A DNA stretch of 64,000 bases from Sinorhizobium mexicanum (GTDB lineage: Bacteria > Pseudomonadota > Alphaproteobacteria > Rhizobiales > Rhizobiaceae). Shown piece after piece: positions 1-64,000 of the stretch. The translations under genes were made by a program, and so were the position numbers. Under the pieces are notes generated by a model. That model was not told where the DNA came from. It did no database searches and saw nothing but the letters and a program-made list of their open reading frames with translations. Positions within the stretch are counted from its first letter, which is position 1; each line of letters begins with the position of its first letter. Location of the stretch: positions 1,761,501-1,825,500 of the forward strand of contig NZ_CP041238.1 of the NCBI RefSeq assembly GCF_013488225.1, read 5' to 3'.

Positions 1-1
1 G

Positions 2-304
2 CAGTCTCTCTACGATCACCCGTTAGTGGGTGACGTCCGGGTGCGGGGTCTTCTCGCTGCGGTCGAGCTTGTGACCGACAAGGAATGCAAAACCAAGCCG
101 GATGCTGGGCTGAACATCAGCCATCATCTCGCGCGCCTCTCCTACGAAAAGCGCGTGATCTTCCGCGCGTTCTCCGACGATATCGCAGGCTTCGCCCCGC
201 CGCTCTGCTGCAGCGAAGACGATATCGACATCATCGTCAGCCGTTTCCGCGAGGTGCTCGACGAACTTCTCCTAGTCAACGAAATCCGGACGGCGGCGGC
301 ATGA
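2..304 (+). CDS. class III aminotransferase, C-terminal end (partial)
   Basis: Only the last 100 or so residues of a PLP-dependent class III (omega) aminotransferase lie in the window; the 5' part is beyond the left edge. The segment VRGLLAAVELVTDK and the closing CCSEDDIDIIVSRFREVLDE match the small C-terminal domain of this family, but the PLP lysine is outside the window. The stop overlaps the next start (ATGA at 301-304), so it is translationally coupled to the aldehyde dehydrogenase. The pair resembles GabT-GabD, in which an amino group is moved and the resulting semialdehyde is oxidised. The amine substrate cannot be told from this fragment. Confidence 0.85.
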   Translation, partial: QSLYDHPLVGDVRVRGLLAAVELVTDKECKTKPDAGLNISHHLARLSYEKRVIFRAFSDDIAGFAPPLCCSEDDIDIIVSRFREVLDELLLVNEIRTAAA

Positions 305-1809
305 ACACCAACATCAAACCCGCAAGCGTAGCCATGACTTCCCTGCGTCAGAGGCTTCGCGATCCTTCGCTCTTCATCGAAAAGGGCTGTCTCGCCGGAA
401 GTTGGGTCGATGCCGACGACGGTTCCACGATCGCCGTTTACGATCCGGCGACCGGGCTAGAGATTGGCACGGTCCCCTCGATGGGTGCAGTCGAGGCGGA
501 CCGTGCCGTGAAATCCGCCGACGCTGCGTTCCGCGCTTGGGCCAGTGAAACTGCCCTTGTTCGCGCCCGGGTCATGGAGAAGTGGTTCGACCTGGTCGTC
601 GAGAACGCCGAAGACCTCGCCACCATCATCACGATTGAGCAGGGCAAACCTATCACGGAATCCCGGACGGAGATCAGCTACGGCTCCGGTTTCATCAAGT
701 GGTTCTCTGAGGAAGCCCGCCGGACATACGGGCAAGTGATCCCTGCCAACGAGAGGGACAGACGCATCATCGCGGTCAAGCAGCCCGTTGGGGTCTCAGC
801 CGCGATAACACCGTGGAACTTCCCGGTGGCGATGATCACTCGCAAATGCGCGCCGGCGATCGCGGCCGGATGCCCGGTCATCGTTAAGCCTTCCGAATTC
901 ACACCCTATTCCGCGCTGGCGCTCGCGTTGCTGGCACAGCGCGCCGGCGTTCCCGACGGCATCATCAGCGTTCTCACGGGACCGCCGGAAGGGATCGGCC
1001 GTGTGCTTACCGGAAATCCGGCTGTCCGGAAGGTCTCGTTCACCGGCTCGACGCGGGTCGGCAAGCTTCTGATGAGGCAGAGCTCGGATACCGTGAAGAG
1101 AGTGAGCTTCGAACTCGGTGGCAATGCCCCGTTTCTGATCCTCGACGACGCGGACATCGATCTCGCGGTCGCCGGAGTGATCGCGAGCAAGTTCCGCAAC
1201 GCAGGGCAAACCTGCGTCTGCGCCAACCGTATCCTCGTTCAGGACGGGATCTACGACCGATTTGCCGACACACTGGCCGAAGCCGTCTCCGCCATGAAGG
1301 TAGGCAACGGTCTCGACGACGGTGTCGCAATCGGGCCCCTGATCAACGCCGCTGCTGTACAGAAGGTCAACCGCCATATCGAGGACGCGCTGTCGGAGGG
1401 TGCCGGAACGCTGCTCGGGGGCGTCTCGGCAGGCCGGGACCAGTTCTGCGGACCGACTATCCTCGTCGGAGCGACGCCGTCGATGCTGGTCGCGCGGGAG
1501 GAAACGTTTGGTCCCGTCGCCCCCTTGTTCCGCTTCAAAGAGATCGACGAGGCAATCGCGTTTGCCAACGACACGCCCTTCGGCCTGGCGGCGTACGCCT
1601 TCTCGGAGAGCATGCACCGCGCGCTCTATGTCGGCGAGCGCCTCGAATTCGGAATGATTGGCCTGAACAGCGGAAGCGTCTCGTCGGAGGTCGCTCCGTT
1701 CGGGGGAATGAAGGAGTCCGGGATCGGGCGCGAAGGCGCAAGCCAGGGGATGGACGAGTACCTCGAACTCAAGACCATGCACATCGGCGGCATGAGCCGC
1801 CCGGTCTAG
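301..1809 (+). CDS. gabD: NAD(P)-dependent succinate-semialdehyde dehydrogenase family protein
   Basis: A 502-residue aldehyde dehydrogenase of the GabD type, oxidising succinate semialdehyde or a similar semialdehyde to the acid in the cytoplasm. Visible signatures are TPWNFPVAMITRK, FTGSTRVGK, the general-base region FELGGNAPF (Glu about 271) and [11 protein letters not shown] with nucleophile Cys about 305. The C-terminus has FGGMKESGIGREG, usual for GabD. The start at 301 is chosen because it overlaps the aminotransferase stop by four bases; an upstream in-frame extension lacks support. It has a paralogue at 51035-52513. Family assignment is firm, but the exact substrate is inferred from the aminotransferase neighbour. 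Confidence 0.9.
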   Translation: MNTNIKPASVAMTSLRQRLRDPSLFIEKGCLAGSWVDADDGSTIAVYDPATGLEIGTVPSMGAVEADRAVKSADAAFRAWASETALVRARVMEKWFDLVVENAEDLATIITIEQGKPITESRTEISYGSGFIKWFSEEARRTYGQVIPANERDRRIIAVKQPVGVSAAITPWNFPVAMITRKCAPAIAAGCPVIVKPSEFTPYSALALALLAQRAGVPDGIISVLTGPPEGIGRVLTGNPAVRKVSFTGSTRVGKLLMRQSSDTVKRVSFELGGNAPFLILDDADIDLAVAGVIASKFRNAGQTCVCANRILVQDGIYDRFADTLAEAVSAMKVGNGLDDGVAIGPLINAAAVQKVNRHIEDALSEGAGTLLGGVSAGRDQFCGPTILVGATPSMLVAREETFGPVAPLFRFKEIDEAIAFANDTPFGLAAYAFSESMHRALYVGERLEFGMIGLNSGSVSSEVAPFGGMKESGIGREGASQGMDEYLELKTMHIGGMSRPV

Positions 1810-1892
1810 CGGAAACCGGGCGCGCGGCAGGTCGATCCTGTCGCGCGGTACGGTCATGCACACGACGAGAAGCGATAGGACGGAATTTCGCA

Positions 1893-3410
1893 ATGCCCTC
1901 ATTCGCCAGCGAATACTCGACGAGAGATGGCCTCGATCTTGCCAAGCTGCTGTACCTCCGTGAGGTCTCGCCACGCGAACTGATGGATTGCGCCATCAAC
2001 GCCGCCGACGCGGTCAACCCCCGGTTCAACGCGTTCTGCTTTCCGCGGTATGAGCAGGCGCTGGAAGAGGCATCCAACGCGCCCCTCAGGGGAAGGTTCG
2101 GCGCTCTTCCATTCGTGTTCAAAGATTCCGGACTCGCCGCCGATCGCCATAGGGGAAGTATTGGCTCGCGGCTTTTCGCCAACAGCCTCTCAACTTCGAA
2201 CTCGACCTTGGCCGAGCGTTTCGCGCGAGACGGGTTTATCAGCTTCGGACGGACGACAGTCCCCGAGATGTGCATGGCTCCGACGACTGAGGCATTGCAG
2301 AACGGAGGGCCGACCCGCAATCCTTGGGTACCATCACGATCCGCTGGCGGTTCGAGCGGCGGGGCCGCCGTTGCCGTCGCCACCGGAGTCGTCCCGATCG
2401 CGCACGGTAGCGATGGCGGCGGATCGATCCGCATCCCGGCAGCCTGTTGCGGTGTCTACGGCCTCAAGACGTCCCGTGGCCTCGTGCCGCACGGTCCGGT
2501 GAAAGGCGAGGGCTGGGGAGGGCTCGCGGTTCATGGGGTTCTTACCAGAACGGTCCGGGACAGCGCAGCCGCGCTCGATGGCATAGCGGGGGCGGAACCC
2601 GGCGCACCCTACGCAGCTCCTTCGAGACCCGGCTCATATCTCGACGAGATCGACCGACGCTTCGACCGTCCCCTGAAGATAGCGAAGTGGACGAGCGGCT
2701 GGAACGGCGTCGTCATTGCTCCAGATTGCCTCGCCGCTTTGGACACAGCTGAACGCGAGTTGATTACTCTCGGCCACGAGGTTGTGGAAGCTCCGCTGCC
2801 GGAGCTCGACTATTCGGCCTTCATTGAAGCGCTGATCGACGTCCTTTGCGCCAACGCGGCGATGTCGGTGAAGGACTTCCTGACCACCTCACCGAAGGAT
2901 GGTTGGCAAGACCTTCTGGAGCCAGCCATCCTGGATGCCTGTCTCCTCGGGACCGAAATGCCGGCCACAAGGTACGTCGCCGCGATCAACACGTTCCATC
3001 GTGTGGGCCGTATCCTCGACGCGTACCTCGCAAACTACGACTTCGTAATCTCGCCGACGCTGACGTCGCCCCCGTTGCCCCTTGGCGAGCTGTCGATGGA
3101 AGGGGATTTTCGTACCTTCAGACGCAAGGCCGCCCGATACACAATGTTCCTGGCGCTACTCAACGCGTCCGGCCAGCCGGCTGCCAACCTCCCGCTTTAT
3201 CGAAACAGGGACGGCCTCCCCATCGGCGTCCAGCTCATTGGTCGTTTCGGGACGGATGCCGAGGTGCTGAGGCTCTCCGCCCATTTGGAACGCCAGGCGG
3301 GCTGGGCCGCACAACAATTCGCCATTGGCGGCGCGCATGGAGCCAGTAGCGGGGCTTCCGGCTCGGCCTGGGGCCACGCGGACGAACTCGAAACATTGGC
3401 GGGAGGGTGA
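1893..3410 (+). CDS. amidase (amidase signature family)
   Basis: A 505-residue amidase-signature hydrolase that cleaves an amide to acid and ammonia or amine. The Ser-cisSer-Lys triad is visible: Lys about 77 in FVFKDSG, the cis-Ser in GGSSGG (about 154-155) and the nucleophile Ser about 178 in GSDGGGSIRIPA. Length is normal for the family and no signal peptide is seen, so it is cytoplasmic. It follows the transaminase/dehydrogenase pair by 83 bp and precedes an amino-acid ABC importer, which fits import of an amide, hydrolysis, then transamination and oxidation. The substrate is not predictable; GatA-like function is unlikely because no gatB or gatC is adjacent. Confidence 0.88.
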   Translation: MPSFASEYSTRDGLDLAKLLYLREVSPRELMDCAINAADAVNPRFNAFCFPRYEQALEEASNAPLRGRFGALPFVFKDSGLAADRHRGSIGSRLFANSLSTSNSTLAERFARDGFISFGRTTVPEMCMAPTTEALQNGGPTRNPWVPSRSAGGSSGGAAVAVATGVVPIAHGSDGGGSIRIPAACCGVYGLKTSRGLVPHGPVKGEGWGGLAVHGVLTRTVRDSAAALDGIAGAEPGAPYAAPSRPGSYLDEIDRRFDRPLKIAKWTSGWNGVVIAPDCLAALDTAERELITLGHEVVEAPLPELDYSAFIEALIDVLCANAAMSVKDFLTTSPKDGWQDLLEPAILDACLLGTEMPATRYVAAINTFHRVGRILDAYLANYDFVISPTLTSPPLPLGELSMEGDFRTFRRKAARYTMFLALLNASGQPAANLPLYRNRDGLPIGVQLIGRFGTDAEVLRLSAHLERQAGWAAQQFAIGGAHGASSGASGSAWGHADELETLAGG

Positions 3411-3467
3411 ACCGCAACGGTCTACTCAGGCCGACACGTCGTACCCAGAAAAGAAAAAGGGGATCGC

Positions 3468-4289
3468 ATGGAAAACCGGAATGGAGTGGTTACTCCTTTG
3501 AGGAAACTGGACAGACAACAGAGAAGCGCGGTCGAGGGGCGAGTCCTGGCCGATGCGAGACAGATCAGCGTGTCTTTCGGACCGCTGGAAGTCGTCAAGC
3601 AGGTGGACCTGTCAGTTCACAAGGGCGAGGTCGTCGCCATCATCGGTCCTAGCGGCTCCGGCAAGAGCACCTTCCTTCGGTGCTTCAACTACCTCCAGCC
3701 TCCCGCGTCTGGCACTCTGATTATCGACGGCCAAGTCGTCGTCGACGGAGGAAGGAAGCCTTCCAACACGGACCTGCTCAAGCTCCGCCGGAAGATCGGC
3801 ATGTGCTTTCAGTCGTTCAATCTTTTTCCGCATCTAACGGCTGTCGAAAACGTTGACCTCGCACAGATATCCGCACTCGGAAGATCCAAAAGCGACGCGC
3901 GCGCGAGAAGCATGGAGCTTCTCAAGCGCGTCGGTCTGGAGGCCAAGGCCGGTACGAAACCCGCGCACTGCTCCGGGGGACAGCAGCAGCGTATCGCGAT
4001 CGCCCGCGCGCTGGCGCTTGATCCCGACATGATGCTGATGGACGAACCCACGTCTGCGCTCGATCCCGAACTCGGTCACGAAGTGCTGGCCGTCATGCGG
4101 GAACTAGCCGACTCCGGGATGACCATGATCATCGTGACGCACGAGATGCGTTTCGCCGAGAACGTCGCCGACCGCATCATGTTCATGGCCGACGGGAAGG
4201 CCGTCGAAATCGGAGAGCCGCGACAGGTTCTTCGAGCACCGATCCACGAACGCACCCAGCAGTTTCTAAGCATGGTGTTCGACCGATGA
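3468..4289 (+). CDS. polar amino-acid ABC transporter, ATP-binding protein (GlnQ/HisP type)
   Basis: A 273-residue ATPase of a PAAT-class importer. Walker [10 protein letters not shown] is at about 60-68, the Q-loop region is [17 protein letters not shown], the signature is CSGGQQQR, Walker B is [12 protein letters not shown], and the H-loop is IIVTHEM. The first ~30 residues lie before the ABC domain and are unusual. A start at 3468 is supported by AAAAAGGGGATCGC just upstream. The stop overlaps the next permease start (ATGA), so the transporter is an operon with two permeases and a binding protein. The solute is probably a polar amino acid or amide, inferred from the adjacent amidase. Confidence 0.92.
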   Translation: MENRNGVVTPLRKLDRQQRSAVEGRVLADARQISVSFGPLEVVKQVDLSVHKGEVVAIIGPSGSGKSTFLRCFNYLQPPASGTLIIDGQVVVDGGRKPSNTDLLKLRRKIGMCFQSFNLFPHLTAVENVDLAQISALGRSKSDARARSMELLKRVGLEAKAGTKPAHCSGGQQQRIAIARALALDPDMMLMDEPTSALDPELGHEVLAVMRELADSGMTMIIVTHEMRFAENVADRIMFMADGKAVEIGEPRQVLRAPIHERTQQFLSMVFDR

Positions 4290-4939
4290 CGGGGATCACG
4301 GATTACATCCCCATCATTGCCCAAGGCATTTCGATGACATTCCTCGTTGCCGTCATCTGCTTCACGGCTGGCGGCCTCCTCGCGGTTCCAGTCGCGGTGG
4401 CGAGACTGTCCGATAACAAGATCGCAAGATCGACGGCTGCGGGATACATCGCGCTCATTCGCGGCGTACCGCCTATTACCTGGCTGTTCCTCATATTTTA
4501 CGGCCTCCCTCAGCTCGGGCTGAGGTTCTCGAGCTTTTCGGCGGCTGTTGTCGGGCTGACGATGATCTGTTCCGCGTATATCGCGGAATTCTACCGATCG
4601 GGCTGGCTGGGGATGCCCGCGGGCCAGATAGAAGCAGCCAAAGCGCTAGGGCTCTCAAGTTTAGAGGCGTTCCGCAAGGTAATAGCGCCACAGATATTCG
4701 TGATCGTGCTTCCGATGGCGATCACGTACTTCATCGCCCTTCTGAAGAACTCGGCCGTCGTCTCCGTCATCGGTGTGAGCGACATCACCGAGAAGGCGCT
4801 CAGCCTTAGCAGGTCAGCGCCCGATCCCTTCAACGTCTTCATCGCGGCAGGCTGCGTCTACATGATGATCAGCGTGCCTATCGGCCTGCTGGGTCGCGTA
4901 ACGAGCCCCTGGGTGGCCCGCCGTTTCGGGATGGCATGA
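4286..4939 (+). CDS. amino-acid ABC transporter permease (HisM/HisQ type)
   Basis: A 217-residue integral membrane permease with about five hydrophobic segments. The EAA loop is visible as QIEAAKALGLSSLEAFRKVIAPQ, where the ATPase docks. The N-terminal region (MTFLVAVICFTAGGLLAVPVAVARLS) is typical of the His/Glu/Gln/Arg permease family. It starts four bases inside the ATPase stop and ends overlapping the second permease, so the two form the heterodimeric channel of one importer. Confidence 0.9.
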   Translation: MTGITDYIPIIAQGISMTFLVAVICFTAGGLLAVPVAVARLSDNKIARSTAAGYIALIRGVPPITWLFLIFYGLPQLGLRFSSFSAAVVGLTMICSAYIAEFYRSGWLGMPAGQIEAAKALGLSSLEAFRKVIAPQIFVIVLPMAITYFIALLKNSAVVSVIGVSDITEKALSLSRSAPDPFNVFIAAGCVYMMISVPIGLLGRVTSPWVARRFGMA

Positions 4940-5589
4940 TGGAACTGTTCTTTTATTTTCTTGGAAAGACGCTGCCGGGTTTGCTTGTCAGCCTCCAGGT
5001 TATCGTTGGTGTCGTGGCGATCGGCATACCGTTGGGAATGCTCCTTGCGCTAGGCTTGGTAAATACGAGCCGCCCAATTCACGGTGCCGCACTCGTGGCC
5101 GTGGAAATCTGCCGTGGCATTCCCGCTCTCGTGATGCTCTACATCGTCTATTTCGGGCTACCGCAGTTCGAAGTCATCCTCGACGCGATTCCGTCGGCCT
5201 GCATGGCGCTCGGTATCAGCATGGGCGGCTTTCTGGCCGACGTATTCAGAGCAGGCTTCCTCGCGGTTCCAATGGGACAGCGTGAAGCCGCGTCCGCCCT
5301 GGGTCTCAGCAGACCGACAGCATTCTTTAGGGTGATCCTGCCGCAGACGGTGCGCATCGTGACGCCGCCGGTCCTCGGCTACGTCATCAGCTACTTCCAG
5401 GCCACGGCACTCGCCTACACCATCGCCGTCCCGGAGCTAATGAGCCGGGCTTATTCGGTGGCATCCGACAATTTCCGGTTCCTAGAGGCGCTTACGCTTG
5501 CTGGCGTCCTCTACGCGATCATCTGCATCCCTTCCGCTTTTGTCGTCAACCGCATGAGCGAGCGCGAGGGAGCCAGTTCCAAACATTGA
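4936..5589 (+). CDS. amino-acid ABC transporter permease, second subunit
   Basis: A 217-residue PAAT-family permease, paralogous to its upstream neighbour and of identical length. The EAA motif is QREAASALGLSRPTAFFRVILPQ. Hydrophobic segments span most of the protein, including the N-terminal LLVSLQVIVGVVAIGIPLGM. Start 4936 overlaps the preceding stop by four bases (ATGATG), indicating translational coupling. It completes the transmembrane part of the importer whose binding protein begins 59 bp downstream. Confidence 0.9.
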   Translation: MMELFFYFLGKTLPGLLVSLQVIVGVVAIGIPLGMLLALGLVNTSRPIHGAALVAVEICRGIPALVMLYIVYFGLPQFEVILDAIPSACMALGISMGGFLADVFRAGFLAVPMGQREAASALGLSRPTAFFRVILPQTVRIVTPPVLGYVISYFQATALAYTIAVPELMSRAYSVASDNFRFLEALTLAGVLYAIICIPSAFVVNRMSEREGASSKH

Positions 5590-5648
5590 AGAAGACCCCG
5601 GAGCCAACCGGGCCGACCTAACCTCTAAAGCCAAACTGGGAGCCTAGC

Positions 5649-6497
5649 ATGACAAAGACTGCACGATCGAATGCCCTTCTGAGCACTTTCCTTTCCGCGG
5701 GAGCGGTCTTCTTGCTCGCGGCAGGGGGGGCGTCCGCACAGTCCGACTGCACACCCGTCTCGAAATTCAAGACCCTGGAGCCCGGCGTACTAAAGATCGT
5801 CGCTCCCGACATGCCGCCGTTCTTCACCTACAAGGACGGCGTGATGGGCGGCTTCGAGGGCCTCTTCTTCACGAAGTTTGCAAAGGACAACTGCCTTACC
5901 CCGTCGGTCACGGTCCTCCCTCTCGGCGGTGTCGTGGAATCGGTCCGCAACCGACTCGCGGATGTCGGTGGCGCGGGTCTCAACCCGACGCCGGAACGCG
6001 GTAAGGTCGTCGGCCTGACGAACCCGATCTACTATAACGCGGCCGTCTTCGTCGGCAGGAATCCTGATCCCGAGCTCGAGAACTACGACGGCAAGGTCAT
6101 AGGCACCGTAACGGGCTTCAATTTCAACAAGGAGCTCGAGACCTGGGGCAAAGCCAACCTCAAGGTCTACGACACCGCGGACGCGGCCTTCGCGGACATC
6201 AAGAGCGGTCGCCTCCCAGTCATGCTTCTCGGTGGTCTCAACGCCCTCTACAGAATTTCACTGGTGCCGGAGAGCGGCCTGAGCGCGGTCGACGCGAACC
6301 CCAACCCCGTGGTGACGAGCTTCAACAAGAAGGGGCGCACGAACGTCGTCCATACGAAGGACAATCCGGAGCTAACCGAGGCGCTCAACACTGCGATCGC
6401 CTCCATGCGCAAAGACGGGACGCTGGCGAAGATTCTCGAGGAGGTGAAACTTCCCGCCAACGTCCTCATCCCGGCTGCCGAGGCAGGGGAAAATTGA
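5649..6497 (+). CDS. amino-acid ABC transporter substrate-binding protein
   Basis: A 282-residue periplasmic binding protein of the SBP_bac_3 class. A Sec signal peptide is evident (MTKTARSNALL, hydrophobic core, cleavage expected after ASA at about residue 30). The mature protein shows APDMPPFFTYKDG, MGGFEGLFF and a second lobe with VIGTVTGFNF. It is the last gene of the importer operon. The ligand cannot be read from sequence. A weak GC-rich hairpin follows at 6501-6523. Confidence 0.9.
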   Translation: MTKTARSNALLSTFLSAGAVFLLAAGGASAQSDCTPVSKFKTLEPGVLKIVAPDMPPFFTYKDGVMGGFEGLFFTKFAKDNCLTPSVTVLPLGGVVESVRNRLADVGGAGLNPTPERGKVVGLTNPIYYNAAVFVGRNPDPELENYDGKVIGTVTGFNFNKELETWGKANLKVYDTADAAFADIKSGRLPVMLLGGLNALYRISLVPESGLSAVDANPNPVVTSFNKKGRTNVVHTKDNPELTEALNTAIASMRKDGTLAKILEEVKLPANVLIPAAEAGEN

Positions 6498-6500
6498 AAA

Positions 6501-6530
6501 CGGCGTCGAGTCAAAAAACGCCGCACCGCA
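6501..6530 (+). terminator. possible terminator after the binding-protein gene
   Basis: Inverted repeat CGGCGT (6501-6506) and ACGCCG (6518-6523) with an A-rich 11-nt loop, a few bases after the stop at 6497; a short AATTTT follows at 6530. It is a modest candidate because the U-tract is displaced. Confidence 0.35.
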
Positions 6531-6555
6531 ATTTTACCACTTGACCGACATTACA

Positions 6556-6568
6556 ACTGTACTACAGT
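6556..6568. promoter_or_regulatory. candidate GntR operator, palindrome ACTGTACTACAGT
   Basis: A palindrome with 7-bp arms around a single C (AACTGTA-C-TACAGTT, 6555-6569). Its 13-bp core differs at one base from ACTGTTCTACAGT at 12615-12627, just upstream of the GntR gene. Both contain GT-N3-AC, the centre known for FadR/FCD-type GntR operators. It lies upstream of the Rieske-to-CoA-ligase operon. Binding is inferred. Confidence 0.55.
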
Positions 6569-6575
6569 TCTAACA

Positions 6576-6587
6576 TACTGAAGAGTA
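6576..6587. promoter_or_regulatory. TACT box, single copy (TACTGAAGAGTA)
   Basis: The 12-mer sits within the inverted repeat CATACT-GAAG-AGTATG (6574-6589) and matches 10 of 12 positions of the perfect palindrome TACTCATGAGTA at 56750. It lies 8 bp after the GntR-type palindrome and covers an ATG at 6587, which argues that translation of the Rieske gene starts further downstream. No second box was found 20-21 bp away here. Confidence 0.5.
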
Positions 6588-6634
6588 TGGGGGGCGTGGG
6601 TGCCCTGCCTCCCGCAAGAATGGGTAAGATAGGT

Positions 6635-6991
6635 ATGACTTTGCACCAAGTATGCACTTCTGACGAACTGGCCGAGGGGCAGCATAGATTGATCAGCCAT
6701 CACAAGGGCGAGGTCGGTGTTGTCCGCTATAACGGTCGCCTCGTGGCGATCCGCAACAAGTGCCCACACGCGGGCGCGCAGTTGTTGCTGAAGCCCGTCA
6801 GGCGCACGACGGTCTCCTCCTGTCCGCACCAAATCGAACTAGGCTACCAGGACGGCGTATTCACTTGCCCCTGGCACCACTGGGAGTTTGACCTGCGTGA
6901 CGGCTCCTGCCTCGCCGACCCACGCTTGAAGCTTGAAAGGTTCCCCGTGGAGGAGACGGGCGGGAAAATCTTGGTTGAGATCCCGGACTGA
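6635..6991 (+). CDS. Rieske [2Fe-2S] ferredoxin-like protein
   Basis: A small soluble Rieske protein of about 118 residues from the ATG at 6635. Cluster ligands are in CPHAGAQ and CPWHHWEFD, the usual CxH...CxxH arrangement. Between them is an insertion with an extra SCPHQIEL. ATGs at 6587 and 6620 are also in frame, but 6587 lies inside a candidate operator and neither has a clear ribosome site. It is the first gene of a run to 12530, 27 bp before an amidohydrolase and one gene before a ferredoxin reductase. A role as electron carrier to a ring- or amine-oxidising oxygenase is suggested, but no catalytic oxygenase subunit is in the window. Confidence 0.85.
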   Translation: MTLHQVCTSDELAEGQHRLISHHKGEVGVVRYNGRLVAIRNKCPHAGAQLLLKPVRRTTVSSCPHQIELGYQDGVFTCPWHHWEFDLRDGSCLADPRLKLERFPVEETGGKILVEIPD

Positions 6992-7018
6992 CCCAAGCTT
7001 GCCATTCAGGAGATAGAA

Positions 7019-8200
7019 ATGAACGTCCAGAACAATTCGTCAATTGAGACGGGAACACTCATTACCAGTTGGGCTATCGATTCCGATGTCCATCCGAACG
7101 TCGCCGACGGCCTCCGCAGCCTCAAGCCCTATTTATCGAGCGCGTGGGTCCGCCGTCTCGGTCTCGACACGATGTCAGACTGGGGCTCGCGGGTGAACGG
7201 TAACCAGGTTACCATCCCCACGCAGCCCTACATTAATCCGCACGGTACGATGCGACCGGAGACGATACCGCCGGGCGGCGGTGTGCCGGGCTCCGTCCCG
7301 GAAATGATGAACCGCGACTTCCTGGACGTGAACGATCTGGGGGGAGCAGTGATTACTCCCGGACCGGCTCTTCAGCTTGGCGGTTTTCCGGACGCCGACA
7401 TGGCGACTGCAATTGCCGGGGCGATTAACGAGTGGCAGGCGCAAGAGTGGTTTCCATCGGATCCGCGCTGGCTTGGCTCCATCGTCATCAGCCCGCGTGA
7501 CCCGCTGGCTGCCGCGAAGGAAATTCACAAGTGGGGCAAGGATCCCCGGATGGTGCAGGTGTTCATCCCCTCGCTTTCCGGTATCTCTATGGGCAAGCGG
7601 CATTTCTATCCGATCTACGAGGCGGCCAACGAATATGGCCTGCCCATTGCCAACCATCCGGGTAGCGAAGGTGCGGGCGCGAACGACAACATGTTCGCCG
7701 TCGGCGCGCCCTCATACTATTTCGAATACCACGCCCTGTTCGGCCAATCGGGTCAGACCAATCTCGTTAGTCTGGTGGCCGAAGGCGTGTTTGACCGCTT
7801 CCCCAACATGAACGTCCTGTTCCAGGAGCAGGGCTATGCGTGGCTGGTCGAAATCCTTTGGCGCATGGATCAGAAGTGGAAGGGCGTTCGCTCGGAAATC
7901 CCCTGGGTAACCAAACTGCCGAGCGAGTACGTGATGGAGCGCGTTCGACTTGCTAGCCAGCCGATGTACGAACCGCGCCGCGGTTCTCATCTCGAGAAGC
8001 TGTTCGAACTGATCAACGCCGAGCAGTTGCTCGTCTTTAGCAGCGATTACCCGCACTGGGACACCGACGATCCGATGACGGCCTACACCAAACTCCCGGA
8101 ACGCCTTCGCTCGAAGATGTTCATCGATAATCCGTACGCCTTCTTCAAGCTCAAGCGGAACGGAAGCACGCCCCGAGAAGGCGTCTCGCGCATTGTCTGA
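7019..8200 (+). CDS. amidohydrolase family protein (amidohydrolase_2 / ACMSD-like)
   Basis: A 393-residue TIM-barrel metal hydrolase or decarboxylase. The first metal motif is AIDSDVHPN (DxH), a later metal His is in IANHPGSEG, and the C-terminal metal Asp is in VFSSDYPHWD. These mark the amidohydrolase_2 group, which includes 2-amino-3-carboxymuconate semialdehyde decarboxylase and other C-C or C-O cleaving enzymes. A strong ribosome site (AGGAGATAGAA) precedes the ATG. It sits between the Rieske ferredoxin and its presumed reductase, so it probably acts in the same catabolic pathway. Substrate unknown. Confidence 0.85.
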   Translation: MNVQNNSSIETGTLITSWAIDSDVHPNVADGLRSLKPYLSSAWVRRLGLDTMSDWGSRVNGNQVTIPTQPYINPHGTMRPETIPPGGGVPGSVPEMMNRDFLDVNDLGGAVITPGPALQLGGFPDADMATAIAGAINEWQAQEWFPSDPRWLGSIVISPRDPLAAAKEIHKWGKDPRMVQVFIPSLSGISMGKRHFYPIYEAANEYGLPIANHPGSEGAGANDNMFAVGAPSYYFEYHALFGQSGQTNLVSLVAEGVFDRFPNMNVLFQEQGYAWLVEILWRMDQKWKGVRSEIPWVTKLPSEYVMERVRLASQPMYEPRRGSHLEKLFELINAEQLLVFSSDYPHWDTDDPMTAYTKLPERLRSKMFIDNPYAFFKLKRNGSTPREGVSRIV

Positions 8201-8224
8201 GACCTACCAGAAAGGAGGCCGACG

Positions 8225-9172
8225 ATGAGCGGAGCAAGTTCGTTCGACCTGCGCGTCGTCGAGACGCGACGGATGGCAGACGATGTACTGGAGTTGGTGC
8301 TCGCCCGGCCGGACGGCAGCCCGCTTCCGTCATGGTTGCCAGGCGCGCATATATCGCTCGAGCTCCAGCAGGGGCTGGAACGCCAATACTCCCTGTGCGG
8401 GAGGCCCGACGATTGCGCGACGTGGCGGATCGCGGTGCTGAAGGCGAGGGAGAGTAGGGGCGGTTCTCGCCACATCCATGACAAGCTGAAATCCGGCGCG
8501 ATCATACGCTCGACCGGGTTGCGGAACCACTTCCCCCTCGAAGCGGCCAGCGGCTACATCTTCATCGCGGGTGGCATCGGCATCACGCCGATGCTCCCGA
8601 TGATCGCCGAGGCGGAGCGCGAGGGTAAACCCTGGGTCCTCCACTACGGAGGGCGTAGCAGAGCGTCGATGGCGTACCTGACCGAACTCTCTGCTTACGG
8701 GGACCGCGTGAACGTCGTTCCCGAAGACCAGGCGGGCATGCTCGATCTTCGGTCGATCACGCAGGATATCCCGGAAGGATACCTCGTATACTCATGTGGC
8801 CCCGAAGGGCTCCTGAACGCCTTGGTAGGCCTTTCCGCCAACTGGAAGAACGGCACGCTCCACCTCGAGCGTTTCACTCCGGTCGAGCTCGACACGAGTG
8901 GTGACAAGCCTTTCACAGTTCACCTGCGGGATAGCGGCCGCTCGATCGTCGTCGGCGCGAACGAAACCATCCTCGACGCGATGAAAAGGGAAGGGATGAG
9001 CCCTCCTTCCTCGTGCCGCGAGGGAACATGCGGAACATGTGAAACGAAAGTGCTCCGTGGAAAGGTCGACCACCGAGACGCGGTCCTGAGCGCGTCGGAG
9101 AGGGAGGCCGGAGATTACATGATGATATGTGTCTCCCGGGCGCTCGGTGACGAAATCGAGATCGACGCGTGA
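8225..9172 (+). CDS. PDR/VanB-family oxidoreductase (FMN, NAD, [2Fe-2S])
   Basis: A 315-residue phthalate-dioxygenase-reductase type protein. It has an N-terminal flavin domain (WLPGAHISLEL, RQYSLCGRPDD), an NAD domain (IFIAGGIGITPMLPMI) and a C-terminal plant-type ferredoxin domain with CREGTCGTCETKV and a final Cys in MMICVSRA. Such proteins pass electrons from NADH to Rieske oxygenases such as vanillate demethylase or carnitine monooxygenase. AAGGAGG precedes the ATG. With the small Rieske protein two genes upstream it looks like a three-component system lacking its terminal oxygenase. Confidence 0.9.
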   Translation: MSGASSFDLRVVETRRMADDVLELVLARPDGSPLPSWLPGAHISLELQQGLERQYSLCGRPDDCATWRIAVLKARESRGGSRHIHDKLKSGAIIRSTGLRNHFPLEAASGYIFIAGGIGITPMLPMIAEAEREGKPWVLHYGGRSRASMAYLTELSAYGDRVNVVPEDQAGMLDLRSITQDIPEGYLVYSCGPEGLLNALVGLSANWKNGTLHLERFTPVELDTSGDKPFTVHLRDSGRSIVVGANETILDAMKREGMSPPSSCREGTCGTCETKVLRGKVDHRDAVLSASEREAGDYMMICVSRALGDEIEIDA

Positions 9173-9189
9173 CGTCGGGTAGGTGAACT

Positions 9190-10083
9190 ATGGGACTTGT
9201 ACTTCAATCCGGCACCCGCATCGCCGTAAGCCTTGGGGTCGATTTTGACGCTCACACGGTCTGGGAAGGATCGTTCAACGTTTCGTCGCCATCGTATCTC
9301 TCGCGCGGCGAGTTCTGTGCGGAAGTGGGCGCTCCTCGTCTTCTGGAGCTCTTCCGCAAACACGACATCAAGACGACCTGGTGCACGCCCACGCATACGA
9401 TGGAGACGTTTCCCGAAAGCCTTGAGAAAATATTGGCGGACGGACACGAAATTGCGGCGCATGGTTGCCGCCACGAGCGTATCGGCGGACTCGAAGAGGC
9501 CGAGGAAAGGCGTCTGCTGGAAAAGCAGATGGAGCTTCATACGAAGTATGTGGGCCGCCGTCCTCGTGGCTATAGATCACCGTCGTGGGACTTCAGCCCC
9601 AACACCCTAAGCCTCCTTGAAGAATATGGATTCGACTGGGATTCATCTCTCATGGGGCGCGACTTCGAGGCGTATCGACCGCGTCCGATGCTTCGTAGCG
9701 AAGTTGGCCCTCACGTGTTCGGCGATCCGAGCCCGATAATCGAAATTCCCGTCTCTTGGTACCTCGACGATTTCCCGGCGCTGGAGCACGTATCGCGCAT
9801 CAACCCAGGACTGGCGAGCACCGAGGTGACTTACCAGCGCTGGAAAGACCACTTCGACTTCGCCTACGAGGAAGTTCCCAATGCGATCTTTGTGCTGACC
9901 GTGCATCCTCAAACGATCGGGCGCGCCGCCAACCTTATGATGTTCCGAAAGCTGGTTGACTACATGCGCTCTAAAGACGGCGTCGCTTTCATGACGCTGA
10001 GCCAAATCTGCGACAGCTGGCAGGACTTGTCGGATTTCGCAACCCTCAAGCACGGCGAGCGAACGACCCATGCACATCGATAG
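9190..10083 (+). CDS. polysaccharide deacetylase family protein (NodB-fold)
   Basis: A 297-residue protein with NodB homology. The metal-binding Asp motif is GVDFDAHT near residue 17-22, the His pair is in AAHGCRHERI, and RGYRSPSWDFS follows as the third motif. There is no signal peptide, so a cytoplasmic role is likely. This subgroup includes peptidoglycan-deacetylase-like and allantoinase-like (PuuE) hydrolases acting on small amides or imides rather than polysaccharide. Position inside a CoA-ligase/hydratase operon favours a small-molecule C-N hydrolase. It overlaps the next gene by 14 bp. Confidence 0.85.
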   Translation: MGLVLQSGTRIAVSLGVDFDAHTVWEGSFNVSSPSYLSRGEFCAEVGAPRLLELFRKHDIKTTWCTPTHTMETFPESLEKILADGHEIAAHGCRHERIGGLEEAEERRLLEKQMELHTKYVGRRPRGYRSPSWDFSPNTLSLLEEYGFDWDSSLMGRDFEAYRPRPMLRSEVGPHVFGDPSPIIEIPVSWYLDDFPALEHVSRINPGLASTEVTYQRWKDHFDFAYEEVPNAIFVLTVHPQTIGRAANLMMFRKLVDYMRSKDGVAFMTLSQICDSWQDLSDFATLKHGERTTHAHR

Positions 10084-10861
10084 ACATGTCGAAGATGGCG
10101 CATTGTGGCTGACGCTCAGCAACCCGGACAAGATGAACTGCCTCGGTCTCGCTGAGTATAACGGCCTTGCTGACGCCGTCATCGAGGCCAGTGCCGACGA
10201 CACGCTAGACGTCATCGCGATCACCGGGAGCGGTCGCGCCTTCTGTACTGGAGGAAACCTCAAGGAAATCCAGTCGGAACAGGCGAAGGGCGAACTACCG
10301 GGCAAGGTCATAATCCAGCGGTTCGCAGACGCTTCACTGCGACTGTTCCAAGCCATCGAAAGCTCGTCGAAAACCGTGGTTGCCGTCGTTAATGGCTACT
10401 GCCACGCGGGCGGACTGAGCATCGTGTTGAGCAGCGACGTTTCCATCGCCAGCGACCGTGCGGACTTCTGCGTGCCGGAGGCCAAGGTGGGGCTTGCCGA
10501 TCCTTATGCGCCACTCCGGCTGGCGCGCGCCGTCGGTTTACCCCGCGCGAGATGGATGATGTACACAGCCGAGAGAATCCCAGCAGCGCAGGCGTTTGAA
10601 ATCTCCCTGGTGAACAGGGTGGTTCCGCACGAGACGCTTATCGAGGAGGCCCGCTCTCTAATCGGAGTTCTTCAGAGGACCTCGCCGACCAGCCGGGCCA
10701 TCTACAAGAAATGCCTCAACTCCGATCTTCCAGCCTTCAGTCGGGACATCATGATCAGCGCGAATGCGTCGCCTGATGCCCTGGAAGGGCTGCGGGCGTT
10801 CGTCGAGCGGCGCGAACCAATATGGCCCTCCCGTCAGGGACCGCGCATCGGCGGCGCATGA
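10070..10861 (+). CDS. enoyl-CoA hydratase/isomerase family protein
   Basis: A 263-residue crotonase-fold protein. The oxyanion-hole segments are GRAFCTGGNLKEI and YCHAGGLSIVLSSDVSIAS. The second segment, HAGGLS, has the conserved GG but no acidic residue at the place of classic hydratase Glu144, so an isomerase, hydrolase or other crotonase reaction is possible. It starts 14 bp inside the deacetylase gene and is followed by an AMP-forming CoA ligase, whose product it presumably uses. Confidence 0.85.
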   Translation: MHIDRHVEDGALWLTLSNPDKMNCLGLAEYNGLADAVIEASADDTLDVIAITGSGRAFCTGGNLKEIQSEQAKGELPGKVIIQRFADASLRLFQAIESSSKTVVAVVNGYCHAGGLSIVLSSDVSIASDRADFCVPEAKVGLADPYAPLRLARAVGLPRARWMMYTAERIPAAQAFEISLVNRVVPHETLIEEARSLIGVLQRTSPTSRAIYKKCLNSDLPAFSRDIMISANASPDALEGLRAFVERREPIWPSRQGPRIGGA

Positions 10862-10931
10862 CCTGGGCTGGCTTGAAGCGAAAAGTTCAATGAATCACCT
10901 CCCGGTCGGGAGCAAGGAAAGGAACTGGCAA

Positions 10932-12530
10932 ATGTATTCTGATGAGACGGGCAGGCTGCTGGCGCGCGGTTCGGCGATCAGCCTCGGCGACGTGCTCGAA
11001 ACGCGCGTGATGGTTTCCCCGGACTGGCTGGCGCTCGAGTATCTCGGGCACGATTTCACCTATCGCGAACTCAATTCTCTCGCCAACCAGTGCGCGTGGT
11101 CGCTGCTCGACCTCGGCGTGAAGTACGGGGAGGCAGTTGTGGTTCTCTCGGAAAACACGCTTGACTACCTGTCCCTGATCTATGGGGCCGCGAAGACCGG
11201 AGTAGCCGTCGCCGGATGCAACTATCGTCTGGCGGCACCCGAAGTCGCGGTTTCGATTTCGGTCATAGCGCCGCGGTTCGTGTTTGTTTCCGCCTCTCTT
11301 GAGCCCCTGTTACGCAAAGCGATGCCGCATTACCCTGAGGGCTTGGCGAAGCCCGAGATCATCGTCTGGGATTCCAATGATTTCGGCGGCCACAAGCCCG
11401 AGCTCAGCAAAGCCCTGCGCCACGAGACGGACGCGGATCCACGGATCGATATCGATCCCGAGTCCGTCCTCGTGATCGTATATACGAGCGGTACGACCGG
11501 CGCACCGAAAGGCGCGGCCCTGTCCCATCGCTCGATCATGGCACGCGCTGGCATCATGTGCGCCGAGCTTCAGCTGACTGAGACGGACAACTACGTCGCG
11601 TGGCACCCGCTTTTCCACATGTCCTGCTCTGACTATGTCCTGATCACGCATGTGCGCGGGGGCAAGGTGTTCATGACGCCGCGTTTCGACGCGCCGGCGA
11701 TCGCCGACTTCTGCACGCGCGAGAAGATCGGGTGGCTCTTCCTGGTTCCCGGCGTCCTGGACGACGTGGCCGAAGCCATCAAGGCGACCGGCAAGTCCGT
11801 CAAAGGCATCAAATACGTCGGCTGCATGGCCGATCTTTCACCGGTCCACTCCCTCAAGAACATCACGGAAGTCACCGGGGCAGGCTACTTCAACACCTTC
11901 GGAACGACAGAGGTCGGCACCGTTCCGAGCGCCTACGGCACGCTTGACCTGTCCCAGGCAACTGTCTCGTTCCGAAAGGTGCAATCAACGTTCTCCCGGA
12001 TGCGCATCGTTGATGGAAACGGAAACGACTGCCCGACCGGCACGCCCGGCGAAATCCTTTACCGGACACCCACGCTCTTCAGCGGCTATTGGAACAACGA
12101 CAAGGCGACGAACGAGACCATGCGGAATGGCTGGTATCATTCAGGGGATATCTGCGTCCTCTACGACGACGGCACTTACGATTACCTCGGCCGAAGCAAG
12201 TACATGATCAAATCCGGCGGGGAGAGCATCTATCCGGCGGAGATCGAACATGTCCTGCTCAAGCATCCTAACATTTCTGAAGTTCAGGTGATCCGGGTCC
12301 CGGATCCAAAATGGGCTGAGGTGCCGGCCGCCTACATAGCGACCCATGACGGCAACGAAATATCCGAGCAGGAGTTGAACGAATTCTGCGCCAAGCTGAT
12401 CACCAAATGGAAGATTCCCAAGCACTACCGCTTTATCGGTACGGATGACTTTCCGCGCAATGTCACCGGAAAGATCGAACGTCCCCGCCTCGAAAAGATG
12501 TTCGCTGCCGAGCAACTCGTAGTGGCATAG
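10932..12530 (+). CDS. AMP-dependent acyl-CoA synthetase/ligase
   Basis: A 532-residue ANL-superfamily enzyme that activates a carboxylic acid with ATP to the CoA thioester, releasing AMP. The AMP-binding P-loop is YTSGTTGAPKGAALSH, the hinge region is GWYHSGDI, and the C-terminal catalytic Lys is in NVTGKIERPRL. The ATG at 10932 is chosen for AAGGAA 8-9 nt upstream; an in-frame ATG at 10890 is the alternative. It is the last gene of the Rieske operon and is followed by a hairpin. The acid substrate is unknown. The AMP produced may be recycled by the adenylate kinase encoded at 38345. Confidence 0.9.
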   Translation: MYSDETGRLLARGSAISLGDVLETRVMVSPDWLALEYLGHDFTYRELNSLANQCAWSLLDLGVKYGEAVVVLSENTLDYLSLIYGAAKTGVAVAGCNYRLAAPEVAVSISVIAPRFVFVSASLEPLLRKAMPHYPEGLAKPEIIVWDSNDFGGHKPELSKALRHETDADPRIDIDPESVLVIVYTSGTTGAPKGAALSHRSIMARAGIMCAELQLTETDNYVAWHPLFHMSCSDYVLITHVRGGKVFMTPRFDAPAIADFCTREKIGWLFLVPGVLDDVAEAIKATGKSVKGIKYVGCMADLSPVHSLKNITEVTGAGYFNTFGTTEVGTVPSAYGTLDLSQATVSFRKVQSTFSRMRIVDGNGNDCPTGTPGEILYRTPTLFSGYWNNDKATNETMRNGWYHSGDICVLYDDGTYDYLGRSKYMIKSGGESIYPAEIEHVLLKHPNISEVQVIRVPDPKWAEVPAAYIATHDGNEISEQELNEFCAKLITKWKIPKHYRFIGTDDFPRNVTGKIERPRLEKMFAAEQLVVA

Positions 12531-12540
12531 TTGAACCGCG

Positions 12541-12563
12541 GGCAGGCTTACAGGGAGCCTGCC
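12541..12563 (+). terminator. hairpin after the CoA-ligase gene
   Basis: Perfect inverted repeat GGCAGGCT (12541-12548) and AGCCTGCC (12556-12563), 7-nt loop, 10 bp after the stop. No T-run follows, so it may be a weak terminator or an mRNA 3' stabiliser. Confidence 0.5.
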
Positions 12564-12614
12564 TGCCAACCACCTCTTCCCGGCCCCTGCCATCGGCGCT
12601 ATATTTAGTGCTGT

Positions 12615-12627
12615 ACTGTTCTACAGT
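12615..12627. promoter_or_regulatory. candidate GntR auto-operator, ACTGTTCTACAGT
   Basis: ACTGT-TCT-ACAGT, 46 bp upstream of the GntR start, with 12 of 13 bases shared with the site at 6556. The centre GT-N3-AC fits FCD-subfamily operators. Autoregulation plus control of the upstream operon is inferred. Confidence 0.6.
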
Positions 12628-12672
12628 GTAATGTCGTAAATCGCGCCCGGGGTGCGATGCAGGAGCAATTGA

Positions 12673-13395
12673 ATGAACAATCCGAGTTATTCGGACGACT
12701 TTACGGTCGGGGATATCGTAATTCGCAAGACCACAGCCGCCCAGCAGGTAGCGGACGGTCTGTCCGATCTCATTCTTTCCGGAAGGGTCATGCCCGGCCA
12801 GAGACTTCGCGAGGCAGCAATCGCCGCCGAACTCGGTGTGGCTCGCAATACCATCCGCGAGGCGATCAGACAGCTGGAATTCGCGGGTCTAGTCCGGGTT
12901 GAAGTCAATCGCGGCGTCGTGGCAATTTCGCCAACCCGTGACAGTCTCGCCAGCCTCTACAGTGCCCGGCTGACCCTGGAGAGCAGCGCCGTCGAGCACC
13001 TTATCGATAAGGCGGCGATCGCTAAGGTGCGGCAGGCGTATGATAGGCTCATTGACTCGGTTGCCACGCAAGACGTCGGCACCATCGTGCGGAGCGATCT
13101 GGCGTTTCATACGGAGATCGTCGCTCTACTGAAAAGTCCGCGGATCGATCAGTTTTACGCCCAGCTGTGCCGCGAACTCCGCTTCTACCTCGTGTTTCTT
13201 TCAGTGAAGGATAGTCAGTTCGTCCAGCTGTCCGGTGTAGTCGACGAGCACAAGCCGATCATGGACGCAATTGAATCCGGCGACGTGCAGCGTGCGAAGG
13301 CCGAGGTTAGTAATCACATCCGAAACAATGAGCAGCGCGTCGCGTCGTTGATATTCAGGCACCTTCCCCGGGAGCAGACAGGCGCGGCAGTCTAA
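12673..13395 (+). CDS. GntR-family transcriptional regulator (FadR/FCD subfamily)
   Basis: A 240-residue regulator. The N-terminal winged helix-turn-helix includes LREAAIAAELGVARNTIREAI. The C-terminal FCD ligand domain has the metal-type residues of the family (RSDLAFHTEIV, EHKPIMDAIESGD, VSNHI). It follows the CoA-ligase gene by 142 bp and has its own palindromic site. The same site lies before the Rieske operon, so it probably controls that pathway in response to one of its intermediates. FCD regulators usually bind small carboxylates or acyl compounds, but the effector is not predictable. Confidence 0.92.
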   Translation: MNNPSYSDDFTVGDIVIRKTTAAQQVADGLSDLILSGRVMPGQRLREAAIAAELGVARNTIREAIRQLEFAGLVRVEVNRGVVAISPTRDSLASLYSARLTLESSAVEHLIDKAAIAKVRQAYDRLIDSVATQDVGTIVRSDLAFHTEIVALLKSPRIDQFYAQLCRELRFYLVFLSVKDSQFVQLSGVVDEHKPIMDAIESGDVQRAKAEVSNHIRNNEQRVASLIFRHLPREQTGAAV

Positions 13396-13611
13396 AGATG
13401 GCTGTCTGGCTCTCATAAGCGTTCCAGACACACTGTCGGTAGCCTACCCGGTCGTCGCTTTCATGAAGGAAGGACTGCCTAGCGAAGTTCTGAAGTCGCT
13501 CCTCATTGAACATCCCAGCGTGCGTGTTGCGGGGGCGGATGTCACGGTTCCTCCGATCGTCAGCCGGAACTACGGATCGAAAGGTTTGACGGTGAACGGG
13601 CTCCTCGGAGT
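13396..13611. other. no intact gene; degraded or non-coding stretch
   Basis: Between the GntR stop and the dehydrogenase remnant no ORF with convincing codon pattern or ribosome site is seen. A 68-codon frame at 13463-13669 (MKEGLPSEVLKSLL...) matches no family I recognise and runs out of frame into the remnant, so it is probably also a gene fragment. Confidence 0.5.
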
Positions 13612-13757
13612 CATCCCATCGCTGCGAATTATGCGAACTCCTTGGGTATGCCGACCGCGATTTCGATGAGGTGCACAAGCTTTTCGAGACCGCGGCCCAG
13701 TACGGCTATGGCGATAAGGACGTCTACGCCGTGGGTGAGGCCCCGTCAGCTCGCTAA
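13612..13757 (+). pseudogene. 3-hydroxyisobutyrate dehydrogenase-like C-terminal remnant, frameshifted
   Basis: Two adjacent frames encode consecutive pieces of the beta-hydroxyacid dehydrogenase C-terminus. From 13612 the frame gives HPIAANYANSLGMPTAIS. From 13659 another frame gives DFDEVHKLFETAAQYGYGDK and ends at a TAA at 13755-13757. The GYGDKD ending is typical of the family. The upstream NAD-binding and catalytic parts are absent, so this is a truncated, frameshifted leftover. It shows past loss of an oxidoreductase gene next to the GMC operon. Confidence 0.55.
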
Positions 13758-13923
13758 TTACCGAGTAATGCCCCGCTAATGGACAGCGAGCGGCAATCGG
13801 CGCGAAAGCGCGAGGCACTTCCGAACGTCAACAGCAGTTTAAACGGCGACGCCTCCACTTCCTCCACCCTCAGCATTGTAGGCGACGATCGCGACTGAAA
13901 GCTTGACGACCGCACACGGTATG

Positions 13924-13955
13924 TACTAGATAGACTAATAACATACTCGCAAGTT
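13924..13955. promoter_or_regulatory. tandem TACT boxes upstream of the GMC operon
   Basis: TACTAGATAGAC (13924-13935) and TACTCGCAAGTT (13944-13955) start exactly 20 bp apart. Both keep the left half TACT; the right halves are degenerate. The spacing equals that of the better pairs at 28289/28309 and 35785/35805. The pair lies 60-90 bp before the GMC start. This is a weaker member of the set. Confidence 0.4.
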
Positions 13956-14014
13956 TGTGGCGTATCGTTCGGGCATTTGGCGACGGTAGAGTCGGACTGT
14001 AAGGGGAGCGGTCA

Positions 14015-15679
14015 ATGGATCGGGAGTTCGATTTCATCGTAGTCGGAGGTGGATCGGCAGGGTGCGCTTTAGCCGCGCGCCTGAGCGAGGACTCCAGGGT
14101 CACGGTCCTTCTCATCGAAGCCGGGCCGGATGCCAATCCGTGGCAGGTGCGCATGCCCCTGGCGGTCGACGCTCTTCTCACGTCCACGAAGTATAACTGG
14201 GCATTCGAGTCCGAAGAAGAGGAAGGCCTTGGCGGCCGAAAGATTGCGCATCCCCGTGGCCGCGTGATGGGCGGTTCTTCCGCCATCAACGGCATGGTTT
14301 ACACCCGCGGCAATCCTCAGGATTATGACGAATGGCGCGACGAACACGGATGTACCGGGTGGGGTTACGCGGACGTCCTTCCATACTTCATCCGCATGGA
14401 AAACGCCAAGGGCGGCGACGACCGTTACCGGGGACGCACAGGTCCGCTGAAAGTGACGCGCCCGGTATTCAAGAACCCCTTGAATCATGCGTTTATCGAG
14501 GCTGGCCGTGAAATTGGCTATCCGGTTACCGAGGACTCGAATGGTCCTCAGCACGAAGGTTTCGCGGTAGCAGAACAAACGATTTTCAACGGCGAGCGAA
14601 TTTCTACCGCAGCCGCGTTTCTGACGAAGTCAGTGCGCTCGAGAGCGAATCTCACGATTGCCCCTAAGACCCTCGTGGAAAGGATCGTTCTTGAGGGGCG
14701 TCGCGCGGCTGGAGTTAAATGCCAATCCTCCGGGGCGTCCAAGTTGTTCAGGGCGCGTCGCGAGATCGTTCTATGTGCAGGCGGGGTCGGAAGCCCGCAT
14801 ATACTCAAGCTTTCCGGAATCGGTCCGTCCGACGAGCTCAGGAAGCACGGCATCGCAGTGGTGCACCATTCCAAAGCTGTTGGCGCAAACCTTCAGGATC
14901 ACCTCGACCTGCCGATTCAATATTCCTGCAAGTTGCCAGTCAGCCTCAAGAAGAATACCGAATGGCCGCGAAAGGCGTTCGTAGGCATTGACTGGTTCCT
15001 CACCAAGGGCGGCGTGGCGTCGAGCAATCAGTTCGAAGCAACGGCGTACATTCGCAGCCGCGCCGGGATATCAAAACCGAACCTCAAGTTTGAGTTTTTC
15101 CCGCTCAGCATCTCGCACGATAACTTCAAGCCGTATCCCCAGGAAGCGTTTCAGATCCACTGCACGATCGAAACGTCCTATGCGCGGGGGGAACTTCTCC
15201 TCAAGTCGTCGGATGCCGCCGACGCCCCGGCTCTGCACTTCAACTACCTTTCCGACGACCGCGATATGCAGACCTTCCGCGAGGGCGTCGCGCTCGCTCG
15301 CGAGCTTGTGGCCTCACGTGCCTTCGAGCCCTTCCGTGGAGCGGAGATCGAGCCGGGCCAGGCGGTGAAGAGCAAGGACGCTCTCGACGCCTGGATTCGC
15401 CGGCGCGCGACGACCGCGTTCCATATTTCTGGTACCTGCGCCATGGGACGAGCGGACAACCCCGCAGCCGTTGTCGGCCCGGACCTCAAGGTCCATGGGG
15501 TCGAAGGGCTGAGGGTCGCCGATGCATCCATCATGCCTGTCGTCGTGACGTCCAACCTGAACGCATCGGCGATCATGATCGGGGAACGGGCCGCTGACTT
15601 CTGTCTCGGCCGTCCCCAGCTCAGCCCTTCAAACGAACCCTACTGGGTCCACCCCAACTGGCAGACGAGTCAACGCTGA
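14015..15679 (+). CDS. GMC-family oxidoreductase (choline dehydrogenase-like)
   Basis: A 554-residue FAD alcohol dehydrogenase. The N-terminal Rossmann motif is FIVVGGGSAGCALAARLSE, GMC signature 1 is HPRGRVMGGSSAINGM, and the C-terminal active-site His is in AFHISGTCAMGR with the Asn in NLNASAIMIGERAADF. Family members oxidise choline, other alcohols or amino alcohols, passing electrons to quinone or oxygen. No signal peptide or membrane segment is seen. AAGGGGAG precedes the ATG. It heads an operon with an MDR dehydrogenase and an FAD-linked oxidase. A paralogue is at 39752-41368. Confidence 0.9.
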   Translation: MDREFDFIVVGGGSAGCALAARLSEDSRVTVLLIEAGPDANPWQVRMPLAVDALLTSTKYNWAFESEEEEGLGGRKIAHPRGRVMGGSSAINGMVYTRGNPQDYDEWRDEHGCTGWGYADVLPYFIRMENAKGGDDRYRGRTGPLKVTRPVFKNPLNHAFIEAGREIGYPVTEDSNGPQHEGFAVAEQTIFNGERISTAAAFLTKSVRSRANLTIAPKTLVERIVLEGRRAAGVKCQSSGASKLFRARREIVLCAGGVGSPHILKLSGIGPSDELRKHGIAVVHHSKAVGANLQDHLDLPIQYSCKLPVSLKKNTEWPRKAFVGIDWFLTKGGVASSNQFEATAYIRSRAGISKPNLKFEFFPLSISHDNFKPYPQEAFQIHCTIETSYARGELLLKSSDAADAPALHFNYLSDDRDMQTFREGVALARELVASRAFEPFRGAEIEPGQAVKSKDALDAWIRRRATTAFHISGTCAMGRADNPAAVVGPDLKVHGVEGLRVADASIMPVVVTSNLNASAIMIGERAADFCLGRPQLSPSNEPYWVHPNWQTSQR

Positions 15680-15749
15680 AGTCGCCGCGGAGTGTTCCTT
15701 TTGTGGGCCGCCGCGAGCGAGACCTGATTCCAACATCGAGGACACAGAC

Positions 15750-16880
15750 ATGGATAACAAGCAGGCCATCCCGGAGAAAATGCGCGCTGTACTCCTCACC
15801 GGATTCGGCGGGATCGATAAGCTCCAGTATAGGGAGGACGTGCCCGTACCGCGCGCGGGCAGCGGAGAGGTACTCGTTCGCGTGGGAGCGTGCGGGATGA
15901 ACAACACCGACATCAATCTACGGACGCGCTGGTATGATCGCGACGTGAACGAAAGCCTCTCGGAAGATGTTGGGCTCAAGGGAGCGGGCGATCCCAAGAA
16001 GGCGGACGCTGACACAAGCGGCACCTGGAAAGAAGAGAAGATCGTGTTTCCGCGTATCCAGGGTGCCGCGGTGGTCGGGACTATCGTGGCGGTCGGAGAG
16101 GCCGTGGACGCGTCACGGATTGGCGAACGTGTAATCGTCGATCCGCAGGTCCGTGACCTGTCGCTGCCCGAGCGAGCCCAGTTGGTCGCTTATCTCGGCG
16201 GGGAGCGCGACGGCGGCTATGCCGAATATACGGCGGTGCCCACGGAGAATGCCTACGCCATCGAATCCAACCTCACCGACGCGGAACTCGCGACCTTCCC
16301 GACATCCTACGATACAGCGGAAGAGATGCTCGTTCGCGCCCGCCTCGGCAAGGGCGAAACGGTCGTAATCACCGGAGCCGCGGGCGGCGTCGGCACGGCC
16401 TTGGTCCAGCTTTCCCTTATCCGAGGCGCTACGGTGATCGCTATTGCCGGCGCGGCAAAGGAAGAAAGGCTGAAAGCCTTGGGAGCCCACCATTTTGTCG
16501 CGCGAGAGAACCCCGACGTGCGCGGTGCGATCGAGGCTATCGTAGGCGAGCGGGCAGTGGATGTGGTTGCGGACGTTGTCGGCGGGCCCTTCTTCACAGA
16601 CAGCTTGAAGCTGCTGCGCCGGGGCGGTCGGTATTCCACGGCGGGTGCTATCGCCGGGCCGATCCAGCCGATCGACCTGAGAGACCTGATTTATAAGGAC
16701 CTCGAGCTTTTCGGCATCACGTGCCCTACGCCGGAAACCTTCAAGTCCATTATTGGACACGTAGCCGAGGGACGTCTTAAACCTCTTATCGAGAAGACGT
16801 ACAAGCTCCGCGATCTCGCTGATGCGCAGACCGAACTGGTCAAGCGCAATCACGTGGGCAAGCTCGTCGTCGTTCCGTAA
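15750..16880 (+). CDS. zinc-type alcohol dehydrogenase / quinone-oxidoreductase-like MDR protein
   Basis: A 376-residue medium-chain dehydrogenase/reductase. The N-terminal GroES-like domain contains GEVLVRVGACGMNNTDIN and the Rossmann domain shows VVITGAAGGVGTALVQLS. The structural-zinc cysteine cluster of classic ADHs is not visible, placing it nearer quinone reductase or crotonyl-CoA reductase relatives. An unusual charged stretch (about residues 65-92, rich in D, K, E) sits after the first motif. It likely uses NADPH on a product of the upstream GMC enzyme. Ribosome site GAGG lies 8 nt before the ATG. Confidence 0.85.
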   Translation: MDNKQAIPEKMRAVLLTGFGGIDKLQYREDVPVPRAGSGEVLVRVGACGMNNTDINLRTRWYDRDVNESLSEDVGLKGAGDPKKADADTSGTWKEEKIVFPRIQGAAVVGTIVAVGEAVDASRIGERVIVDPQVRDLSLPERAQLVAYLGGERDGGYAEYTAVPTENAYAIESNLTDAELATFPTSYDTAEEMLVRARLGKGETVVITGAAGGVGTALVQLSLIRGATVIAIAGAAKEERLKALGAHHFVARENPDVRGAIEAIVGERAVDVVADVVGGPFFTDSLKLLRRGGRYSTAGAIAGPIQPIDLRDLIYKDLELFGITCPTPETFKSIIGHVAEGRLKPLIEKTYKLRDLADAQTELVKRNHVGKLVVVP

Positions 16881-16930
16881 GACACCGCCTTCATCGATGG
16901 GCCCCCTACCTAGACCCGAGAATGAGTAAG

Positions 16931-17008
16931 ATGACAGCAATTGATCGGGCCCTCGCGCGTTTGCCTTCGGAAATCGTTGTCCGCGACCAGGATATCGTTG
17001 GAAAGTAA
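16931..17008 (+). pseudogene. 5' fragment of the FAD-linked oxidase gene, cut by IS66
   Basis: The reading frame from the ATG at 16931 (an in-frame ATG at 16922 is also possible) gives MTAIDRALARLPSEIVVRDQ followed by DIVGK, then meets a TAA at 17006-17008 inside the left end of the IS. The same frame resumes after the IS at 19587 with VGKYTTDFRHLYVG. Joining the halves through one copy of the 8-bp duplication restores a 476-residue protein with a normal N-terminus for a 2-hydroxyacid oxidase. The insertion is therefore in codons 23-25 of the gene. Confidence 0.85.
16997..17004. repeat. left target-site duplication GTTGGAAA
   Basis: The 8-bp sequence GTTGGAAA immediately before the IS left end is repeated exactly at 19587-19594. 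Eight bp is the usual duplication length for IS66-family transposition. Confidence 0.95.
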
Positions 17009-17024
17009 GCGCGAATTTCCCCGC
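17005..17024 (+). repeat. IS66 left inverted repeat
   Basis: GTAAGCGCGAATTTCCCCGC, matching the complement of 19567-19586 at 18 of 20 positions. Confidence 0.92.
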
Positions 17025-17054
17025 ACCTTTTGCTGTTGAGTGCTCTGATGCATG

Positions 17055-17082
17055 AGGTGTCCACCAAAATAGGTGGACACCT
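17055..17082 (+). repeat. hairpin just before tnpA
   Basis: Perfect 11-bp inverted repeat (AGGTGTCCACC, 17055-17065; GGTGGACACCT, 17072-17082) with a 6-nt loop, ending 4 nt before the tnpA ATG at 17087. In an RNA read through from outside the IS it would mask the ribosome-binding region, a known way for elements to limit transposase expression. The function is inferred. Confidence 0.7.
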
Positions 17083-17086
17083 TGTG

Positions 17087-17560
17087 ATGGAAGAAGATGA
17101 TCAGAAACTGCAGGTAAGGCTTGTTGGTCGGAACGGGAGACGCCGATACGACCCCGCATCGAAGAACCGTCTTGTCTCGGCCTGCCTTGAGCCTGGCGTG
17201 TCGGTATCGAGGCTTGCGCTCGAACATGGGGTCAATGCGAACCTTCTTCGGAAGTGGATAAAGAAGCGCACGGAGACCCAGTCCCTCCCGCCGTCCTCAT
17301 CACCGTCGTTTATCCCGGTTCAGATTGAAAGCACTTCCGATCGGGCCTTGCTGCGACAGAGCAGCATGGCTGCGGTGGATTTGCCGGGGACTTGCGATGG
17401 AGTGCGTGGGTCGGCATCGAAAAGGGCTGCGCCTTTTTCCTCTCCAGCCAAGGTGAGCGCGTCACTGCCGAACGGGGTGAAGCTGACGCTGGAATGCGGT
17501 GATGTGGATGCGTTGGCAGCGGTCATCGGAGCGTTGGGTCATGTTCACACTGGGCGCTGA
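17087..17560 (+). CDS. tnpA: IS66 accessory protein TnpA
   Basis: A 157-residue protein with an N-terminal helix-turn-helix of the IS66 Orf1/IS3 Orf1 type: RRRYDPASKNRLVSACLEPG followed by VSRLALEHGVNANLLRKWI. The C-terminal half ends with a short conserved segment (LPNGVKLTLECGDVDALAAVI). It probably contacts DNA ends or regulates transposition. Start 17087 fits the conserved N-terminus and follows a hairpin directly. It overlaps tnpB by 20 bp, implying translational coupling. Confidence 0.92.
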   Translation: MEEDDQKLQVRLVGRNGRRRYDPASKNRLVSACLEPGVSVSRLALEHGVNANLLRKWIKKRTETQSLPPSSSPSFIPVQIESTSDRALLRQSSMAAVDLPGTCDGVRGSASKRAAPFSSPAKVSASLPNGVKLTLECGDVDALAAVIGALGHVHTGR

Positions 17561-17894
17561 CCTTCAAGTCTACCTTCACCGCGAGCCGATCGACTTCAGG
17601 GCCGGCATCAACAGCCTTGCGGTGCTGGTTCAGGAGACGATGGCGCTCGATCCGTTTGCGCCGGCGGTTTTTGCGTTCTGCAATCGCCGTCGCGATCGGA
17701 TGAAGCTCTTGTTCTTCGACCGATCCGGCTTTGTGCTGGTTCTGAAGCGGCTGACCGAGGACAAGTTCCGGTGGCCTCGCCGGGAGGCGGCGGTCGTTCA
17801 GCTTACGACCGAGCAATTGCACTGGCTCCTCGACGGCATCGATATCGATGCAATGGTCCGCCATCCGGTGCGGCAATATCAGGTTGCTGGTTGA
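17541..17894 (+). CDS. tnpB: IS66 accessory protein TnpB (Orf2)
   Basis: A 117-residue protein of the IS66 Orf2 family, recognised by VYLHREPIDFRAGINSLAV, the FCNRRRDRMKLLFFDRSGF core and KRLTEDKFRWPR. It is required with TnpA and TnpC for transposition in studied IS66 elements, although its biochemical role is unclear. The start at 17541 overlaps the end of tnpA. Length is standard. Confidence 0.95.
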   Translation: MFTLGADLQVYLHREPIDFRAGINSLAVLVQETMALDPFAPAVFAFCNRRRDRMKLLFFDRSGFVLVLKRLTEDKFRWPRREAAVVQLTTEQLHWLLDGIDIDAMVRHPVRQYQVAG

Positions 17895-17948
17895 GGGCTC
17901 TCGAACTCCGCGGTTGACGCGGCGGCATGCTTTCGATTCAAGAATCTG

Positions 17949-19520
17949 ATGAATCGATCCGGCGAACCGACTGTTGAAGAGCTGATGGCGCGTATTGCTG
18001 CGCTGCAGGCGGAGAACCGCCAGCTCACAGAACGCGTCGTCAAACTCGAGGAAGAGTTGGCGCTTGCACGGCTGCATCGTTTTGCGCCGAAGAGCGAAAA
18101 GCACATTGACCGCCTCTTCAATGAAGCCGAACAGGCCGCGGATGAGGACGATGCCGACAACGAAGATGGCGATGTCGTTGCTCTGCCGGACACGGGCTTG
18201 CCGGCGACCGACGGCACGACGGGAAAGAAGCGCGGCCGCAAGGCCTTGCCGGAAAACCTGCCGCGCGAGCGTGTCGAGTATGACCTTCCCGACGATAAGA
18301 AGGCCTGTCCATGCTGCCGTCACCAGATGCATCGCATGGGCGAGACCGTTACCGAGCAACTTCATATCGAGGTGAAGGCGAAGGTCCTGCAGAATGTGCG
18401 GTTCAAATATGCTTGCCGTCATTGCGACCGCACCGGGATCAACACCCCGGTCGTGATCGCGCCGATGCCCGCGCAGCCCTTGCCGGGCAGCATCGCCACG
18501 GCTTCGACGCTGGCCTTCGCGCTCGTTCATAAGTATGTCGACGGCACACCGCTCTACCGCTTGGCGCAGGCATTCGAGCGCGCAGGTGTTCCTGTCAGCC
18601 GTGGCGCTCTGGGCCACTGGGTGATCGGCTCGAGCGAAAAGCATCTCTCCCGCATCTATAACGCCCTGAAGCTGCGGCTCAGATCGCAGCCCCTCATCCA
18701 TGGCGACGAGACGACTGTTCAGGTCCTAAAGGAAAAGGATCGAGAGGCCGCCAGCACGTCATATATGTGGGCTTACCGAAGCGGCGAGGACAGTGACGAG
18801 CCGATCGTGCTGCTCGATTATCAGCCGGGCCGCGGCCAGATATACCCGCAAACCTTCCTCGGCGATTATCGCGGGATAGTGATGAGTGATGGCTATTCCG
18901 CCTGGCGCACGCTGGATGGGGCAACCCATCTTGGGTGTATGGCCCATTCCAGACGACGCTTTGTCGACGCCCTCAAGGCGAGAAAGAAGGGTGGCGGACC
19001 ACCGGAGCAGGCACTCCGCTTCTTCGAACAGCTCTACCGGATTGAAAGGCAGGCCAGGGACAGAAAACCCGAGGATGGTGAAACGCAGGCCGACTGCATT
19101 CGGCGCTCTCGCCAACAGCACAGCGTGCCCGTCCTGAACGCACTCAAGGCTTGGCTCGACGACATCGCGCCGAAGGTCTTGCCGGACAGCAAGCTCGGCG
19201 ACGCTGTGTCCTACACTCTGAACCAGTGGGACTATCTGACGCGCCACACCGAGGACGGCAGGATGCCGATCGACAACAATCTTCTGGAGCGCGATATCAG
19301 AATTTTTGCAACCGGCAGAAAGAGTTGGCTGTTCAGCGATACCGTTGACGGAGCCAGAGCTAGCGCAGTCATCTATAGCCTGATGCTGACTTGCCGCGCC
19401 TGTGGCGTCGAGCCATTAGCCTGGTTACGCCACGTCCTTACTGAACTGCCTCAGCGCCCTCAGAACGTAGCTATCGACGATCTCCTGCCCTTCAACTTCC
19501 TCAAGGCCGCCGCAGCCTGA
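17949..19520 (+). CDS. tnpC: IS66 family transposase TnpC (DDE)
   Basis: A 523-residue transposase. An N-terminal coiled coil (LQAENRQLTERVVKLEEELA) is followed by a zinc-finger-like CPCCRHQMHRMGETV...CRHCDR region. The catalytic core begins around HGDETTVQVL, continues through GCMAHSRRRFVDA and ends with the acidic residue near NNLLERDIR. The C-terminal PFNFLKAAAA tail is typical. Full length and no internal stop suggest an active enzyme. Confidence 0.96.
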   Translation: MNRSGEPTVEELMARIAALQAENRQLTERVVKLEEELALARLHRFAPKSEKHIDRLFNEAEQAADEDDADNEDGDVVALPDTGLPATDGTTGKKRGRKALPENLPRERVEYDLPDDKKACPCCRHQMHRMGETVTEQLHIEVKAKVLQNVRFKYACRHCDRTGINTPVVIAPMPAQPLPGSIATASTLAFALVHKYVDGTPLYRLAQAFERAGVPVSRGALGHWVIGSSEKHLSRIYNALKLRLRSQPLIHGDETTVQVLKEKDREAASTSYMWAYRSGEDSDEPIVLLDYQPGRGQIYPQTFLGDYRGIVMSDGYSAWRTLDGATHLGCMAHSRRRFVDALKARKKGGGPPEQALRFFEQLYRIERQARDRKPEDGETQADCIRRSRQQHSVPVLNALKAWLDDIAPKVLPDSKLGDAVSYTLNQWDYLTRHTEDGRMPIDNNLLERDIRIFATGRKSWLFSDTVDGARASAVIYSLMLTCRACGVEPLAWLRHVLTELPQRPQNVAIDDLLPFNFLKAAAA

Positions 19521-19566
19521 CCGACGCGTCCGTCTGAAAGCGATCAGTTGCAAGGGCCGTCAACGT

Positions 19567-19586
19567 GCGGGGAAATGAGCGCTTAC
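19567..19586 (-). repeat. IS66 right inverted repeat, carrying an in-frame ATG
   Basis: The complement of this stretch matches the left terminus at 18 of 20 bases. On the plus strand it includes ATGAGCGCTTAC (from 19575), which is in frame with the downstream oxidase remnant. Confidence 0.92.
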
Positions 19587-20951
19587 GTTGGAAAATATAC
19601 GACGGATTTCCGGCACCTTTACGTTGGGCGCACTGAGGCCGTTTTGCGTCCGCGCACCGTAGAGGAAGTCCAGCTTGTCGTGAGGATCCTGGCGAAACAC
19701 GGCGTACCGCTCGTTCCCCAAGGAGGCAACACGAGTTACTGCACGGCAGCCACGCCAAACGTTGACGGAACCGAAGTGGTCGTCAGCTTGGAACGCCTGA
19801 ACAAGGTCCGTGAAATCGACGTCGGCAACATGTCGATGACTGCAGACGCTGGGTGTATTCTCAGCGCTCTCCATGACGCGGCGTCCGACGTCGACCTCAT
19901 GCTTCCGCTGAGCCTCGGTTCGCAGCAGTCGTGCCAGATCGGCGGCAACCTATCGACTAACGCGGGCGGGATCGCCGTCGTAAAGTACGGCATGGCGCGA
20001 GACTTGGTGCTCGGCCTGGAAGTCGTCCTGCCGGATGGAACACTTTTCAGCGATCTCAACTCTCTCCGCAAGAACAACTCGGGCTACGATGTGAAGCAGT
20101 TGTTTATAGGAGGCGAGGGGACGCTCGGAATTATCACGGGAGCATCCCTGAAACTCGCGCGCAAGCCCAAGGCTACGGTGACCGCTTTTCTGGCCATTAG
20201 CGATATCGCCGACCTTTCGATCCTTCTCGACCGCGCGCAGCGCTTTACGGGCGATGCGGTGACCTCGTTCGAATACGTTTCGAACAACTCGCTCCAGCTC
20301 CTGCTGGGAAAGAAGCCCGACCTTCGCCATCCGCTTGAGCAAACGAGCGGGCACTACGTGTTGCTCGAAGCGTCGACCTCGTCGCATGTGCTGGATCTGC
20401 AGGGGGCGGTTGACGCGCTCCTCGAGGAGGCGATGGGAGAAGACCTCGTGACGGACGGGACGATCGCTTCGAACGAGGAGCAGAGAAACGCCTTCTGGCA
20501 TTTGCGCGAAAGCATCCCCGAAGGCGAGGTGCTGAACGGCGGGTCCTTAAAACACGATGTGTCGGTCCGAACCTCGCGTCTCGCGACGTTCATCGAAGAG
20601 GCGTCCCGAATCGTGAAGGCGAATTCGCCCGAGGCCATCCTCTCCGTTTATGGCCATGTCGGTGACGGCAACGTCCACTTCAACGTGGTGCCCCCCGCAG
20701 GCACGGGCTCGGTTGAATTCAAGGCGCAGTTTGAAGGATCGGTCTCTCCGCTGATCTACAGGCTGACGGCGGAAATGGGCGGCTCCTTCAGCGCCGAGTA
20801 CGGAATTGGACGGGTTAAGCTCGACCTGCTGGCCACGTATGGCGATCCGGGAAAGGTCGCCTTGATGAAGACGCTGAAGAAAGCGCTCGACCCAGGCGGC
20901 CATATGAATCCCGGCAAGGTCGTGGCGGGCGACGACCGACCCCACCTTTAA
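19575..20951 (+). CDS. FAD-binding 2-hydroxyacid oxidase/dehydrogenase (GlcD/D2HGDH-type), 5'-truncated by IS66
   Basis: This is the main part of an FAD-linked oxidase. The PCMH-type FAD domain shows PLVPQGGNTSYC, CQIGGNLSTNAGG and NNSGYDVKQLFIGGEGTLGI; the C-terminal cap has YGHVGDGNVHFNV and GHMNPGKV. Relatives oxidise D-2-hydroxyglutarate, D-lactate or glycolate. The native first 22 codons lie before the IS at 16931. A new start is available at the ATG 19575 within the IS inverted repeat, or at a TTG at 19548, adding MSAY before VGKYTTDF, so nearly the whole protein could still be made. The ribosome site there (GGGG, 2-nt spacing) is poor, so expression is doubtful. Confidence 0.85.
   Translation: MSAYVGKYTTDFRHLYVGRTEAVLRPRTVEEVQLVVRILAKHGVPLVPQGGNTSYCTAATPNVDGTEVVVSLERLNKVREIDVGNMSMTADAGCILSALHDAASDVDLMLPLSLGSQQSCQIGGNLSTNAGGIAVVKYGMARDLVLGLEVVLPDGTLFSDLNSLRKNNSGYDVKQLFIGGEGTLGIITGASLKLARKPKATVTAFLAISDIADLSILLDRAQRFTGDAVTSFEYVSNNSLQLLLGKKPDLRHPLEQTSGHYVLLEASTSSHVLDLQGAVDALLEEAMGEDLVTDGTIASNEEQRNAFWHLRESIPEGEVLNGGSLKHDVSVRTSRLATFIEEASRIVKANSPEAILSVYGHVGDGNVHFNVVPPAGTGSVEFKAQFEGSVSPLIYRLTAEMGGSFSAEYGIGRVKLDLLATYGDPGKVALMKTLKKALDPGGHMNPGKVVAGDDRPHL
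19587..19594. repeat. right target-site duplication GTTGGAAA
   Basis: Exact copy of 16997-17004, directly abutting the IS right end. Confidence 0.95.
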
Positions 20952-21001
20952 CTCCGCGAAACCGGGCGAGGGAGCAGGGCCACCACGAAGCCGAGCGGCC
21001 T

Positions 21002-21604
21002 CTAGCTCGCGCGCTTGATCTGCGCCACATTCGCCCGATTGAATATTGCCTCCACCATCTCGTAGCTCAGCGCTTTGGCGTCAGAACTCTCCGGGTTGTC
21101 GAAATACTGGAAACTGCAGCCGTCGACGATCACGAGAAGGGAGCGCGCGATCCTCTCGAGCTCCCACTCGCAGGTGTCACCTGTCATGCGCTGCGCCTCC
21201 GCGAGTACCGAGGTGATCTCGGCGAGATATAGCGGATACATGAACTTCCGGATGCGCTCGCTGTTTCTGACCGCCCAGAGGAACAATTCGAACTGCGCTT
21301 GCGCGTTCTTGGGGACTTTCTCCAGTCCATCCCACCATGCGTCCAACATGCGACGGACTGCCAAGCGAACTCCTACGCCCGTCTGTCGGCGCATCTCATC
21401 GGGCACCATCTCCTTCAGCCAGCGTTCTACCGCCGCGTGAACCAGTTCGTCCTTGTCTTTGAAGCAGTAGTGAACTGCCGCAAGTGACGCGTTCGCCCGC
21501 TTCGCGACCTCGCGCATCGTCACGGACTGGACGCCTTTTTCTCTCATCACGTCGATTGTAGCGTCTACGAGCTGCTCGCGCCGAAGGGCAGATGGAATAC
21601 GCAC
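21002..21604 (-). CDS. TetR/AcrR-family transcriptional regulator
   Basis: A 200-residue repressor. The N-terminal helix-turn-helix is VTMREVAKRANASLAAVHYCF preceded by LRREQLVDATIDVMREKGV. The C-terminal half is helical, with no recognisable ligand motif. It is convergent with the FAD oxidase and divergent from the TorT-like transport operon, with 527 bp between, so its likely targets are itself and that operon. A 21-bp direct repeat in the intergenic region is a candidate binding element. Confidence 0.9.
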   Translation of the reverse strand: MRIPSALRREQLVDATIDVMREKGVQSVTMREVAKRANASLAAVHYCFKDKDELVHAAVERWLKEMVPDEMRRQTGVGVRLAVRRMLDAWWDGLEKVPKNAQAQFELFLWAVRNSERIRKFMYPLYLAEITSVLAEAQRMTGDTCEWELERIARSLLVIVDGCSFQYFDNPESSDAKALSYEMVEAIFNRANVAQIKRAS

Positions 21605-21699
21605 TTCAACTTCTCCCTATGCGACATCGGTTCCCCGAAGTGGCAAGTCATCGGGGCATATGTACCTTTTGAATACACCGTTACTGTTCATATACCAAC

Positions 21700-21720
21700 G
21701 ACTGAGACAGTTGTCCATGT
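21700..21720 (+). repeat. 21-bp direct repeat, copy 1
   Basis: Begins GACTGAGACAGTTG and ends TCCATGT. Copy 2 at 21947-21967 differs at one base. The copies are 247 bp apart. The first copy contains the small palindrome ACTG-AGA-CAGT. Confidence 0.8.
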
Positions 21721-21946
21721 GCGCAAGTACGCCGGGCATACGGTTCGGTATGGACGGTTAAGCCGCTCTCGGTCTCCGGGCGAGTCCTTTCGGACGTGGT
21801 TGTTCACGGCCGCCGGCAGTTCGGTACCGCATACGGTGACATGTCTCAGAATGTCGGAGCCAGCTCCGCGCAGAAGCGGAGGAAGCGTTGGCACCGCTGC
21901 GGCGTCCCGAAGCCAGATTCGTTAAAATTTGATGACGTGGGCAGTT

Positions 21947-21967
21947 GACTGAGACGGTTGTCCATGT
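21947..21967 (+). repeat. 21-bp direct repeat, copy 2
   Basis: Same as 21700-21720 except A to G at the tenth base (21956). It ends 9 bp before the TACT-box pair that precedes the TorT-like operon. Confidence 0.8.
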
Positions 21968-21975
21968 CAGTTTCG

Positions 21976-22008
21976 TACTCGGCGGTATAAACAGCCGCCG
22001 GAGGAGTA
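21976..22008. promoter_or_regulatory. tandem TACT boxes upstream of the TorT-like operon
   Basis: TACTCGGCGGTA (21976-21987) followed by TATAA-like sequence, and GCCGGAGGAGTA (21997-22008) 21 bp on with only the right half intact. The 21-bp offset is the same as at 56750/56771. Confidence 0.4.
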
Positions 22009-22131
22009 TCTCACATTGCCAGGCCCTGGTTTGGGGCACTGCGAACCCGAAAGACAAGCGTCATTCGGGAAGCGGACAAGTGCGCTCTGACCACCGCGGC
22101 GGCCTTTTCGATCTCAAAAGGGGAACTAAAA

Positions 22132-23322
22132 ATGAAAATGCCAAAACTATTAGCGTCGCTCTGCTGCACGGCGGCTCTCGTGATCGCCTCCGCCGCCATG
22201 GCCGAGCAACCCTCTCCGACGCCTATTGTCACCGAGGCGAACGGCATCTTCGCGGATACCTCCAAGAACAGCGCGGAGGCTCTCAAAAAGGCTGTGACAG
22301 CCGAAAACTGGGCCGTCCCGGTGGTTGTCGTAGACTGCGACCTTCCTGGCTGCGACGGTTCGCGCACGCCGTCCGTCTACACGCCGCTTCCGGTGAACGA
22401 GATTAAGGGCAAGTGGAATATCTGCGCCGTTATTCCGCACCTCAAGGACCCTTACTGGGTCGGTCAGAACGCTGGTTTCGTCGCTGAAGCCGAACGCACC
22501 GGAGTATCGCTGCAGATTTACGAAGCGGGCGGCTACACCGAAATTTCGAAGCAGATCAACCAGCTCAACAACTGCGTTGCCGCCGGAGCCGACGCCGTGA
22601 TCGTCAGCGCCGTAAGCAGCGAGGCGCTTTCACCTGTCGTCGAGCGCATCAAGAACGAAGGCACCGTCGTCATCGACCTGGTCAACAGCCTTGCGACCCC
22701 GGCGGTGACCGGACGCGCCCTGTTTGACCACTGCACAATCGGTACGTTCATGGGCAAATACCTCAAGGAATCGGGCGAGGCCATTAAGGCCGTTTGGCTT
22801 CCCGGTCCGTCCGGCATGGCCCTGCTCGAGAAGCTCATGACGTGCTTCTCCAACGAGGCTGGCGACAAGATCGAAATCCTCACCAAAATCTACGGTGACA
22901 CGGGGAAAGATGCCCAGCTCGCGCTCGTCGAAAACGCGATCAACGCATATCCGGAGATGAACTATATCCTCGGCAGCGCGGTAACGGCCGAAGCCGCAGT
23001 AGGTCCGCTCGCGCAGAACGGCCTGACCGATACGGTGAAGACCGCATCCTACTACATGACGCCCGGCCTCTACGAGCAGCTCAAGGCTGGCAAGGCGACC
23101 TGCGCCGCAGCTGGCAACGAGATGATCCTATCGCGCATCGCTATCGACATGGCGATCCGCGCCCTCGAAGAGAAACCCTTCAACGGCGGCAAGTACGTCA
23201 GCATGACAGCGAACGTCATCTGCGGGCCGTCGGCCGGCGAGAAGTTCAACAACGTCGACACCATGTCGAAGGAACTCAATCTGCCGCCAGAGGGCTTCCG
23301 CCCCGTCTTCAGCGTTAACTGA
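22132..23322 (+). CDS. TorT-like periplasmic substrate-binding protein
   Basis: A 396-residue periplasmic protein of the ribose-binding/LacI fold. A Sec signal peptide ends near AMA at residue 24. The body (VIPHLKDPYWVGQNAGFVAEAER, LNNCVAAGADAVIVSAVSSE) resembles TorT, the trimethylamine-N-oxide sensing protein of E. coli, more than ordinary sugar-binding proteins. The mature start has a paired-Cys segment VVVDCDLPGCDG. AAAAGGGGAAC precedes the ATG. It is followed by a sugar-type ABC ATPase and permease and a TMAO/biotin-sulfoxide-reductase-type enzyme, so it probably delivers an oxidised ligand for import rather than signalling through TorS. Confidence 0.85.
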   Translation: MKMPKLLASLCCTAALVIASAAMAEQPSPTPIVTEANGIFADTSKNSAEALKKAVTAENWAVPVVVVDCDLPGCDGSRTPSVYTPLPVNEIKGKWNICAVIPHLKDPYWVGQNAGFVAEAERTGVSLQIYEAGGYTEISKQINQLNNCVAAGADAVIVSAVSSEALSPVVERIKNEGTVVIDLVNSLATPAVTGRALFDHCTIGTFMGKYLKESGEAIKAVWLPGPSGMALLEKLMTCFSNEAGDKIEILTKIYGDTGKDAQLALVENAINAYPEMNYILGSAVTAEAAVGPLAQNGLTDTVKTASYYMTPGLYEQLKAGKATCAAAGNEMILSRIAIDMAIRALEEKPFNGGKYVSMTANVICGPSAGEKFNNVDTMSKELNLPPEGFRPVFSVN

Positions 23323-23336
23323 GGAGGCGTGCCGCT

Positions 23337-24836
23337 ATGACTTTGCCAGTAGCAGCAACGAGGGGGGTCTGGAAAAGCTTCCAGGCTTCCCCAGCTCTCC
23401 GGGACGTAAGCATCGAATTCAAGCCGGGTTCGGTTCACGTCCTCTTTGGCGAAAACGGTGCCGGGAAGTCCACGCTGATCGGCCTCCTATCCGGCGTCCA
23501 TCAACCCGATAGCGGTGAGATTCTGATTGCCGGGGAGGCCAAGGTCATCTCGAGCCCACGCGCGGCCCGAGAGCTCGGCGTCTCTACGGTTTTTCAGGAC
23601 CCTGCGCTGATCCCGCAGCTTACGGTCTGTGAAAACCTGACATTGGGCCGGGAGCCGCTGAAAAACGGCTTTCTCCAACGACGCCGTCAAAACGAGATCG
23701 CGGAGGAAGCGCTCGAGCGCATCGGTTCGCGCATTTCCGGCACGACGCTGGCGAGCGATCTGGGCCGGGCGGACCAACAAGTAGTGGAGATCGCCCGCGC
23801 TCTGCAGGGATCCGCACGTCTGCTGATCCTCGACGAACCAACCGCGTCCCTGACAGAGGAGGAGACCGAGAGACTCTTCGATATCCTCGCGAGACTTCGC
23901 GAAAAGGGAATCGCGATGATCTACATCACGCACCGCATGGGCGAAATCCGCCGCATCGGCGATGAGGTGTCCGTACTACGGGACGGCGCTCTCATCCGCA
24001 CCGCACGGGTTTCCGATGTGACGGATAGCGAGCTTGTGGAACTGATGACGGGGCGGAGGGTCGACGCGATCTTCCCGGAAATCCCGCATAAGCCGCGAGA
24101 CGGCGGTCTCGATTTCCAGAATGTATCCGGCGAGGGTATCGACGGGATGTCCTTCCATGTCCGACGCGGCGAGATCGTAGGCATGACCGGACTGGTCGGG
24201 TCCGGCAAAGGCGATGTCGGAAGGCTTTGCTTCGGACTCGCGTCGACGACTTCCGGCACCATCCGGGTTGACGGGGCCGACATCGGCCCGGCGTCGCCGG
24301 ATAAGCGCCTGAAGCGGGGGATCATCTATTACCCGGGTGATCGCAAGCGGGACGGTCTCGTGGGAGTCAGGTCCGCGAGGGAGAACGTCACTCTTTCCTC
24401 ACTCGACGAATGGATGAAGTGGGGCTTCGTGAACCGTGCGCGGGAGAAAGAAGCCGCCACCGAGATCCTTTCGAAGCTTCGACTAAGGCCAGCCAACCCC
24501 GACGCTCTGCCAACCACGTTCTCCGGTGGCAATCAACAAAAGATCGTTCTCGGCCGCGGTTTCACCAGGCCCTACGCGGTCCATGTCTTCGACGAGCCGA
24601 CGGCCGGCGTGGATGTAGGGGCGCGCGCCGAAATCTACGACGCGATCATGAGGCTAGCCGAGGCGGGAGCCGCCGTACTCGTAATCTCCTCCGACCTGCC
24701 GGAAATCGTGAACCTCTCGCACAGGGCCTATGTCGTCGCGCACGGCAAGATAGTCGGTGAGTTCTCCGGCGACAACCTGACGGAAAAAAACCTTCTTCCA
24801 CACTTCTTCCACGAGCCGATGAGGGCCGTTCAATGA
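23337..24836 (+). CDS. sugar-type ABC transporter, double ATP-binding protein (RbsA/MglA type)
   Basis: A 499-residue protein with two fused ABC domains. Domain 1 has Walker A GENGAGKST and Walker B LLILDEPTASL. Domain 2 has a degenerate P-loop GLVGSGKGD, as is usual in this family, the signature FSGGNQQKIVLGR and FDEPTAGVDVGA. It energises carbohydrate-uptake class-2 importers. It starts 15 bp after the TorT-like gene and overlaps the permease start by four bases. The TorT-like partner suggests the solute is not a simple sugar. Confidence 0.93.
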   Translation: MTLPVAATRGVWKSFQASPALRDVSIEFKPGSVHVLFGENGAGKSTLIGLLSGVHQPDSGEILIAGEAKVISSPRAARELGVSTVFQDPALIPQLTVCENLTLGREPLKNGFLQRRRQNEIAEEALERIGSRISGTTLASDLGRADQQVVEIARALQGSARLLILDEPTASLTEEETERLFDILARLREKGIAMIYITHRMGEIRRIGDEVSVLRDGALIRTARVSDVTDSELVELMTGRRVDAIFPEIPHKPRDGGLDFQNVSGEGIDGMSFHVRRGEIVGMTGLVGSGKGDVGRLCFGLASTTSGTIRVDGADIGPASPDKRLKRGIIYYPGDRKRDGLVGVRSARENVTLSSLDEWMKWGFVNRAREKEAATEILSKLRLRPANPDALPTTFSGGNQQKIVLGRGFTRPYAVHVFDEPTAGVDVGARAEIYDAIMRLAEAGAAVLVISSDLPEIVNLSHRAYVVAHGKIVGEFSGDNLTEKNLLPHFFHEPMRAVQ

Positions 24837-25915
24837 CAAACTCAAGCACAAAGGTCGTCGCGATGTCGCCTGGCCACAACATCAACTCCCGTGGCGCGCT
24901 CTCCGTCCAGCCCGCGAACGATATTTCGGGGTTCCTCCGTCGGCAGTTCATCAACTACGGTATTCTTCCGCTTCTGCTTCTCGGGCTGATCCTTACCTTC
25001 GCGATAATCGAGCCGCGGTTTTTGTCGTACGCGAACGTGATGAACGTAACGCGGCAGGTGAGCTACCTCGGAATCATCGTCGTCGGGCAGATGCTCTATC
25101 TCGTCACCGCAAACTACGATCTCTCGAATGGCGCGACGGTCGCGCTCTCTTCCATCGGATGCGCCATGGTGATGGCGGCGACTGCGGGCGGCGACCCGGC
25201 CGTCTCTATTGTCTGGGGTTGCCTCACCGCGTTCGGGATATCGCTCCTCGTTGGCGTTATAAACGGCGTACTCATCGCGGTGGTAAAGGTGTCCTCGTTC
25301 ATGGTCACGCTTGGCATGGCATCGGCGGCGGTCGGCATCGCCTTGATGGTCACTGGGGGGATGCCCGTGTACGGCATGCCACCGGAATTTTCGCGGTACT
25401 TCGGTGAATCGACAATTCTCGGAATTCCGTTTCCGGCAATCGTGTTCGCTGGTGTCGTCGCCGTCGTCTACGTACTTCTGAACTGGACGAAGATCGGTCG
25501 GCACGCGTTCGCCGTCGGTGGCAACGAACGTGCTGCGTTCCAATCTGGCGTGAACGTGCGCCGGACGCTCCTGTGCATGTGCATTTCCGGGAGCGTGCTC
25601 GCGGGGGTCGTCGGCCTGTTGCTCACGGCCAGAATGTCCACGGGCGAGGCGAACGTCGGAATCGAGTTTCCGCTGCAGTCGATCATCGCCTGCGTAATCG
25701 GCGGTATTGCCCTCTCGGGTGGCGAAGGCCGTGTTTCCGGCGCAGTCATGGGAGCATTGTTTATCGTGCTTCTCAGCAACGGAATGGACCTTATCCGAGT
25801 GCAGAGCTACGCGCAGGACGTTCTCCTCGGAGCGCTTCTGGTCCTCGCGGTGATCGTTGACAAGCTGCGCGCACGCGTTCGTCTCAGACAGACTGCAGCT
25901 CCGCAGGCGGCGTGA
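24833..25915 (+). CDS. ABC transporter permease (RbsC/MglC family)
   Basis: A 360-residue inner-membrane permease with 8-10 hydrophobic segments and the family signature SIIACVIGGIALSGGEGRVSG near the C-terminus. It begins at an ATGA overlap with the ATPase gene. One permease gene is present, so the channel is probably a homodimer. The BisC-type reductase follows 15 bp later in the same operon. Confidence 0.92.
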   Translation: MTNSSTKVVAMSPGHNINSRGALSVQPANDISGFLRRQFINYGILPLLLLGLILTFAIIEPRFLSYANVMNVTRQVSYLGIIVVGQMLYLVTANYDLSNGATVALSSIGCAMVMAATAGGDPAVSIVWGCLTAFGISLLVGVINGVLIAVVKVSSFMVTLGMASAAVGIALMVTGGMPVYGMPPEFSRYFGESTILGIPFPAIVFAGVVAVVYVLLNWTKIGRHAFAVGGNERAAFQSGVNVRRTLLCMCISGSVLAGVVGLLLTARMSTGEANVGIEFPLQSIIACVIGGIALSGGEGRVSGAVMGALFIVLLSNGMDLIRVQSYAQDVLLGALLVLAVIVDKLRARVRLRQTAAPQAA

Positions 25916-25930
25916 GTTCAGAGACAGCAC

Positions 25931-28270
25931 ATGAAAAACCACAATCCGCACTCGGACGGGTTCGCGCCCGAGTTTGCCCTCGGCCATTGGGGACTGCACA
26001 GAGTCGTGCGCGACGGCGCGGGCAAACCAGGTCTCCGACAGTGGGAAGCCGATGCGAATCCCACCCGCATTGGCCTCGACCAGCTGTCTCCGGAAGTCCA
26101 GTCACTTCGCGTCCGGCGTCCGTCGTTTCGGGAGAGCTGGCTGAAGAACGGTCCCGGTGCCGACAGCGACCGCCGCGGATGCGACAGGTTCGTGGAGCTT
26201 CCTTGGGACGAAGCTCACGAGCTTGTGGGGCGGGAACTCGGCCGCGTCATCGGCGAGTACGGAAACCGCGCCATATTCGGTGGATCGTACGGCTGGGGTA
26301 GCGCGGGCCGCTTCCATCACGCCCAAAGCCAGATCCACCGCTTCCTGAATATCCTCGGCGGCTATGTCCGTGGACGTGATTCCTACAGTTACGGCGCTGG
26401 CTCGGTGGTGCTGCCCCACATCGTCGCCCCGATGGAGCAGCTTCTGGACGAGCACACCGACTGGACCACACTCGCGGAGCATAACGAGCTGTTCGTCGCG
26501 TTCGGTGGCATACCGCTACGCAACACGCAGATGACGGCTGGCGGCCCGAGCAGTCACCGTGTTCGGGAAGCTATGGATCGCATGAGGTCGAGGGGCGTTC
26601 GCTTTGTGAACATCTCACCCCTCAGACAGGATATCGAGGGAGCGGCCGAGTGGATACCCATTCGTCCGAACACGGACGTCGCATTGATGTTGGCGCTTAC
26701 CCATGTGTTGCTTACCGAGCGCCTGTACGACGCGTCCTTCCTCGAGCGCTTCTGCGTCGGGGCCGAACAGGTAAGATCGTACGTACTTGGCGAAAGCGAC
26801 GGAGTACCCAAGACGCCGAATTGGGCTTCCGGCATTACTGGCATTCCCGTGGCAAAAATGATTCAACTTGCCCGGGACATGGCATCCTTGAGCACCATGG
26901 TAAACGCCTCGTGGTCGCTTCAGCGTCAAAGCCACGGCGAGCAATCCTACTGGGCTTTGGTCACGCTAGCCGCTCATCTGGGACAGATCGGGCAACCCGG
27001 AGGCGGCTTTGGCATCGGATACGGGACACTGAATTCTGTCGGTTCAAACGAGCTGAGGATATCCGGTCCGCGCCTTTCGCAGGGGCGAAATCCCGTCGGC
27101 GAGTTCATCCCTGTCGCGCGCATCGCGGACATGCTCCTGAATCCGGGCGGAAGTTACCAATATGATGGCGGAACGTACCGGTATCCGGATATCAGACTGG
27201 TTTACTGGGCGGGCGGAAACCCGTTTCACCATCACCAGGACCTTAACCGCTTCATGTCGGCATGGCAGCGGCCGGAGACAATCATCATCCATGAGCAGTT
27301 CTGGAATAGTAGTGCGAAGGCGGCCGACGTCGTCCTGCCCGCAAGCATGACGTTCGAGCGAAACGATGTCGGCTACGCATCCCGAGAAGGACACCTCGTG
27401 GCCATGCGGAAGCTACAGCAGCCTATCGGTGACGCCCGGAGTGACTTCGACATTTTCAACGGCATCGCGCGGGCAATGGGGAAGGGCGAAACGTTCAGCG
27501 AAGGACGTACCGCGGAACAGTGGTTGGAGCACATATACGCGGAATTCCGCGCCCGGGTAGGACAGCAAATAAGCCTGCCGGATTTCGAAAGCTTCTGGGA
27601 AGCGGGAAGGATTGAAATTCCGCAATCGGTTGGCCCGACCGTCATGCTCGAGGCTTTCCGGGCTGACCCCGAGAAACATCCCCTCACAACGCCTTCGGGG
27701 AGGATCGAGCTTTTCTCAGAGACGATTGCCAGCTTCGGCTACGAGGACTGCCCAGGGCAGGCGACCTGGATGGAGCCCGTAGAGTGGCTCGGTTCAGACG
27801 CTACCTCGCGCTTTCCCCTGCATCTGCTCAGCCAGGAGCCCCGCCGCCGGCTGCACAGTCAGCTCGACCATTCCGCCTACAGCCGCGAAGGCAAGGTTCA
27901 CGGACGGGAGCCTGTCCTGATCAGCCGGGCCGACGCGCGAGCGCGGGGCATTTCGGAGGGCGATGTCGTCCGGGTATTCAACGACCGGGGAGCCTGTCTG
28001 GCCGCTGCCAAGGTAACGGAAGACCTCGTGCAAGGCGTAGCGATCATCGCGACGGGTGCTTGGTTCGACCCCGTGCAATGGTCACCGGAAAACCGCCTCG
28101 AAAAACACGGAAACCCTAACGCGTTGACGATCGACGTCGGGGCTTCGAAGCTGTCGCAGGCGACCGTCGCGCAGTCGTGTCTCGTTGAAATCGAGCCATT
28201 CCAAGGAAACCTGCCCGAAGTCACGGCGTTCCGGCTGCCGGAATTCGTCGGGGAATCGCCGAACCGATGA
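25931..28270 (+). CDS. molybdopterin-dependent oxidoreductase, BisC/TMAO-DMSO reductase family
   Basis: A 779-residue single-subunit Mo-bisMGD enzyme. GGSYGWGSAGRFHHAQSQIH carries the Ser expected as Mo ligand (about Ser124). Other family segments are WSLQRQSHGEQSYWA, YWAGGNPFHHHQDLNRF, AADVVLPASMTFERND and the C-terminal LLSQEPRRRLHSQLDH. There is no Tat signal and no [4Fe-4S] cysteine cluster, so it is cytoplasmic like biotin sulfoxide reductase. It would reduce an S-oxide or N-oxide. Co-transcription with a TorT-like ABC importer suggests that the oxidised substrate is imported, then reduced and assimilated. Confidence 0.9.
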   Translation: MKNHNPHSDGFAPEFALGHWGLHRVVRDGAGKPGLRQWEADANPTRIGLDQLSPEVQSLRVRRPSFRESWLKNGPGADSDRRGCDRFVELPWDEAHELVGRELGRVIGEYGNRAIFGGSYGWGSAGRFHHAQSQIHRFLNILGGYVRGRDSYSYGAGSVVLPHIVAPMEQLLDEHTDWTTLAEHNELFVAFGGIPLRNTQMTAGGPSSHRVREAMDRMRSRGVRFVNISPLRQDIEGAAEWIPIRPNTDVALMLALTHVLLTERLYDASFLERFCVGAEQVRSYVLGESDGVPKTPNWASGITGIPVAKMIQLARDMASLSTMVNASWSLQRQSHGEQSYWALVTLAAHLGQIGQPGGGFGIGYGTLNSVGSNELRISGPRLSQGRNPVGEFIPVARIADMLLNPGGSYQYDGGTYRYPDIRLVYWAGGNPFHHHQDLNRFMSAWQRPETIIIHEQFWNSSAKAADVVLPASMTFERNDVGYASREGHLVAMRKLQQPIGDARSDFDIFNGIARAMGKGETFSEGRTAEQWLEHIYAEFRARVGQQISLPDFESFWEAGRIEIPQSVGPTVMLEAFRADPEKHPLTTPSGRIELFSETIASFGYEDCPGQATWMEPVEWLGSDATSRFPLHLLSQEPRRRLHSQLDHSAYSREGKVHGREPVLISRADARARGISEGDVVRVFNDRGACLAAAKVTEDLVQGVAIIATGAWFDPVQWSPENRLEKHGNPNALTIDVGASKLSQATVAQSCLVEIEPFQGNLPEVTAFRLPEFVGESPNR

Positions 28271-28288
28271 ACGTCATTGTAGACACAA

Positions 28289-28320
28289 TACTGATGGGGA
28301 TGTATGTATACTCATTGGTA
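28289..28320. promoter_or_regulatory. tandem TACT boxes upstream of the aldehyde dehydrogenase
   Basis: TACTGATGGGGA (28289-28300) and TACTCATTGGTA (28309-28320), 20 bp apart. The second box runs directly into TATAAT (28319-28324), a consensus -10 element, so a bound regulator would cover the promoter. Confidence 0.6.
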
Positions 28321-28400
28321 TAATTGGGCAAGTTCACGTGCCGGATCGCCGGGCCGAAGCGACGGCCTGGAGTCACGCGGCCGCAAGAGCGAGGAGCAGC

Positions 28401-29825
28401 ATGGAAAACGCGCACAGATTCTACATTGACGGAAAGTGGGTAGAACCCGCGGGCGGAACGACGAGCGACCTTATCGATCCCGCAACGGAGAAGGTCTACG
28501 CGACCGTCGCCATGGGCTCTGCGGAAGACATCGACAGAGCGGTCAAGGCCGCCCGCGAGGCTTTCGCCACGTATTCTCGGACGACCGTAGAAGAACGCAT
28601 AGGGCTCCTGCAGAAGATCGAGAAAGCGTTCGTCAAGCGCGAGCGTGAGATTTCCGAGACCGTTACGCAGGAGGTCGGAATGCCCATCTCCGTGAGTTCC
28701 GGCTTCCTCTTGGACTGGTGTAAACTTCACATTGCCGAGACGATCGAAATTCTCCGGAGATATGAGTTCTCGGAGAACCTCGGCACCACGACGGTCTATA
28801 AGGAACCGATCGGCGTTGTCGGGATGATCACTCCGTGGAACTTCCCGATCGGGCAGATTTTCACGAAGATTCTTCCGGCGCTCGCGACTGGCTGCACGAT
28901 GGTGCTGAAGCCCAGTCAGCTGACGCCCCTCGACGGCATCATCGTTGCCGAAATCCTGCACGAAGCCGGGGTTCCCGCGGGCGTGTTCAACCTTGTCAAC
29001 GGGGATGGCCGGGTGGTCGGCGAGGCGATCTCGCAGCATCCCGACATTGATATGGTATCCTTCACCGGTTCGACCCGTGCGGGTATCCAGATCGCGAAAT
29101 CCGCCGCCGATACCATTAAGCGCGTCGTGAACGAACTGGGCGGCAAGTCCGCGAACATTCTCTTGGACGACGCGGATTTCGAGACGGCAGTAGAGAACGC
29201 GGTCGGAAATTGCTTCTTCCTCAACGGTCAGGCCTGCGATGCCGGAACCCGTCTGCTGGTTCCGCGCAACCGCATAGAGGAGGCTACGAATATCGCCGTC
29301 AGGGTAGCGAACGGCTACGTTTCCGGCCCTCCTAGTGATCCGTCCACGACCCTTGGTCCCGTTATGAACGAGAACCAGTTCAAGAACGTCCAAAAATACA
29401 TCCAGTCGGGCATCGACGAAGGCGCTCATCTGGTAGCTGGGGGTGTGGGCAAGCCTGACGGCATCGATGCAGGATACTTCGTAAAGCCGACGATCTTTTC
29501 GGACGTAACGCCGGAAATGACAATCTACCGCGAAGAGATTTTCGGTCCGGTTCTCAGCATCAGCGCGTACGAGGACCTCGCGGACGCAGCCAGGATGGCC
29601 AACGACACCGTTTACGGTCTGGCTGCCCACGTGACGGGCAAGGACATGGACAAGGTCCGCCAGCTGTCTCGCGAGCTGCGCGCGGGCTCGGTTTACGTCA
29701 ACTCGCCGGACTTCGACCCCAAGGCTCCATTCGGCGGATATCGGCAGTCGGGCAACGGCCGCGAATGCGGTGAACATGGTTTCACCGAGTTCCTGGAAAT
29801 AAAGGCGGTAGTCGGCCACGGCTGA
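28401..29825 (+). CDS. aldehyde dehydrogenase family protein
   Basis: A 474-residue NAD(P)-dependent aldehyde dehydrogenase. TPWNFPIGQIFTKI, FTGSTRAGIQ, the Glu in NELGGKSAN (about 245) and the nucleophile Cys in NGQACDAGTR (about 279) are all present. A start at 28401 with GAGGAG upstream is preferred over an earlier in-frame start inside the BisC gene. It is closely related to the enzyme at 41467-42915, so the window carries two similar aldehyde dehydrogenases of this group. It likely oxidises an aldehyde made by a GMC or amine oxidase. A hairpin follows. Confidence 0.92.
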   Translation: MENAHRFYIDGKWVEPAGGTTSDLIDPATEKVYATVAMGSAEDIDRAVKAAREAFATYSRTTVEERIGLLQKIEKAFVKREREISETVTQEVGMPISVSSGFLLDWCKLHIAETIEILRRYEFSENLGTTTVYKEPIGVVGMITPWNFPIGQIFTKILPALATGCTMVLKPSQLTPLDGIIVAEILHEAGVPAGVFNLVNGDGRVVGEAISQHPDIDMVSFTGSTRAGIQIAKSAADTIKRVVNELGGKSANILLDDADFETAVENAVGNCFFLNGQACDAGTRLLVPRNRIEEATNIAVRVANGYVSGPPSDPSTTLGPVMNENQFKNVQKYIQSGIDEGAHLVAGGVGKPDGIDAGYFVKPTIFSDVTPEMTIYREEIFGPVLSISAYEDLADAARMANDTVYGLAAHVTGKDMDKVRQLSRELRAGSVYVNSPDFDPKAPFGGYRQSGNGRECGEHGFTEFLEIKAVVGHG

Positions 29826-29835
29826 TCCCACTTCC

Positions 29836-29862
29836 GAGGGCCGCGGCAACGCCACGGCCCTC
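29836..29862 (+). terminator. hairpin after the aldehyde dehydrogenase
   Basis: GAGGGCCG (29836-29843) and CGGCCCTC (29855-29862), with an 11-nt loop, 10 bp after the stop. No T-run follows. Confidence 0.5.
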
Positions 29863-30620
29863 TCCCTACTCGCAAATCCGTTAGTTCAGTGCTCCCGTGA
29901 TTGCCGCGCAAAGTAGAACAAACGGGAAGCCGAGGGGTGGTCGTATTGGACATCCAAACCAACGACCCGAAAAGCTCGTTCCCTCGACGGTGTGACTCAG
30001 ACCCATCCATTCCGAACGGACTACAAAAATCGGAGGCAAGGTCTTCATGATGACCACGGAGGTCCCGAGAGACAGGATCGTGACCGCCAAATGCGATCCG
30101 GATAATCTGTGACGCTGCGCGATCTCCGAGCGTTCGTCCCGGCTATCACATGAACAAGATGCATTGGATCTCCATTGCGGCAGGTGAGGAGCATAAATGA
30201 GGATCTGACCGAACGCGTTGCCTCCGACGCCTACAGTCTGATCGCTGGGAAATTGCCTCGAAGCAAGCGACCCACGAAATAGCGTAGGCGTTTGTAACTA
30301 TATCTGGGAGCGCACCCTGACGCCGAAATTCTCACTTTCGAAGGTGCGAGCCACGACCCTCATTGGGAGCATCCCAGATAGGCGGCGGAGGGTATCCTGA
30401 AATTCCTCGCTAGCGAGTGTTTACACTAGCAAACCGCGGTCACGAAAAAAGTGCTCGATCGTCGTTCGTGACGGTCAAGTAATTATACGAAGCCGCTTGA
30501 TTTTCGGTGCAATCTTGTTACAAATTATACGCTATCGTATAATCGTGAACGTACGGGTACGTCGTTGGCCTTGAAACCAGATTGTTTCGTCCCTGCGATC
30601 TTTGAGAACTGAGTCCGCCA
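29863..30620. other. non-coding stretch with several palindromes
   Basis: No convincing gene. A 69-codon minus-strand frame at 29881-30090 has a membrane-like composition but no ribosome site or recognisable family. The right half carries an inverted repeat GTCACGAA/TTCGTGAC (30439-30446 and 30465-30472) and a perfect 20-bp palindrome at 30524-30543, so it looks like a promoter/operator region for the hydratase gene. Confidence 0.6.
30524..30543. promoter_or_regulatory. perfect palindrome ATTATACG-CTAT-CGTATAAT
   Basis: Two 8-bp arms with a 4-bp centre, 78-97 bp before the hydratase start; a related half (AATTATACGA) lies at 30481-30490. It has the form of a dimeric repressor operator and is distinct from the TACT boxes. 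The regulator is unknown. Confidence 0.6.
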
Positions 30621-31382
30621 ATGTCTGTCCTTTTCCAAGTCAAGAATTCGATCGGCGTAGTGACGATCGACCGAGCCGCGAAATTGAACGCGCTCGATCT
30701 CGAGACTTTCCGGAAAATCGAGGAGATCGTGGATAAGGCCAACGACGACCGCGCGGTCCGGGGTCTAATCTTCGCCGCAGCGCCCGGCAGGGCATTCAGC
30801 GCGGGCGCAGACATTAACGACTTGACCGGGTTGTCTCCGGAGGAAGCCGGAAGAAGGGCATCTTATCGTCGGGGCGTATTCCAGAAAATTGCGACAGCCG
30901 ACGTGCCTTCTATAGCGGTTATTAACGGCTTTGCTATGGGCGGCGGCGTGGAGCTGGCTTTGGCCTGCACGTTCCGCTTCGCTACCAGGCAGGCGACCTT
31001 TTCCATGCCTGAAATCAATCTCGGGCTGCTACCGGGAGCGGGCGCTACCCAGCGGTTGCCCCGCCTCATTGGAATGGCCAAGGCCCTCGAAATGATGCTG
31101 ACGGCAAGCAAGGTCGCCGCGGAAGAGGCGCTCCGGTGCGGTCTGGTTGATCGCATTATTGAAGATGTCGAGACCGAGCCATTGAACTTCGCCGTCGGAT
31201 GGCTTCCGTTCAGTCGCTCCGCGATCAAAGGCATAATTGCGGCCGCGCGCGGTTCGGAATTGCCGATGGAAGAAGGCCTCGCTCGGGAAGGAGAAGAGCT
31301 TGCAATGCTCAGTGCCTCTCCAGACGGAATCGAAGGCGTTGCGGCGTTCCTCGAAAAGCGGAGGCCAGCATTCAATCAATAA
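30621..31382 (+). CDS. enoyl-CoA hydratase/isomerase family protein
   Basis: A 253-residue crotonase-fold enzyme. The oxyanion-hole motifs are GRAFSAGADINDL and NGFAMGGGVELALACTFRFA, and the second catalytic acid is in MPEINLGLLPGAGATQRLPR. Both glutamates of classic enoyl-CoA hydratases appear present, unlike the protein at 10070. It stands alone behind a 20-bp palindrome and is followed 212 bp later by a polyamine-type ABC operon, so it is probably a separate transcription unit in fatty-acid or amino-acid breakdown. Confidence 0.9.
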   Translation: MSVLFQVKNSIGVVTIDRAAKLNALDLETFRKIEEIVDKANDDRAVRGLIFAAAPGRAFSAGADINDLTGLSPEEAGRRASYRRGVFQKIATADVPSIAVINGFAMGGGVELALACTFRFATRQATFSMPEINLGLLPGAGATQRLPRLIGMAKALEMMLTASKVAAEEALRCGLVDRIIEDVETEPLNFAVGWLPFSRSAIKGIIAAARGSELPMEEGLAREGEELAMLSASPDGIEGVAAFLEKRRPAFNQ

Positions 31383-31594
31383 GCCGGTTCGCGAAGTTCG
31401 CACGGCGAGCAGCCGCGAAGTTTCGCGATCGGCGGCAGAGAGCGCAGGAAGCGTTGGTACTCAACGTTCTGCAATGGCGTCACCGGTGCGTATGAAAGCC
31501 TCAAATCGATAAAAGAAGGCAGTCCGGTGCGCAGGGGAATAGGTGATTGTTAGCCGCGGGCGTTGCCGTGGCACACAAAAAAGGGAGAATCGGA

Positions 31595-32653
31595 ATGCTG
31601 AACAGTTTCAAGAAGGCAGTACTTACCGCCGCGAGCGCGCTCGCCCTGGCGACAGGTGTGGCACATGCCGAGGAGACGATTACGTTCGTCACCTTCAGCG
31701 GTTATTATCCTCCAAAGCTATTCGAGGAGTTTGAGGCCGCCACCGGGATCAAGGTTGATGTGGTAGAGGTCGCGACAAACGAAGAGACCATGGGCAAGAT
31801 GATGGCGTCCGACGGGACCGGTGTCGATGTTATGATCGTCTCGTCGCCGTTCGTCACAGCTCTGCAGAAGCTCGACATGCTCAGCGAAGTCGATCATCAG
31901 AAGATTCCGAATATGTCTAACCTTTATCCGGAAGCGATGAAGCTGTCCTACGATCCCGGGCTGAAGTATTCGGTTCCCTATGCTTGGGGTTCGTTCGGCA
32001 TTTGCTACCGCGACGACATGCTGACGACGAAGCCCACGAGCTGGATGGATCTCCTGAAACCGTCCGATGAACTCAAGGGCAAGTACACGCTTGTGCCCGA
32101 TGAGCGCTGGTTCATGGAGCCCGCGCAGCTCGTCAGCGGCAAGTCGATCAACGACGTTTCGCCTGAGACACTTGAAACCATCCGGCCGCTCCTTATCGAA
32201 GCGAAGAAAAACGTGCTTGCATTCGACAACTTCACAATGGGAAGTCGCCTTGTTTCGGGGGAAATCGCTGCAGCTGCCGCCTGGGAGGCGTGGTGTTCGA
32301 TGGCGATGCGCGATGGTGGTGGCGAGAACATCAAGTACATCATCCCGAAGGAAGGCACCGACACTTTCGTCGACGTCTTTGTGATTCCAAAAAAGGCGGA
32401 GCACAAGGAAGCTGCAGAGAAGTTTATCAACTTCGTTCTCGAACCGGCACACCACGGCTGGATGATCAGCGAACTCCTTTACAAAATCCCGAACAAGGCT
32501 GCCATGGACGCTGCCGATCCGGAGCTTGCAAAGAAGTACTCGCCGCTGCGCATGACGGCAGAAGAGCTTCTGAAGAACGAGATTCTCGCGGACCTCGGCG
32601 CTGATGCCCCGCGCGTCTCCAAGTTCGTTACGGAAATTATGTCGGCACAGTGA
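31595..32653 (+). CDS. spermidine/putrescine-type ABC transporter substrate-binding protein (PotD-like)
   Basis: A 352-residue periplasmic binding protein (SBP_bac_8 class). The ATG at 31595 is preceded by AAAGGGAGAATC and gives a good signal peptide (MLNSFKKAVLTAASALAL, cleavage after AHA near residue 25). The mature N-terminus ITFVTFSGYYPPKLFEEFEA and VPYAWGSFGICYRDD are typical of polyamine/iron-type binding proteins. It begins an operon with two permeases and an ATPase. The ligand may be a polyamine or another cationic amine; ligand-binding acidic residues were not mapped. Confidence 0.88.
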   Translation: MLNSFKKAVLTAASALALATGVAHAEETITFVTFSGYYPPKLFEEFEAATGIKVDVVEVATNEETMGKMMASDGTGVDVMIVSSPFVTALQKLDMLSEVDHQKIPNMSNLYPEAMKLSYDPGLKYSVPYAWGSFGICYRDDMLTTKPTSWMDLLKPSDELKGKYTLVPDERWFMEPAQLVSGKSINDVSPETLETIRPLLIEAKKNVLAFDNFTMGSRLVSGEIAAAAAWEAWCSMAMRDGGGENIKYIIPKEGTDTFVDVFVIPKKAEHKEAAEKFINFVLEPAHHGWMISELLYKIPNKAAMDAADPELAKKYSPLRMTAEELLKNEILADLGADAPRVSKFVTEIMSAQ

Positions 32654-32860
32654 AGCCTTCTATGGGGCCGGTCCGCGTGCTCGGTCCCAGTTCTCTTCTC
32701 GTGAAATCTGTCAGCAGGCCCTGCGAATATTGCCTGGCGTAATGCTGTGGCGGGCTGGATTTTTGGAGAGTTTTGACTTGGGTTCTCCGCTCAAAATTGT
32801 AACATTGCACGTGTCCGGCGAGCGCCACTCTTGCGTGGCTCCGGGGAAGAGCGTGCTGCC

Positions 32861-33724
32861 ATGAACAGGAAGCTTGGTCCTTTCCTATTGGTTGCCCCCG
32901 GCCTCGCCTTTTGGCTGGCGTTCCTCATTATCCCCTGCGGACTTGTGCTCGCCTACACGTTCATGGAGCGTGGGACCTACGGCGGCGTCATCCCGAATTT
33001 GAACTTCGATAACCTCGCGAGAGCTTTCGACGGTCTGTATCTCGAAATCTTCGTTAGGTCTGCGCGCATTGCGCTCGAGGCCGCGATCGTGGCCCTCGTC
33101 ATCGGTTATCCGGCGGCGTTGGCTATCTCGAAAGTTAGCCTTCGCTGGCAGATGCCGCTTCTGCTCATCGTGATCCTTCCGTTTTGGAGCAATTACCTGA
33201 TCCGGACGTATGCCTGGATCGTGATGCTCAACCGGGCGGGCATCGTGAACCAGGCCCTCTTGTCGACCGGTCTCATAAGCCAGCCACTGAACCTGCTTTA
33301 TACCGAGGCTTCGGTGGTAATCGGCCTTGTCTACAGCTACCTGCCGTTCGTGATCCTCACGATCTACGCTTCCATCCAGCGGCTCAATCCGGAGCTTACG
33401 GAGGCGAGCGAAGACCTCGGCGCTACACCGTGGAAAACGCTGACCAGGATTACACTGCCGCTCACGATGCCTGGCATCGCCGCAGGAGGTGTGTTCGTCT
33501 TCGTGCTCTCCATCGGGAACTTCGTGACTCCTCAGCTTCTCGGAGGTGGCCGCATGAAGATGGTCGGAAACCTGATTCAGGATCAATTTACCGCCGCTCG
33601 CGACTGGCCGTTCGGATCGGCGCTCGCGTTGGTGCTCATAACGATCATGCTGGCCCTTTTGACACTGCAGGGGCGCATCCAGCAGCGCATCCGGAAAATC
33701 GAGAAGGAGGAAGAGGTTGCCTAG
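32861..33724 (+). CDS. polyamine-type ABC transporter permease (PotB-like)
   Basis: A 287-residue permease with about six membrane segments. The EAA loop is TEASEDLGATPWKTLTRITLP. The ATG at 32861 is preferred because it sits directly before the first membrane segment (FLLVAPGLAFWLAFLIIPCG). The gap from the binding-protein gene is 207 bp and holds no gene. The 3' end overlaps the second permease by 8 bp. Confidence 0.88.
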   Translation: MNRKLGPFLLVAPGLAFWLAFLIIPCGLVLAYTFMERGTYGGVIPNLNFDNLARAFDGLYLEIFVRSARIALEAAIVALVIGYPAALAISKVSLRWQMPLLLIVILPFWSNYLIRTYAWIVMLNRAGIVNQALLSTGLISQPLNLLYTEASVVIGLVYSYLPFVILTIYASIQRLNPELTEASEDLGATPWKTLTRITLPLTMPGIAAGGVFVFVLSIGNFVTPQLLGGGRMKMVGNLIQDQFTAARDWPFGSALALVLITIMLALLTLQGRIQQRIRKIEKEEEVA

Positions 33725-34499
33725 ACGTAATACTCTCCTGAACGTGCATCTCATAGGAACGCTTCTGTTTCTCTATGTGCCGATCCTCGTGCTCGTCGTT
33801 CTCAGCTTCAACGCATCGGGCCTTCCCACCGCCTGGGGCGGGTTCTCCTTCAAATGGTATGTGAAGTTGGCCGGGGATCAGAAAATCATCCGGCCCCTGA
33901 TAAACACGCTGATTGTCGGCGGAACGACCGCCGTCCTTTCGACCGTGATCGGTACGATGCTGGCTCTGGGAGTCGAGAAGATGCGCTCGTCGTCTCTCCT
34001 CGACGGTCTCCTGCTAACGCCGATGGTTATTCCGGATATCGTCCTGGCGATCGCGCTGCTGAGCTTCTTCGTTGCGATCAACATGACGCTTGGCCTGCAC
34101 ACCATCGTAATTTCGCATGTCGTGTTTTGTATTGCCTTCGTCACGGCGGTCGTCAGGGCTCGGCTAGACGGTTTCGACGGTTCGCTTCTTGAAGCATCGA
34201 CGGATTTGGGGGCGGGGCGGTTCACAACGTTCAGGCGGATCACCATGCCTCTCATCATGCCCGGTATCATCGCAGGCGCTCTGCTCTCGTTCACTCTGTC
34301 CTTTGACGAATACATGATCGCTTCGTTTACCGCCGGAACGTCGAGCGCGTCCGAAACGCTTCCGATGCGCATCTACTCGATGTTGAAGTTCGGGATTAAA
34401 CCGGACATCAACGCGCTCGCCGCGGTCACGCTGCTTGTCAGCTTCGTACTGGTATTCACCGCCCAGCGGTTCAACAGGGAGGTTTTCGGAGACCTATGA
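33717..34499 (+). CDS. polyamine-type ABC transporter permease (PotC-like), TTG start
   Basis: A 260-residue permease, partner of the upstream PotB-like protein. The start is a TTG at 33717, backed by GGAGGAAGAGG just upstream and by overlap with the previous stop. Hydrophobic segments begin at LIGTLLFLYVPILVLVVLSF, and the EAA loop is LEASTDLGAGRFTTFRRITMP. It overlaps the ATPase gene by four bases. Confidence 0.88.
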   Translation: MPRRNTLLNVHLIGTLLFLYVPILVLVVLSFNASGLPTAWGGFSFKWYVKLAGDQKIIRPLINTLIVGGTTAVLSTVIGTMLALGVEKMRSSSLLDGLLLTPMVIPDIVLAIALLSFFVAINMTLGLHTIVISHVVFCIAFVTAVVRARLDGFDGSLLEASTDLGAGRFTTFRRITMPLIMPGIIAGALLSFTLSFDEYMIASFTAGTSSASETLPMRIYSMLKFGIKPDINALAAVTLLVSFVLVFTAQRFNREVFGDL

Positions 34500-35560
34500 C
34501 TGCATCAGGCGTTATTCAGCTCAAGAACATCCTTCTTAAATACGGCAACTACTGCGCCATCGACAATGTCTCGGTGGACTTCAAGGAGGGCGAGTTTTTC
34601 GCGCTCCTGGGCCCTTCCGGGTGCGGGAAGTCCTCGCTTCTGCGCATCGTGGCCGGGTTCGTCGAGCCGACCTCGGGCGAAGTGCTGCTTGACGGGAAGG
34701 ATATGACCAGCGTCCCTGCGCGGCATCGCCCGATCAACATGATGTTCCAAAGCTACGCGCTCTTTCCTCACATGAGCGTCGAGCAGAACGTCCGCTACGG
34801 GCTTGAGATGGCGAAGCTGCCGTCGGCCGAGATCAAAGTACGGGTCGACGAAATCCTCGAGACTACCCACCTGACAAGCATGGCGCGTCGGCGGCCGAAC
34901 CAGCTTTCCGGCGGCCAGCGGCAACGCGTGGCGCTCGCGCGCGCACTAGTGATGCGTCCACGGGTTCTGCTGCTCGACGAGCCCCTCGGCGCGCTCGACA
35001 AAAAGCTCCGCGAAGCCATGCAGCTGGAGCTGAAAAGGCTCCAGCACGACATGGGCCTCACCTTCGTGGTCGTCACGCACGATCAGGAGGAGGCGCTCGT
35101 GATGGCCGACCGGATCGCCCTCATGCGAGCAGGGAAGATCGAGCAGATCGGCACGGCAAGTGAACTGTACGAGCGGCCTGCCTCGCGTTTCGTTGCCGAT
35201 TTCATCGGAAGAACCAATTTTTTCGACGGCGTAGCCAGTGCCGGAAAGGTCGGCGTCGATCAGCTTGGTACGCTCACCGGGGATGTCGCCGCGGAGGGCA
35301 GGGTCACCTATTCGATCCGGCCAGAATGGATTCGCCTCTTCAACGACCGACCGGCCGGCTACGACAATTGTCTCGAGGGAACGGTAGAAGAATTGAATTA
35401 CCACGGGCAGGGCGAAAACGTCATGGTCCGCCTACCCGGACAAACGCAGCTTGTCACAGTGCTCAAGCCCGCAAACCAGGCCACTCCGGCGACGGTCGCC
35501 TACGGCGGCAAAATCTGGTTGGCCTGGAACGGCCAAGACGCCCGAGTCCTTACTCGGTAA
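34496..35560 (+). CDS. polyamine-type ABC transporter ATP-binding protein (PotA-like)
   Basis: A 354-residue ATPase with an N-terminal ABC domain (Walker A GPSGCGKSS, signature LSGGQRQRVALARAL, Walker B VLLLDEPLGALD) and a C-terminal TOBE regulatory domain (from about residue 235). It starts at an ATGA overlap with PotC. It is the last gene of the importer operon; a GC-rich hairpin follows. Confidence 0.9.
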   Translation: MTASGVIQLKNILLKYGNYCAIDNVSVDFKEGEFFALLGPSGCGKSSLLRIVAGFVEPTSGEVLLDGKDMTSVPARHRPINMMFQSYALFPHMSVEQNVRYGLEMAKLPSAEIKVRVDEILETTHLTSMARRRPNQLSGGQRQRVALARALVMRPRVLLLDEPLGALDKKLREAMQLELKRLQHDMGLTFVVVTHDQEEALVMADRIALMRAGKIEQIGTASELYERPASRFVADFIGRTNFFDGVASAGKVGVDQLGTLTGDVAAEGRVTYSIRPEWIRLFNDRPAGYDNCLEGTVEELNYHGQGENVMVRLPGQTQLVTVLKPANQATPATVAYGGKIWLAWNGQDARVLTR

Positions 35561-35568
35561 CGCGGGCG

Positions 35569-35607
35569 GGGCAGGCAACACGGGCGGACAGCGCCTGCCC
35601 ATTGTTT
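35569..35607 (+). terminator. terminator-like hairpin after potA-like gene
   Basis: GGGCAGGC (35569-35576) and GCCTGCCC (35593-35600) with a 16-nt loop, followed by ATTGTTT. It starts 8 bp after the stop. Confidence 0.5.
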
Positions 35608-35784
35608 CGCCCAGAGCAGTGGGCCGATCTAAGCTCCTCAACAAGCGCGCCGACGCTCACCGCGCCATTCACGACCATGCTTTGCTTTCGATGTTGTTCC
35701 CCACTTCACAATGGAGCGGGGATTTCGCGCCCCGAATCGACCGAGCATACGAAAAAATTTCGCAACAATAAATTTTCAGTATTG

Positions 35785-35816
35785 TACTACTAAGAATGTG
35801 TTTGTACTAATGAGTA
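35785..35816. promoter_or_regulatory. tandem TACT boxes upstream of etfB
   Basis: TACTACTAAGAA (35785-35796) and TACTAATGAGTA (35805-35816), 20 bp apart. The second box differs from a perfect 12-bp palindrome at one base. They lie 72-103 bp before the etfB start. Otherwise the 327 bp from 35561 to 35887 hold only the upstream hairpin. Confidence 0.6.
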
Positions 35817-35887
35817 CGGTCGCGCCTCGCAAAATTGGCGAACGCAGCGTCAGCGGTTGACGCCGAGCTGTCCGCATGGAGAACAAC

Positions 35888-36637
35888 ATGAAGATTCTCG
35901 TCCCCGTAAAAAGGGTAGTCGATTACAACGTGAAGATCCGCGTGAAGCCGGACGGCTCGGGCGTCGAGCTGGCGAACGTGAAGATGTCGATGAACCCCTT
36001 CGACGAAATCTCGGTCGAGGAAGCGCTGCGGATCAAGGAGCGCGGCGAAGCTACGGAAGTCGTGGTTGTTTCGATTGGGCCTTCGAAGGCCGAGGAGACG
36101 CTACGCACCGCACTCGCCATGGGCGCGGACCGTGCCGTTCTCGTAGAGACCGACGACGCAGTCGACCCTTTGGCGGTTGCCAAGATTCTCAAGGGTTTGG
36201 CTCAGGCTGAAGAGCCGAGTCTGATCATCGTCGGCAAGCAGGCGATCGATGACGACTCCAACCAGACCGGCCAAATGCTAGCCGCCTTGCTTGGCTGGGC
36301 GCAGGCTACGTTCGCCTCGAACGTAAAAATCGGCTCCGCCCAGGCGACGGTTACCCGCGAAGTGGACGGCGGCCTCCAGACCATCGAAGTCAAGCTTCCC
36401 GCCGTCATAACGACTGATCTTCGTCTCAACGAGCCACGGTACGCCAGCCTTCCCAATATCATGAAGGCCAAGAAGAAAGAGCTGGTCAAAAAGACGCCCG
36501 CTGACTTCGGTGTCTCTACTGAGGCACGGGTAAAGATTCTGAAGACCGAGGAGCCGTCCGCCCGCAAAGCAGGTGTTCTCGTCAAGTCCGTTGCCGAGCT
36601 CGTCGAGAAGCTCAAGACGGAAGCAGGCGTACTCTAA
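35888..36637 (+). CDS. etfB: electron transfer flavoprotein beta subunit
   Basis: A 249-residue EtfB from the ATG at 35888, the normal length for alphaproteobacteria. Start choice rests on GGAGAACAAC just upstream (an in-frame ATG lies at 35876). Family features are [30 protein letters not shown], the AMP-binding segment [26 protein letters not shown] and [15 protein letters not shown]. With EtfA it carries electrons from flavin dehydrogenases to ETF-quinone oxidoreductase, which is encoded at 53827-55488. It opens a five-gene operon under TACT boxes. A second ETF lies at the right edge. Confidence 0.95.
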
Positions 36638-36658
36638 GGTTTAGGAAGGAACCCTATC

Positions 36659-37579
36659 ATGGCCATTCTTCTTCTGGCTGATCACGACAACGCGACCGTC
36701 TCCGACCAAACCGCCAAGACACTGACTGCGGCTGCGAAGATAGGCGGTGACGTTCATGTGCTCGTCGCGGGCAAGAACGCGAAACCCGCCGCTGACGCAG
36801 CGGCTGCCCTCTCCGGAGTTGCGAAGGTGCTGCTGGCGGACTGCGAACCTCTTGCCGAGCCGCTCGCGGAACTCATCGTGTCACTGGCTGGCAAGTACGA
36901 CACTATCGTTTCGGCCGCCACTTCGACCGGCAAGAACGTCCTTCCTCGGGTAGCTGCGCTCCTGGACGTGGCGCAGATTTCCGAGATCGTCGAGGTAGTA
37001 TCATCCGACACCTTCAAGCGCCCGATCTATGCGGGCAACGCGATCCAGACCGTCCAGGCCACCGACGCAAAAAAGGTCATTACCGTCCGGACGGCTTCGT
37101 TTTCCCCGGCCTCCCAAGGCCCGACTGCTGCCGTCGAGCCCATCTCGACGGCAGCTCTTTCTTCCGGACTGTCGGCAGAGATCTCGACTTCGATCGCTTC
37201 GTCCGATCGCCCCGATCTGAACTCCGCCAAGGTCGTGATCGCAGGTGGACGCGCCCTTGGCTCGGCGGAAAACTTCCAGGAACTCCTTCTTCCGGTCGCG
37301 GACAAGCTCGGCGCTGCCGTGGGCGCAAGCCGCGCCGCGGTCGACGCAGGCTACGCGCCGAATGACGCGCAGGTCGGCCAGACAGGTAAGGTCGTCGCCC
37401 CGCAGCTTTACGTCGCCGTCGGTATTTCCGGTGCCATCCAGCATCTCGCCGGGATGAAGGACAGCAAGGTGATCGTTGCCATCAACAAGGACGAGGAAGC
37501 GCCGATCTTTCAGGTTGCCGACTACGGACTTGTCGGTGATCTCTTCGAAATCCTCCCGGAACTCGAAAAGGCGATTTGA
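36659..37579 (+). CDS. etfA: electron transfer flavoprotein alpha subunit
   Basis: A 306-residue EtfA. The C-terminal FAD domain shows [54 protein letters not shown] and [23 protein letters not shown]. It begins 21 bp after etfB with AGGAAGGAAC upstream. It resembles the housekeeping ETF that serves acyl-CoA and dimethylglycine-type dehydrogenases, but no acyl-CoA dehydrogenase gene is present in the window. Confidence 0.95.
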
Positions 37580-37594
37580 CGGGAGGTCGTTCGG

Positions 37595-38296
37595 GTGACA
37601 TCTCAGGCGTCGAGGAAACGGAAAGAGGATCTCCTGCTCTGTGAGTTCGGGCCAGTAGCCCCGGGGCCGGAGCCACGAAAGTTCGCTGGCGGCCGGCCGG
37701 CGGACTTGCATGATGTCTTTCTGGCGATGGGCGACATCCTTCTCAAAGAATCCGTTCCGCTCATGGCCAAGTTCACGGCCGGAAAGCTCATCGGTCTTCT
37801 GGATCGGCGAGGGGTCGTCCTCGATATAGCGAAACCCGAGTGCGACACGTCGCTGACCTCCATCGCGTGCGCGATCCTGAGGGACGCCGCCCTTCATTCC
37901 GCCTCCCACAGACGCCTTTCGACCGGACTTCAGTCACTCATCGGCCGATTGAATTGGTATCGGGGTAGGGGCGGGCCATTCGGCAGCGTGAAATTCGAAG
38001 ACAACCACATCCACGCCCTGCTTGCTGGGCCCAGAGCACTTGAACACCGCGAAGACCTGAGGATCGGGCTCACGGTCCTTGGCCCATACACGCGCTTCCC
38101 GGATCATAACCAGTTCCACTCCCGCGTCTTCCTGCCACTCTCAGATGGCGAGTTCCGTTTCGGAGAAGGAGAGTGGGTTCGTGCGGACATCGGTGACGTC
38201 ATGTTCAACGCAGCCGGATATCAGTGTGCAATCCGATGTACGCGAAATCCAATGCTGCTGCTTTGGTGCCAGCTGGAAGCGCCCGAACGGCAGTAA
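37595..38296 (+). CDS. DMSP-lyase-like cupin (DddQ/DddL superfamily), metal site altered
   Basis: A 233-residue protein whose C-terminal half has the pattern of the dimethylsulfoniopropionate-lyase cupin family: NWYRGRGGPFG, NHIHALLAGPRALEHREDLR and GLTVLGPYTRFPDHNQFH, followed by GEFRFGEGEWV. Of the metal residues known from DddQ (two His four apart, a Tyr, a later His), the His pair HNQFH is kept. The Tyr position appears to be Arg and the last His appears to be Gln in AAGYQCAIRC. It may therefore be a lyase variant, bind metal differently, or act as a sensor. The GTG start has GGGAGG upstream. It sits between etfA and adk. Confidence 0.65.
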   Translation: MTSQASRKRKEDLLLCEFGPVAPGPEPRKFAGGRPADLHDVFLAMGDILLKESVPLMAKFTAGKLIGLLDRRGVVLDIAKPECDTSLTSIACAILRDAALHSASHRRLSTGLQSLIGRLNWYRGRGGPFGSVKFEDNHIHALLAGPRALEHREDLRIGLTVLGPYTRFPDHNQFHSRVFLPLSDGEFRFGEGEWVRADIGDVMFNAAGYQCAIRCTRNPMLLLWCQLEAPERQ

Positions 38297-38344
38297 TCAC
38301 ACGCGACAATTCGAAATGCGGCCGACAACACGACGGAGAATTTC

Positions 38345-38923
38345 ATGCGATTAGTTCTGCTCGGCCCGCCCGGCGCGGGGAAGGGTACCCAAGGCCAAAA
38401 GCTCGCCGAAGCGTTCGGCGTGCCCCAGCTCTCGACTGGCGACATGTTGCGGGCCGCGGTACGCGCCGGAACCGAGATAGGTCTCGCGGCGAAAAGCGTC
38501 ATCGAGTCAGGTGGTCTTGTCGGCGACGACATCGTGATTGGCTGCGTACGGGAGAGGCTTGAACTCGAGGATGCCAAACGGGGCTTCATTCTGGACGGCT
38601 TTCCGCGCACGACCGCACAGGCGGAGGCGCTGGATCGCCTGCTGGCCTCCGACCAGCGCCGATTGACCGCGGTGATCGAGCTGTGCGTGGACGAGGAGCG
38701 CCTGGTGGAACGCATCGAGCGGCGCGCGCAGGAGGCAAGGGAACAGGGCGAAAGCCCTCGTTCTGACGACAACGCCGAGACGATGCGCAAGCGATTGAAG
38801 ACCTACCATGAAAGCACCGCCGCGCTTTCGGAGTTCTACCGGGCGCAAGGTCGGCTCAGCGTCATCGATGGGATGCGGGACATCGACCGGGTGAACTCTG
38901 ACATCTTGGGAGCGCTGTCATGA
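38345..38923 (+). CDS. adk: adenylate kinase, short form
   Basis: A 192-residue adenylate kinase (2 ADP to ATP + AMP). The P-loop is GPPGAGKGT, the AMP site has LSTGDMLRAAV and GFILDGFPRT, and the closing lid region contains RSDDNAETMRKRLKTY. The LID is the short type without a zinc motif. Adenylate kinase is normally encoded in the ribosomal-protein cluster; here it lies in a catabolic operon and overlaps the thioesterase gene by four bases. A role in recycling AMP from AMP-forming CoA ligases is a plausible inference. It is probably a second adk copy. Confidence 0.92.
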   Translation: MRLVLLGPPGAGKGTQGQKLAEAFGVPQLSTGDMLRAAVRAGTEIGLAAKSVIESGGLVGDDIVIGCVRERLELEDAKRGFILDGFPRTTAQAEALDRLLASDQRRLTAVIELCVDEERLVERIERRAQEAREQGESPRSDDNAETMRKRLKTYHESTAALSEFYRAQGRLSVIDGMRDIDRVNSDILGALS

Positions 38924-39420
38924 TCGCGTCCCTGGAGATCGAAGGGGGAGCACCGCTTCGCCTTTGGCGCGGTGTGGTCCTACCAGACTGGCTCGACTAC
39001 AATGGTCATATGACGGAACACCGCTACCTGCAGGCGTTTGGCGAAACCTCGGACGCCCTTTACGGGGCGCTCGGCGTTGACTTCAGCCGGGCCGTCGAGA
39101 GCGCATATTACACGTTGGAAACACACATTCGTCATCGCGCGGAGGCGAAGGTTGACACGCCGCTCTGGAGCGAAACCGAGATTCTGGGGTATGACGAGAA
39201 GCGTCTCCACCTCCACCATACCCTTTTCGATGCCTCCGGAAAGTTGCTTGCCACAGGAGAACATCTGTCGATCCACGTTACGGCTTCCTCGGCGGCTCCA
39301 GCGCCGGAAGCGATGCTCGAGACGATCAAACGGTTGTTCCTGCTTCAAAGAAACCGTCCGTTACCCGATGGAACCGGTTCCGTTCTGAAGAGGCGACTGT
39401 CACATAGCAGGGGCGCATAA
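38920..39420 (+). CDS. hot-dog thioesterase, betainyl-CoA-thioesterase-like
   Basis: A 166-residue single hot-dog domain. The active-site loop is LDYNGHMTEHRYLQAFGET and ESAYYTLETHIRHRAEAK forms the family-typical second helix/strand. The 4-hydroxybenzoyl-CoA thioesterase-like group with DYNGHM includes the betainyl-CoA thioesterase domain of bacterial carnitine breakdown. If that holds, the pathway handles a trimethylammonium or similar acyl-CoA. Carnitine dehydrogenase and the cleavage enzyme are not in the window. It is the last gene of the etf operon. Confidence 0.8.
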   Translation: MIASLEIEGGAPLRLWRGVVLPDWLDYNGHMTEHRYLQAFGETSDALYGALGVDFSRAVESAYYTLETHIRHRAEAKVDTPLWSETEILGYDEKRLHLHHTLFDASGKLLATGEHLSIHVTASSAAPAPEAMLETIKRLFLLQRNRPLPDGTGSVLKRRLSHSRGA

Positions 39421-39472
39421 CGCCAGCATCGCATCGCCCGATGCCGCTCGAGGCATCGTCTACCTACTGAAC

Positions 39473-39506
39473 AAAGCTCGGCATCACAGCCGGGCTTTTT
39501 CGTTTT
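39473..39506 (+). terminator. intrinsic terminator of the etf operon
   Basis: AGCTCGGC (39475-39482) pairs with GCCGGGCT (39489-39496) over a 6-nt loop, with one G-T pair, and is followed by TTTTTCGTTTT. This is the clearest rho-independent terminator on the plus strand. Confidence 0.8.
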
Positions 39507-39751
39507 GCGGGCCCCGGGACGATCCGGGTCCGACACTTGAACGACACTCAACTGTCACGAAAGCATTCAATTGCGCCATTCCGCAAATGAATATCATATA
39601 GCTCTCAAGGAGATGCACTTGGAAGTATCGGCCCAGTAGTATCTGAGCGCACGAGCTTCCTAACGTGTCGCCAGCTTCAAAATACCTCAAAGCAATAGGC
39701 GCGGCCGTCAGCCGCGGAAGGCGACGCATTTTGTCGTCTGAGGGGAACCGC
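39507..39751. other. promoter region of the second GMC operon, no gene
   Basis: From 39421 to 39751 there are 331 bp without a gene. After the terminator I see only a possible single degenerate box CACTTGGAAGTA at 39616-39627 and no partner 20 bp away, so it is not counted as a member of the tandem-box set. Confidence 0.5.
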
Positions 39752-41368
39752 GTGCGCAGTCAGGAAATCAGATACTTTGACTACATCGTTGTAGGTGGCG
39801 GATCTGCCGGATGCGTGATCGCTTCACGTCTCTCCGAGAACCCCCGAAACCAGGTGCTGCTGATTGAGGCGGGCCCCGACAACAGAAGGTGGCGGGTCGA
39901 TATGCCCGCGGCGGTTGCCGACCTCGTACTTGATAAGCGGTACACGTACCAGTATCGGACCGCTCCCGAACCGTATCTTGCAAGTAAGGTGATCAACCAA
40001 CCGCGCGGACGCGTTTTGGGCGGCTCTTCCTCCATCAATGGAATGGTATTCACGCGCGGCAATCCCGGCGACTTCGATATCTGGGAGAGCGAATACGGCT
40101 GTGCGGGGTGGGCATACAAAGACGTCTTGGCGTTCTTCCGTAAGCTCGAGACTTCGGACTTCGGAGAGACCGAATACCGGGGCGGTCATGGCCCGATGCG
40201 GATCGTGGTGCCCAAAATGCGGAACCCGCTCAATCAGGCATGGATGAAGGCGGGAAAACAGGCGGGGTATCCGCTTCTTCGGGACTCGAACTCCGCCACG
40301 CAGGAAGGCTTTGCACCACACGAGCAGAATATCGTGAATGGGTATCGTTGCAGCACCGCGTACGCATACCTGACACCCGACGTGCGGCTCCGCCCCAATC
40401 TAACAATCTACACGGACAGCACGGTCGAAAAACTCGTTCTCGTGGGCAAGCGCGTCACCGCTGTCGAGATTCGTCGACTTGATCGTCATGAAGTGGTCGA
40501 AGCTGGACGGGAGATCATTCTGAGTGGCGGAGCCGTGAATAGCCCGAAACTGTTGATGCAATCGGGAATCGGCAATGCCGAAGAGCTCAAACAAGTCGGC
40601 GTGACGCCAATCCACCATCTCCCAGGTGTAGGCGAAAATTTCCAGGATCACCCCGACGTCGCCATACACATGGCCTGCAAGGTGCCGTCGGCGTCCCTGC
40701 TTTCCGCGTCCCGTTTCCCGAGGAAGTACCTTATCGGGTTGAAGTGGTTTCTTTGCAAAAGAGGCTTTGCAGCCACAAATCACTACGAGGCGTGCGCGTT
40801 CCTCAAATCACGCCCGGAACTGGCAGAGCCGAACTTCAAGTTCGAGCTATTCCCGGCCGCGATGCAACCCGACAGCTACGAATTCTACCCGCAGCCCACG
40901 TTCCAGATGAATATCGGTTTGATGACCGTGGCCAGTCGGGGGAAGGTGAGTATCTCCGGCCCGCGCCCCTCGGACCCACCCGTTCTGCTTTTGAACTACC
41001 TCAAAGACCCCATCGACCTCCAGTCGCTCCGCGAAGCCACAAGGATCGCGCGTAGGGTATTGGCGCAGCCAGCAATGTCGGAATACGCGGGCGCGGAACT
41101 CGACCCCGGCTCCGACGTGCAAACTGACGAAGAGCTCGACGCTTGGATCAGGAAACGCTGCACGACCGCTTACCACCTCGCGGGCTCATGCAGAATGGGA
41201 CCTGCCACGCACCCGGACACCGTAGTTGGGCCCGACTTGCGGGTTCACGGCCTCCATGGGCTGCGCGTGGCGGATGCCTCGGTAATGCCGACGATCGTGT
41301 CCGCGAACACGAATGCAACCTCGATAATGATCGGTGAACGGGCCGCGGACTTCATCCGGACCGCCTGA
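39752..41368 (+). CDS. GMC-family oxidoreductase (choline dehydrogenase-like), second copy
   Basis: A 538-residue FAD alcohol dehydrogenase from the GTG at 39752, chosen for AGGGG six bases upstream; an in-frame extension to 39665 is less likely. Motifs are YIVVGGGSAGCVIASRLSE, QPRGRVLGGSSSINGMVFTR, the active-site His in AYHLAGSCRMGP and VSANTNATSIMIGERAADF. It is a paralogue of the enzyme at 14015. It is followed by an aldehyde dehydrogenase, so alcohol to aldehyde to acid oxidation is likely. Confidence 0.9.
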   Translation: MRSQEIRYFDYIVVGGGSAGCVIASRLSENPRNQVLLIEAGPDNRRWRVDMPAAVADLVLDKRYTYQYRTAPEPYLASKVINQPRGRVLGGSSSINGMVFTRGNPGDFDIWESEYGCAGWAYKDVLAFFRKLETSDFGETEYRGGHGPMRIVVPKMRNPLNQAWMKAGKQAGYPLLRDSNSATQEGFAPHEQNIVNGYRCSTAYAYLTPDVRLRPNLTIYTDSTVEKLVLVGKRVTAVEIRRLDRHEVVEAGREIILSGGAVNSPKLLMQSGIGNAEELKQVGVTPIHHLPGVGENFQDHPDVAIHMACKVPSASLLSASRFPRKYLIGLKWFLCKRGFAATNHYEACAFLKSRPELAEPNFKFELFPAAMQPDSYEFYPQPTFQMNIGLMTVASRGKVSISGPRPSDPPVLLLNYLKDPIDLQSLREATRIARRVLAQPAMSEYAGAELDPGSDVQTDEELDAWIRKRCTTAYHLAGSCRMGPATHPDTVVGPDLRVHGLHGLRVADASVMPTIVSANTNATSIMIGERAADFIRTA

Positions 41369-41466
41369 ACAGGCGCTGTCACGGCGGCAGGAAGATTGTG
41401 CGGTCCGCGCCAGGCGGTACAGCCAAGCGGCCTGTACTCAAGGCGTCAGTTGAAAGGAAGATTTAC

Positions 41467-42915
41467 GTGTTCGAGAACAGCACCCGCTTCTACATCGACG
41501 GTGAATGGATACGGCCATCCACGGATGCGACAATCGACGTCATCGACCCGTCCACGGAACAGCCCTTTTCGAAGGTGGCAGCAGGAAACGCGCAAGACGT
41601 GTCACGCGCCGTCGCCGCCGCGAGGGCCGCGTTTCCGGCCTTCTCCAGCTGTAGTCGCGTCGAACGACTGGAAATCCTCGACCGGATATTGAAGGTTTAC
41701 GATCGACGTTCCGATGAAATGGCCCGCGCGATAAGCCGCGAGATCGGCGCTCCGATCACGCTCGCACGCCAATCCCATGTGCGCGGCGGACGAGCACATC
41801 TGGAGGTGACACTCGCCGTATTGTGCGAGTACGAGTTCGACCGCCAGCAAGGCTCGAGCCTCATTCGGAGAGAGCCGATCGGTGTCTGTGCATTGATCAC
41901 ACCCTGGAACTGGCCGATCCACCAGATCGCGGCAAAGGTCGCTCCTGCGATCGCGGCCGGGTGCACTATGGTACTCAAGCCGAGCGAAGTCGCTCCGCTT
42001 TCCGCGATCCTGTTCGCGGAAATCCTCCACGAGGCGAAGGTGCCTCCTGGCGTATTCAACCTCGTTAACGGAACGGGTCCGGAAGTCGGTCAAGCACTGT
42101 CCGCCCATCCCGACGTCGACATGGTGTCCTTCACCGGGTCCACCCGCGCGGGCATCGCGGTCGCCGAAGCTGCCGCACCGACGGTCAAACGCGTGGCTCA
42201 GGAGCTTGGCGGAAAGTCGCCGAACATTCTTCTCGATGACTGCGATCTCAGGTCGGAGGTCACGACGGGCGTGCATAAGGTGCTGCGCAACTCGGGCCAG
42301 ACTTGCGATGCGCCGACACGGATGTTGGTGCCGAAAGACCTTCACGATCAAGCCACGGCCATAGCCAGGAGTGCTGTGGAAGAGTTCGCCATTGGCGACC
42401 CGCAACGCGTCGGAACACAGATGGGCCCAGTGGTAAGCGCCCAGCAGTACGACCGAATACAGACACTGATTTCCGCCGGCGTGGCGGACGGTGCCGAAGT
42501 CGTCGTAGGCGGTGTGGGCAGACCCGAAGGGCACGACCGAGGTTACTACGTCAAGCCGACGGTCTTCGCGAACGTGCGTGCCGGGATGAAAATCGAACGC
42601 GAGGAAATCTTCGGACCGGTACTCTGCGTCATTCCCTATTCCGATGAGGAGGAGGCGATACGCATCGCCAACGACACGCCCTACGGCCTGGCGGCCTATG
42701 TGTCGTCTGCCAGCCTCGATCGTGCGCGAAAAGTCGCCGAACGCCTGCGCGCTGGGCAAGTCTTCCTGAACTACGCGCCCGGCGACCTGACGGTGCCCTT
42801 CGGCGGATACAAGCAGTCGGGCAACGGCCGGGAGTACGGTCGATGGGCGATTGATGACTTCACCGAACTGAAAGCGGTCGTTGGGTTTGCTCCGACAACG
42901 ATGCCCGGAGGCTGA
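41467..42915 (+). CDS. aldehyde dehydrogenase family protein, second copy
   Basis: A 482-residue enzyme from the GTG at 41467, with AAAGGAAG upstream. Motifs are TPWNWPIHQIAAKVAPA, FTGSTRAGIAVAE, Glu about 246 in QELGGKSPN and Cys about 280 in SGQTCDAPTR. Its N-terminus (TRFYIDGEWIRPS) resembles that of the 28401 gene, supporting duplication of a GMC-plus-dehydrogenase module. It is followed 45 bp later by a SucC-like gene. Confidence 0.92.
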   Translation: MFENSTRFYIDGEWIRPSTDATIDVIDPSTEQPFSKVAAGNAQDVSRAVAAARAAFPAFSSCSRVERLEILDRILKVYDRRSDEMARAISREIGAPITLARQSHVRGGRAHLEVTLAVLCEYEFDRQQGSSLIRREPIGVCALITPWNWPIHQIAAKVAPAIAAGCTMVLKPSEVAPLSAILFAEILHEAKVPPGVFNLVNGTGPEVGQALSAHPDVDMVSFTGSTRAGIAVAEAAAPTVKRVAQELGGKSPNILLDDCDLRSEVTTGVHKVLRNSGQTCDAPTRMLVPKDLHDQATAIARSAVEEFAIGDPQRVGTQMGPVVSAQQYDRIQTLISAGVADGAEVVVGGVGRPEGHDRGYYVKPTVFANVRAGMKIEREEIFGPVLCVIPYSDEEEAIRIANDTPYGLAAYVSSASLDRARKVAERLRAGQVFLNYAPGDLTVPFGGYKQSGNGREYGRWAIDDFTELKAVVGFAPTTMPGG

Positions 42916-42960
42916 CGCGAACGAGCGTTGGCAATCAGGAACTTCAACGGAAAACTCTAA

Positions 42961-44103
42961 ATGCTTCTCTTGGAAAACACTGGAAAAGAACTTCTCAGGG
43001 CGCAGGGTGTGCGCCTCCCGCGCGGTCATCTTGTGAAAGACGACGTCGAGTTTCGCAGCGCAATCGTCCGCTTCGACGGACCTGTCGTCCTGAAGGCGCA
43101 AATCTTGTCGGGAGCGCGCGGTAAAAACGGGGGAATTCTCTTCGCCCGAAACCATGATGAAGCCAGCCGGGCGTTCCTGAGCCTGTTCGAGAGCACGGTG
43201 AACGGTCACGTCGTTAAAGAAATCCTGATCGAAGAACGGCTGGAAATCCTGGCTGAAAGGTACATGGGCGTCCTGGTGGATTCCGGCGACGTGTGGCTGC
43301 TCATCGGGCGTGACGGGGGTGTCGACGTCGAGGAGGCCAGCCAGAGAGATCCGGACAGCATCGTCCGCATCCCCATCGATTTTCTTCGGGGCATCCCGAG
43401 CGCGGAGGTCTTCGCGTCGTGTGAGCGCCTCGGGCTGACAGAGCCTCAAAGGTTCGTGAACATGGCGGAGCGTCTGTGGAAGGCGTTCCGCGCTGCCGAC
43501 GCGACCACCGCGGAGATCAATCCCGTTGCCGAACTGGCGGACGGATCGTTGGCGGCGCTGGACTCCCGCGTCGTTGTCGACGACTCCGCTCTGTTCCGGC
43601 ATCCCGAGCACGCGCAGAAGCAAACCTGCACAAACGACGGCTCGCTATCGCCGCCGCTCGAGAATCTCAAGGAACTCGGCGGCGGGAAGGTCCTGTACGC
43701 CGGGATCGGTGGCGGGATCGGGCTGACGATCGCCGACTGGATTGCCGACGAAGGTCAGAACGTTGCCGCGCTTCTCGACATCGATGACCTCATCCTGCAC
43801 CACCGGACCCGCGAGGGTACACTGGCCCTGTTGGATCGGCTGGACAACGACGAGTCTCTTCGCGTCGCCTTCCTGAACATAACGACCTGCGGGTACGACC
43901 TCGCAATCGTTGCGAACGATGTGTTCGCCGCGTTGGCAGCGCGCCCGCGCGATCGCGCCAAGCCCGTGGTCTTCCATTTTCATGGCAAGGGGGAGGACGA
44001 ATCCAGAAGGCTGTTCGACGCCAGCGGAATGCGGAACTTCGAAAACCTCAAGAGCGCGATTACGGAAGTCGTGTCGATCGCGAGCAGGGAGGCGGGCAAA
44101 TGA
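42961..44103 (+). CDS. succinyl-CoA synthetase beta-like (ATP-grasp) subunit
   Basis: A 380-residue protein of the SucC/malate-CoA-ligase beta family. The ATP-grasp start is LLLENTGKELLRAQGVRLPR with VVLKAQILSGARGKNGGI, and AEINPVAELADGSLAALDSRV marks the metal site. The C-terminal domain has GIGGGIGLTIADWI and FHFHGKGEDESRRLF, which diverge from the usual GGI/NIFGGI sequence of true SucC. It overlaps the alpha-like gene by four bases. The pair probably forms or breaks an acyl-CoA such as succinyl-, malyl- or another short dicarboxyl-CoA. Confidence 0.82.
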   Translation: MLLLENTGKELLRAQGVRLPRGHLVKDDVEFRSAIVRFDGPVVLKAQILSGARGKNGGILFARNHDEASRAFLSLFESTVNGHVVKEILIEERLEILAERYMGVLVDSGDVWLLIGRDGGVDVEEASQRDPDSIVRIPIDFLRGIPSAEVFASCERLGLTEPQRFVNMAERLWKAFRAADATTAEINPVAELADGSLAALDSRVVVDDSALFRHPEHAQKQTCTNDGSLSPPLENLKELGGGKVLYAGIGGGIGLTIADWIADEGQNVAALLDIDDLILHHRTREGTLALLDRLDNDESLRVAFLNITTCGYDLAIVANDVFAALAARPRDRAKPVVFHFHGKGEDESRRLFDASGMRNFENLKSAITEVVSIASREAGK

Positions 44104-44987
44104 GCATCCTGCTAAACGCGCTGACGCGGATCGTCTTTTACGGTGCCGACACGCCGCACGGCGCGCGCCAACGCAAAGCTCTATGTGAATCCGGCGCTCT
44201 CCTGGTGGCGTCGGTGGGGCAGGAGGGGCCCTCCGGCCCGGGAAGCAAGGCGGTTTACACAACCGCACGCGAGGCCGTCTCCTCGTCGGGCATAATTGAC
44301 CTCGCTGTCATCTTCAGTCCGCCTGCACGGGTACTCGAAGATACCAAGGATGCGCTTGCGGCGAATATTCGAAGCATACTGATCACTACCGAATACGTTC
44401 CGGTACACGACGCCCTCGAGTTGAAAGCCCTTTCCCATGCGGCGGGCGCGGTCCTCGTCGGTCCGAATTCCAGCGGCATTCTGACGCCGGGCGAGGCGAG
44501 GGCTGGATTTATCTGCAATTCAATCTGCATCCCGGGTCGGGTTGGGGTGGTCGCCAAAAGCGGCTCCGTGACCTTCGCAGCGATGTCGGAGATGAAATTT
44601 GCCGGGCTGGGGGTTAGCACCGTCGCTTCGATCGGTGGCGACCTCGTCAAGGGCACTGATTATCGCCGCCTGCTGGATCTCTTCGAGCGCGACCCGGAAA
44701 CGGACTGCGTTCTCATACTGGGGGAGGTCGGCGGTGCCGACGAGGAACTCGCCGCAGCTCACATCGCGAAACATATCGGCAAGCCAGTCGTCGCGTTCGT
44801 GTCCGGCAGGCTCGTCAAGCCGGGCCAGAATATCGGGCATGCGGGCGCGATCGTCACCCAGGGTCGCGGTGGTTACGAGGGAAAGGTCCGCGCGTTCAAG
44901 GAGGCCGGGGTGAGCGTGGCCGAACAGTTCTCCGACATCGTTCCGATGCTTCTGCGGTGTCCCGCGCCTCGGACGGCGAGGCGCTGA
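44100..44987 (+). CDS. succinyl-CoA synthetase alpha-like subunit
   Basis: A 295-residue SucD-like protein. The phospho-histidine is kept in GQNIGHAGAIV, and the partner Glu in ILGEVGGADEE. GRVGVVAKSGSVTFAAM matches the family's GxVGxxSRSGTL region. The N-terminal CoA-binding loop, normally GFTGKEG, is changed to YGADTPHGARQ. Catalysis thus looks possible but substrate or CoA contacts may differ from housekeeping SucD. A 7-bp perfect hairpin surrounds its stop codon. Confidence 0.82.
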   Translation: MSILLNALTRIVFYGADTPHGARQRKALCESGALLVASVGQEGPSGPGSKAVYTTAREAVSSSGIIDLAVIFSPPARVLEDTKDALAANIRSILITTEYVPVHDALELKALSHAAGAVLVGPNSSGILTPGEARAGFICNSICIPGRVGVVAKSGSVTFAAMSEMKFAGLGVSTVASIGGDLVKGTDYRRLLDLFERDPETDCVLILGEVGGADEELAAAHIAKHIGKPVVAFVSGRLVKPGQNIGHAGAIVTQGRGGYEGKVRAFKEAGVSVAEQFSDIVPMLLRCPAPRTARR

Positions 44988-44998
44988 GCAACTCAGCG
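44982..44998 (+). terminator. hairpin at the sucD-like stop codon
   Basis: CGCTGAG (44982-44988) and CTCAGCG (44992-44998) with a CAA loop; the TGA stop lies in the stem. No T-run follows, so it may protect the 3' end rather than terminate. Confidence 0.45.
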
Positions 44999-45083
44999 TG
45001 ACCAGGCGGACAGCGCCGCGACAATATGAGAGTCCGATTGACGAATTGATGCAACTCAACCGCAGAAGAGAAGGATACAGGGC

Positions 45084-45968
45084 ATGACCATGAGCTCCCA
45101 GAGAACGAACCTTCGCAAACTCGTCACCGCCGCTTCTTTGGCGGTGTGCGCGACGTTTCCGGCCTACGCCGACGATTATCCGACTGATCCCGTAGCGGCA
45201 GGTCTCGTTCCCGCCGCGCTTCGCTCCGAAGGAACTCTGCGGATCGCGATGCCCGACCAAGGCAAACCGTATAACTATCAGGAGGGCAATGAGCTGAAAG
45301 GCATGGAGCCGGACCTGGCGCGCGCGATCGCGGCGACGTTGGGCCTAAAGCCGGAAATGACCTTGGTGCCTTACACAGCAGCGCTACCTGGCCTCCAGTC
45401 GGACAAGTTCTCCGTCTCGTTCGGACAGTTTTACATTCGCGCGGAAAGGCTCGAAGTCGTCGATTTCGTGAGTGACTGGAAAACTTTCAATGTCTTCCTG
45501 GTTACCGAAAAAAGCGGTCTTCGGCCGACCGACTTCAAGGACCTGTGTGGTCGCAGAGCGGGTGCGATGGCAGGAACGGTGAACCTCGAAGGACTGCAGA
45601 AGAATGCCGACAAATGCGCGGAAGGGAAAATCGACGTCCAGGCGTTCCCCTCAATGGCGAGTGCCGTTCTCGCACTGAGCAGCGGTCGCGTCGATGCCGT
45701 ATTTGTCGACCCGCAGATATCTCGTGAAGCACAGAAAACCGAGAAGGGCCTTGTCGAAAGCGGCACGCTTGGGGAGGGCCTTACGGCGATCGCAATCGCC
45801 CGCAACGAGAAGACCAAGGGGCTTCCCGAAGCCATCCAGGCCGCCTTGGTTCATCTGGACAAAACGGGCGAATACAAGAAGCTCCTGACCGCGCACGAAA
45901 CCGATTACGGTGCATTGACGCAATTCGACATTTATACGAAAGGCTCAACGCCTCCCGTTTACGAGTAA
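45084..45968 (+). CDS. amino-acid ABC transporter substrate-binding protein
   Basis: A 294-residue SBP_bac_3-type periplasmic protein with a signal peptide (cleavage after AYA near residue 29). LRIAMPDQGKPYNYQEGNEL, GLQSDKFSVSFGQFYIRAER and AFPSMASAVLALSSGRVDAV closely parallel the protein at 49880-50767, so the two are paralogues. No permease is next to it, and it probably feeds the permease/ATPase encoded at 48049-49744. AGAAGGATACAGGGC precedes the start; an ATG at 45090 is an alternative. Confidence 0.9.
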   Translation: MTMSSQRTNLRKLVTAASLAVCATFPAYADDYPTDPVAAGLVPAALRSEGTLRIAMPDQGKPYNYQEGNELKGMEPDLARAIAATLGLKPEMTLVPYTAALPGLQSDKFSVSFGQFYIRAERLEVVDFVSDWKTFNVFLVTEKSGLRPTDFKDLCGRRAGAMAGTVNLEGLQKNADKCAEGKIDVQAFPSMASAVLALSSGRVDAVFVDPQISREAQKTEKGLVESGTLGEGLTAIAIARNEKTKGLPEAIQAALVHLDKTGEYKKLLTAHETDYGALTQFDIYTKGSTPPVYE

Positions 45969-45974
45969 ACCGGG

Positions 45975-46007
45975 GACGCGCCAGCCCACACTAAGGTTTG
46001 GCGCGTC
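45975..46007. terminator. bidirectional terminator between convergent genes
   Basis: GACGCGCCA (45975-45983) and TGGCGCGTC (45999-46007) form a 9-bp perfect stem between the stops of the binding-protein gene (plus) and the LysR gene (minus). It overlaps the LysR stop. Confidence 0.65.
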
Positions 46008-46944
46008 AATCTCCACTGCTATAGCTGACTTCCGATGAGCACGCTTTCGATTGCGCGACGAGCCATCGCCGAAACGCCTTGGCGGCGCTGCTCAGCCTGA
46101 TTTCTTCCCTCCAGCAAACATGGTAGCCGTTTTCGCCGTCCGTCGAGTGTTCGAAGAGGCGGACCAACCGCCCTTTAGCCAAGTCATCCGCGATCAGCGT
46201 ACTCCTGCAAAGGCCTATCCCCTGGCCGTGCAGCGTCGCTGCAATGGCCATGTGCTGGTCGTGGAGAACGAGCTCATGGCTCAACGGGAAATCCGTTAGT
46301 CCCTGACTGGCGAACCATTGTCTCCAGCAGGAGAGATTCTGATCGTGGATCAGTTGGTGGCGGCGAAGATCTGTTGTTTCGCGCACCTGCCCGTGCCTTT
46401 TCAGGTATTCCGGCGTGCACACCACAATCAGCGACCCGCCGAGGATTTGCTGGCTCATGTACCCCTCCCAAGTGCCGCTTCCGTATCGTATGCGCAGGTC
46501 GGCGGCGTCGTTCGGGGCGGATTCGCCCATCAGGGTGTAACGGAGGTTAACGTTCACGCGCGAGTGCTTCGAGAAAAATTCCGACAGCCGCGGGATGAGC
46601 CAGTGTATGGCGAAAGATGGGAGGCTCGCCACGGTTACGGTGTCCTGCTGTTCGTTCTCGATCAGCGTTTCCGTTCGGTCTCGGACCAGCGCCAAGGCTT
46701 GAGCGACCGCCACGAAGTATTCGCGACCTGCCAGGGTAAGGGAAAGAGAGCGACCGCGTCTTTCGAACAGCTTGATCCCGAGAGCGTCTTCCAACTGTCT
46801 GAGCTGGTGGCTGATGGCGGATTGCGTGATGCACAACTCGAGGGCCGCGTCCTTTGCCGATCCCGTTCTTCCCACGGATTCAAACGCACGGAGGGCATGC
46901 AGGGGAGGTAAGCCTGACCGCAGTTTATGCGGGCCTTGCAACAT
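46006..46944 (-). CDS. LysR-family transcriptional regulator (GcvA-like)
   Basis: A 312-residue regulator. The N-terminal helix-turn-helix is RTGSAKDAALELCITQSAIS with HQLRQLEDALGIKLFERRGR, close to GcvA/AmpR-type LysR proteins. The C-terminal effector domain follows from about residue 100. It lies 53 bp downstream of the aldolase-like gene on the same strand and convergent with a binding-protein gene, so it probably controls the ABC importer. No T-N11-A operator was identified with confidence. Confidence 0.92.
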   Translation of the reverse strand: MLQGPHKLRSGLPPLHALRAFESVGRTGSAKDAALELCITQSAISHQLRQLEDALGIKLFERRGRSLSLTLAGREYFVAVAQALALVRDRTETLIENEQQDTVTVASLPSFAIHWLIPRLSEFFSKHSRVNVNLRYTLMGESAPNDAADLRIRYGSGTWEGYMSQQILGGSLIVVCTPEYLKRHGQVRETTDLRRHQLIHDQNLSCWRQWFASQGLTDFPLSHELVLHDQHMAIAATLHGQGIGLCRSTLIADDLAKGRLVRLFEHSTDGENGYHVCWREEIRLSSAAKAFRRWLVAQSKACSSEVSYSSGD

Positions 46945-46997
46945 CTTGGACCTCCTCCTGAGGTGGATCTAGCCTTCAGACAGCTTCCGGAGCGACT

Positions 46998-48035
46998 TCA
47001 AAATGCGGGGTACTCGCTCTTGAATGACGCTCTCGCATGCGCCATGCGCATGTCACCGCTCGGAGCCAGCTTTCGGTGCCAAGACTTCCCGCATTTGCGA
47101 AGCAGCGTCTGGATATCTTCGATGTAGCGTTCAGTGTCATGGCCCCGCAGTGCGGCACGAACGCCGCCGATGTCAGGAAACCGCTTTGCAGCTTCACCCC
47201 ACATCACACGGCCCGCCAGGTAGCCGCTTGCGCCTGCCCGGAAAGCAAAGGTCAGGGTTCGCCGATAGGCATCGCGGCCAGCTCCGGCAGACATCATTAC
47301 CCACGGCCGATCGAGCAGGGAGTCAATACGATTGTACGCGGACTGCACGTTAGCGCTGGCGGCGCTGCCGTCGTCGGGATCGACAAGATCGCGGTTGCGA
47401 ATGGGATTTTCGAGTTGAAAAAGATCCAGCCCGTAGCGCTCCTTGCGCAGTTCGCAGAGCGTTTCTTCTAGGATCGCCGGTTGCTTGTGCGGTTCCCATT
47501 GATCCGGGTTCACCTCGCCCGGGAACGCGTAGGCCATGGGGCAAATGAGAAACGCGATGTCATGTCGCCTGCATTCACGCCCAATCGCTTCAACGAATTC
47601 TCTTTGGTGTCGCAGGGTGTCGGGAGAGGCCTCAGGCCGATACCAGACGGTTACCTTCACGGCATCGGCACCCAGTCGTTTGATTTTCTCTACCGACCAG
47701 CCCGGATTCAGGAAGTTCCGCCTTCCACCCTGGTCTTCGTCGCAGGTGCCTGCTTCGGCTGCCACGATCAATCCTCGGGACGGGTCCAGACTGCCATAAC
47801 CATATGGATAGCCGTAGTCCGGATCGACCTGTATTGCCGTGCCAGACGACGACAGCAGTTCGATCAACGTCTTTTTCAGCGCGCCGATTTCGTCGTAAGT
47901 CGCGACATCGCGTCCTACACACTCGGCCACTAGCGCCTCCACGGCAGGACGCTGATCGACGGCATTCATCATAAAGAAGCCGTCGGGGCTCGAAAGACGG
48001 CGCATTGACCAAAGTTTTCCGGCCGACATTTCCAT
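46998..48035 (-). CDS. tagatose-1,6-bisphosphate-aldolase-like protein (LacD/class I aldolase fold)
   Basis: A protein of about 345 residues from the ATG at 48035 (an in-frame ATG at 48083 would overlap the ATPase gene). The fold is a TIM barrel of the LacD/DUF2090 type. The Schiff-base Lys is expected in RLGADAVKVTVWYRPEAS, with VAAEAGTCDEDQGGRRNFL before it and MMSAGAGRDAYRRTLTFAFR after it. LacD cleaves tagatose-bisphosphate, but no sugar kinase or sugar transporter is here. Co-transcription with an amino-acid-type ABC importer suggests a different aldol or retro-aldol substrate. Confidence 0.8.
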   Translation of the reverse strand: MEMSAGKLWSMRRLSSPDGFFMMNAVDQRPAVEALVAECVGRDVATYDEIGALKKTLIELLSSSGTAIQVDPDYGYPYGYGSLDPSRGLIVAAEAGTCDEDQGGRRNFLNPGWSVEKIKRLGADAVKVTVWYRPEASPDTLRHQREFVEAIGRECRRHDIAFLICPMAYAFPGEVNPDQWEPHKQPAILEETLCELRKERYGLDLFQLENPIRNRDLVDPDDGSAASANVQSAYNRIDSLLDRPWVMMSAGAGRDAYRRTLTFAFRAGASGYLAGRVMWGEAAKRFPDIGGVRAALRGHDTERYIEDIQTLLRKCGKSWHRKLAPSGDMRMAHARASFKSEYPAF

Positions 48036-48048
48036 CGCGCGGCCGCCC

Positions 48049-48843
48049 CTATCGCCGCACCTTGCCGAAGAAGGCTTGTGCACGTTCGGTTTGGGGTGAG
48101 TTGAAAATGGCCTCCGGGGACCCCTGTTCGACTATGTAGCCTCCGTCCATGAAGGTGACCGTATCGGCGACCTCGCGGGCAAAACCCATCTCGTGAGTGA
48201 CGACGACCATCGTCATGCCCTCGTTGGCGAGTTCCTTCATCACACCCAGCACCTCGCCGACTAGCTCGGGGTCCAGAGCGCTCGTGGGCTCGTCGAAGAG
48301 CATGACCTTGGGACGCATCGCGAGCGCGCGCGCAATGGCCACGCGTTGCTGCTGGCCGCCGGAGAGTGTGCGAGGATAGGCGTCGCGCTTATGCGCAAGA
48401 CCAACCTTCCTGAGAAGCACCATCGCGTAGTCGATAGCCTCGGCCCTTGAGACGTTCTTTACACCGACCGGCGCTTCGATGATGTTTTGCAGGACAGTCA
48501 TATGCGGAAAGAGGTTGAAGCTCTGAAACACCATCCCGATGTCTATCCGTGTTTTGGCGATCTCATTGGGTCTCAGTTCGTAGAGCTTTCCGTTACGCTC
48601 GCGGTATCCGACAAGTTTCCCGGCTACCGACAAACGTCCGCCATCGATGCGCTCCAAATGGTTCATGCAGCGCAGGAACGTGCTTTTGCCCGATCCTGAC
48701 GGTCCAAGGATGCAGGCTACCTTGCCGTAAGACACGTCGAAATCGATACCCTTCAGCACTTCCAGCGGGCCGTAGCGTTTCCGCACGCCTTCCGCAACGA
48801 CTGCCAGCGCGCCATTTTCGACGCCAGTTTTATTTGTGGTCAT
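48049..48843 (-). CDS. amino-acid ABC transporter ATP-binding protein
   Basis: A 264-residue PAAT ATPase. Walker A is GPSGSGKST, the signature is [15 protein letters not shown] and Walker B is [12 protein letters not shown]. The ATG at 48843 is preferred; it overlaps the permease stop by 14 bp and has GAGGAAAG upstream. A longer frame to 48930 would lie wholly inside the permease gene. It belongs to the minus-strand operon SBP-permease-ATPase-aldolase. Confidence 0.9.
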
Positions 48844-49744
48844 CGTCGTCGCTTTCCTCATCGATTGCTGTAGAACGAGTTGATGCAAGGTCACTCCTGC
48901 CGAAATGACGCTCGAGGTAATGTTGTCCAATCGACAGCACGGTCGTGATCAGGAGGTACCATAGCGACGCGACGATCAGCAGCGGTATCGTTTGGAAGGT
49001 AGTCGAGTAGATCAATTGTGCGGAATACAGGAGTTCCTGAAGCGCGATCACGCTTACGACGGACGTGGTTTTGAGCATTCCGATTAGCTGGTTGCCCGTC
49101 GGCGGAATGATCACCCTCATCGCCTGCGGGAGAATGATGCGGACGAGAATTCGGCGGCTGCTCATCCCAAGGGCCTCTGCGGCTTCGCGTTGTCCCGGAT
49201 GAACGGCATTGAGGCCCGACCGCACGATCTCGGACATGTACGCAGCCTCGTTCAGGCCGAGACCGAGGGCGGCGGCGACGTAGACGGTGATGTATGTGTT
49301 GGCGTCCAGGCTCGCGAAAGTCGGGCCGAAAGGAATCCCGATCTCGATCACCGGATAGAGGGCCGCGATATTGTACCAGAAGATGAGCTGGACCAGCAGC
49401 GGCGTTCCGCGAAAGGCCCACGCGTATGCGGCTGCGGACTGGCTGAGAACAGGGTTCTTCGATGAACGCATGACGGCGACGACCGTACCGAGGGTGACGC
49501 CGATGAACATGGCCACGACCGTCAGCCACAGGGTGTTGTAGAGACCGGAAAGGATCGAGGCGTCAAAAAGATAGTCCCATACCACCTGCCACTGGAAGCG
49601 CGGGTTGGTTACCGCTGATCGAACCATGGCGGCGAGGACTAGAAGGATCAGCGCGCCCGCAAACCACCGTCCGTAGTAACGGACCCGAACGACGGGCATG
49701 TCGACCAGGCGAGATTGCTGTGCGCGTACATCGGTGTTGGACAT
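48830..49744 (-). CDS. amino-acid ABC transporter permease
   Basis: A 304-residue permease of the His/Glu/Gln/Arg family, longer than usual because of N- and C-terminal extensions. The C-terminus is very acidic (EESDDDDHK). The EAA loop is [23 protein letters not shown]. An upstream ATG at 49762 lacks a ribosome site. A single permease gene implies a homodimeric channel. It lies 135 bp after the binding-protein gene with a hairpin between. Confidence 0.88.
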
Positions 49745-49847
49745 CACCGTATTCCACTTCATTGGGAGACACGAAGAACGAGATTTCTTGCGCTATAACC
49801 GCCACCTGGCGATTGTCTGCATCAAGGCAGGTTCGGCGAGAGGGGAT

Positions 49848-49864
49848 CGCCGCCCATGGCGGCG
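49848..49864. repeat. perfect GC hairpin between binding-protein and permease genes
   Basis: CGCCGCC-CAT-GGCGGCG, a 7-bp perfect stem. In the minus-strand message it sits just after the binding-protein stop. Such hairpins often stabilise the abundant binding-protein mRNA relative to the permease part; this role is inferred. Confidence 0.6.
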
Positions 49865-49879
49865 GCCCCGACGTCGGAA

Positions 49880-50767
49880 CTATTCTTCCTTGTAGACGGG
49901 AGGGTTCGATCCTTCTGCATAGATCGCGGCTTCCTCGATCGCGCCGTATGCGGTCTCGTTCTTCTCGAGAATGCGCCTGTACTCTCCCGACTTGATGAGG
50001 TGATCGAGCGCCGCCTTGCTGGCGTCCAGCATCTGCGTTGAGTTTTCGTTGCGAGCTACCGCGATGGCACAGAAACCGCCCCCAAGCTTCCCGGTGTTCA
50101 CGAGGCCGGGGGTTGCACGCATCATGTCACTTGCGACGCCAATATCGGCGCGGACGGCATCCACACGTCCGCTGACAAGAGCGAGAACTGCGCTGCTGCT
50201 GTTAGGAAACGCCTCGACCTTGATTCGCGTGCCGTCTGCGCAGTCGTTCTTGGCCTTCTCGAGCGCTACCTGGTCTACGGATCCGGTCATGACAGCCACC
50301 GACTTGCCGCAGACGTCGGAGACCGTCGCCGGCATAAAACCCTTGTCCTTGTTCACGAGGAAGGTCGCATATGTCTGCCAGCTCGTAATGAAGTCCGCGG
50401 TCTTCATTCTCTCCGCCGTGATGTAGAATTCGCCGAAAGAGATGTCGAACTTGTTTGCCTGCAGACCGGTAAGCGCAGAAGCAAAAGGTATCAGTGTGAC
50501 TTCCGCTTCCAGCCCCATCGTCGCTGCCAACGCATTGGCAAGGTCGACGTCCATGCCCTTCAGTTCGTTTCCGACCTTGTACGCGAAGGGCTTGCCCTGG
50601 TCGGGCATCGCGATCCGAAGCTTTCCGGCTTCCTTGATCGCCGCAGGAACTTTCTCCACGACTTCGGGAACGGCCGCGCTGTCCTGGGCGAAAGCGGGAG
50701 CAACACCCGCGACGACGAACAGCATTACGGCCAAGCCTTTAAGCCCGCGGCTAAGGGGGTGCAGCAT
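49880..50767 (-). CDS. amino-acid ABC transporter substrate-binding protein, paralogue
   Basis: A 295-residue periplasmic SBP_bac_3 protein with a signal peptide (cleavage after AFA near residue 27). LRIAMPDQGKPFAYKVGNEL and GLQANKFDISFGEFYITAER are nearly the same as in the protein at 45084. GGAGG lies 7 nt before the ATG. It is the first gene of a minus-strand operon with permease, ATPase and the LacD-like gene. Two binding proteins for one channel would broaden its substrate range. Confidence 0.92.
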   Translation of the reverse strand: MLHPLSRGLKGLAVMLFVVAGVAPAFAQDSAAVPEVVEKVPAAIKEAGKLRIAMPDQGKPFAYKVGNELKGMDVDLANALAATMGLEAEVTLIPFASALTGLQANKFDISFGEFYITAERMKTADFITSWQTYATFLVNKDKGFMPATVSDVCGKSVAVMTGSVDQVALEKAKNDCADGTRIKVEAFPNSSSAVLALVSGRVDAVRADIGVASDMMRATPGLVNTGKLGGGFCAIAVARNENSTQMLDASKAALDHLIKSGEYRRILEKNETAYGAIEEAAIYAEGSNPPVYKEE

Positions 50768-50978
50768 ATTCTAACCTCCAGTTTGAAACGCGGCCGCACA
50801 TGGTTTCCATTCCCGATTTCTATGAGGTACGGCTCGCGATGATTAGTATACGCACAAGTTTAATATATAGTCTAGTGCGTTTGTTTTTATCCCATCAGGA
50901 TTTTCGAGTGTCGCGAATGCCTAACTCGGGTCGCTTTCTGGCTTCGCTGCGCGACCAAGCTGCTTCCCCGATGAACGT

Positions 50979-51010
50979 AAAAAGGCCCACCGCTGAAAGC
51001 GGCAGGCCCG
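50979..51010 (-). terminator. intrinsic terminator of the gabT-gabD operon
   Basis: Read on the minus strand, GGCC-TG-CCGCT / AGCGG-TG-GGCC form a stem with a 3-nt loop (51008 to 50984) followed by TTTTTA. It lies 27 bp after the gabD stop. The remaining 210 bp up to the next gene (50768) hold an AT-rich promoter-like stretch around 50845-50885 and no gene. Confidence 0.8.
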
Positions 51011-51034
51011 GGCCGTTCGTTTGAAACGCGACGT

Positions 51035-52513
51035 CTAAACGCTGAGGCAGAGGTATTTCATCTCGGTGTAGTCATCGAGGCCGTACTTCGATCCCTCGCG
51101 GCCTTGGCCTGACTGCTTTACACCACCGAACGGCGCGACTTCCGTGGAAATTAAACCCGTATTGATGCCCACCATGCCGTACTCGAGTTCTTCCGCGACG
51201 CGGAAGATTCGGGAGACATCCCTGGAGTAGAAATACGAGGCCAAGCCGAATTCAGTGTTGTTCGCCAGGAGGACGACCTCCTCTTCGGTGTCGAACTTGA
51301 AAAGCGGGGCGACCGGTCCAAACGTCTCCTCGCGAGCGACCTTCATCTCGGTCGTCACGCCTGTGAGAACGGTAGGCTCGAAAAACAGGCCGCCTTTCTT
51401 GTGCGGCTTCCCGCCGACTACGATGGCGGCACCCTTTGAAACCGCGTCCTCGATATGCTCTTCGACCTTGGCGAGGGCTTTACGATCAATGAGCGGCCCC
51501 GCATTCACTCCGTGTTCGAAGCCGTCGCCAACCGTCATCGCCGCGACACGGTCGGCGAGCTTTCTCGCGAACTCATCGTAGATGCCTGACTGGACGTATA
51601 AACGGTTCGCGCAGACACAGGTCTGCCCGTTGTTCCTGTACTTCGAGACCATCGCGCCCTCGACCGCCGCATCGACGTCGGCGTCGTCGAAGACAACGAA
51701 GGGTGCGTTACCGCCCAACTCCAAACCGAGTTTGAGGATCTGGTCGGCTCCCTGGCGCGCCAGGACCCGTCCCACCTCGGTAGACCCGGTAAAGGTGAGC
51801 TTTCGAACCTTGGCGTTTTCGGTGAACTCCTTGCCAATCGAAGGCGAGTCCTTGGACGTAATGACATTGAAGATGCCTGCCGGAACTCCTGCGCGTTCGG
51901 CGAGCAGCGCGAGAGACAGCGCGGAAAGCGGCGTCTCTTTTGCGGGCTTTGAAATCATCGCGCACCCGGCGGCGATCGCCGGGGCCATCTTTCTCGCCAG
52001 CATAGCGTTCGGGAAATTCCAAGGGGTGATAGCCGCGACGACGCCGACTGGCTGCTTCACAACCAGGATACGCTTGTCGGAAAGGTGTCCGGGTATCACG
52101 TCGCCGTAGAGCCTCTTGGCCTCTTCGCCGAACCACTCGACGTAGGATGCGCCATACAGGATCTCGCCGCGCGCCTCGAGGAAGGGCTTGCCCATCTCAA
52201 GCGTGAGGATGGTGGCGAGGTCGTCCGCATTCTGGACGATGAGATCAAACAGCTTGCGGAGTACGGCGGCTCGCTCCTTGCCCGTCTTTTTGGCCCAAGC
52301 CTTCTGTGCCCCGTATGCAGCTTCGATCGCTCTCCTTGCTTCCGCGCGGTTCATGTCGGGAAGGGTTGCAAGAACTTCCCCGGTGGAGGGATTTGTGACG
52401 TCGAATGTGCTTCCGCTGTCGCTGGCGGCAACCCATTCACCAACGATCAGCGCCTTGTCGACTGCGAGGCTCGGGTCCTTGAGCCTGGAGAGGACGGAAT
52501 CTGACAGCGTCAT
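51035..52513 (-). CDS. gabD: NADP-dependent succinate-semialdehyde dehydrogenase
   Basis: A 492-residue GabD. Motifs are [28 protein letters not shown], Glu about 265 in LELGGNAPF, Cys about 299 in [10 protein letters not shown] and [13 protein letters not shown]. The ATG at 52513 has AAGGAGG seven bases upstream and follows the gabT stop by two bases, so the genes are coupled. Together they convert 4-aminobutyrate to succinate. A paralogue lies at 301-1809. Confidence 0.94.
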
Positions 52514-52515
52514 TC

Positions 52516-53796
52516 TCAAGCCTCCTTGGCGGTGTCGCGGATAGCCTTCTCGAGTATGTTGAGGGCTTCGGAGAACACGCTGTCCTGAATGGTGATCGGT
52601 GCGAGGAAGCGGATTACGTTACCGTGGACCCCGCATGTCAGCAGAATCAGTCCGTTGTCGAGTGCCTTCAGCCTTACGGCATTTGCGAATTCCGGGTTAG
52701 GCGCGCCAGAACCGGCTACGTTGAATTCGACCGCGTTCATGAAGCCCGGGCCTCGGATGTCGGCGATCTGTGGCACCGCTTCGCGAAGCGAATCGAGTCG
52801 CTGCTTCAGTCGGTTCCCGAGCAGGTCGGCCCGTTCGTTTAGGCTCTCCTGCTCGATGACGTCGAGCACCGCATTGCCAGCGGCAACGCCTACCGGGTTT
52901 CCGCCATACGTTCCACCGAGACCGCCCGGGCCGGGAGCGTCCATGATATCCGCGCGGCCGGTTACGGCCGCGATCGGAAAACCGCCGCCGAGCCCTTTCG
53001 CCATGGTCGTGATATCCGCCGCAACGCCGTAGTGTTCCATCGCAAAATGCTTGCCCGTGCGCGCGAAACCGGTTTGCACTTCGTCGGCAATAAGCAGAAT
53101 GCCGTACTTGTCGGCCAGTTCGCGGAGCTTATGCATGAAGGCACGGGGAACTTCGTAGAATCCGCCTTCGCCCTGAACGGGCTCGACGATAAAGGCGGCG
53201 ACCCGGTTCGGATCGACGTCAGCCTTAAAGAGCTTGTCCAAGACCGACAGCGACTCTTCGACCGAGGTGCCGTGTAGCTCGACAGGGAAGGGGACGTGGA
53301 AGACATCACCCATCATCGCGCCGAACCCGGTCTTGTAGGGTACGACCTTGCCCGTAAGCGCCATGCCCATGAAAGTCCGGCCGTGGAACGCGCCCGTGAA
53401 GGCGATGACCGCCGAGCGTTTGGTGGCAGCACGAGCGATCTTGACCGCGTTTTCGACGGCCTCCGCTCCGGTGGTGACGAAGATCGTCTTCTTTTTGAAG
53501 TCGCCGGGCACGAGCGAGTTCAGGCGCTCCGCGAGCAGTACGTAGTTCTCGTAAGGCACTACCTGGTGGCAGGTGTGAGTGAAGCGGTCGAGCTGCTCTT
53601 TGACCGCCTCGATTACCTTCGGATGACGGTGTCCTGTATTGACAACCGCTATCCCGGCGGCGAAGTCGATAAAGCGGCGGCCCTCGATATCCCAGATCTC
53701 CGCGTTTTCTGCGCGTTCGGCATAGACCTGCGTTGTAACGCCCACTCCCCGCGAGATAGCTTCGGCGCGGCGGATGGCGATTTCGGTGTTCAGCAT
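52516..53796 (-). CDS. gabT: 4-aminobutyrate aminotransferase
   Basis: A 426-residue class III aminotransferase with the PLP Lys about 267 in [17 protein letters not shown], the Asp in [15 protein letters not shown] and [17 protein letters not shown]. Length and residue positions match GabT of E. coli. The product succinate semialdehyde goes to the adjacent GabD. It lies 30 bp downstream of the ETF-QO gene in a four-gene minus-strand operon. Related substrates (beta-alanine, 5-aminovalerate) cannot be excluded. Confidence 0.93.
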
Positions 53797-53826
53797 GCAA
53801 AAACTCCTGGGTAGGATATGTCGGGA

Positions 53827-55488
53827 CTACATGTTCGGATAGACCGGGCCCTCGCCACCTTGGGGCGGTACCCACGTGATGTTCCCATTTGGGTCCTTGA
53901 TGTCGCAGGTCTTGCAGTGGACGCAATTCTGCGCGTTGATAACGAACACGTCTCTGCCGTCCTTCTCTACCCATTCGTAGACGCCGGCGGGACAGTAGCG
54001 GTTCGACGGACCTGCATAGATGTCGTGCTCGGACCGCTTTTGTAGATCCATGTCCTTCACCTTGAGATGAACCGGTTGGTTTTCCTCATGGTTCGTATTC
54101 GACAGGAAGACCGAAGACAGTCGATCGAAGGTGAGGACACCGTCCGGCTTCGGGTAGGCGATCGGCTTGTGCTTCGAGGCGGGCTCTAGGCTCTGCGCGT
54201 CGGTCTTGCCGTGCTTGAGCGTGCCGAAAAACGAGAAGCCAAAGAGCTGGTTGGTCCACATGTCGAGACCACCCAATGCGACGCCGACGGCCGTTCCGAA
54301 GCGCGACCAGAGCGGCTTGACGTTGCGGACACGCTTCAAGTCCCTGCCGATGTCGCTCGCTCTCCAGTCGTTTTCGATCTCCACGACTTCGTCGTTGGCG
54401 CGTCCTCCGACAATCGCCGCCGCAATTCGGTCTGCCGCCAGAATCCCCGAGAGAACGGCGTTATGGCTGCCCTTGATGCGCGGGACGTTGACCAGTCCCG
54501 CGGAACAACCGATAAGCGCGCCGCCCGGGAACGACAGTCTCGGGACGGATTGATAACCACCTTCGGTAATGGCCCGCGCGCCGTACGACACACGCTTGCC
54601 GCCCTCGAAGGTGCCGCGGATGGCAGGATGCGTCTTGAAGCGCTGGAATTCTTCGAACGGATACAGGTAGGGATTCTTGTAGTTCAGGTGAACCACGAAA
54701 CCCACGGCCACCATGTTGTCTTCAAGGTGGTAGAGGAAGGAGCCGCCGCCCGTGGACATGCCGAGGGGCCAGCCGAACGAGTGCTGTACCAGCCCCTGCT
54801 TGTGGTTCTCCGGCTTGACCTGCCAAAGTTCCTTAATGCCGATCCCGAACTTCTGCGGCTCGCGCCCCTTTGAAAGGTCATATTTCGCGATCAGTTGCTT
54901 GGCAATCGAGCCGCGCACGCCTTCGCCGATCAACGTGTATTTTCCGAGAAGCTCCATGCCACGCGCGAAGTTCTGGCCGGGCTCGCCGTTCTTCTCGATA
55001 CCCATGTCGCCCGTCGCGACACCCACAACTGCGCCATCTTCGTTGTAGAGGACTTCGACCGCAGCGAACCCGGGGTAGATTTCGACGCCGAGCTCTTCGG
55101 CTTTCGCCGCGAGCCACCGACAGACGTTTCCGAGCGATACGATGAAGTTCCCGTGGTTGTTCATTAGGGGCGGCATGGCGAAATTCGGCAACCGAACGGA
55201 GCCCGCAGGACCGAGGAGCAGGAACTGGTCATCCGTGACCTCTGTCTTGAACGGATGGGCGGGGTCATCTCGCCATCCGGGCAGGAGATGGTCGATGCCG
55301 ACGGGATCAACCACCGCACCGGACAGGATATGCGCGCCGACTTCCGCGCCTTTCTCCAGTACCACGATCGAAAGGTCCGGATTTACCTGCTTCAGTCGAA
55401 TCGCGGCCGATAGCCCGGCAGGCCCACCGCCGACGATTACGACGTCGAATTCCATGCTCTCGCGATCGAGGCTCGTGTCCATGTTCAC
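53827..55488 (-). CDS. electron transfer flavoprotein-ubiquinone oxidoreductase
   Basis: A 553-residue ETF-QO (ETF dehydrogenase). The FAD site is FDVVIVGGGPAGLSAAIRLK and the ubiquinone/membrane segments fall in the middle (GVRGSIAKQLIAKYDL; VGFVVHLNYKNPYLYPFEEF). The C-terminal [4Fe-4S] domain has CPAGVYEW and NCVHCKTCDIKDPNGNI. It takes electrons from ETF and reduces quinone at the inner face of the membrane. It serves the ETFs encoded at 35888-37579 and probably 62457-63999. Its position next to gabT and an NMO-like gene is unusual. Confidence 0.95.
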   Translation of the reverse strand: MNMDTSLDRESMEFDVVIVGGGPAGLSAAIRLKQVNPDLSIVVLEKGAEVGAHILSGAVVDPVGIDHLLPGWRDDPAHPFKTEVTDDQFLLLGPAGSVRLPNFAMPPLMNNHGNFIVSLGNVCRWLAAKAEELGVEIYPGFAAVEVLYNEDGAVVGVATGDMGIEKNGEPGQNFARGMELLGKYTLIGEGVRGSIAKQLIAKYDLSKGREPQKFGIGIKELWQVKPENHKQGLVQHSFGWPLGMSTGGGSFLYHLEDNMVAVGFVVHLNYKNPYLYPFEEFQRFKTHPAIRGTFEGGKRVSYGARAITEGGYQSVPRLSFPGGALIGCSAGLVNVPRIKGSHNAVLSGILAADRIAAAIVGGRANDEVVEIENDWRASDIGRDLKRVRNVKPLWSRFGTAVGVALGGLDMWTNQLFGFSFFGTLKHGKTDAQSLEPASKHKPIAYPKPDGVLTFDRLSSVFLSNTNHEENQPVHLKVKDMDLQKRSEHDIYAGPSNRYCPAGVYEWVEKDGRDVFVINAQNCVHCKTCDIKDPNGNITWVPPQGGEGPVYPNM

Positions 55489-55567
55489 CGATTTCCGATA
55501 AGTTAATGGGCAGACGCCGAAGCGCCTGCCGCCAGAGAGTTGAGCCGCTCAGTCCAAATCAACGTAA

Positions 55568-56686
55568 TTAGTACGAGGTGACGCTCTGCAGCTTGTCGAC
55601 TGCCTCGACGTACTCGTTCAGCATGCGCTCAATTTCGGATTTGACGGTCGTATGCTCGTTCATATCACCGACGGCCTGACCGACAGAATAGGTCCAATAG
55701 TCGAGGTTACGGCCGCGCTCGGCCCGCTTGAAAGGATAGCCGTTCATGATCGACTGCATCGGCCAGTCGAGGGGTTTCGGCGAATCCGGCCGGTGCCATG
55801 CGTCCACATACTTCGTGTAAAGCATCCGGCCCTGCTTGCCCGTCATGGCCTTCGAGAGACGGGCGTCTTCCGAGACGGCCGCGAAAAGCTTTTCGCGCAT
55901 TTCGATGCTCAGGTCGCTTTCAGCGGTTCCAAGCCACAACGAACCCATCCAGACGCCCTGGCAGCCCAGCGCCAGTGCCGCTAGAATCTGTGAGCCGCGC
56001 GTCACACCGCCTGCCGCGAGAACGGGTATACCCTCCGCCGCGTCAACCACCTGCGGCCACAACACCATCGAAGCGATATTCCCGACGCTGCCGCCCGCTT
56101 CCGTTCCTTGCGCGACGAGAACGTCGACGCCGGCCGCCCTCTGTTTGGCGGCATGCTTCGCATTACCGACCAGCGCGCCAACTTTCACGCCCTTGCTGTG
56201 GGCTTCTTTCGTCACCCACTCCGGGGTGACCCCGAGCGCGCCTACGATGAAATTAACCGATTTCCGGCTCAAAACGATTTCAAGCTGCTCGCGGCTCTTC
56301 TTGTGCGTCATCGCCATCTTCCGCGCATACTCCACGAGGTAGGCGTCGCGATCCGCGTCCGAAATGTCGGCGATCCCGGCTTCGTCGAGAAGGTTCTTCA
56401 CGAAGTTCAAGTGTTCCTTGGGGATGAGCTTGCGGTATTCCTCAGGCGTCTTCTCCACGTCCTCGCCGCCGGTGCCGGGGAAGACCAGATCGACCGAGAA
56501 AGGCTTGCCTTCAACGCGCTGCTCGATCCAGTCAAGGGACATCTCGAGTTCTTCCGGCGTCATCCATGCCGCGCCCAAGGACCCCATGCCCCCGGCTTTC
56601 GTAACTGCAGCGACCACGTCGCGGCAGTGCGAGAAGGCAAAAATCGGCAGATCGATACCGAGAGTCTTCGTCAAATCCGTTTGCAA
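55568..56686 (-). CDS. nitronate monooxygenase family protein (NMO/2-nitropropane dioxygenase-like)
   Basis: An FMN TIM-barrel protein of about 372 residues. Features are LPIFAFSHCRDVVAAVTKAG, the FMN segment VDVLVAQGTEAGGSVG and LAAGGVTRGSQILAALALGC. The family oxidises nitronates such as propionate-3-nitronate, but also includes enoyl-reductase-like proteins. The TTG at 56686 is chosen because GGAGGG lies six bases upstream; the in-frame ATG at 56740 would begin only 10 bp from a palindromic operator. It opens the operon NMO-ETFQO-gabT-gabD. Confidence 0.85.
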   Translation of the reverse strand: MQTDLTKTLGIDLPIFAFSHCRDVVAAVTKAGGMGSLGAAWMTPEELEMSLDWIEQRVEGKPFSVDLVFPGTGGEDVEKTPEEYRKLIPKEHLNFVKNLLDEAGIADISDADRDAYLVEYARKMAMTHKKSREQLEIVLSRKSVNFIVGALGVTPEWVTKEAHSKGVKVGALVGNAKHAAKQRAAGVDVLVAQGTEAGGSVGNIASMVLWPQVVDAAEGIPVLAAGGVTRGSQILAALALGCQGVWMGSLWLGTAESDLSIEMREKLFAAVSEDARLSKAMTGKQGRMLYTKYVDAWHRPDSPKPLDWPMQSIMNGYPFKRAERGRNLDYWTYSVGQAVGDMNEHTTVKSEIERMLNEYVEAVDKLQSVTSY

Positions 56687-56749
56687 GTTAAGCCCTCCGA
56701 CGCTTTTCGGGATCCGCCGTTTAAAGTCCACCGGCCCCATGCATTTGTC

Positions 56750-56782
56750 TACTCATGAGTATAAATTACATTATCATCGGTA
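56750..56782. promoter_or_regulatory. tandem TACT boxes between the NMO and SDR operons
   Basis: TACTCATGAGTA (56750-56761) is a perfect 12-bp palindrome and the best copy in the window. TTATCATCGGTA (56771-56782) follows 21 bp on. On the minus strand the first box overlaps TATACT, a good -10 element for the NMO operon. The SDR gene starts 240 bp to the right, so both directions could be controlled. A 64-codon GTG frame at 56825-57019 in this gap has no recognisable family. Confidence 0.65.
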
Positions 56783-57021
56783 TGTTTGTAAAGAGGGGAT
56801 TGCGACGGTGACGCTTTTACCGCCGTGATCGACCATGCGAAAAACAGCAATCATCCCGATGAAGCCATTGCGCAATCCAAGGAGTACTGTATTGTACGCG
56901 CGGGTATGTTGTCGGATTTAGGAGGGGCGACCCCCGTGGTGGTTCCGTCGAAGGCCGATCGCATTCGTTTCAAGGGTCCCTTCGAGTGGACCGATTCTAG
57001 CGCAGCTGAAGGAGCTTGAGC

Positions 57022-57810
57022 ATGTTCGACTTTAAGGGAAAAGTTGTTGTTATTACAGGCGGCGAAACGGGGATAGGTGCCGCAACTGTCGAAGCATTCG
57101 CTCGTGCAGGGGCTGACGTGACGATCGCCGGATACCTGGAAGACAAGGGACAGGAAGTCGTCAGCGCGCTCGCGTCCGAGGGCTTTACGGTCGATTTCAT
57201 CCAGACCGACGTCACGCAGGAAAGCTCGATTAACAACTTCGTTGATGCCGTTACCAGAAAGCACGGCCGTATCGACGTGCTCGTTAACAATGCGTCCATC
57301 TTTGACGGTTTTGCTGGTGCCCTCGATACCTCGAACGCGCTGTGGGACCGCGTCATCGATACAAACCTCCGCGGCACTTTCTACTGCTGCCGTGCGGTCC
57401 TCAAGGACATGGTGGCCCGCGGCGAGGGCCGAATCGTAAACGTCGCTTCAGTCGGCGGTATCATCGGCGGGGCCGACGGTCTGGCATACACGGCTTCGAA
57501 ATTCGGCGTAATCGGTCTGACCCGACAGATGGCCGTGGAATTCACCAAGGCGGGCGTATGGATCAACGCGGTTTGCCCCGGCATGATCCAGACGGACATG
57601 CGTGGAAACTCGGCCCGTATTCTCGGCGGCGATGCCCCGAACATGGCTCGCGGGGTTGGCGTAAATCCCGATGCGCTGAAGCGGGTTCCCGCTGGCCGTA
57701 AGGGCGTTCCGCTGGATATTGCGAACGCCATCATGTTTGCGGCGTCTCCCTACGCTGGCTACATGGCTGGGCACTCGCTCGTAATCGACGCAGGCTGGAC
57801 AATCCAATAA
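57022..57810 (+). CDS. short-chain dehydrogenase/reductase (SDR)
   Basis: A 262-residue classical SDR. The nucleotide motif is VVITGGETGIGAATVEAFA and the structural motif NNAS is present. The catalytic Ser-Tyr-Lys are about Ser143, Tyr156 and Lys160 in NVASVGG and AYTASKFG. The ATG at 57022 has AAGGAG upstream; a TTG at 57016 is also in frame. It likely oxidises or reduces a hydroxyacyl or keto intermediate. It is the first gene right of the divergent TACT-box region. Confidence 0.92.
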   Translation: MFDFKGKVVVITGGETGIGAATVEAFARAGADVTIAGYLEDKGQEVVSALASEGFTVDFIQTDVTQESSINNFVDAVTRKHGRIDVLVNNASIFDGFAGALDTSNALWDRVIDTNLRGTFYCCRAVLKDMVARGEGRIVNVASVGGIIGGADGLAYTASKFGVIGLTRQMAVEFTKAGVWINAVCPGMIQTDMRGNSARILGGDAPNMARGVGVNPDALKRVPAGRKGVPLDIANAIMFAASPYAGYMAGHSLVIDAGWTIQ

Positions 57811-57842
57811 CACTCACGGCCGTCGCCATTGGAAACCGAAAC

Positions 57843-58199
57843 TTGGCTCTCGTTCACGGGGGGCAAGCCGATATGCAGATCTCCGCAATCTGCGGTGACG
57901 GCCGTGTCATCGATCCGCCGGCGAGCGCGTTCTGGGCGGTTCTTTTTCTATTAGCGGAACTGTGTATGCGCGCGGTCGCGCGAGTGACTTCGCTGAAGCG
58001 GTTGGGAATTCAACTGGCCCGAATGGAAGTTCGATTTCCCGACCTATTTCGAAAGGTCGGAACTCCCGTCCCGCGGCGATTCGTCCGTGGCGGCTTTGAG
58101 TCGCCGCACACCTATGTACCGGATGCCAAGGCCGATCAGTCGAGCGTTATCAAGGCAGGCCGCAATACGGGCTTACCCGATAAGGATACTAAGTCATGA
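57843..58199 (+). CDS. hypothetical protein (doubtful)
   Basis: A 118-codon frame with a TTG start (an ATG is at 57873) and no recognisable domain. It contains one hydrophobic patch (FWAVLFLLAELCMRAV) and an Arg-rich remainder, and it overlaps the nitroreductase start by four bases. A CCGACCT/AGGTCGG hairpin (58039-58060) lies within it. The gap of 385 bp between the SDR and nitroreductase genes may equally be non-coding. Confidence 0.25.
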   Translation: MALVHGGQADMQISAICGDGRVIDPPASAFWAVLFLLAELCMRAVARVTSLKRLGIQLARMEVRFPDLFRKVGTPVPRRFVRGGFESPHTYVPDAKADQSSVIKAGRNTGLPDKDTKS

Positions 58200-58912
58200 A
58201 CGAAGTTGTTATGGATCGGACAATGAGCCAGAACGTCTCTACACCGTATGATTCATTGCTATCGGTCGCCAAGGGCCGCTACTCCTGCAGGGCGTTCCAG
58301 AAGAGACCCGTCCCGAGAACCGATATTGACCGGATTTTGGAGGTTGCCCGGACGGCACCGTCGGACTGCAATACGCAACCTGCGAGTATGTTCATCCTGA
58401 GCGGCAGCGCCCTCGAAGCCCTGCGGGCTGAAATGTACGAAGCTGCCGCCACCGGTCGGGAACGTACATCCGACGTGCCCCCGATCGGGACCTATACGGG
58501 GGTTTTCCAGGAACGGCGTCGAGAGTGCGGCTTGTCGCTCTACAATGCGGTCGGTATCCAGAAGGGCGACCGCGAGGCGTCAGGTAGACAGGCGCTTGAA
58601 AACTTCCGTTTCTTCGGTGCGCCGCATCTGGCGGTGGTCACGGTACACAATGATCTGGCAGAGCGCGGCCTGTTCGATACAGGCATCTACCTCGGGCACT
58701 TCCTGCTCGCAGCGCAGGCGCTCGGAGTCGCGGCAGTTCCGCAAGGCGCGATCGCGCATTATGCGGACGTTATCCGTAGACACGCTCCGATTGCTCCCGA
58801 GCTTCGTGTGGTTTGCGGCGTGTCGTTCGGCTACGAGGTCAAAGATCACGCAGCCAACAGCTTCCGCACGGATCGCGTCGAAATCGCTGACAGCGTTGTA
58901 TTCGTTGATTGA
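58196..58912 (+). CDS. nitroreductase family protein
   Basis: A 238-residue FMN nitroreductase-fold protein. RYSCRAFQKRPVPRTDIDRI and ARTAPSDCNTQPA carry the usual FMN-binding Arg and Ser/Asn residues, while LGVAAVPQGAIAHYADVI and VVCGVSFGYE form the C-terminal half. It uses NAD(P)H to reduce nitro groups, quinones or enones. With an NMO-like gene on the other side of the operator region, nitro-compound metabolism is possible, but the family is too broad to be sure. Confidence 0.9.
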   Translation: MNEVVMDRTMSQNVSTPYDSLLSVAKGRYSCRAFQKRPVPRTDIDRILEVARTAPSDCNTQPASMFILSGSALEALRAEMYEAAATGRERTSDVPPIGTYTGVFQERRRECGLSLYNAVGIQKGDREASGRQALENFRFFGAPHLAVVTVHNDLAERGLFDTGIYLGHFLLAAQALGVAAVPQGAIAHYADVIRRHAPIAPELRVVCGVSFGYEVKDHAANSFRTDRVEIADSVVFVD

Positions 58913-58939
58913 AAAGGGAAGGGGGCGGACGCCGCGGCG

Positions 58940-59578
58940 TCACGCTCCCCGCGCGACGCCCTTGATGAGCTGGTCCGCGAATGCGGACGCGACGTCTTCT
59001 GCACTATACTTAGACGATCTGCGGAACCACGTGTATGGCCAATTGCAAGCGCCGATAACGCAGCAAACAGCGAGGAAGGGGTCCGTTTCACGAAACTCCT
59101 TGGACGCGATGCCCTGCGAATACAGGTCCTGAATCTGCTTGTTGTATTTCCGACGATTAGACGTAACCGCGGCGCGCTGCTCCTCGGTCAGCTCGTTTTC
59201 GTCGCGGTTGTAGATCGTTGACCAATCCTGGTGTTCCATCACGTTGAGCGAGTGCATCTTGACGATCTTCGCAAGTAGCTCCGTGGGAGTTCCACCGGAA
59301 CTCAGCGCTTCTTCCAGACCCTTCGCGTAGGTATGGTCGATCTTCTCGAAAATCCTCCAAAGGATCTCGTTCTTGTTTTTCATATAGTAATAGACGATGG
59401 ATTTGGTGAAACCCATTTCAGCGCTAATATCGTCAACGGTAACGGCGCGGAAGCCACGCGCTGCGATCAACCGGGCGGCAGCGTCGAGAATCTCCTCTTG
59501 GATCAACTCGGTTTTCTGCTGCTTAATTCTGCCCCGGATATTCGGCTTCGAAGACTCTTGCGGTGCGTCCATGTCCAT
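58940..59578 (-). CDS. TetR/AcrR-family regulator, acyl-CoA-responsive type (KstR2/PsrA-like)
   Basis: A 212-residue repressor. Helix-turn-helix: VTVDDISAEMGFTKSIVYYY after EEILDAAARLIAARGFRA. The C-terminal domain ends in CCVIGACNWPYTWFR and SAEDVASAFADQLIKGV, a pattern seen in KstR2/PsrA-like regulators whose known ligands are acyl-CoAs. The gene is preceded within 40 bp by two TACT-type boxes, so it is the best candidate for the protein that binds the boxes found across the window. The assignment of regulator to boxes is inferred. Confidence 0.9.
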   Translation of the reverse strand: MDMDAPQESSKPNIRGRIKQQKTELIQEEILDAAARLIAARGFRAVTVDDISAEMGFTKSIVYYYMKNKNEILWRIFEKIDHTYAKGLEEALSSGGTPTELLAKIVKMHSLNVMEHQDWSTIYNRDENELTEEQRAAVTSNRRKYNKQIQDLYSQGIASKEFRETDPFLAVCCVIGACNWPYTWFRRSSKYSAEDVASAFADQLIKGVARGA

Positions 59579-59584
59579 CAGGTG

Positions 59585-59616
59585 CCTCTATGAGTATGTT
59601 TTCGTTCTTTACGGTA
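59585..59616. promoter_or_regulatory. tandem degenerate TACT boxes upstream of tetR
   Basis: CCTCTATGAGTA (59585-59596) and TTCTTTACGGTA (59605-59616), 20 bp apart, each with an intact right half. They begin 7 bp from the tetR start codon on the minus strand and overlap a possible -10 (TATACC). This suggests autorepression with weaker sites. Confidence 0.45.
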
Positions 59617-59724
59617 TAAAAAACCGAAACACAAGCTTTATCGCCGTCCTAACCGGTTTGCCCAACGAGAGCGCTTGAAACCTGTTCATGCTAAACCGTT
59701 GTTGCCATTGAGGCTTCTCTTGGT

Positions 59725-60888
59725 TCATGTATTGTATGACCCGGCGTGCCACTGTTTCTCCGCCTTCCAGTTCGGAGAGAGAGTGGAGAAGCGTTCGAGG
59801 CCGAGTCCTTTAATGGGAGCGTTGGTCGCCCCGTTTAACGTAAGTTCGGACATGGCAATCCCGATCGCGGGGGCCATGCCGAAACCGTGTCCCGCTCCCG
59901 CCGCAACCAGCAGTCCCTCGGGATGGTCGAACCGGTGGATAATGGTTTTCTGATCGCGCGTGATATCGAGCACCCCGGCCCAAGTGCGCAGCAACTGCGC
60001 TCCTTTTGCTACGGGGAAGGCTTCGATCATGCGACGGACAAGGTTCCGGACGATCGGGGTGTTGGGTTTGTTCGGCTCGCTGTCCGCGTCCACGTCCACC
60101 CACTCGTGCGGGCCGCCGTTCGCGTGGAGGTTTCCACGCCTCGTCTGCCGGATGGACAGCCCGTTCAGCCCGATAAAGCCAACCTCATACATTGGTGGCA
60201 GGGGAGTGGTTACAAGTGCTTCGAGGCGCACGGTGGCCACCGGGAACAGGACGCCGAACGGCTCGAGGAGCTTTGCGTTATAACCACCCGCGCAGAGAAC
60301 GACGCGCTCGGCGTATAGGTCGCCGGACTTGGTCTTCACGCCTTTCACCTTTCCTGCTTCCTCGATGACCGAATAGACCGGAGTATGCTCGAGGATGGTC
60401 CCGCCATGGTCCTGGAAGGCCCAGGCGAACGCTTGCGACACACGCTGCGGGTTCGCATGACCGGAGCGAGGCGTGTACAGCCCGGCGCGCGTTTCCGGCG
60501 AAAGGATGGGTATCAGCTTGCGACAGGCGTCCGCATCAATTAGCTCGAAGCCGAAGTCGGCGCGCGTGAATGCCTTGTAGGTTCCCTTGAGCTCTTCGAC
60601 CTGCTTGTCGGAGAACGCCACCCAAAGGCGTCCCTTCTGCGTCCACTCCGTTGGATAGCCGAGTTCCTCATCCAGAGTGTCCCACAGCTTTTCGGCCATT
60701 CCGGCGAGCGGGGCTTCATCCGGATCGTCGGCGCGGAGGCTCAGGTAACCGGTTGCCCGCGAGGACGCTTCGTATGCTACCGAGCCACGATCGATGACGA
60801 GTACACGTGCCCCGGATTTTTGTGCATGGTATGCCGTCGAGAGGCCGAGGAGGCCGGAGCCGACGACGATCACGTCGTAATTGTTCAT
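59725..60888 (-). CDS. FAD-dependent amine/amino-acid dehydrogenase (DAO family, OoxB/HcnC/SoxB-like)
   Basis: A 387-residue flavoprotein. The N-terminal Rossmann motif is YDVIVVGSGLLGLSTAYHAQ and the C-terminal FAD segment is GLLVAAGAGHGFGMAPAIG. Family members oxidise sarcosine, glycine, D-amino acids or opines. It ends the minus-strand run etfB-etfA-BFD protein-DAO protein, starting five bases after the stop of the BFD-domain gene. In opine oxidase and HCN synthase the same two kinds of subunit form one complex, so a heteromeric dehydrogenase donating to the adjacent ETF is likely. Confidence 0.88.
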   Translation of the reverse strand: MNNYDVIVVGSGLLGLSTAYHAQKSGARVLVIDRGSVAYEASSRATGYLSLRADDPDEAPLAGMAEKLWDTLDEELGYPTEWTQKGRLWVAFSDKQVEELKGTYKAFTRADFGFELIDADACRKLIPILSPETRAGLYTPRSGHANPQRVSQAFAWAFQDHGGTILEHTPVYSVIEEAGKVKGVKTKSGDLYAERVVLCAGGYNAKLLEPFGVLFPVATVRLEALVTTPLPPMYEVGFIGLNGLSIRQTRRGNLHANGGPHEWVDVDADSEPNKPNTPIVRNLVRRMIEAFPVAKGAQLLRTWAGVLDITRDQKTIIHRFDHPEGLLVAAGAGHGFGMAPAIGIAMSELTLNGATNAPIKGLGLERFSTLSPNWKAEKQWHAGSYNT

Positions 60889-60893
60889 CTTCT

Positions 60894-62360
60894 TTACCTC
60901 TGTGCGGAGCCTGCGACGCTTTCAGGCACGACTTCCTCATGCATCCAATGCGGCCACTTTTCGCGGGTGTGATAGTCGTCGTCTTCAGCTGCGATCAAAG
61001 CCATGTCGATCGGGCGGACAGGGAACCGATAGCTCCCCGGCTTGATGTCCTTGAGAGGTACGCCGAAACGCTGCGAGAGAAGGATCGCCGCTTCGTCACG
61101 GCACCTTTTGCCTTGGCAGTGTCCCATTCCCACGCGGGTCATCCGCTTCAACAAATCCTGGCTGATCTTGGGTCCGACGTCTCCCCCCGTGACGGCGTCG
61201 TGGGGGTGACGTAGTCCGCTCTTCAGGTAGCGAGGCGGCTGAAGGTCGAGGAATTCACCCCGGGTAACCGTCTCACATTGGCAGAGGATTACGCCAGTTC
61301 CGCCCGTCTCGGAGAGCTTGGAAACCCAGAGATTGATATATTCAGCCGGGTTTGTACCTTCAGCGGTGCGCTTTTGCTGGACTGCTGACCGGGACTCGTC
61401 GCCATCGATGGCGGCAAGTGCGCGGGCTACCTGGTCGTCCACGTCGTTGAACGTCGACACCCAATACACATCGGGGACGGTCGTCTGGAAATTGGCGTCC
61501 AGAATGGGGACCCATGCAGGGATAGCCTCGGCGAACTCCAGACCGCACCCCATCGCCGCCGGGAGCTCGATGTTCGGGAGCTCCGCGATAGCAACGCAGA
61601 TCGTGTCGCAAGTAACTTCGCTCTTGTCATCCTCACCATCCAGGCGAACAACGGTCGCCGAAGATACCTTGTCGGTACCGCTGGCCTCCAGGATCACGCT
61701 CTCGAAATGTATCGGGATACCTTGTTCCCTTGCCCACGCCTCGTCCGCTTGTCCGGCACGGAATGCCGACGTCGGTTCCACGAAGCCAGCGATATCCAGT
61801 CCCCGCTCGCGGGCGGCGCGGGCAAACTCCACGGCGAGGGAAGTGGTACCTAACACGAGGCAGTTGCTGCCGTTGAAGCACTGATAGGAGACGAGGAGTT
61901 TCGTCGCTGCCTTGCCGCCAAGAACGCCCGGCAGCTCCCATCCTTTGAACGATGGCACGAAATCCCGCGATCCCGTTGCCAGAACGAGCGCGTCGTACTC
62001 GAGCAGTTCGTTGCCCTCGCGGGAAACGACGCCGACCTTGGGCGTGCCGATATGCTGCGAATTGGCAGCGTTGTGGAACGCGCCCCAGGCGACGACGCCG
62101 ACTTTGACGTCCACTTCGTTCTCCACGCATTCGAGGAGAGGCTCGTTCGAACTCAGGACATTGTCGAACGCGGCCGTTTCGTCGCTCAGCGACGCCGGCA
62201 GCCCCGAACCGTAGAAATACGGCGCGTCGAATGACATGTTCTTGAGTTCCTGCGGATGCTCGTCGACCAACGCCACCTCGTGGCCTGCCGCCCGGGCCGC
62301 CAACGCGAACTCACATCCCAGTCGGCTCGCTCCGACGATCACGATACGCTTGCCACTCAT
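60894..62360 (-). CDS. FAD-dependent oxidoreductase with BFD-like [2Fe-2S] domain (OoxA/HcnB-like)
   Basis: A 488-residue protein. The N-terminal FAD motif IVIVGASRLGCEFALAARA has Ser where GxGxxG has its second Gly. The inner dinucleotide motif is CLVLGTTSLAVEFARAA, also without GxGxxG, so NAD(P)H binding is doubtful. The C-terminal BFD-like cluster uses ILCQCETVTRGEF and GHCQGKRCRDEA. This is the alpha-subunit architecture of opine oxidase, HCN synthase and sarcosine oxidase. It is encoded with a DAO-type subunit and an ETF, fitting an amine dehydrogenase that passes electrons to ETF. Confidence 0.87.
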   Translation of the reverse strand: MSGKRIVIVGASRLGCEFALAARAAGHEVALVDEHPQELKNMSFDAPYFYGSGLPASLSDETAAFDNVLSSNEPLLECVENEVDVKVGVVAWGAFHNAANSQHIGTPKVGVVSREGNELLEYDALVLATGSRDFVPSFKGWELPGVLGGKAATKLLVSYQCFNGSNCLVLGTTSLAVEFARAARERGLDIAGFVEPTSAFRAGQADEAWAREQGIPIHFESVILEASGTDKVSSATVVRLDGEDDKSEVTCDTICVAIAELPNIELPAAMGCGLEFAEAIPAWVPILDANFQTTVPDVYWVSTFNDVDDQVARALAAIDGDESRSAVQQKRTAEGTNPAEYINLWVSKLSETGGTGVILCQCETVTRGEFLDLQPPRYLKSGLRHPHDAVTGGDVGPKISQDLLKRMTRVGMGHCQGKRCRDEAAILLSQRFGVPLKDIKPGSYRFPVRPIDMALIAAEDDDYHTREKWPHWMHEEVVPESVAGSAQR

Positions 62361-62456
62361 TTTGCGTTCCCTCTTGTGAACCGGCCCTAGCCTGGTCGTT
62401 ATTCAGTTTGTTGAGCCGGCCCGGGAAGACGGCGAGACCATCCCCGGCCGCATAGG

Positions 62457-63407
62457 TTAGAGCTTCCGCATCGCGGCTGACAAAATCTGCTCGTAGTCAC
62501 CCACGATACCGATATCCGCTACCTTGAAGATACCCGCTTCCGGATCCTTATTGATAGCGATGATCTTTTTCGCTCCGCCAATCCCGGCAAGGTGATGGAC
62601 CGCTCCCGAGATGCCGACGGCAACGTAAACGTCCGGACTTACCTTTTGGCCGCTGAAGCCAACCTGGCGCGACGACGGAACCCAGCCCATCTCGACCGCG
62701 GCGCGGCTTGCGCCGACCGCCGCACCCACCTTGGCAGCGAACTGCTCGATAACCTGCCACTTATCGGCGGAGCCGACGCCGAGACCGCCGGAAACGACCC
62801 GGCTGGCTCCGCGGAGGGGAATCCCGCCCGTGTCCGGCAGCGCTTCCGAAGCGATGAACCGAGCGCGGCCCTGCTCGACGGCCGTCGAAGAGACCTGTGC
62901 GTCGACATCGGTACCGGAAGAAGGAGCGAGGGCTTCGCCGCTGTACAGAAGGACCGCCTTTCGATCCCCGAGCGAGACGGACTTCTGCACCATTGCGCCC
63001 ATAACGGGGGCGGTAACGCGCAGGCCGCCATCGGCAGCCTCGATTGCCTCGCATGCAGTCAAATACTCGGCAGACAACGAAGCCGCGACCTGAGGTGCCC
63101 AGTTTCTGTTGGCGATGGTTCCAAGGCCGACTACGAGCGACATCGATGCATCCGCTACGGCTTTGCCCACGGCGTGCACCAGGAACTCGGCACCGTCGCC
63201 GACCGGACTTTCCGGAGCGATCGCCGACACGGCGCGGAAGACGTTGCCGTGCTTGATCGTCACGGAAGCCGATCCGGTGGTATTCAGGACGAGCAGATCG
63301 GAGGTGTAGCCTGCGCTGGCGACCGCAGAGGCAAGAGCGGCGAGGGTGGCGAACTCCGAGGCGCGGGTGTCGGGGGAATTATGAATGACAAAGAGAGCGT
63401 TCTTCAT
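62457..63407 (-). CDS. etfA: electron transfer flavoprotein alpha subunit, second copy
   Basis: A 316-residue EtfA. The FAD domain shows [58 protein letters not shown] and IIAINKDPEAGIFKVADIGI. It differs clearly from the etfA at 36659 and lies directly upstream of the amine-dehydrogenase-like pair, so it is probably a dedicated carrier. It starts 10 bp after the end of the etfB-like gene. Confidence 0.92.
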   Translation of the reverse strand: MKNALFVIHNSPDTRASEFATLAALASAVASAGYTSDLLVLNTTGSASVTIKHGNVFRAVSAIAPESPVGDGAEFLVHAVGKAVADASMSLVVGLGTIANRNWAPQVAASLSAEYLTACEAIEAADGGLRVTAPVMGAMVQKSVSLGDRKAVLLYSGEALAPSSGTDVDAQVSSTAVEQGRARFIASEALPDTGGIPLRGASRVVSGGLGVGSADKWQVIEQFAAKVGAAVGASRAAVEMGWVPSSRQVGFSGQKVSPDVYVAVGISGAVHHLAGIGGAKKIIAINKDPEAGIFKVADIGIVGDYEQILSAAMRKL

Positions 63408-63417
63408 TTCCCGTACC

Positions 63418-64000
63418 TCACTTGTCGAGCGCCGCGAGAAGGGCGGAAGCCTTGTCCTCGTCGGAACCTTCTATGAATCTCGTCGCCTGGACGGCACGCT
63501 GGCCTTTCTTCGGCGCGTACTTCGGCGGCACGGTCGAATGACCGCCGACGTCCGTTTGGATGACCTCGATAGTCGCCTTTTTGGACGCCATCACTCCTTT
63601 GAGTCCCGGTGTTCTCGGCTTGTTGATCTCGTTGGAGACAAGCAGCATCGCCGGAAGCGTCACCTCGTATTCATCGATCGTGGTGTCGGCCAGCTTGCCG
63701 ACAGTGATCGTCTGCTCGGAGGCCGCCTTGATCGAAACGATCGGGGCGAGCGCCGGAATGCCAAGGCCGTTGGCGACAAGATAAGGCACATATCCGGCAT
63801 CGGCATCGGACGACTGACGCCCGGCGATCAGGAGCGACGCGGCTTCTTTCTGCTTGAGGGCCGAAACGATAGCCTCGGCGGTCTTGAACGGATCGCGGCG
63901 CGACTGGCCGTCGAGTTCGACCCGAATCGCGTTATCGGCACCCATCGCGATTACGCGGCGAAGATACTGATCTGCTGACGCGTCATCGGCAGTGACCACG
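63418..64000 (-). CDS. etfB: electron transfer flavoprotein beta subunit, second copy (partial)
   Basis: The C-terminal 194 or so residues of an EtfB; the start is beyond the right edge. Typical segments are LIAGRQSSDADAGYVPYLVA, the conserved NEINKPRTPGLKGVMASKK and the AMP/FAD interface. It precedes etfA by 10 bp on the minus strand. The promoter and any further dehydrogenase genes lie outside the window. Confidence 0.9.
   Translation of the reverse strand, partial: VVTADDASADQYLRRVIAMGADNAIRVELDGQSRRDPFKTAEAIVSALKQKEAASLLIAGRQSSDADAGYVPYLVANGLGIPALAPIVSIKAASEQTITVGKLADTTIDEYEVTLPAMLLVSNEINKPRTPGLKGVMASKKATIEVIQTDVGGHSTVPPKYAPKKGQRAVQATRFIEGSDEDKASALLAALDK

Follow-up and report, generated by a model that had tools for sequence, protein, structure and literature searches.

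Two-turn tandem palindromes as predicted operators of a TetR-family regulator in a catabolic island of Sinorhizobium mexicanum

The DNA analysed here, a 64,000-nucleotide stretch of Sinorhizobium mexicanum (NZ_CP041238.1, positions 1,761,501 to 1,825,500; hereafter the window, numbered from its first letter), contains several promoters preceded by two copies of a 12-bp box, TACT-N4-RGTA. Candidate operator pairs are located upstream of the GMC operon (13924..13955, plus strand, spacing 20 bp, three mismatches), the TorT-BisC operon (21976..22008, plus strand, spacing 21 bp, three mismatches), the aldehyde dehydrogenase (ALDH) gene (28289..28320, plus strand, spacing 20 bp, one mismatch in 16 positions), the operon encoding ETF, a DMSP-lyase-like protein and adenylate kinase (35785..35816, plus strand, spacing 20 bp, one mismatch) and the NMO operon (56750..56782, minus strand, spacing 21 bp, two mismatches). 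A second pair in the gap between the NMO and SDR operons (56875..56906, boxes at 56875 and 56895, plus strand, spacing 20 bp, three mismatches) is oriented towards the SDR operon, and a candidate autoregulatory pair (59585..59616, minus strand, spacing 20 bp) precedes the tetR gene. The product of this gene (58940..59578, minus strand), a TetR-family regulator with TetR_N and TetR_C_24 domains, is the candidate binder; the three other regulators examined in the window are a second TetR (21002-21604), a GntR-FCD protein (12673-13395) and a LysR protein (46006-46944).

In a preliminary description of the window, six pairs were listed, and all 12 boxes are indeed found where it placed them, each agreeing with the consensus at 4 to 8 of its 8 defined positions, with spacings of 20 bp in four pairs and 21 bp in two; only three of these pairs (28289, 35785 and 56750) have two or fewer mismatches. 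The seventh pair, 56875-56906, had been overlooked, and the boxes at 56750/56771 had been assigned to both the NMO and the SDR operons; they lie near the former, on the minus strand, whereas the SDR operon, on the plus strand, has the pair of its own. The box at 56750, TACTCATGAGTA, is a perfect palindrome, as described. Exact TACT-N4-AGTA cores are present at 56750 and 35805, and the extended form of the box is approximately YRTACY-NATN-RGTAYR, with a purine preferred before TAC. Several boxes overlap -10-like hexamers, a likeness that is partly inherent in the box sequence. The Rieske gene has one near-perfect box at its start (6576..6587, plus strand), previously taken as a member of the set. 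Its membership is doubtful: its best partner matches 4 of 8 bases, and the orthologous gene of R. leguminosarum has no upstream pair. The regulon had been drawn across 46 kb; boxes continue for about 18 kb beyond the window, where triple arrays also occur (e.g., at window-equivalent positions 75642/75663/75684).

Within the window, seven pairs match TACY-N4-RGTA twice with at least 13 of 16 bases at 20-21 bp, against an average of 0.74 pairs at other spacings. In 500 block shuffles of the window, the mean was 1.08 pairs (standard deviation 1.06) and the maximum was 7, equal to the observed number, and one of the seven pairs, at 39341, lies within a coding sequence and is probably a chance match. 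The excess in the window taken alone is thus only moderately significant, and the strong evidence for the boxes and their pairing comes from outside it. Scans of the 7.14-Mb genome with consensus patterns place all 10 pairs with two or fewer mismatches inside a 54-kb segment (C1:1789789-1843290), seven of them directly downstream of the window, and of the 29 distinct sites with an exact box, 10 fall in 75 kb. Box number is not over-represented genome-wide, the reversed-pattern control being commoner, so that the special feature of the motif is its location. With three mismatches the background is higher: 2 of 19 pairs at 20 bp, and 8 of 23 pairs at 21 bp among the matches listed, lie in the island or within 8 kb of it. 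Pairs at other spacings are likewise largely intergenic (48/79 and 31/41); in this tally, a pair of R. leguminosarum that falls within the SDR gene (island position 61678) was taken as found, the gene table of that plasmid being incomplete. Around the exact boxes of six islands (40 sites, 80 sides), a partner matching at least 6 of 8 bases is found on 13 of 80 sides at 20 bp and on 13 of 80 at 21 bp, compared with 0 to 5 of 80 at each remaining offset between 12 and 60.

The pairs accompany the island in related genomes. Pairs with two or fewer mismatches fall on the TetR-bearing stretch in 8 of 11 cases in E. adhaerens SD006 and in 6 of 8 in R. mesoamericanum, and a 21-bp scan of eight genomes from the same genus, all lacking the tetR gene (no match at E<=1e-40), yielded a single such pair in total. 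Upstream pairs were compared between the S. mexicanum island and four other rhizobial islands, which are mutually related and hence not independent samples; R. altiplani, a near-duplicate of R. mesoamericanum, was left out of the counts. The spacing is kept in all five islands for ALDH (20), ETF (20), NMO (21), SDR (20), tetR (20) and citryl-CoA lyase. The deacetylase pair is spaced by 20 bp in R. leguminosarum and by 21 bp in the other four islands. In front of the orthologous GMC genes, the pair with spacing 20 recurs in E. adhaerens SD006, R. mesoamericanum and R. etli; in R. leguminosarum there is no more than a weak pair at 21 bp (11/16), and the Rubellimicrobium GMC gene (63% identity) lacks a pair. 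In E. adhaerens the TorT pair keeps its spacing of 21, with a higher-scoring combination at 16 bp; TorT has no match in the other islands compared, and bisC of R. leguminosarum has a 20-spaced pair. Other spacings equal or outscore the pair in some islands before TorT, ALDH and citryl-CoA lyase, e.g., an extra 18-spaced box upstream of ALDH in R. mesoamericanum and R. etli. Among the negative-control genes, for which the best pair was sought over 350 bp of upstream sequence, the ABC substrate-binding protein at 31547 scores 12/16 at 23 bp in S. mexicanum and has two weak 21-bp pairs of 12 in R. etli, GMC2 at 39665 scores 13 at 21 bp within a coding sequence, and ETFb2 (63418) and the AMP ligase (10764) score 11 or less each. 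The tetR pair, at 12/16, is weak and scores no higher than a negative control, so that the case for it comes entirely from conservation: its TAC and TACT cores are invariant, at spacing 20, in six aligned genomes including Rubellimicrobium. The island plasmids of R. leguminosarum and R. etli are typed as conjugative.

Loci encoding distant homologs of the TetR (36-44% identity; L027-L029, L034 and L049-L051) were searched as well. L027, L028 and L029 contain no, one and two exact boxes, respectively; in these loci the original box at 12/16 or better gives 3, 11 and 10 pairs at 21 bp, where other spacings average 1.81, 3.83 and 3.40. With the relaxed box [TG]AC[CT]-N4-[AG]GT[CA], these three loci contain 18 pairs at 21 bp and one at 20 bp, the mean elsewhere being 2.36, with the provisos that one other spacing reached 12, that some matches overlap and that L028 and L029 are homologous. 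The pairs at 20 and 21 bp in L034 (2 and 3), L049 (1 and 1), L050 (0 and 2) and L051 (0 and 3) are too few to judge, and a 60-kb piece of the S. mexicanum genome flanking the island contained none. The relaxed-box counts are no more than suggestive of a recurrence of the 21-bp spacing in Pseudomonas relatives in which the letters of the box appear to have drifted.

The TetR-family protein 58940-59578 (TetR_N, E = 4.8e-13; TetR_C_24, E = 9.4e-27) is modelled as a nearly all-helical structure (pLDDT 90.8), with KstR2, an unnamed Rhodococcus TetR (3him), AibR with isovaleryl-CoA, PfmR and DarR as the nearest folds. FadR is a further near fold; KstR2, AibR and FadR, like MbdR, belong to the acyl-CoA-responsive TetR proteins, whose effectors are CoA thioesters. 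The 58940-59578 protein is encoded in all seven island stretches, the copies of the six relatives being 65-87% identical to it. The second TetR is matched in two of the seven (S. mexicanum and E. adhaerens), the GntR protein closely in two (S. mexicanum and R. leguminosarum), and the LysR protein has no match above 30% in island stretches other than its own. Because it is the only one of the four regulators found in all islands and has a DarR-like recognition helix, the 58940-59578 protein is the best candidate binder. The preliminary description knew of no described operator of this form; however, DarR, a TetR-family regulator of Mycobacterium and Rhodococcus, is reported to bind ATACT-N4-AGTAT, with an identical 12-bp core, through Lys44 and Gly45, which read TXC (PMC10636190). 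The same palindrome is present here, but the glycine at position 45 is replaced and the shifted second half-site is not enriched. The DarR motif TKG aligns with TKS, Ser60 occupying the place of Gly45 in all aligned members, which speaks against this TetR as the binder, given the statement of the DarR authors that any other residue at that position would prevent interaction with DNA (PMC10636190).

Taken with the clustering, the promoter-specific conservation of spacing and the co-occurrence with this TetR in the sequences compared, the boxes are, in our view, very probably operators of the island's own TetR, 58940-59578. Each palindrome would accept one dimer; two, sometimes three, dimers would sit side by side on the same DNA face, 20-21 bp apart, and shut off the tetR promoter as well as those of a catabolic island spanning 75 kb or more, until they are released by a pathway intermediate, for which a CoA thioester is the most likely candidate. 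We infer binding, repression, dimer-dimer contact and the inducer alike; the DarR effectors are cyclic nucleotides, so that kinship gives no guide to the effector in the island. A stronger version, on which we are nearly evenly divided and lean slightly against, holds that the recognised element is the layout rather than the box alone, i.e., two or three dimers lined up in register, two helical turns apart. The spacing of most promoters would then be evolutionarily fixed, at 20 bp in some and 21 bp in others, and would persist as the letters change, as possibly seen in the Pseudomonas relatives (GACC/TACC-N4-GGTC at 21 bp).

It is rather unlikely that the boxes are independent sites whose spacing reflects promoter geometry instead of contact between dimers. 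The overlap with -10-like hexamers and the frequent weakness of the second box (4-6 of 8) are compatible with this explanation, but triple arrays show the same spacing, which also stays constant over distances to the start codon from -38 (tetR) to -166 (citryl-CoA lyase); the Pseudomonas loci suggestively point the same way. An arrangement in which every single box holds an overlapping dimer of dimers, the second box being accessory, would follow DarR, which shares the core and places two interacting dimers on a 20-bp site (PMC10636190); it appears improbable, given that the TXC half-site shifted by 3 bp, a geometry that is our own reading of the optimised DarR operator in that article, is not enriched, C accounting for 7-14% at this position, where A or G is preferred. 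Another regulator (the second TetR, the GntR-FCD protein, the LysR protein or one encoded elsewhere) as the binder of the boxes, with a different role for the 58940 TetR, is quite improbable: TetR- and GntR-type proteins bind palindromes, and the genes are at hand in the window and, in part, in relatives, but the R. etli and R. mesoamericanum stretches have pairs without the second TetR, the GntR protein or a close LysR, and the 58940 TetR, alone among the four window regulators compared, is encoded in all seven stretches; its own promoter has a conserved pair. An origin of the pattern by chance in AT-rich promoters, for which the shuffle maximum and the commoner reversed pattern could be adduced, is contradicted by the genome-wide clustering, the sites outside the window, the conservation and the spacing peak, and is extremely improbable.

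The proposed operators of the 58940-59578 TetR resemble several described systems in part. DarR differs in that two dimers share one 20-bp site, as opposed to two or three separate boxes 20-21 bp apart, and in its three known targets and cyclic-nucleotide effectors, neither of which fits a catabolic island (PMC10636190). MbdR of Azoarcus sp. CIB is likewise a TetR-family repressor of a catabolic cluster with ATAC/GTAT half-sites, several operators upstream of its own gene and a CoA-thioester inducer, but its half-sites are 10 bp apart (ATAC-N10-GTAT) compared with 6 here, and the accessible text describes no regular two-turn tandem (PMC4424350). FadRSa of Sulfolobus, also of the TetR family, represses a 30-kb cluster through few sites, with a cooperative dimer of dimers at some operators; it has only four sites, and no two-turn pairs appear in the accessible part of the report (PMC6449355). 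Two or three palindromes per promoter are bound by dimers of TetR (tetO1/tetO2), PA3973 (PMC9736018) and SCO7222 (PMC3511530); those of TetR and PA3973 are 11 bp apart, unlike the 20-21 bp here, and the accessible accounts of the three describe no island-wide series with conserved spacing. AtuR, reported to have two 13-bp inverted repeats, was also considered. No paired or tandem TetR operators of the present form were found in the literature searched. The 12-bp core, accordingly, is already known from DarR (PMC10636190), and what is new is its arrangement in two-turn tandems, sometimes triples, the spacing particular to each promoter and the deployment of this layout throughout a catabolic island. 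These observations offer a checkable regulon for a large rhizobial catabolic island, with a likely master repressor and its predicted operator, and a natural series of promoters for probing how the spacing of adjacent TetR dimers controls repression.

The 12-bp palindrome TACT-N4-RGTA occurs in the window as pairs of boxes 20 or 21 bp apart. All 12 box positions in the preliminary description hold, with 4 to 8 of the 8 defined bases fitting, as do its spacings (20 bp in four pairs, 21 bp in two). The window contains seven pairs that match at least 13 of 16 defined bases at 20-21 bp versus a mean of 1.08 over 500 shuffles, at least one of which equalled the observed number; the window alone makes a moderate case for the pairs.

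The whole genome makes a strong case. A consensus-pattern scan of this genome, in line with the matrix scan proposed in the preliminary description, places all 10 pairs with at most two mismatches (four at 20 bp, six at 21 bp) within contig positions 1789789-1843290, in the catabolic island that surrounds the TetR-family regulator gene (window 58940-59578, minus strand) and runs past the window end; seven of them lie beyond the window and therefore had no role in defining the motif. Among 29 distinct exact-box sites in 7.14 Mb, 10 lie within 75 kb (1768076-1843259), and the flanking 38-kb stretches on both sides contain zero pairs scoring at least 13 at 20-21 bp. Background sets in at three mismatches, where 2 of 19 further 20-bp pairs are in the island and, among the matches listed, 8 of 23 21-bp pairs are in the island or within 8 kb. 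The genome-wide number of box matches is not raised over a reversed-pattern control (20 + 17 vs 96 + 90), and pair totals are also below it (23 vs 89 at 20 bp, 29 vs 154 at 21 bp). Eight same-genus genomes with no TetR match (E<=1e-40), scanned with the 21-bp pattern, yield one pair in total.

The comparison drew on seven loci from the genome collection and three from plasmids. Long island stretches represent Ensifer adhaerens SD006, Rhizobium mesoamericanum and the plasmids pRLG203 of R. leguminosarum WSM2304 and pRetMIM1e of R. etli Mim1, and a Rubellimicrobium MAG contributes 17 kb; a further stretch, from R. altiplani, nearly duplicates that of R. mesoamericanum and is left out of the counts. 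Around the exact boxes of six island sets (40 sites, 80 sides), a partner matching at least 6 of 8 bases is found on 13 of 80 sides at 20 bp and equally at 21 bp, versus 0 to 5 at background offsets (12-19 and 22-60), with the maximum at 41 bp, as expected of triples. Pairs scoring at least 13 number 36 at spacing 20, 49 at 21 and 1 to 15 at others.

Lack of conservation before orthologues, raised earlier as a possible refutation, is not what is seen, as each orthologous promoter retains its own spacing with few exceptions. In all five islands counted (S. mexicanum, Ensifer, R. mesoamericanum, R. leguminosarum, R. etli), a pair with spacing 20 occurs upstream of the aldehyde dehydrogenase, ETF, SDR and tetR genes and one with 21 upstream of NMO and citryl-CoA lyase; 21 also occurs for the ABC transporter (3/3 islands with a close orthologue), TorT (2/2) and an isopropylmalate-dehydrogenase-like gene (2/2). 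GMC has 20 in four of five, the exception being a weak 21-bp pair in R. leguminosarum, and the deacetylase has 20 in R. leguminosarum and 21 in the other four; no pair was found upstream of Rubellimicrobium GMC (63% identity). Another spacing equals or outscores the expected one for aldehyde dehydrogenase in R. mesoamericanum and R. etli (18), TorT in Ensifer (16) and citryl-CoA lyase in S. mexicanum and Ensifer (14). The tetR pair scores just 12/16; its TAC and TACT cores and spacing of 20 are invariant in six aligned genomes including Rubellimicrobium.

The preliminary description also asked whether pairs are as frequent in coding sequence. They are mostly intergenic: by an incomplete plasmid gene table, R. 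leguminosarum has 16 of its 19 pairs between annotated genes, with 0.170 of the sequence unannotated, and R. etli has 11 of 12, with 0.231 unannotated, but control pairs at other spacings also favour gaps (48/79 and 31/41, respectively), so that intergenic location taken alone is weak evidence.

The window contains two further dyads, a perfect ATTATACG-CTAT-CGTATAAT at 30524-30543, distinct from the TACT box and about 80 bp upstream of an enoyl-CoA hydratase gene (30621), and the 15-bp AACTGTA-C-TACAGTT at 6555-6569, just ahead of a single box at 6576. The etf genes are followed by a DMSP-lyase-family cupin (PF16867, 37595-38296) and an adenylate kinase paralogue (38345-38923) along with a thioesterase, an order annotated likewise in R. 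leguminosarum and R. etli. An IS66-type transposase (17949-19520) lies between GMC-region genes, and a second TetR-type gene (21002-21604), directly ahead of the TorT operon, has a counterpart in E. adhaerens (78%) only, among six relatives.

The operator as a box is not new: the preliminary description knew of none of this form, and DarR is reported to bind ATACT-N4-AGTAT as a dimer-of-dimers, with TXC read by Lys44 and Gly45 (PMC10636190). In the alignment, DarR has TKG where the island protein has TKS, and DarR's shifted second TXC half-site is not enriched at island boxes; this Gly45-to-Ser change and missing enrichment argue against the island TetR being an orthologue of DarR. Tandem operators of TetR-family regulators likewise have precedents: TetR and PA3973 have tandem palindromes, stated to be 11 bp apart (PMC9736018), and the SCO7222 operator has three repeats (PMC3511530). 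FadRSa represses a 30-kb archaeal cluster as a cooperative dimer-of-dimers (PMC6449355), and in Azoarcus the repressor MbdR, which controls a catabolic cluster and responds to a CoA thioester, uses ATAC-N10-GTAT, with several predicted operators ahead of its own gene (PMC4424350). In three Pseudomonas loci, relaxed boxes (TACC/GACC-N4-GGTC) repeat at exactly 21 bp near a TetR homologue of 41-43% identity, hinting that spacing may outlive the box letters.

The TetR gene has few relatives: matches at E<=1e-40, with S. mexicanum itself among those listed, number 2 of 120 relatives, 2 of 394 in the family, 3 of 397 in the order and 1 of 385 in the class. The homologous islands on pRLG203 and pRetMIM1e, both typed as conjugative, together with the absence of the gene from 20 listed same-genus genomes, suggest that the island spread horizontally. 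The sequences establish the layout of the boxes, their clustering and their conservation. In the mechanism proposed from these, neighbouring boxes would be bound by TetR dimers contacting each other on the same DNA face, and the bound dimers would stop transcription until a pathway intermediate frees them, probably a CoA thioester in view of the CoA ligases, hydratases and ETFs encoded there.
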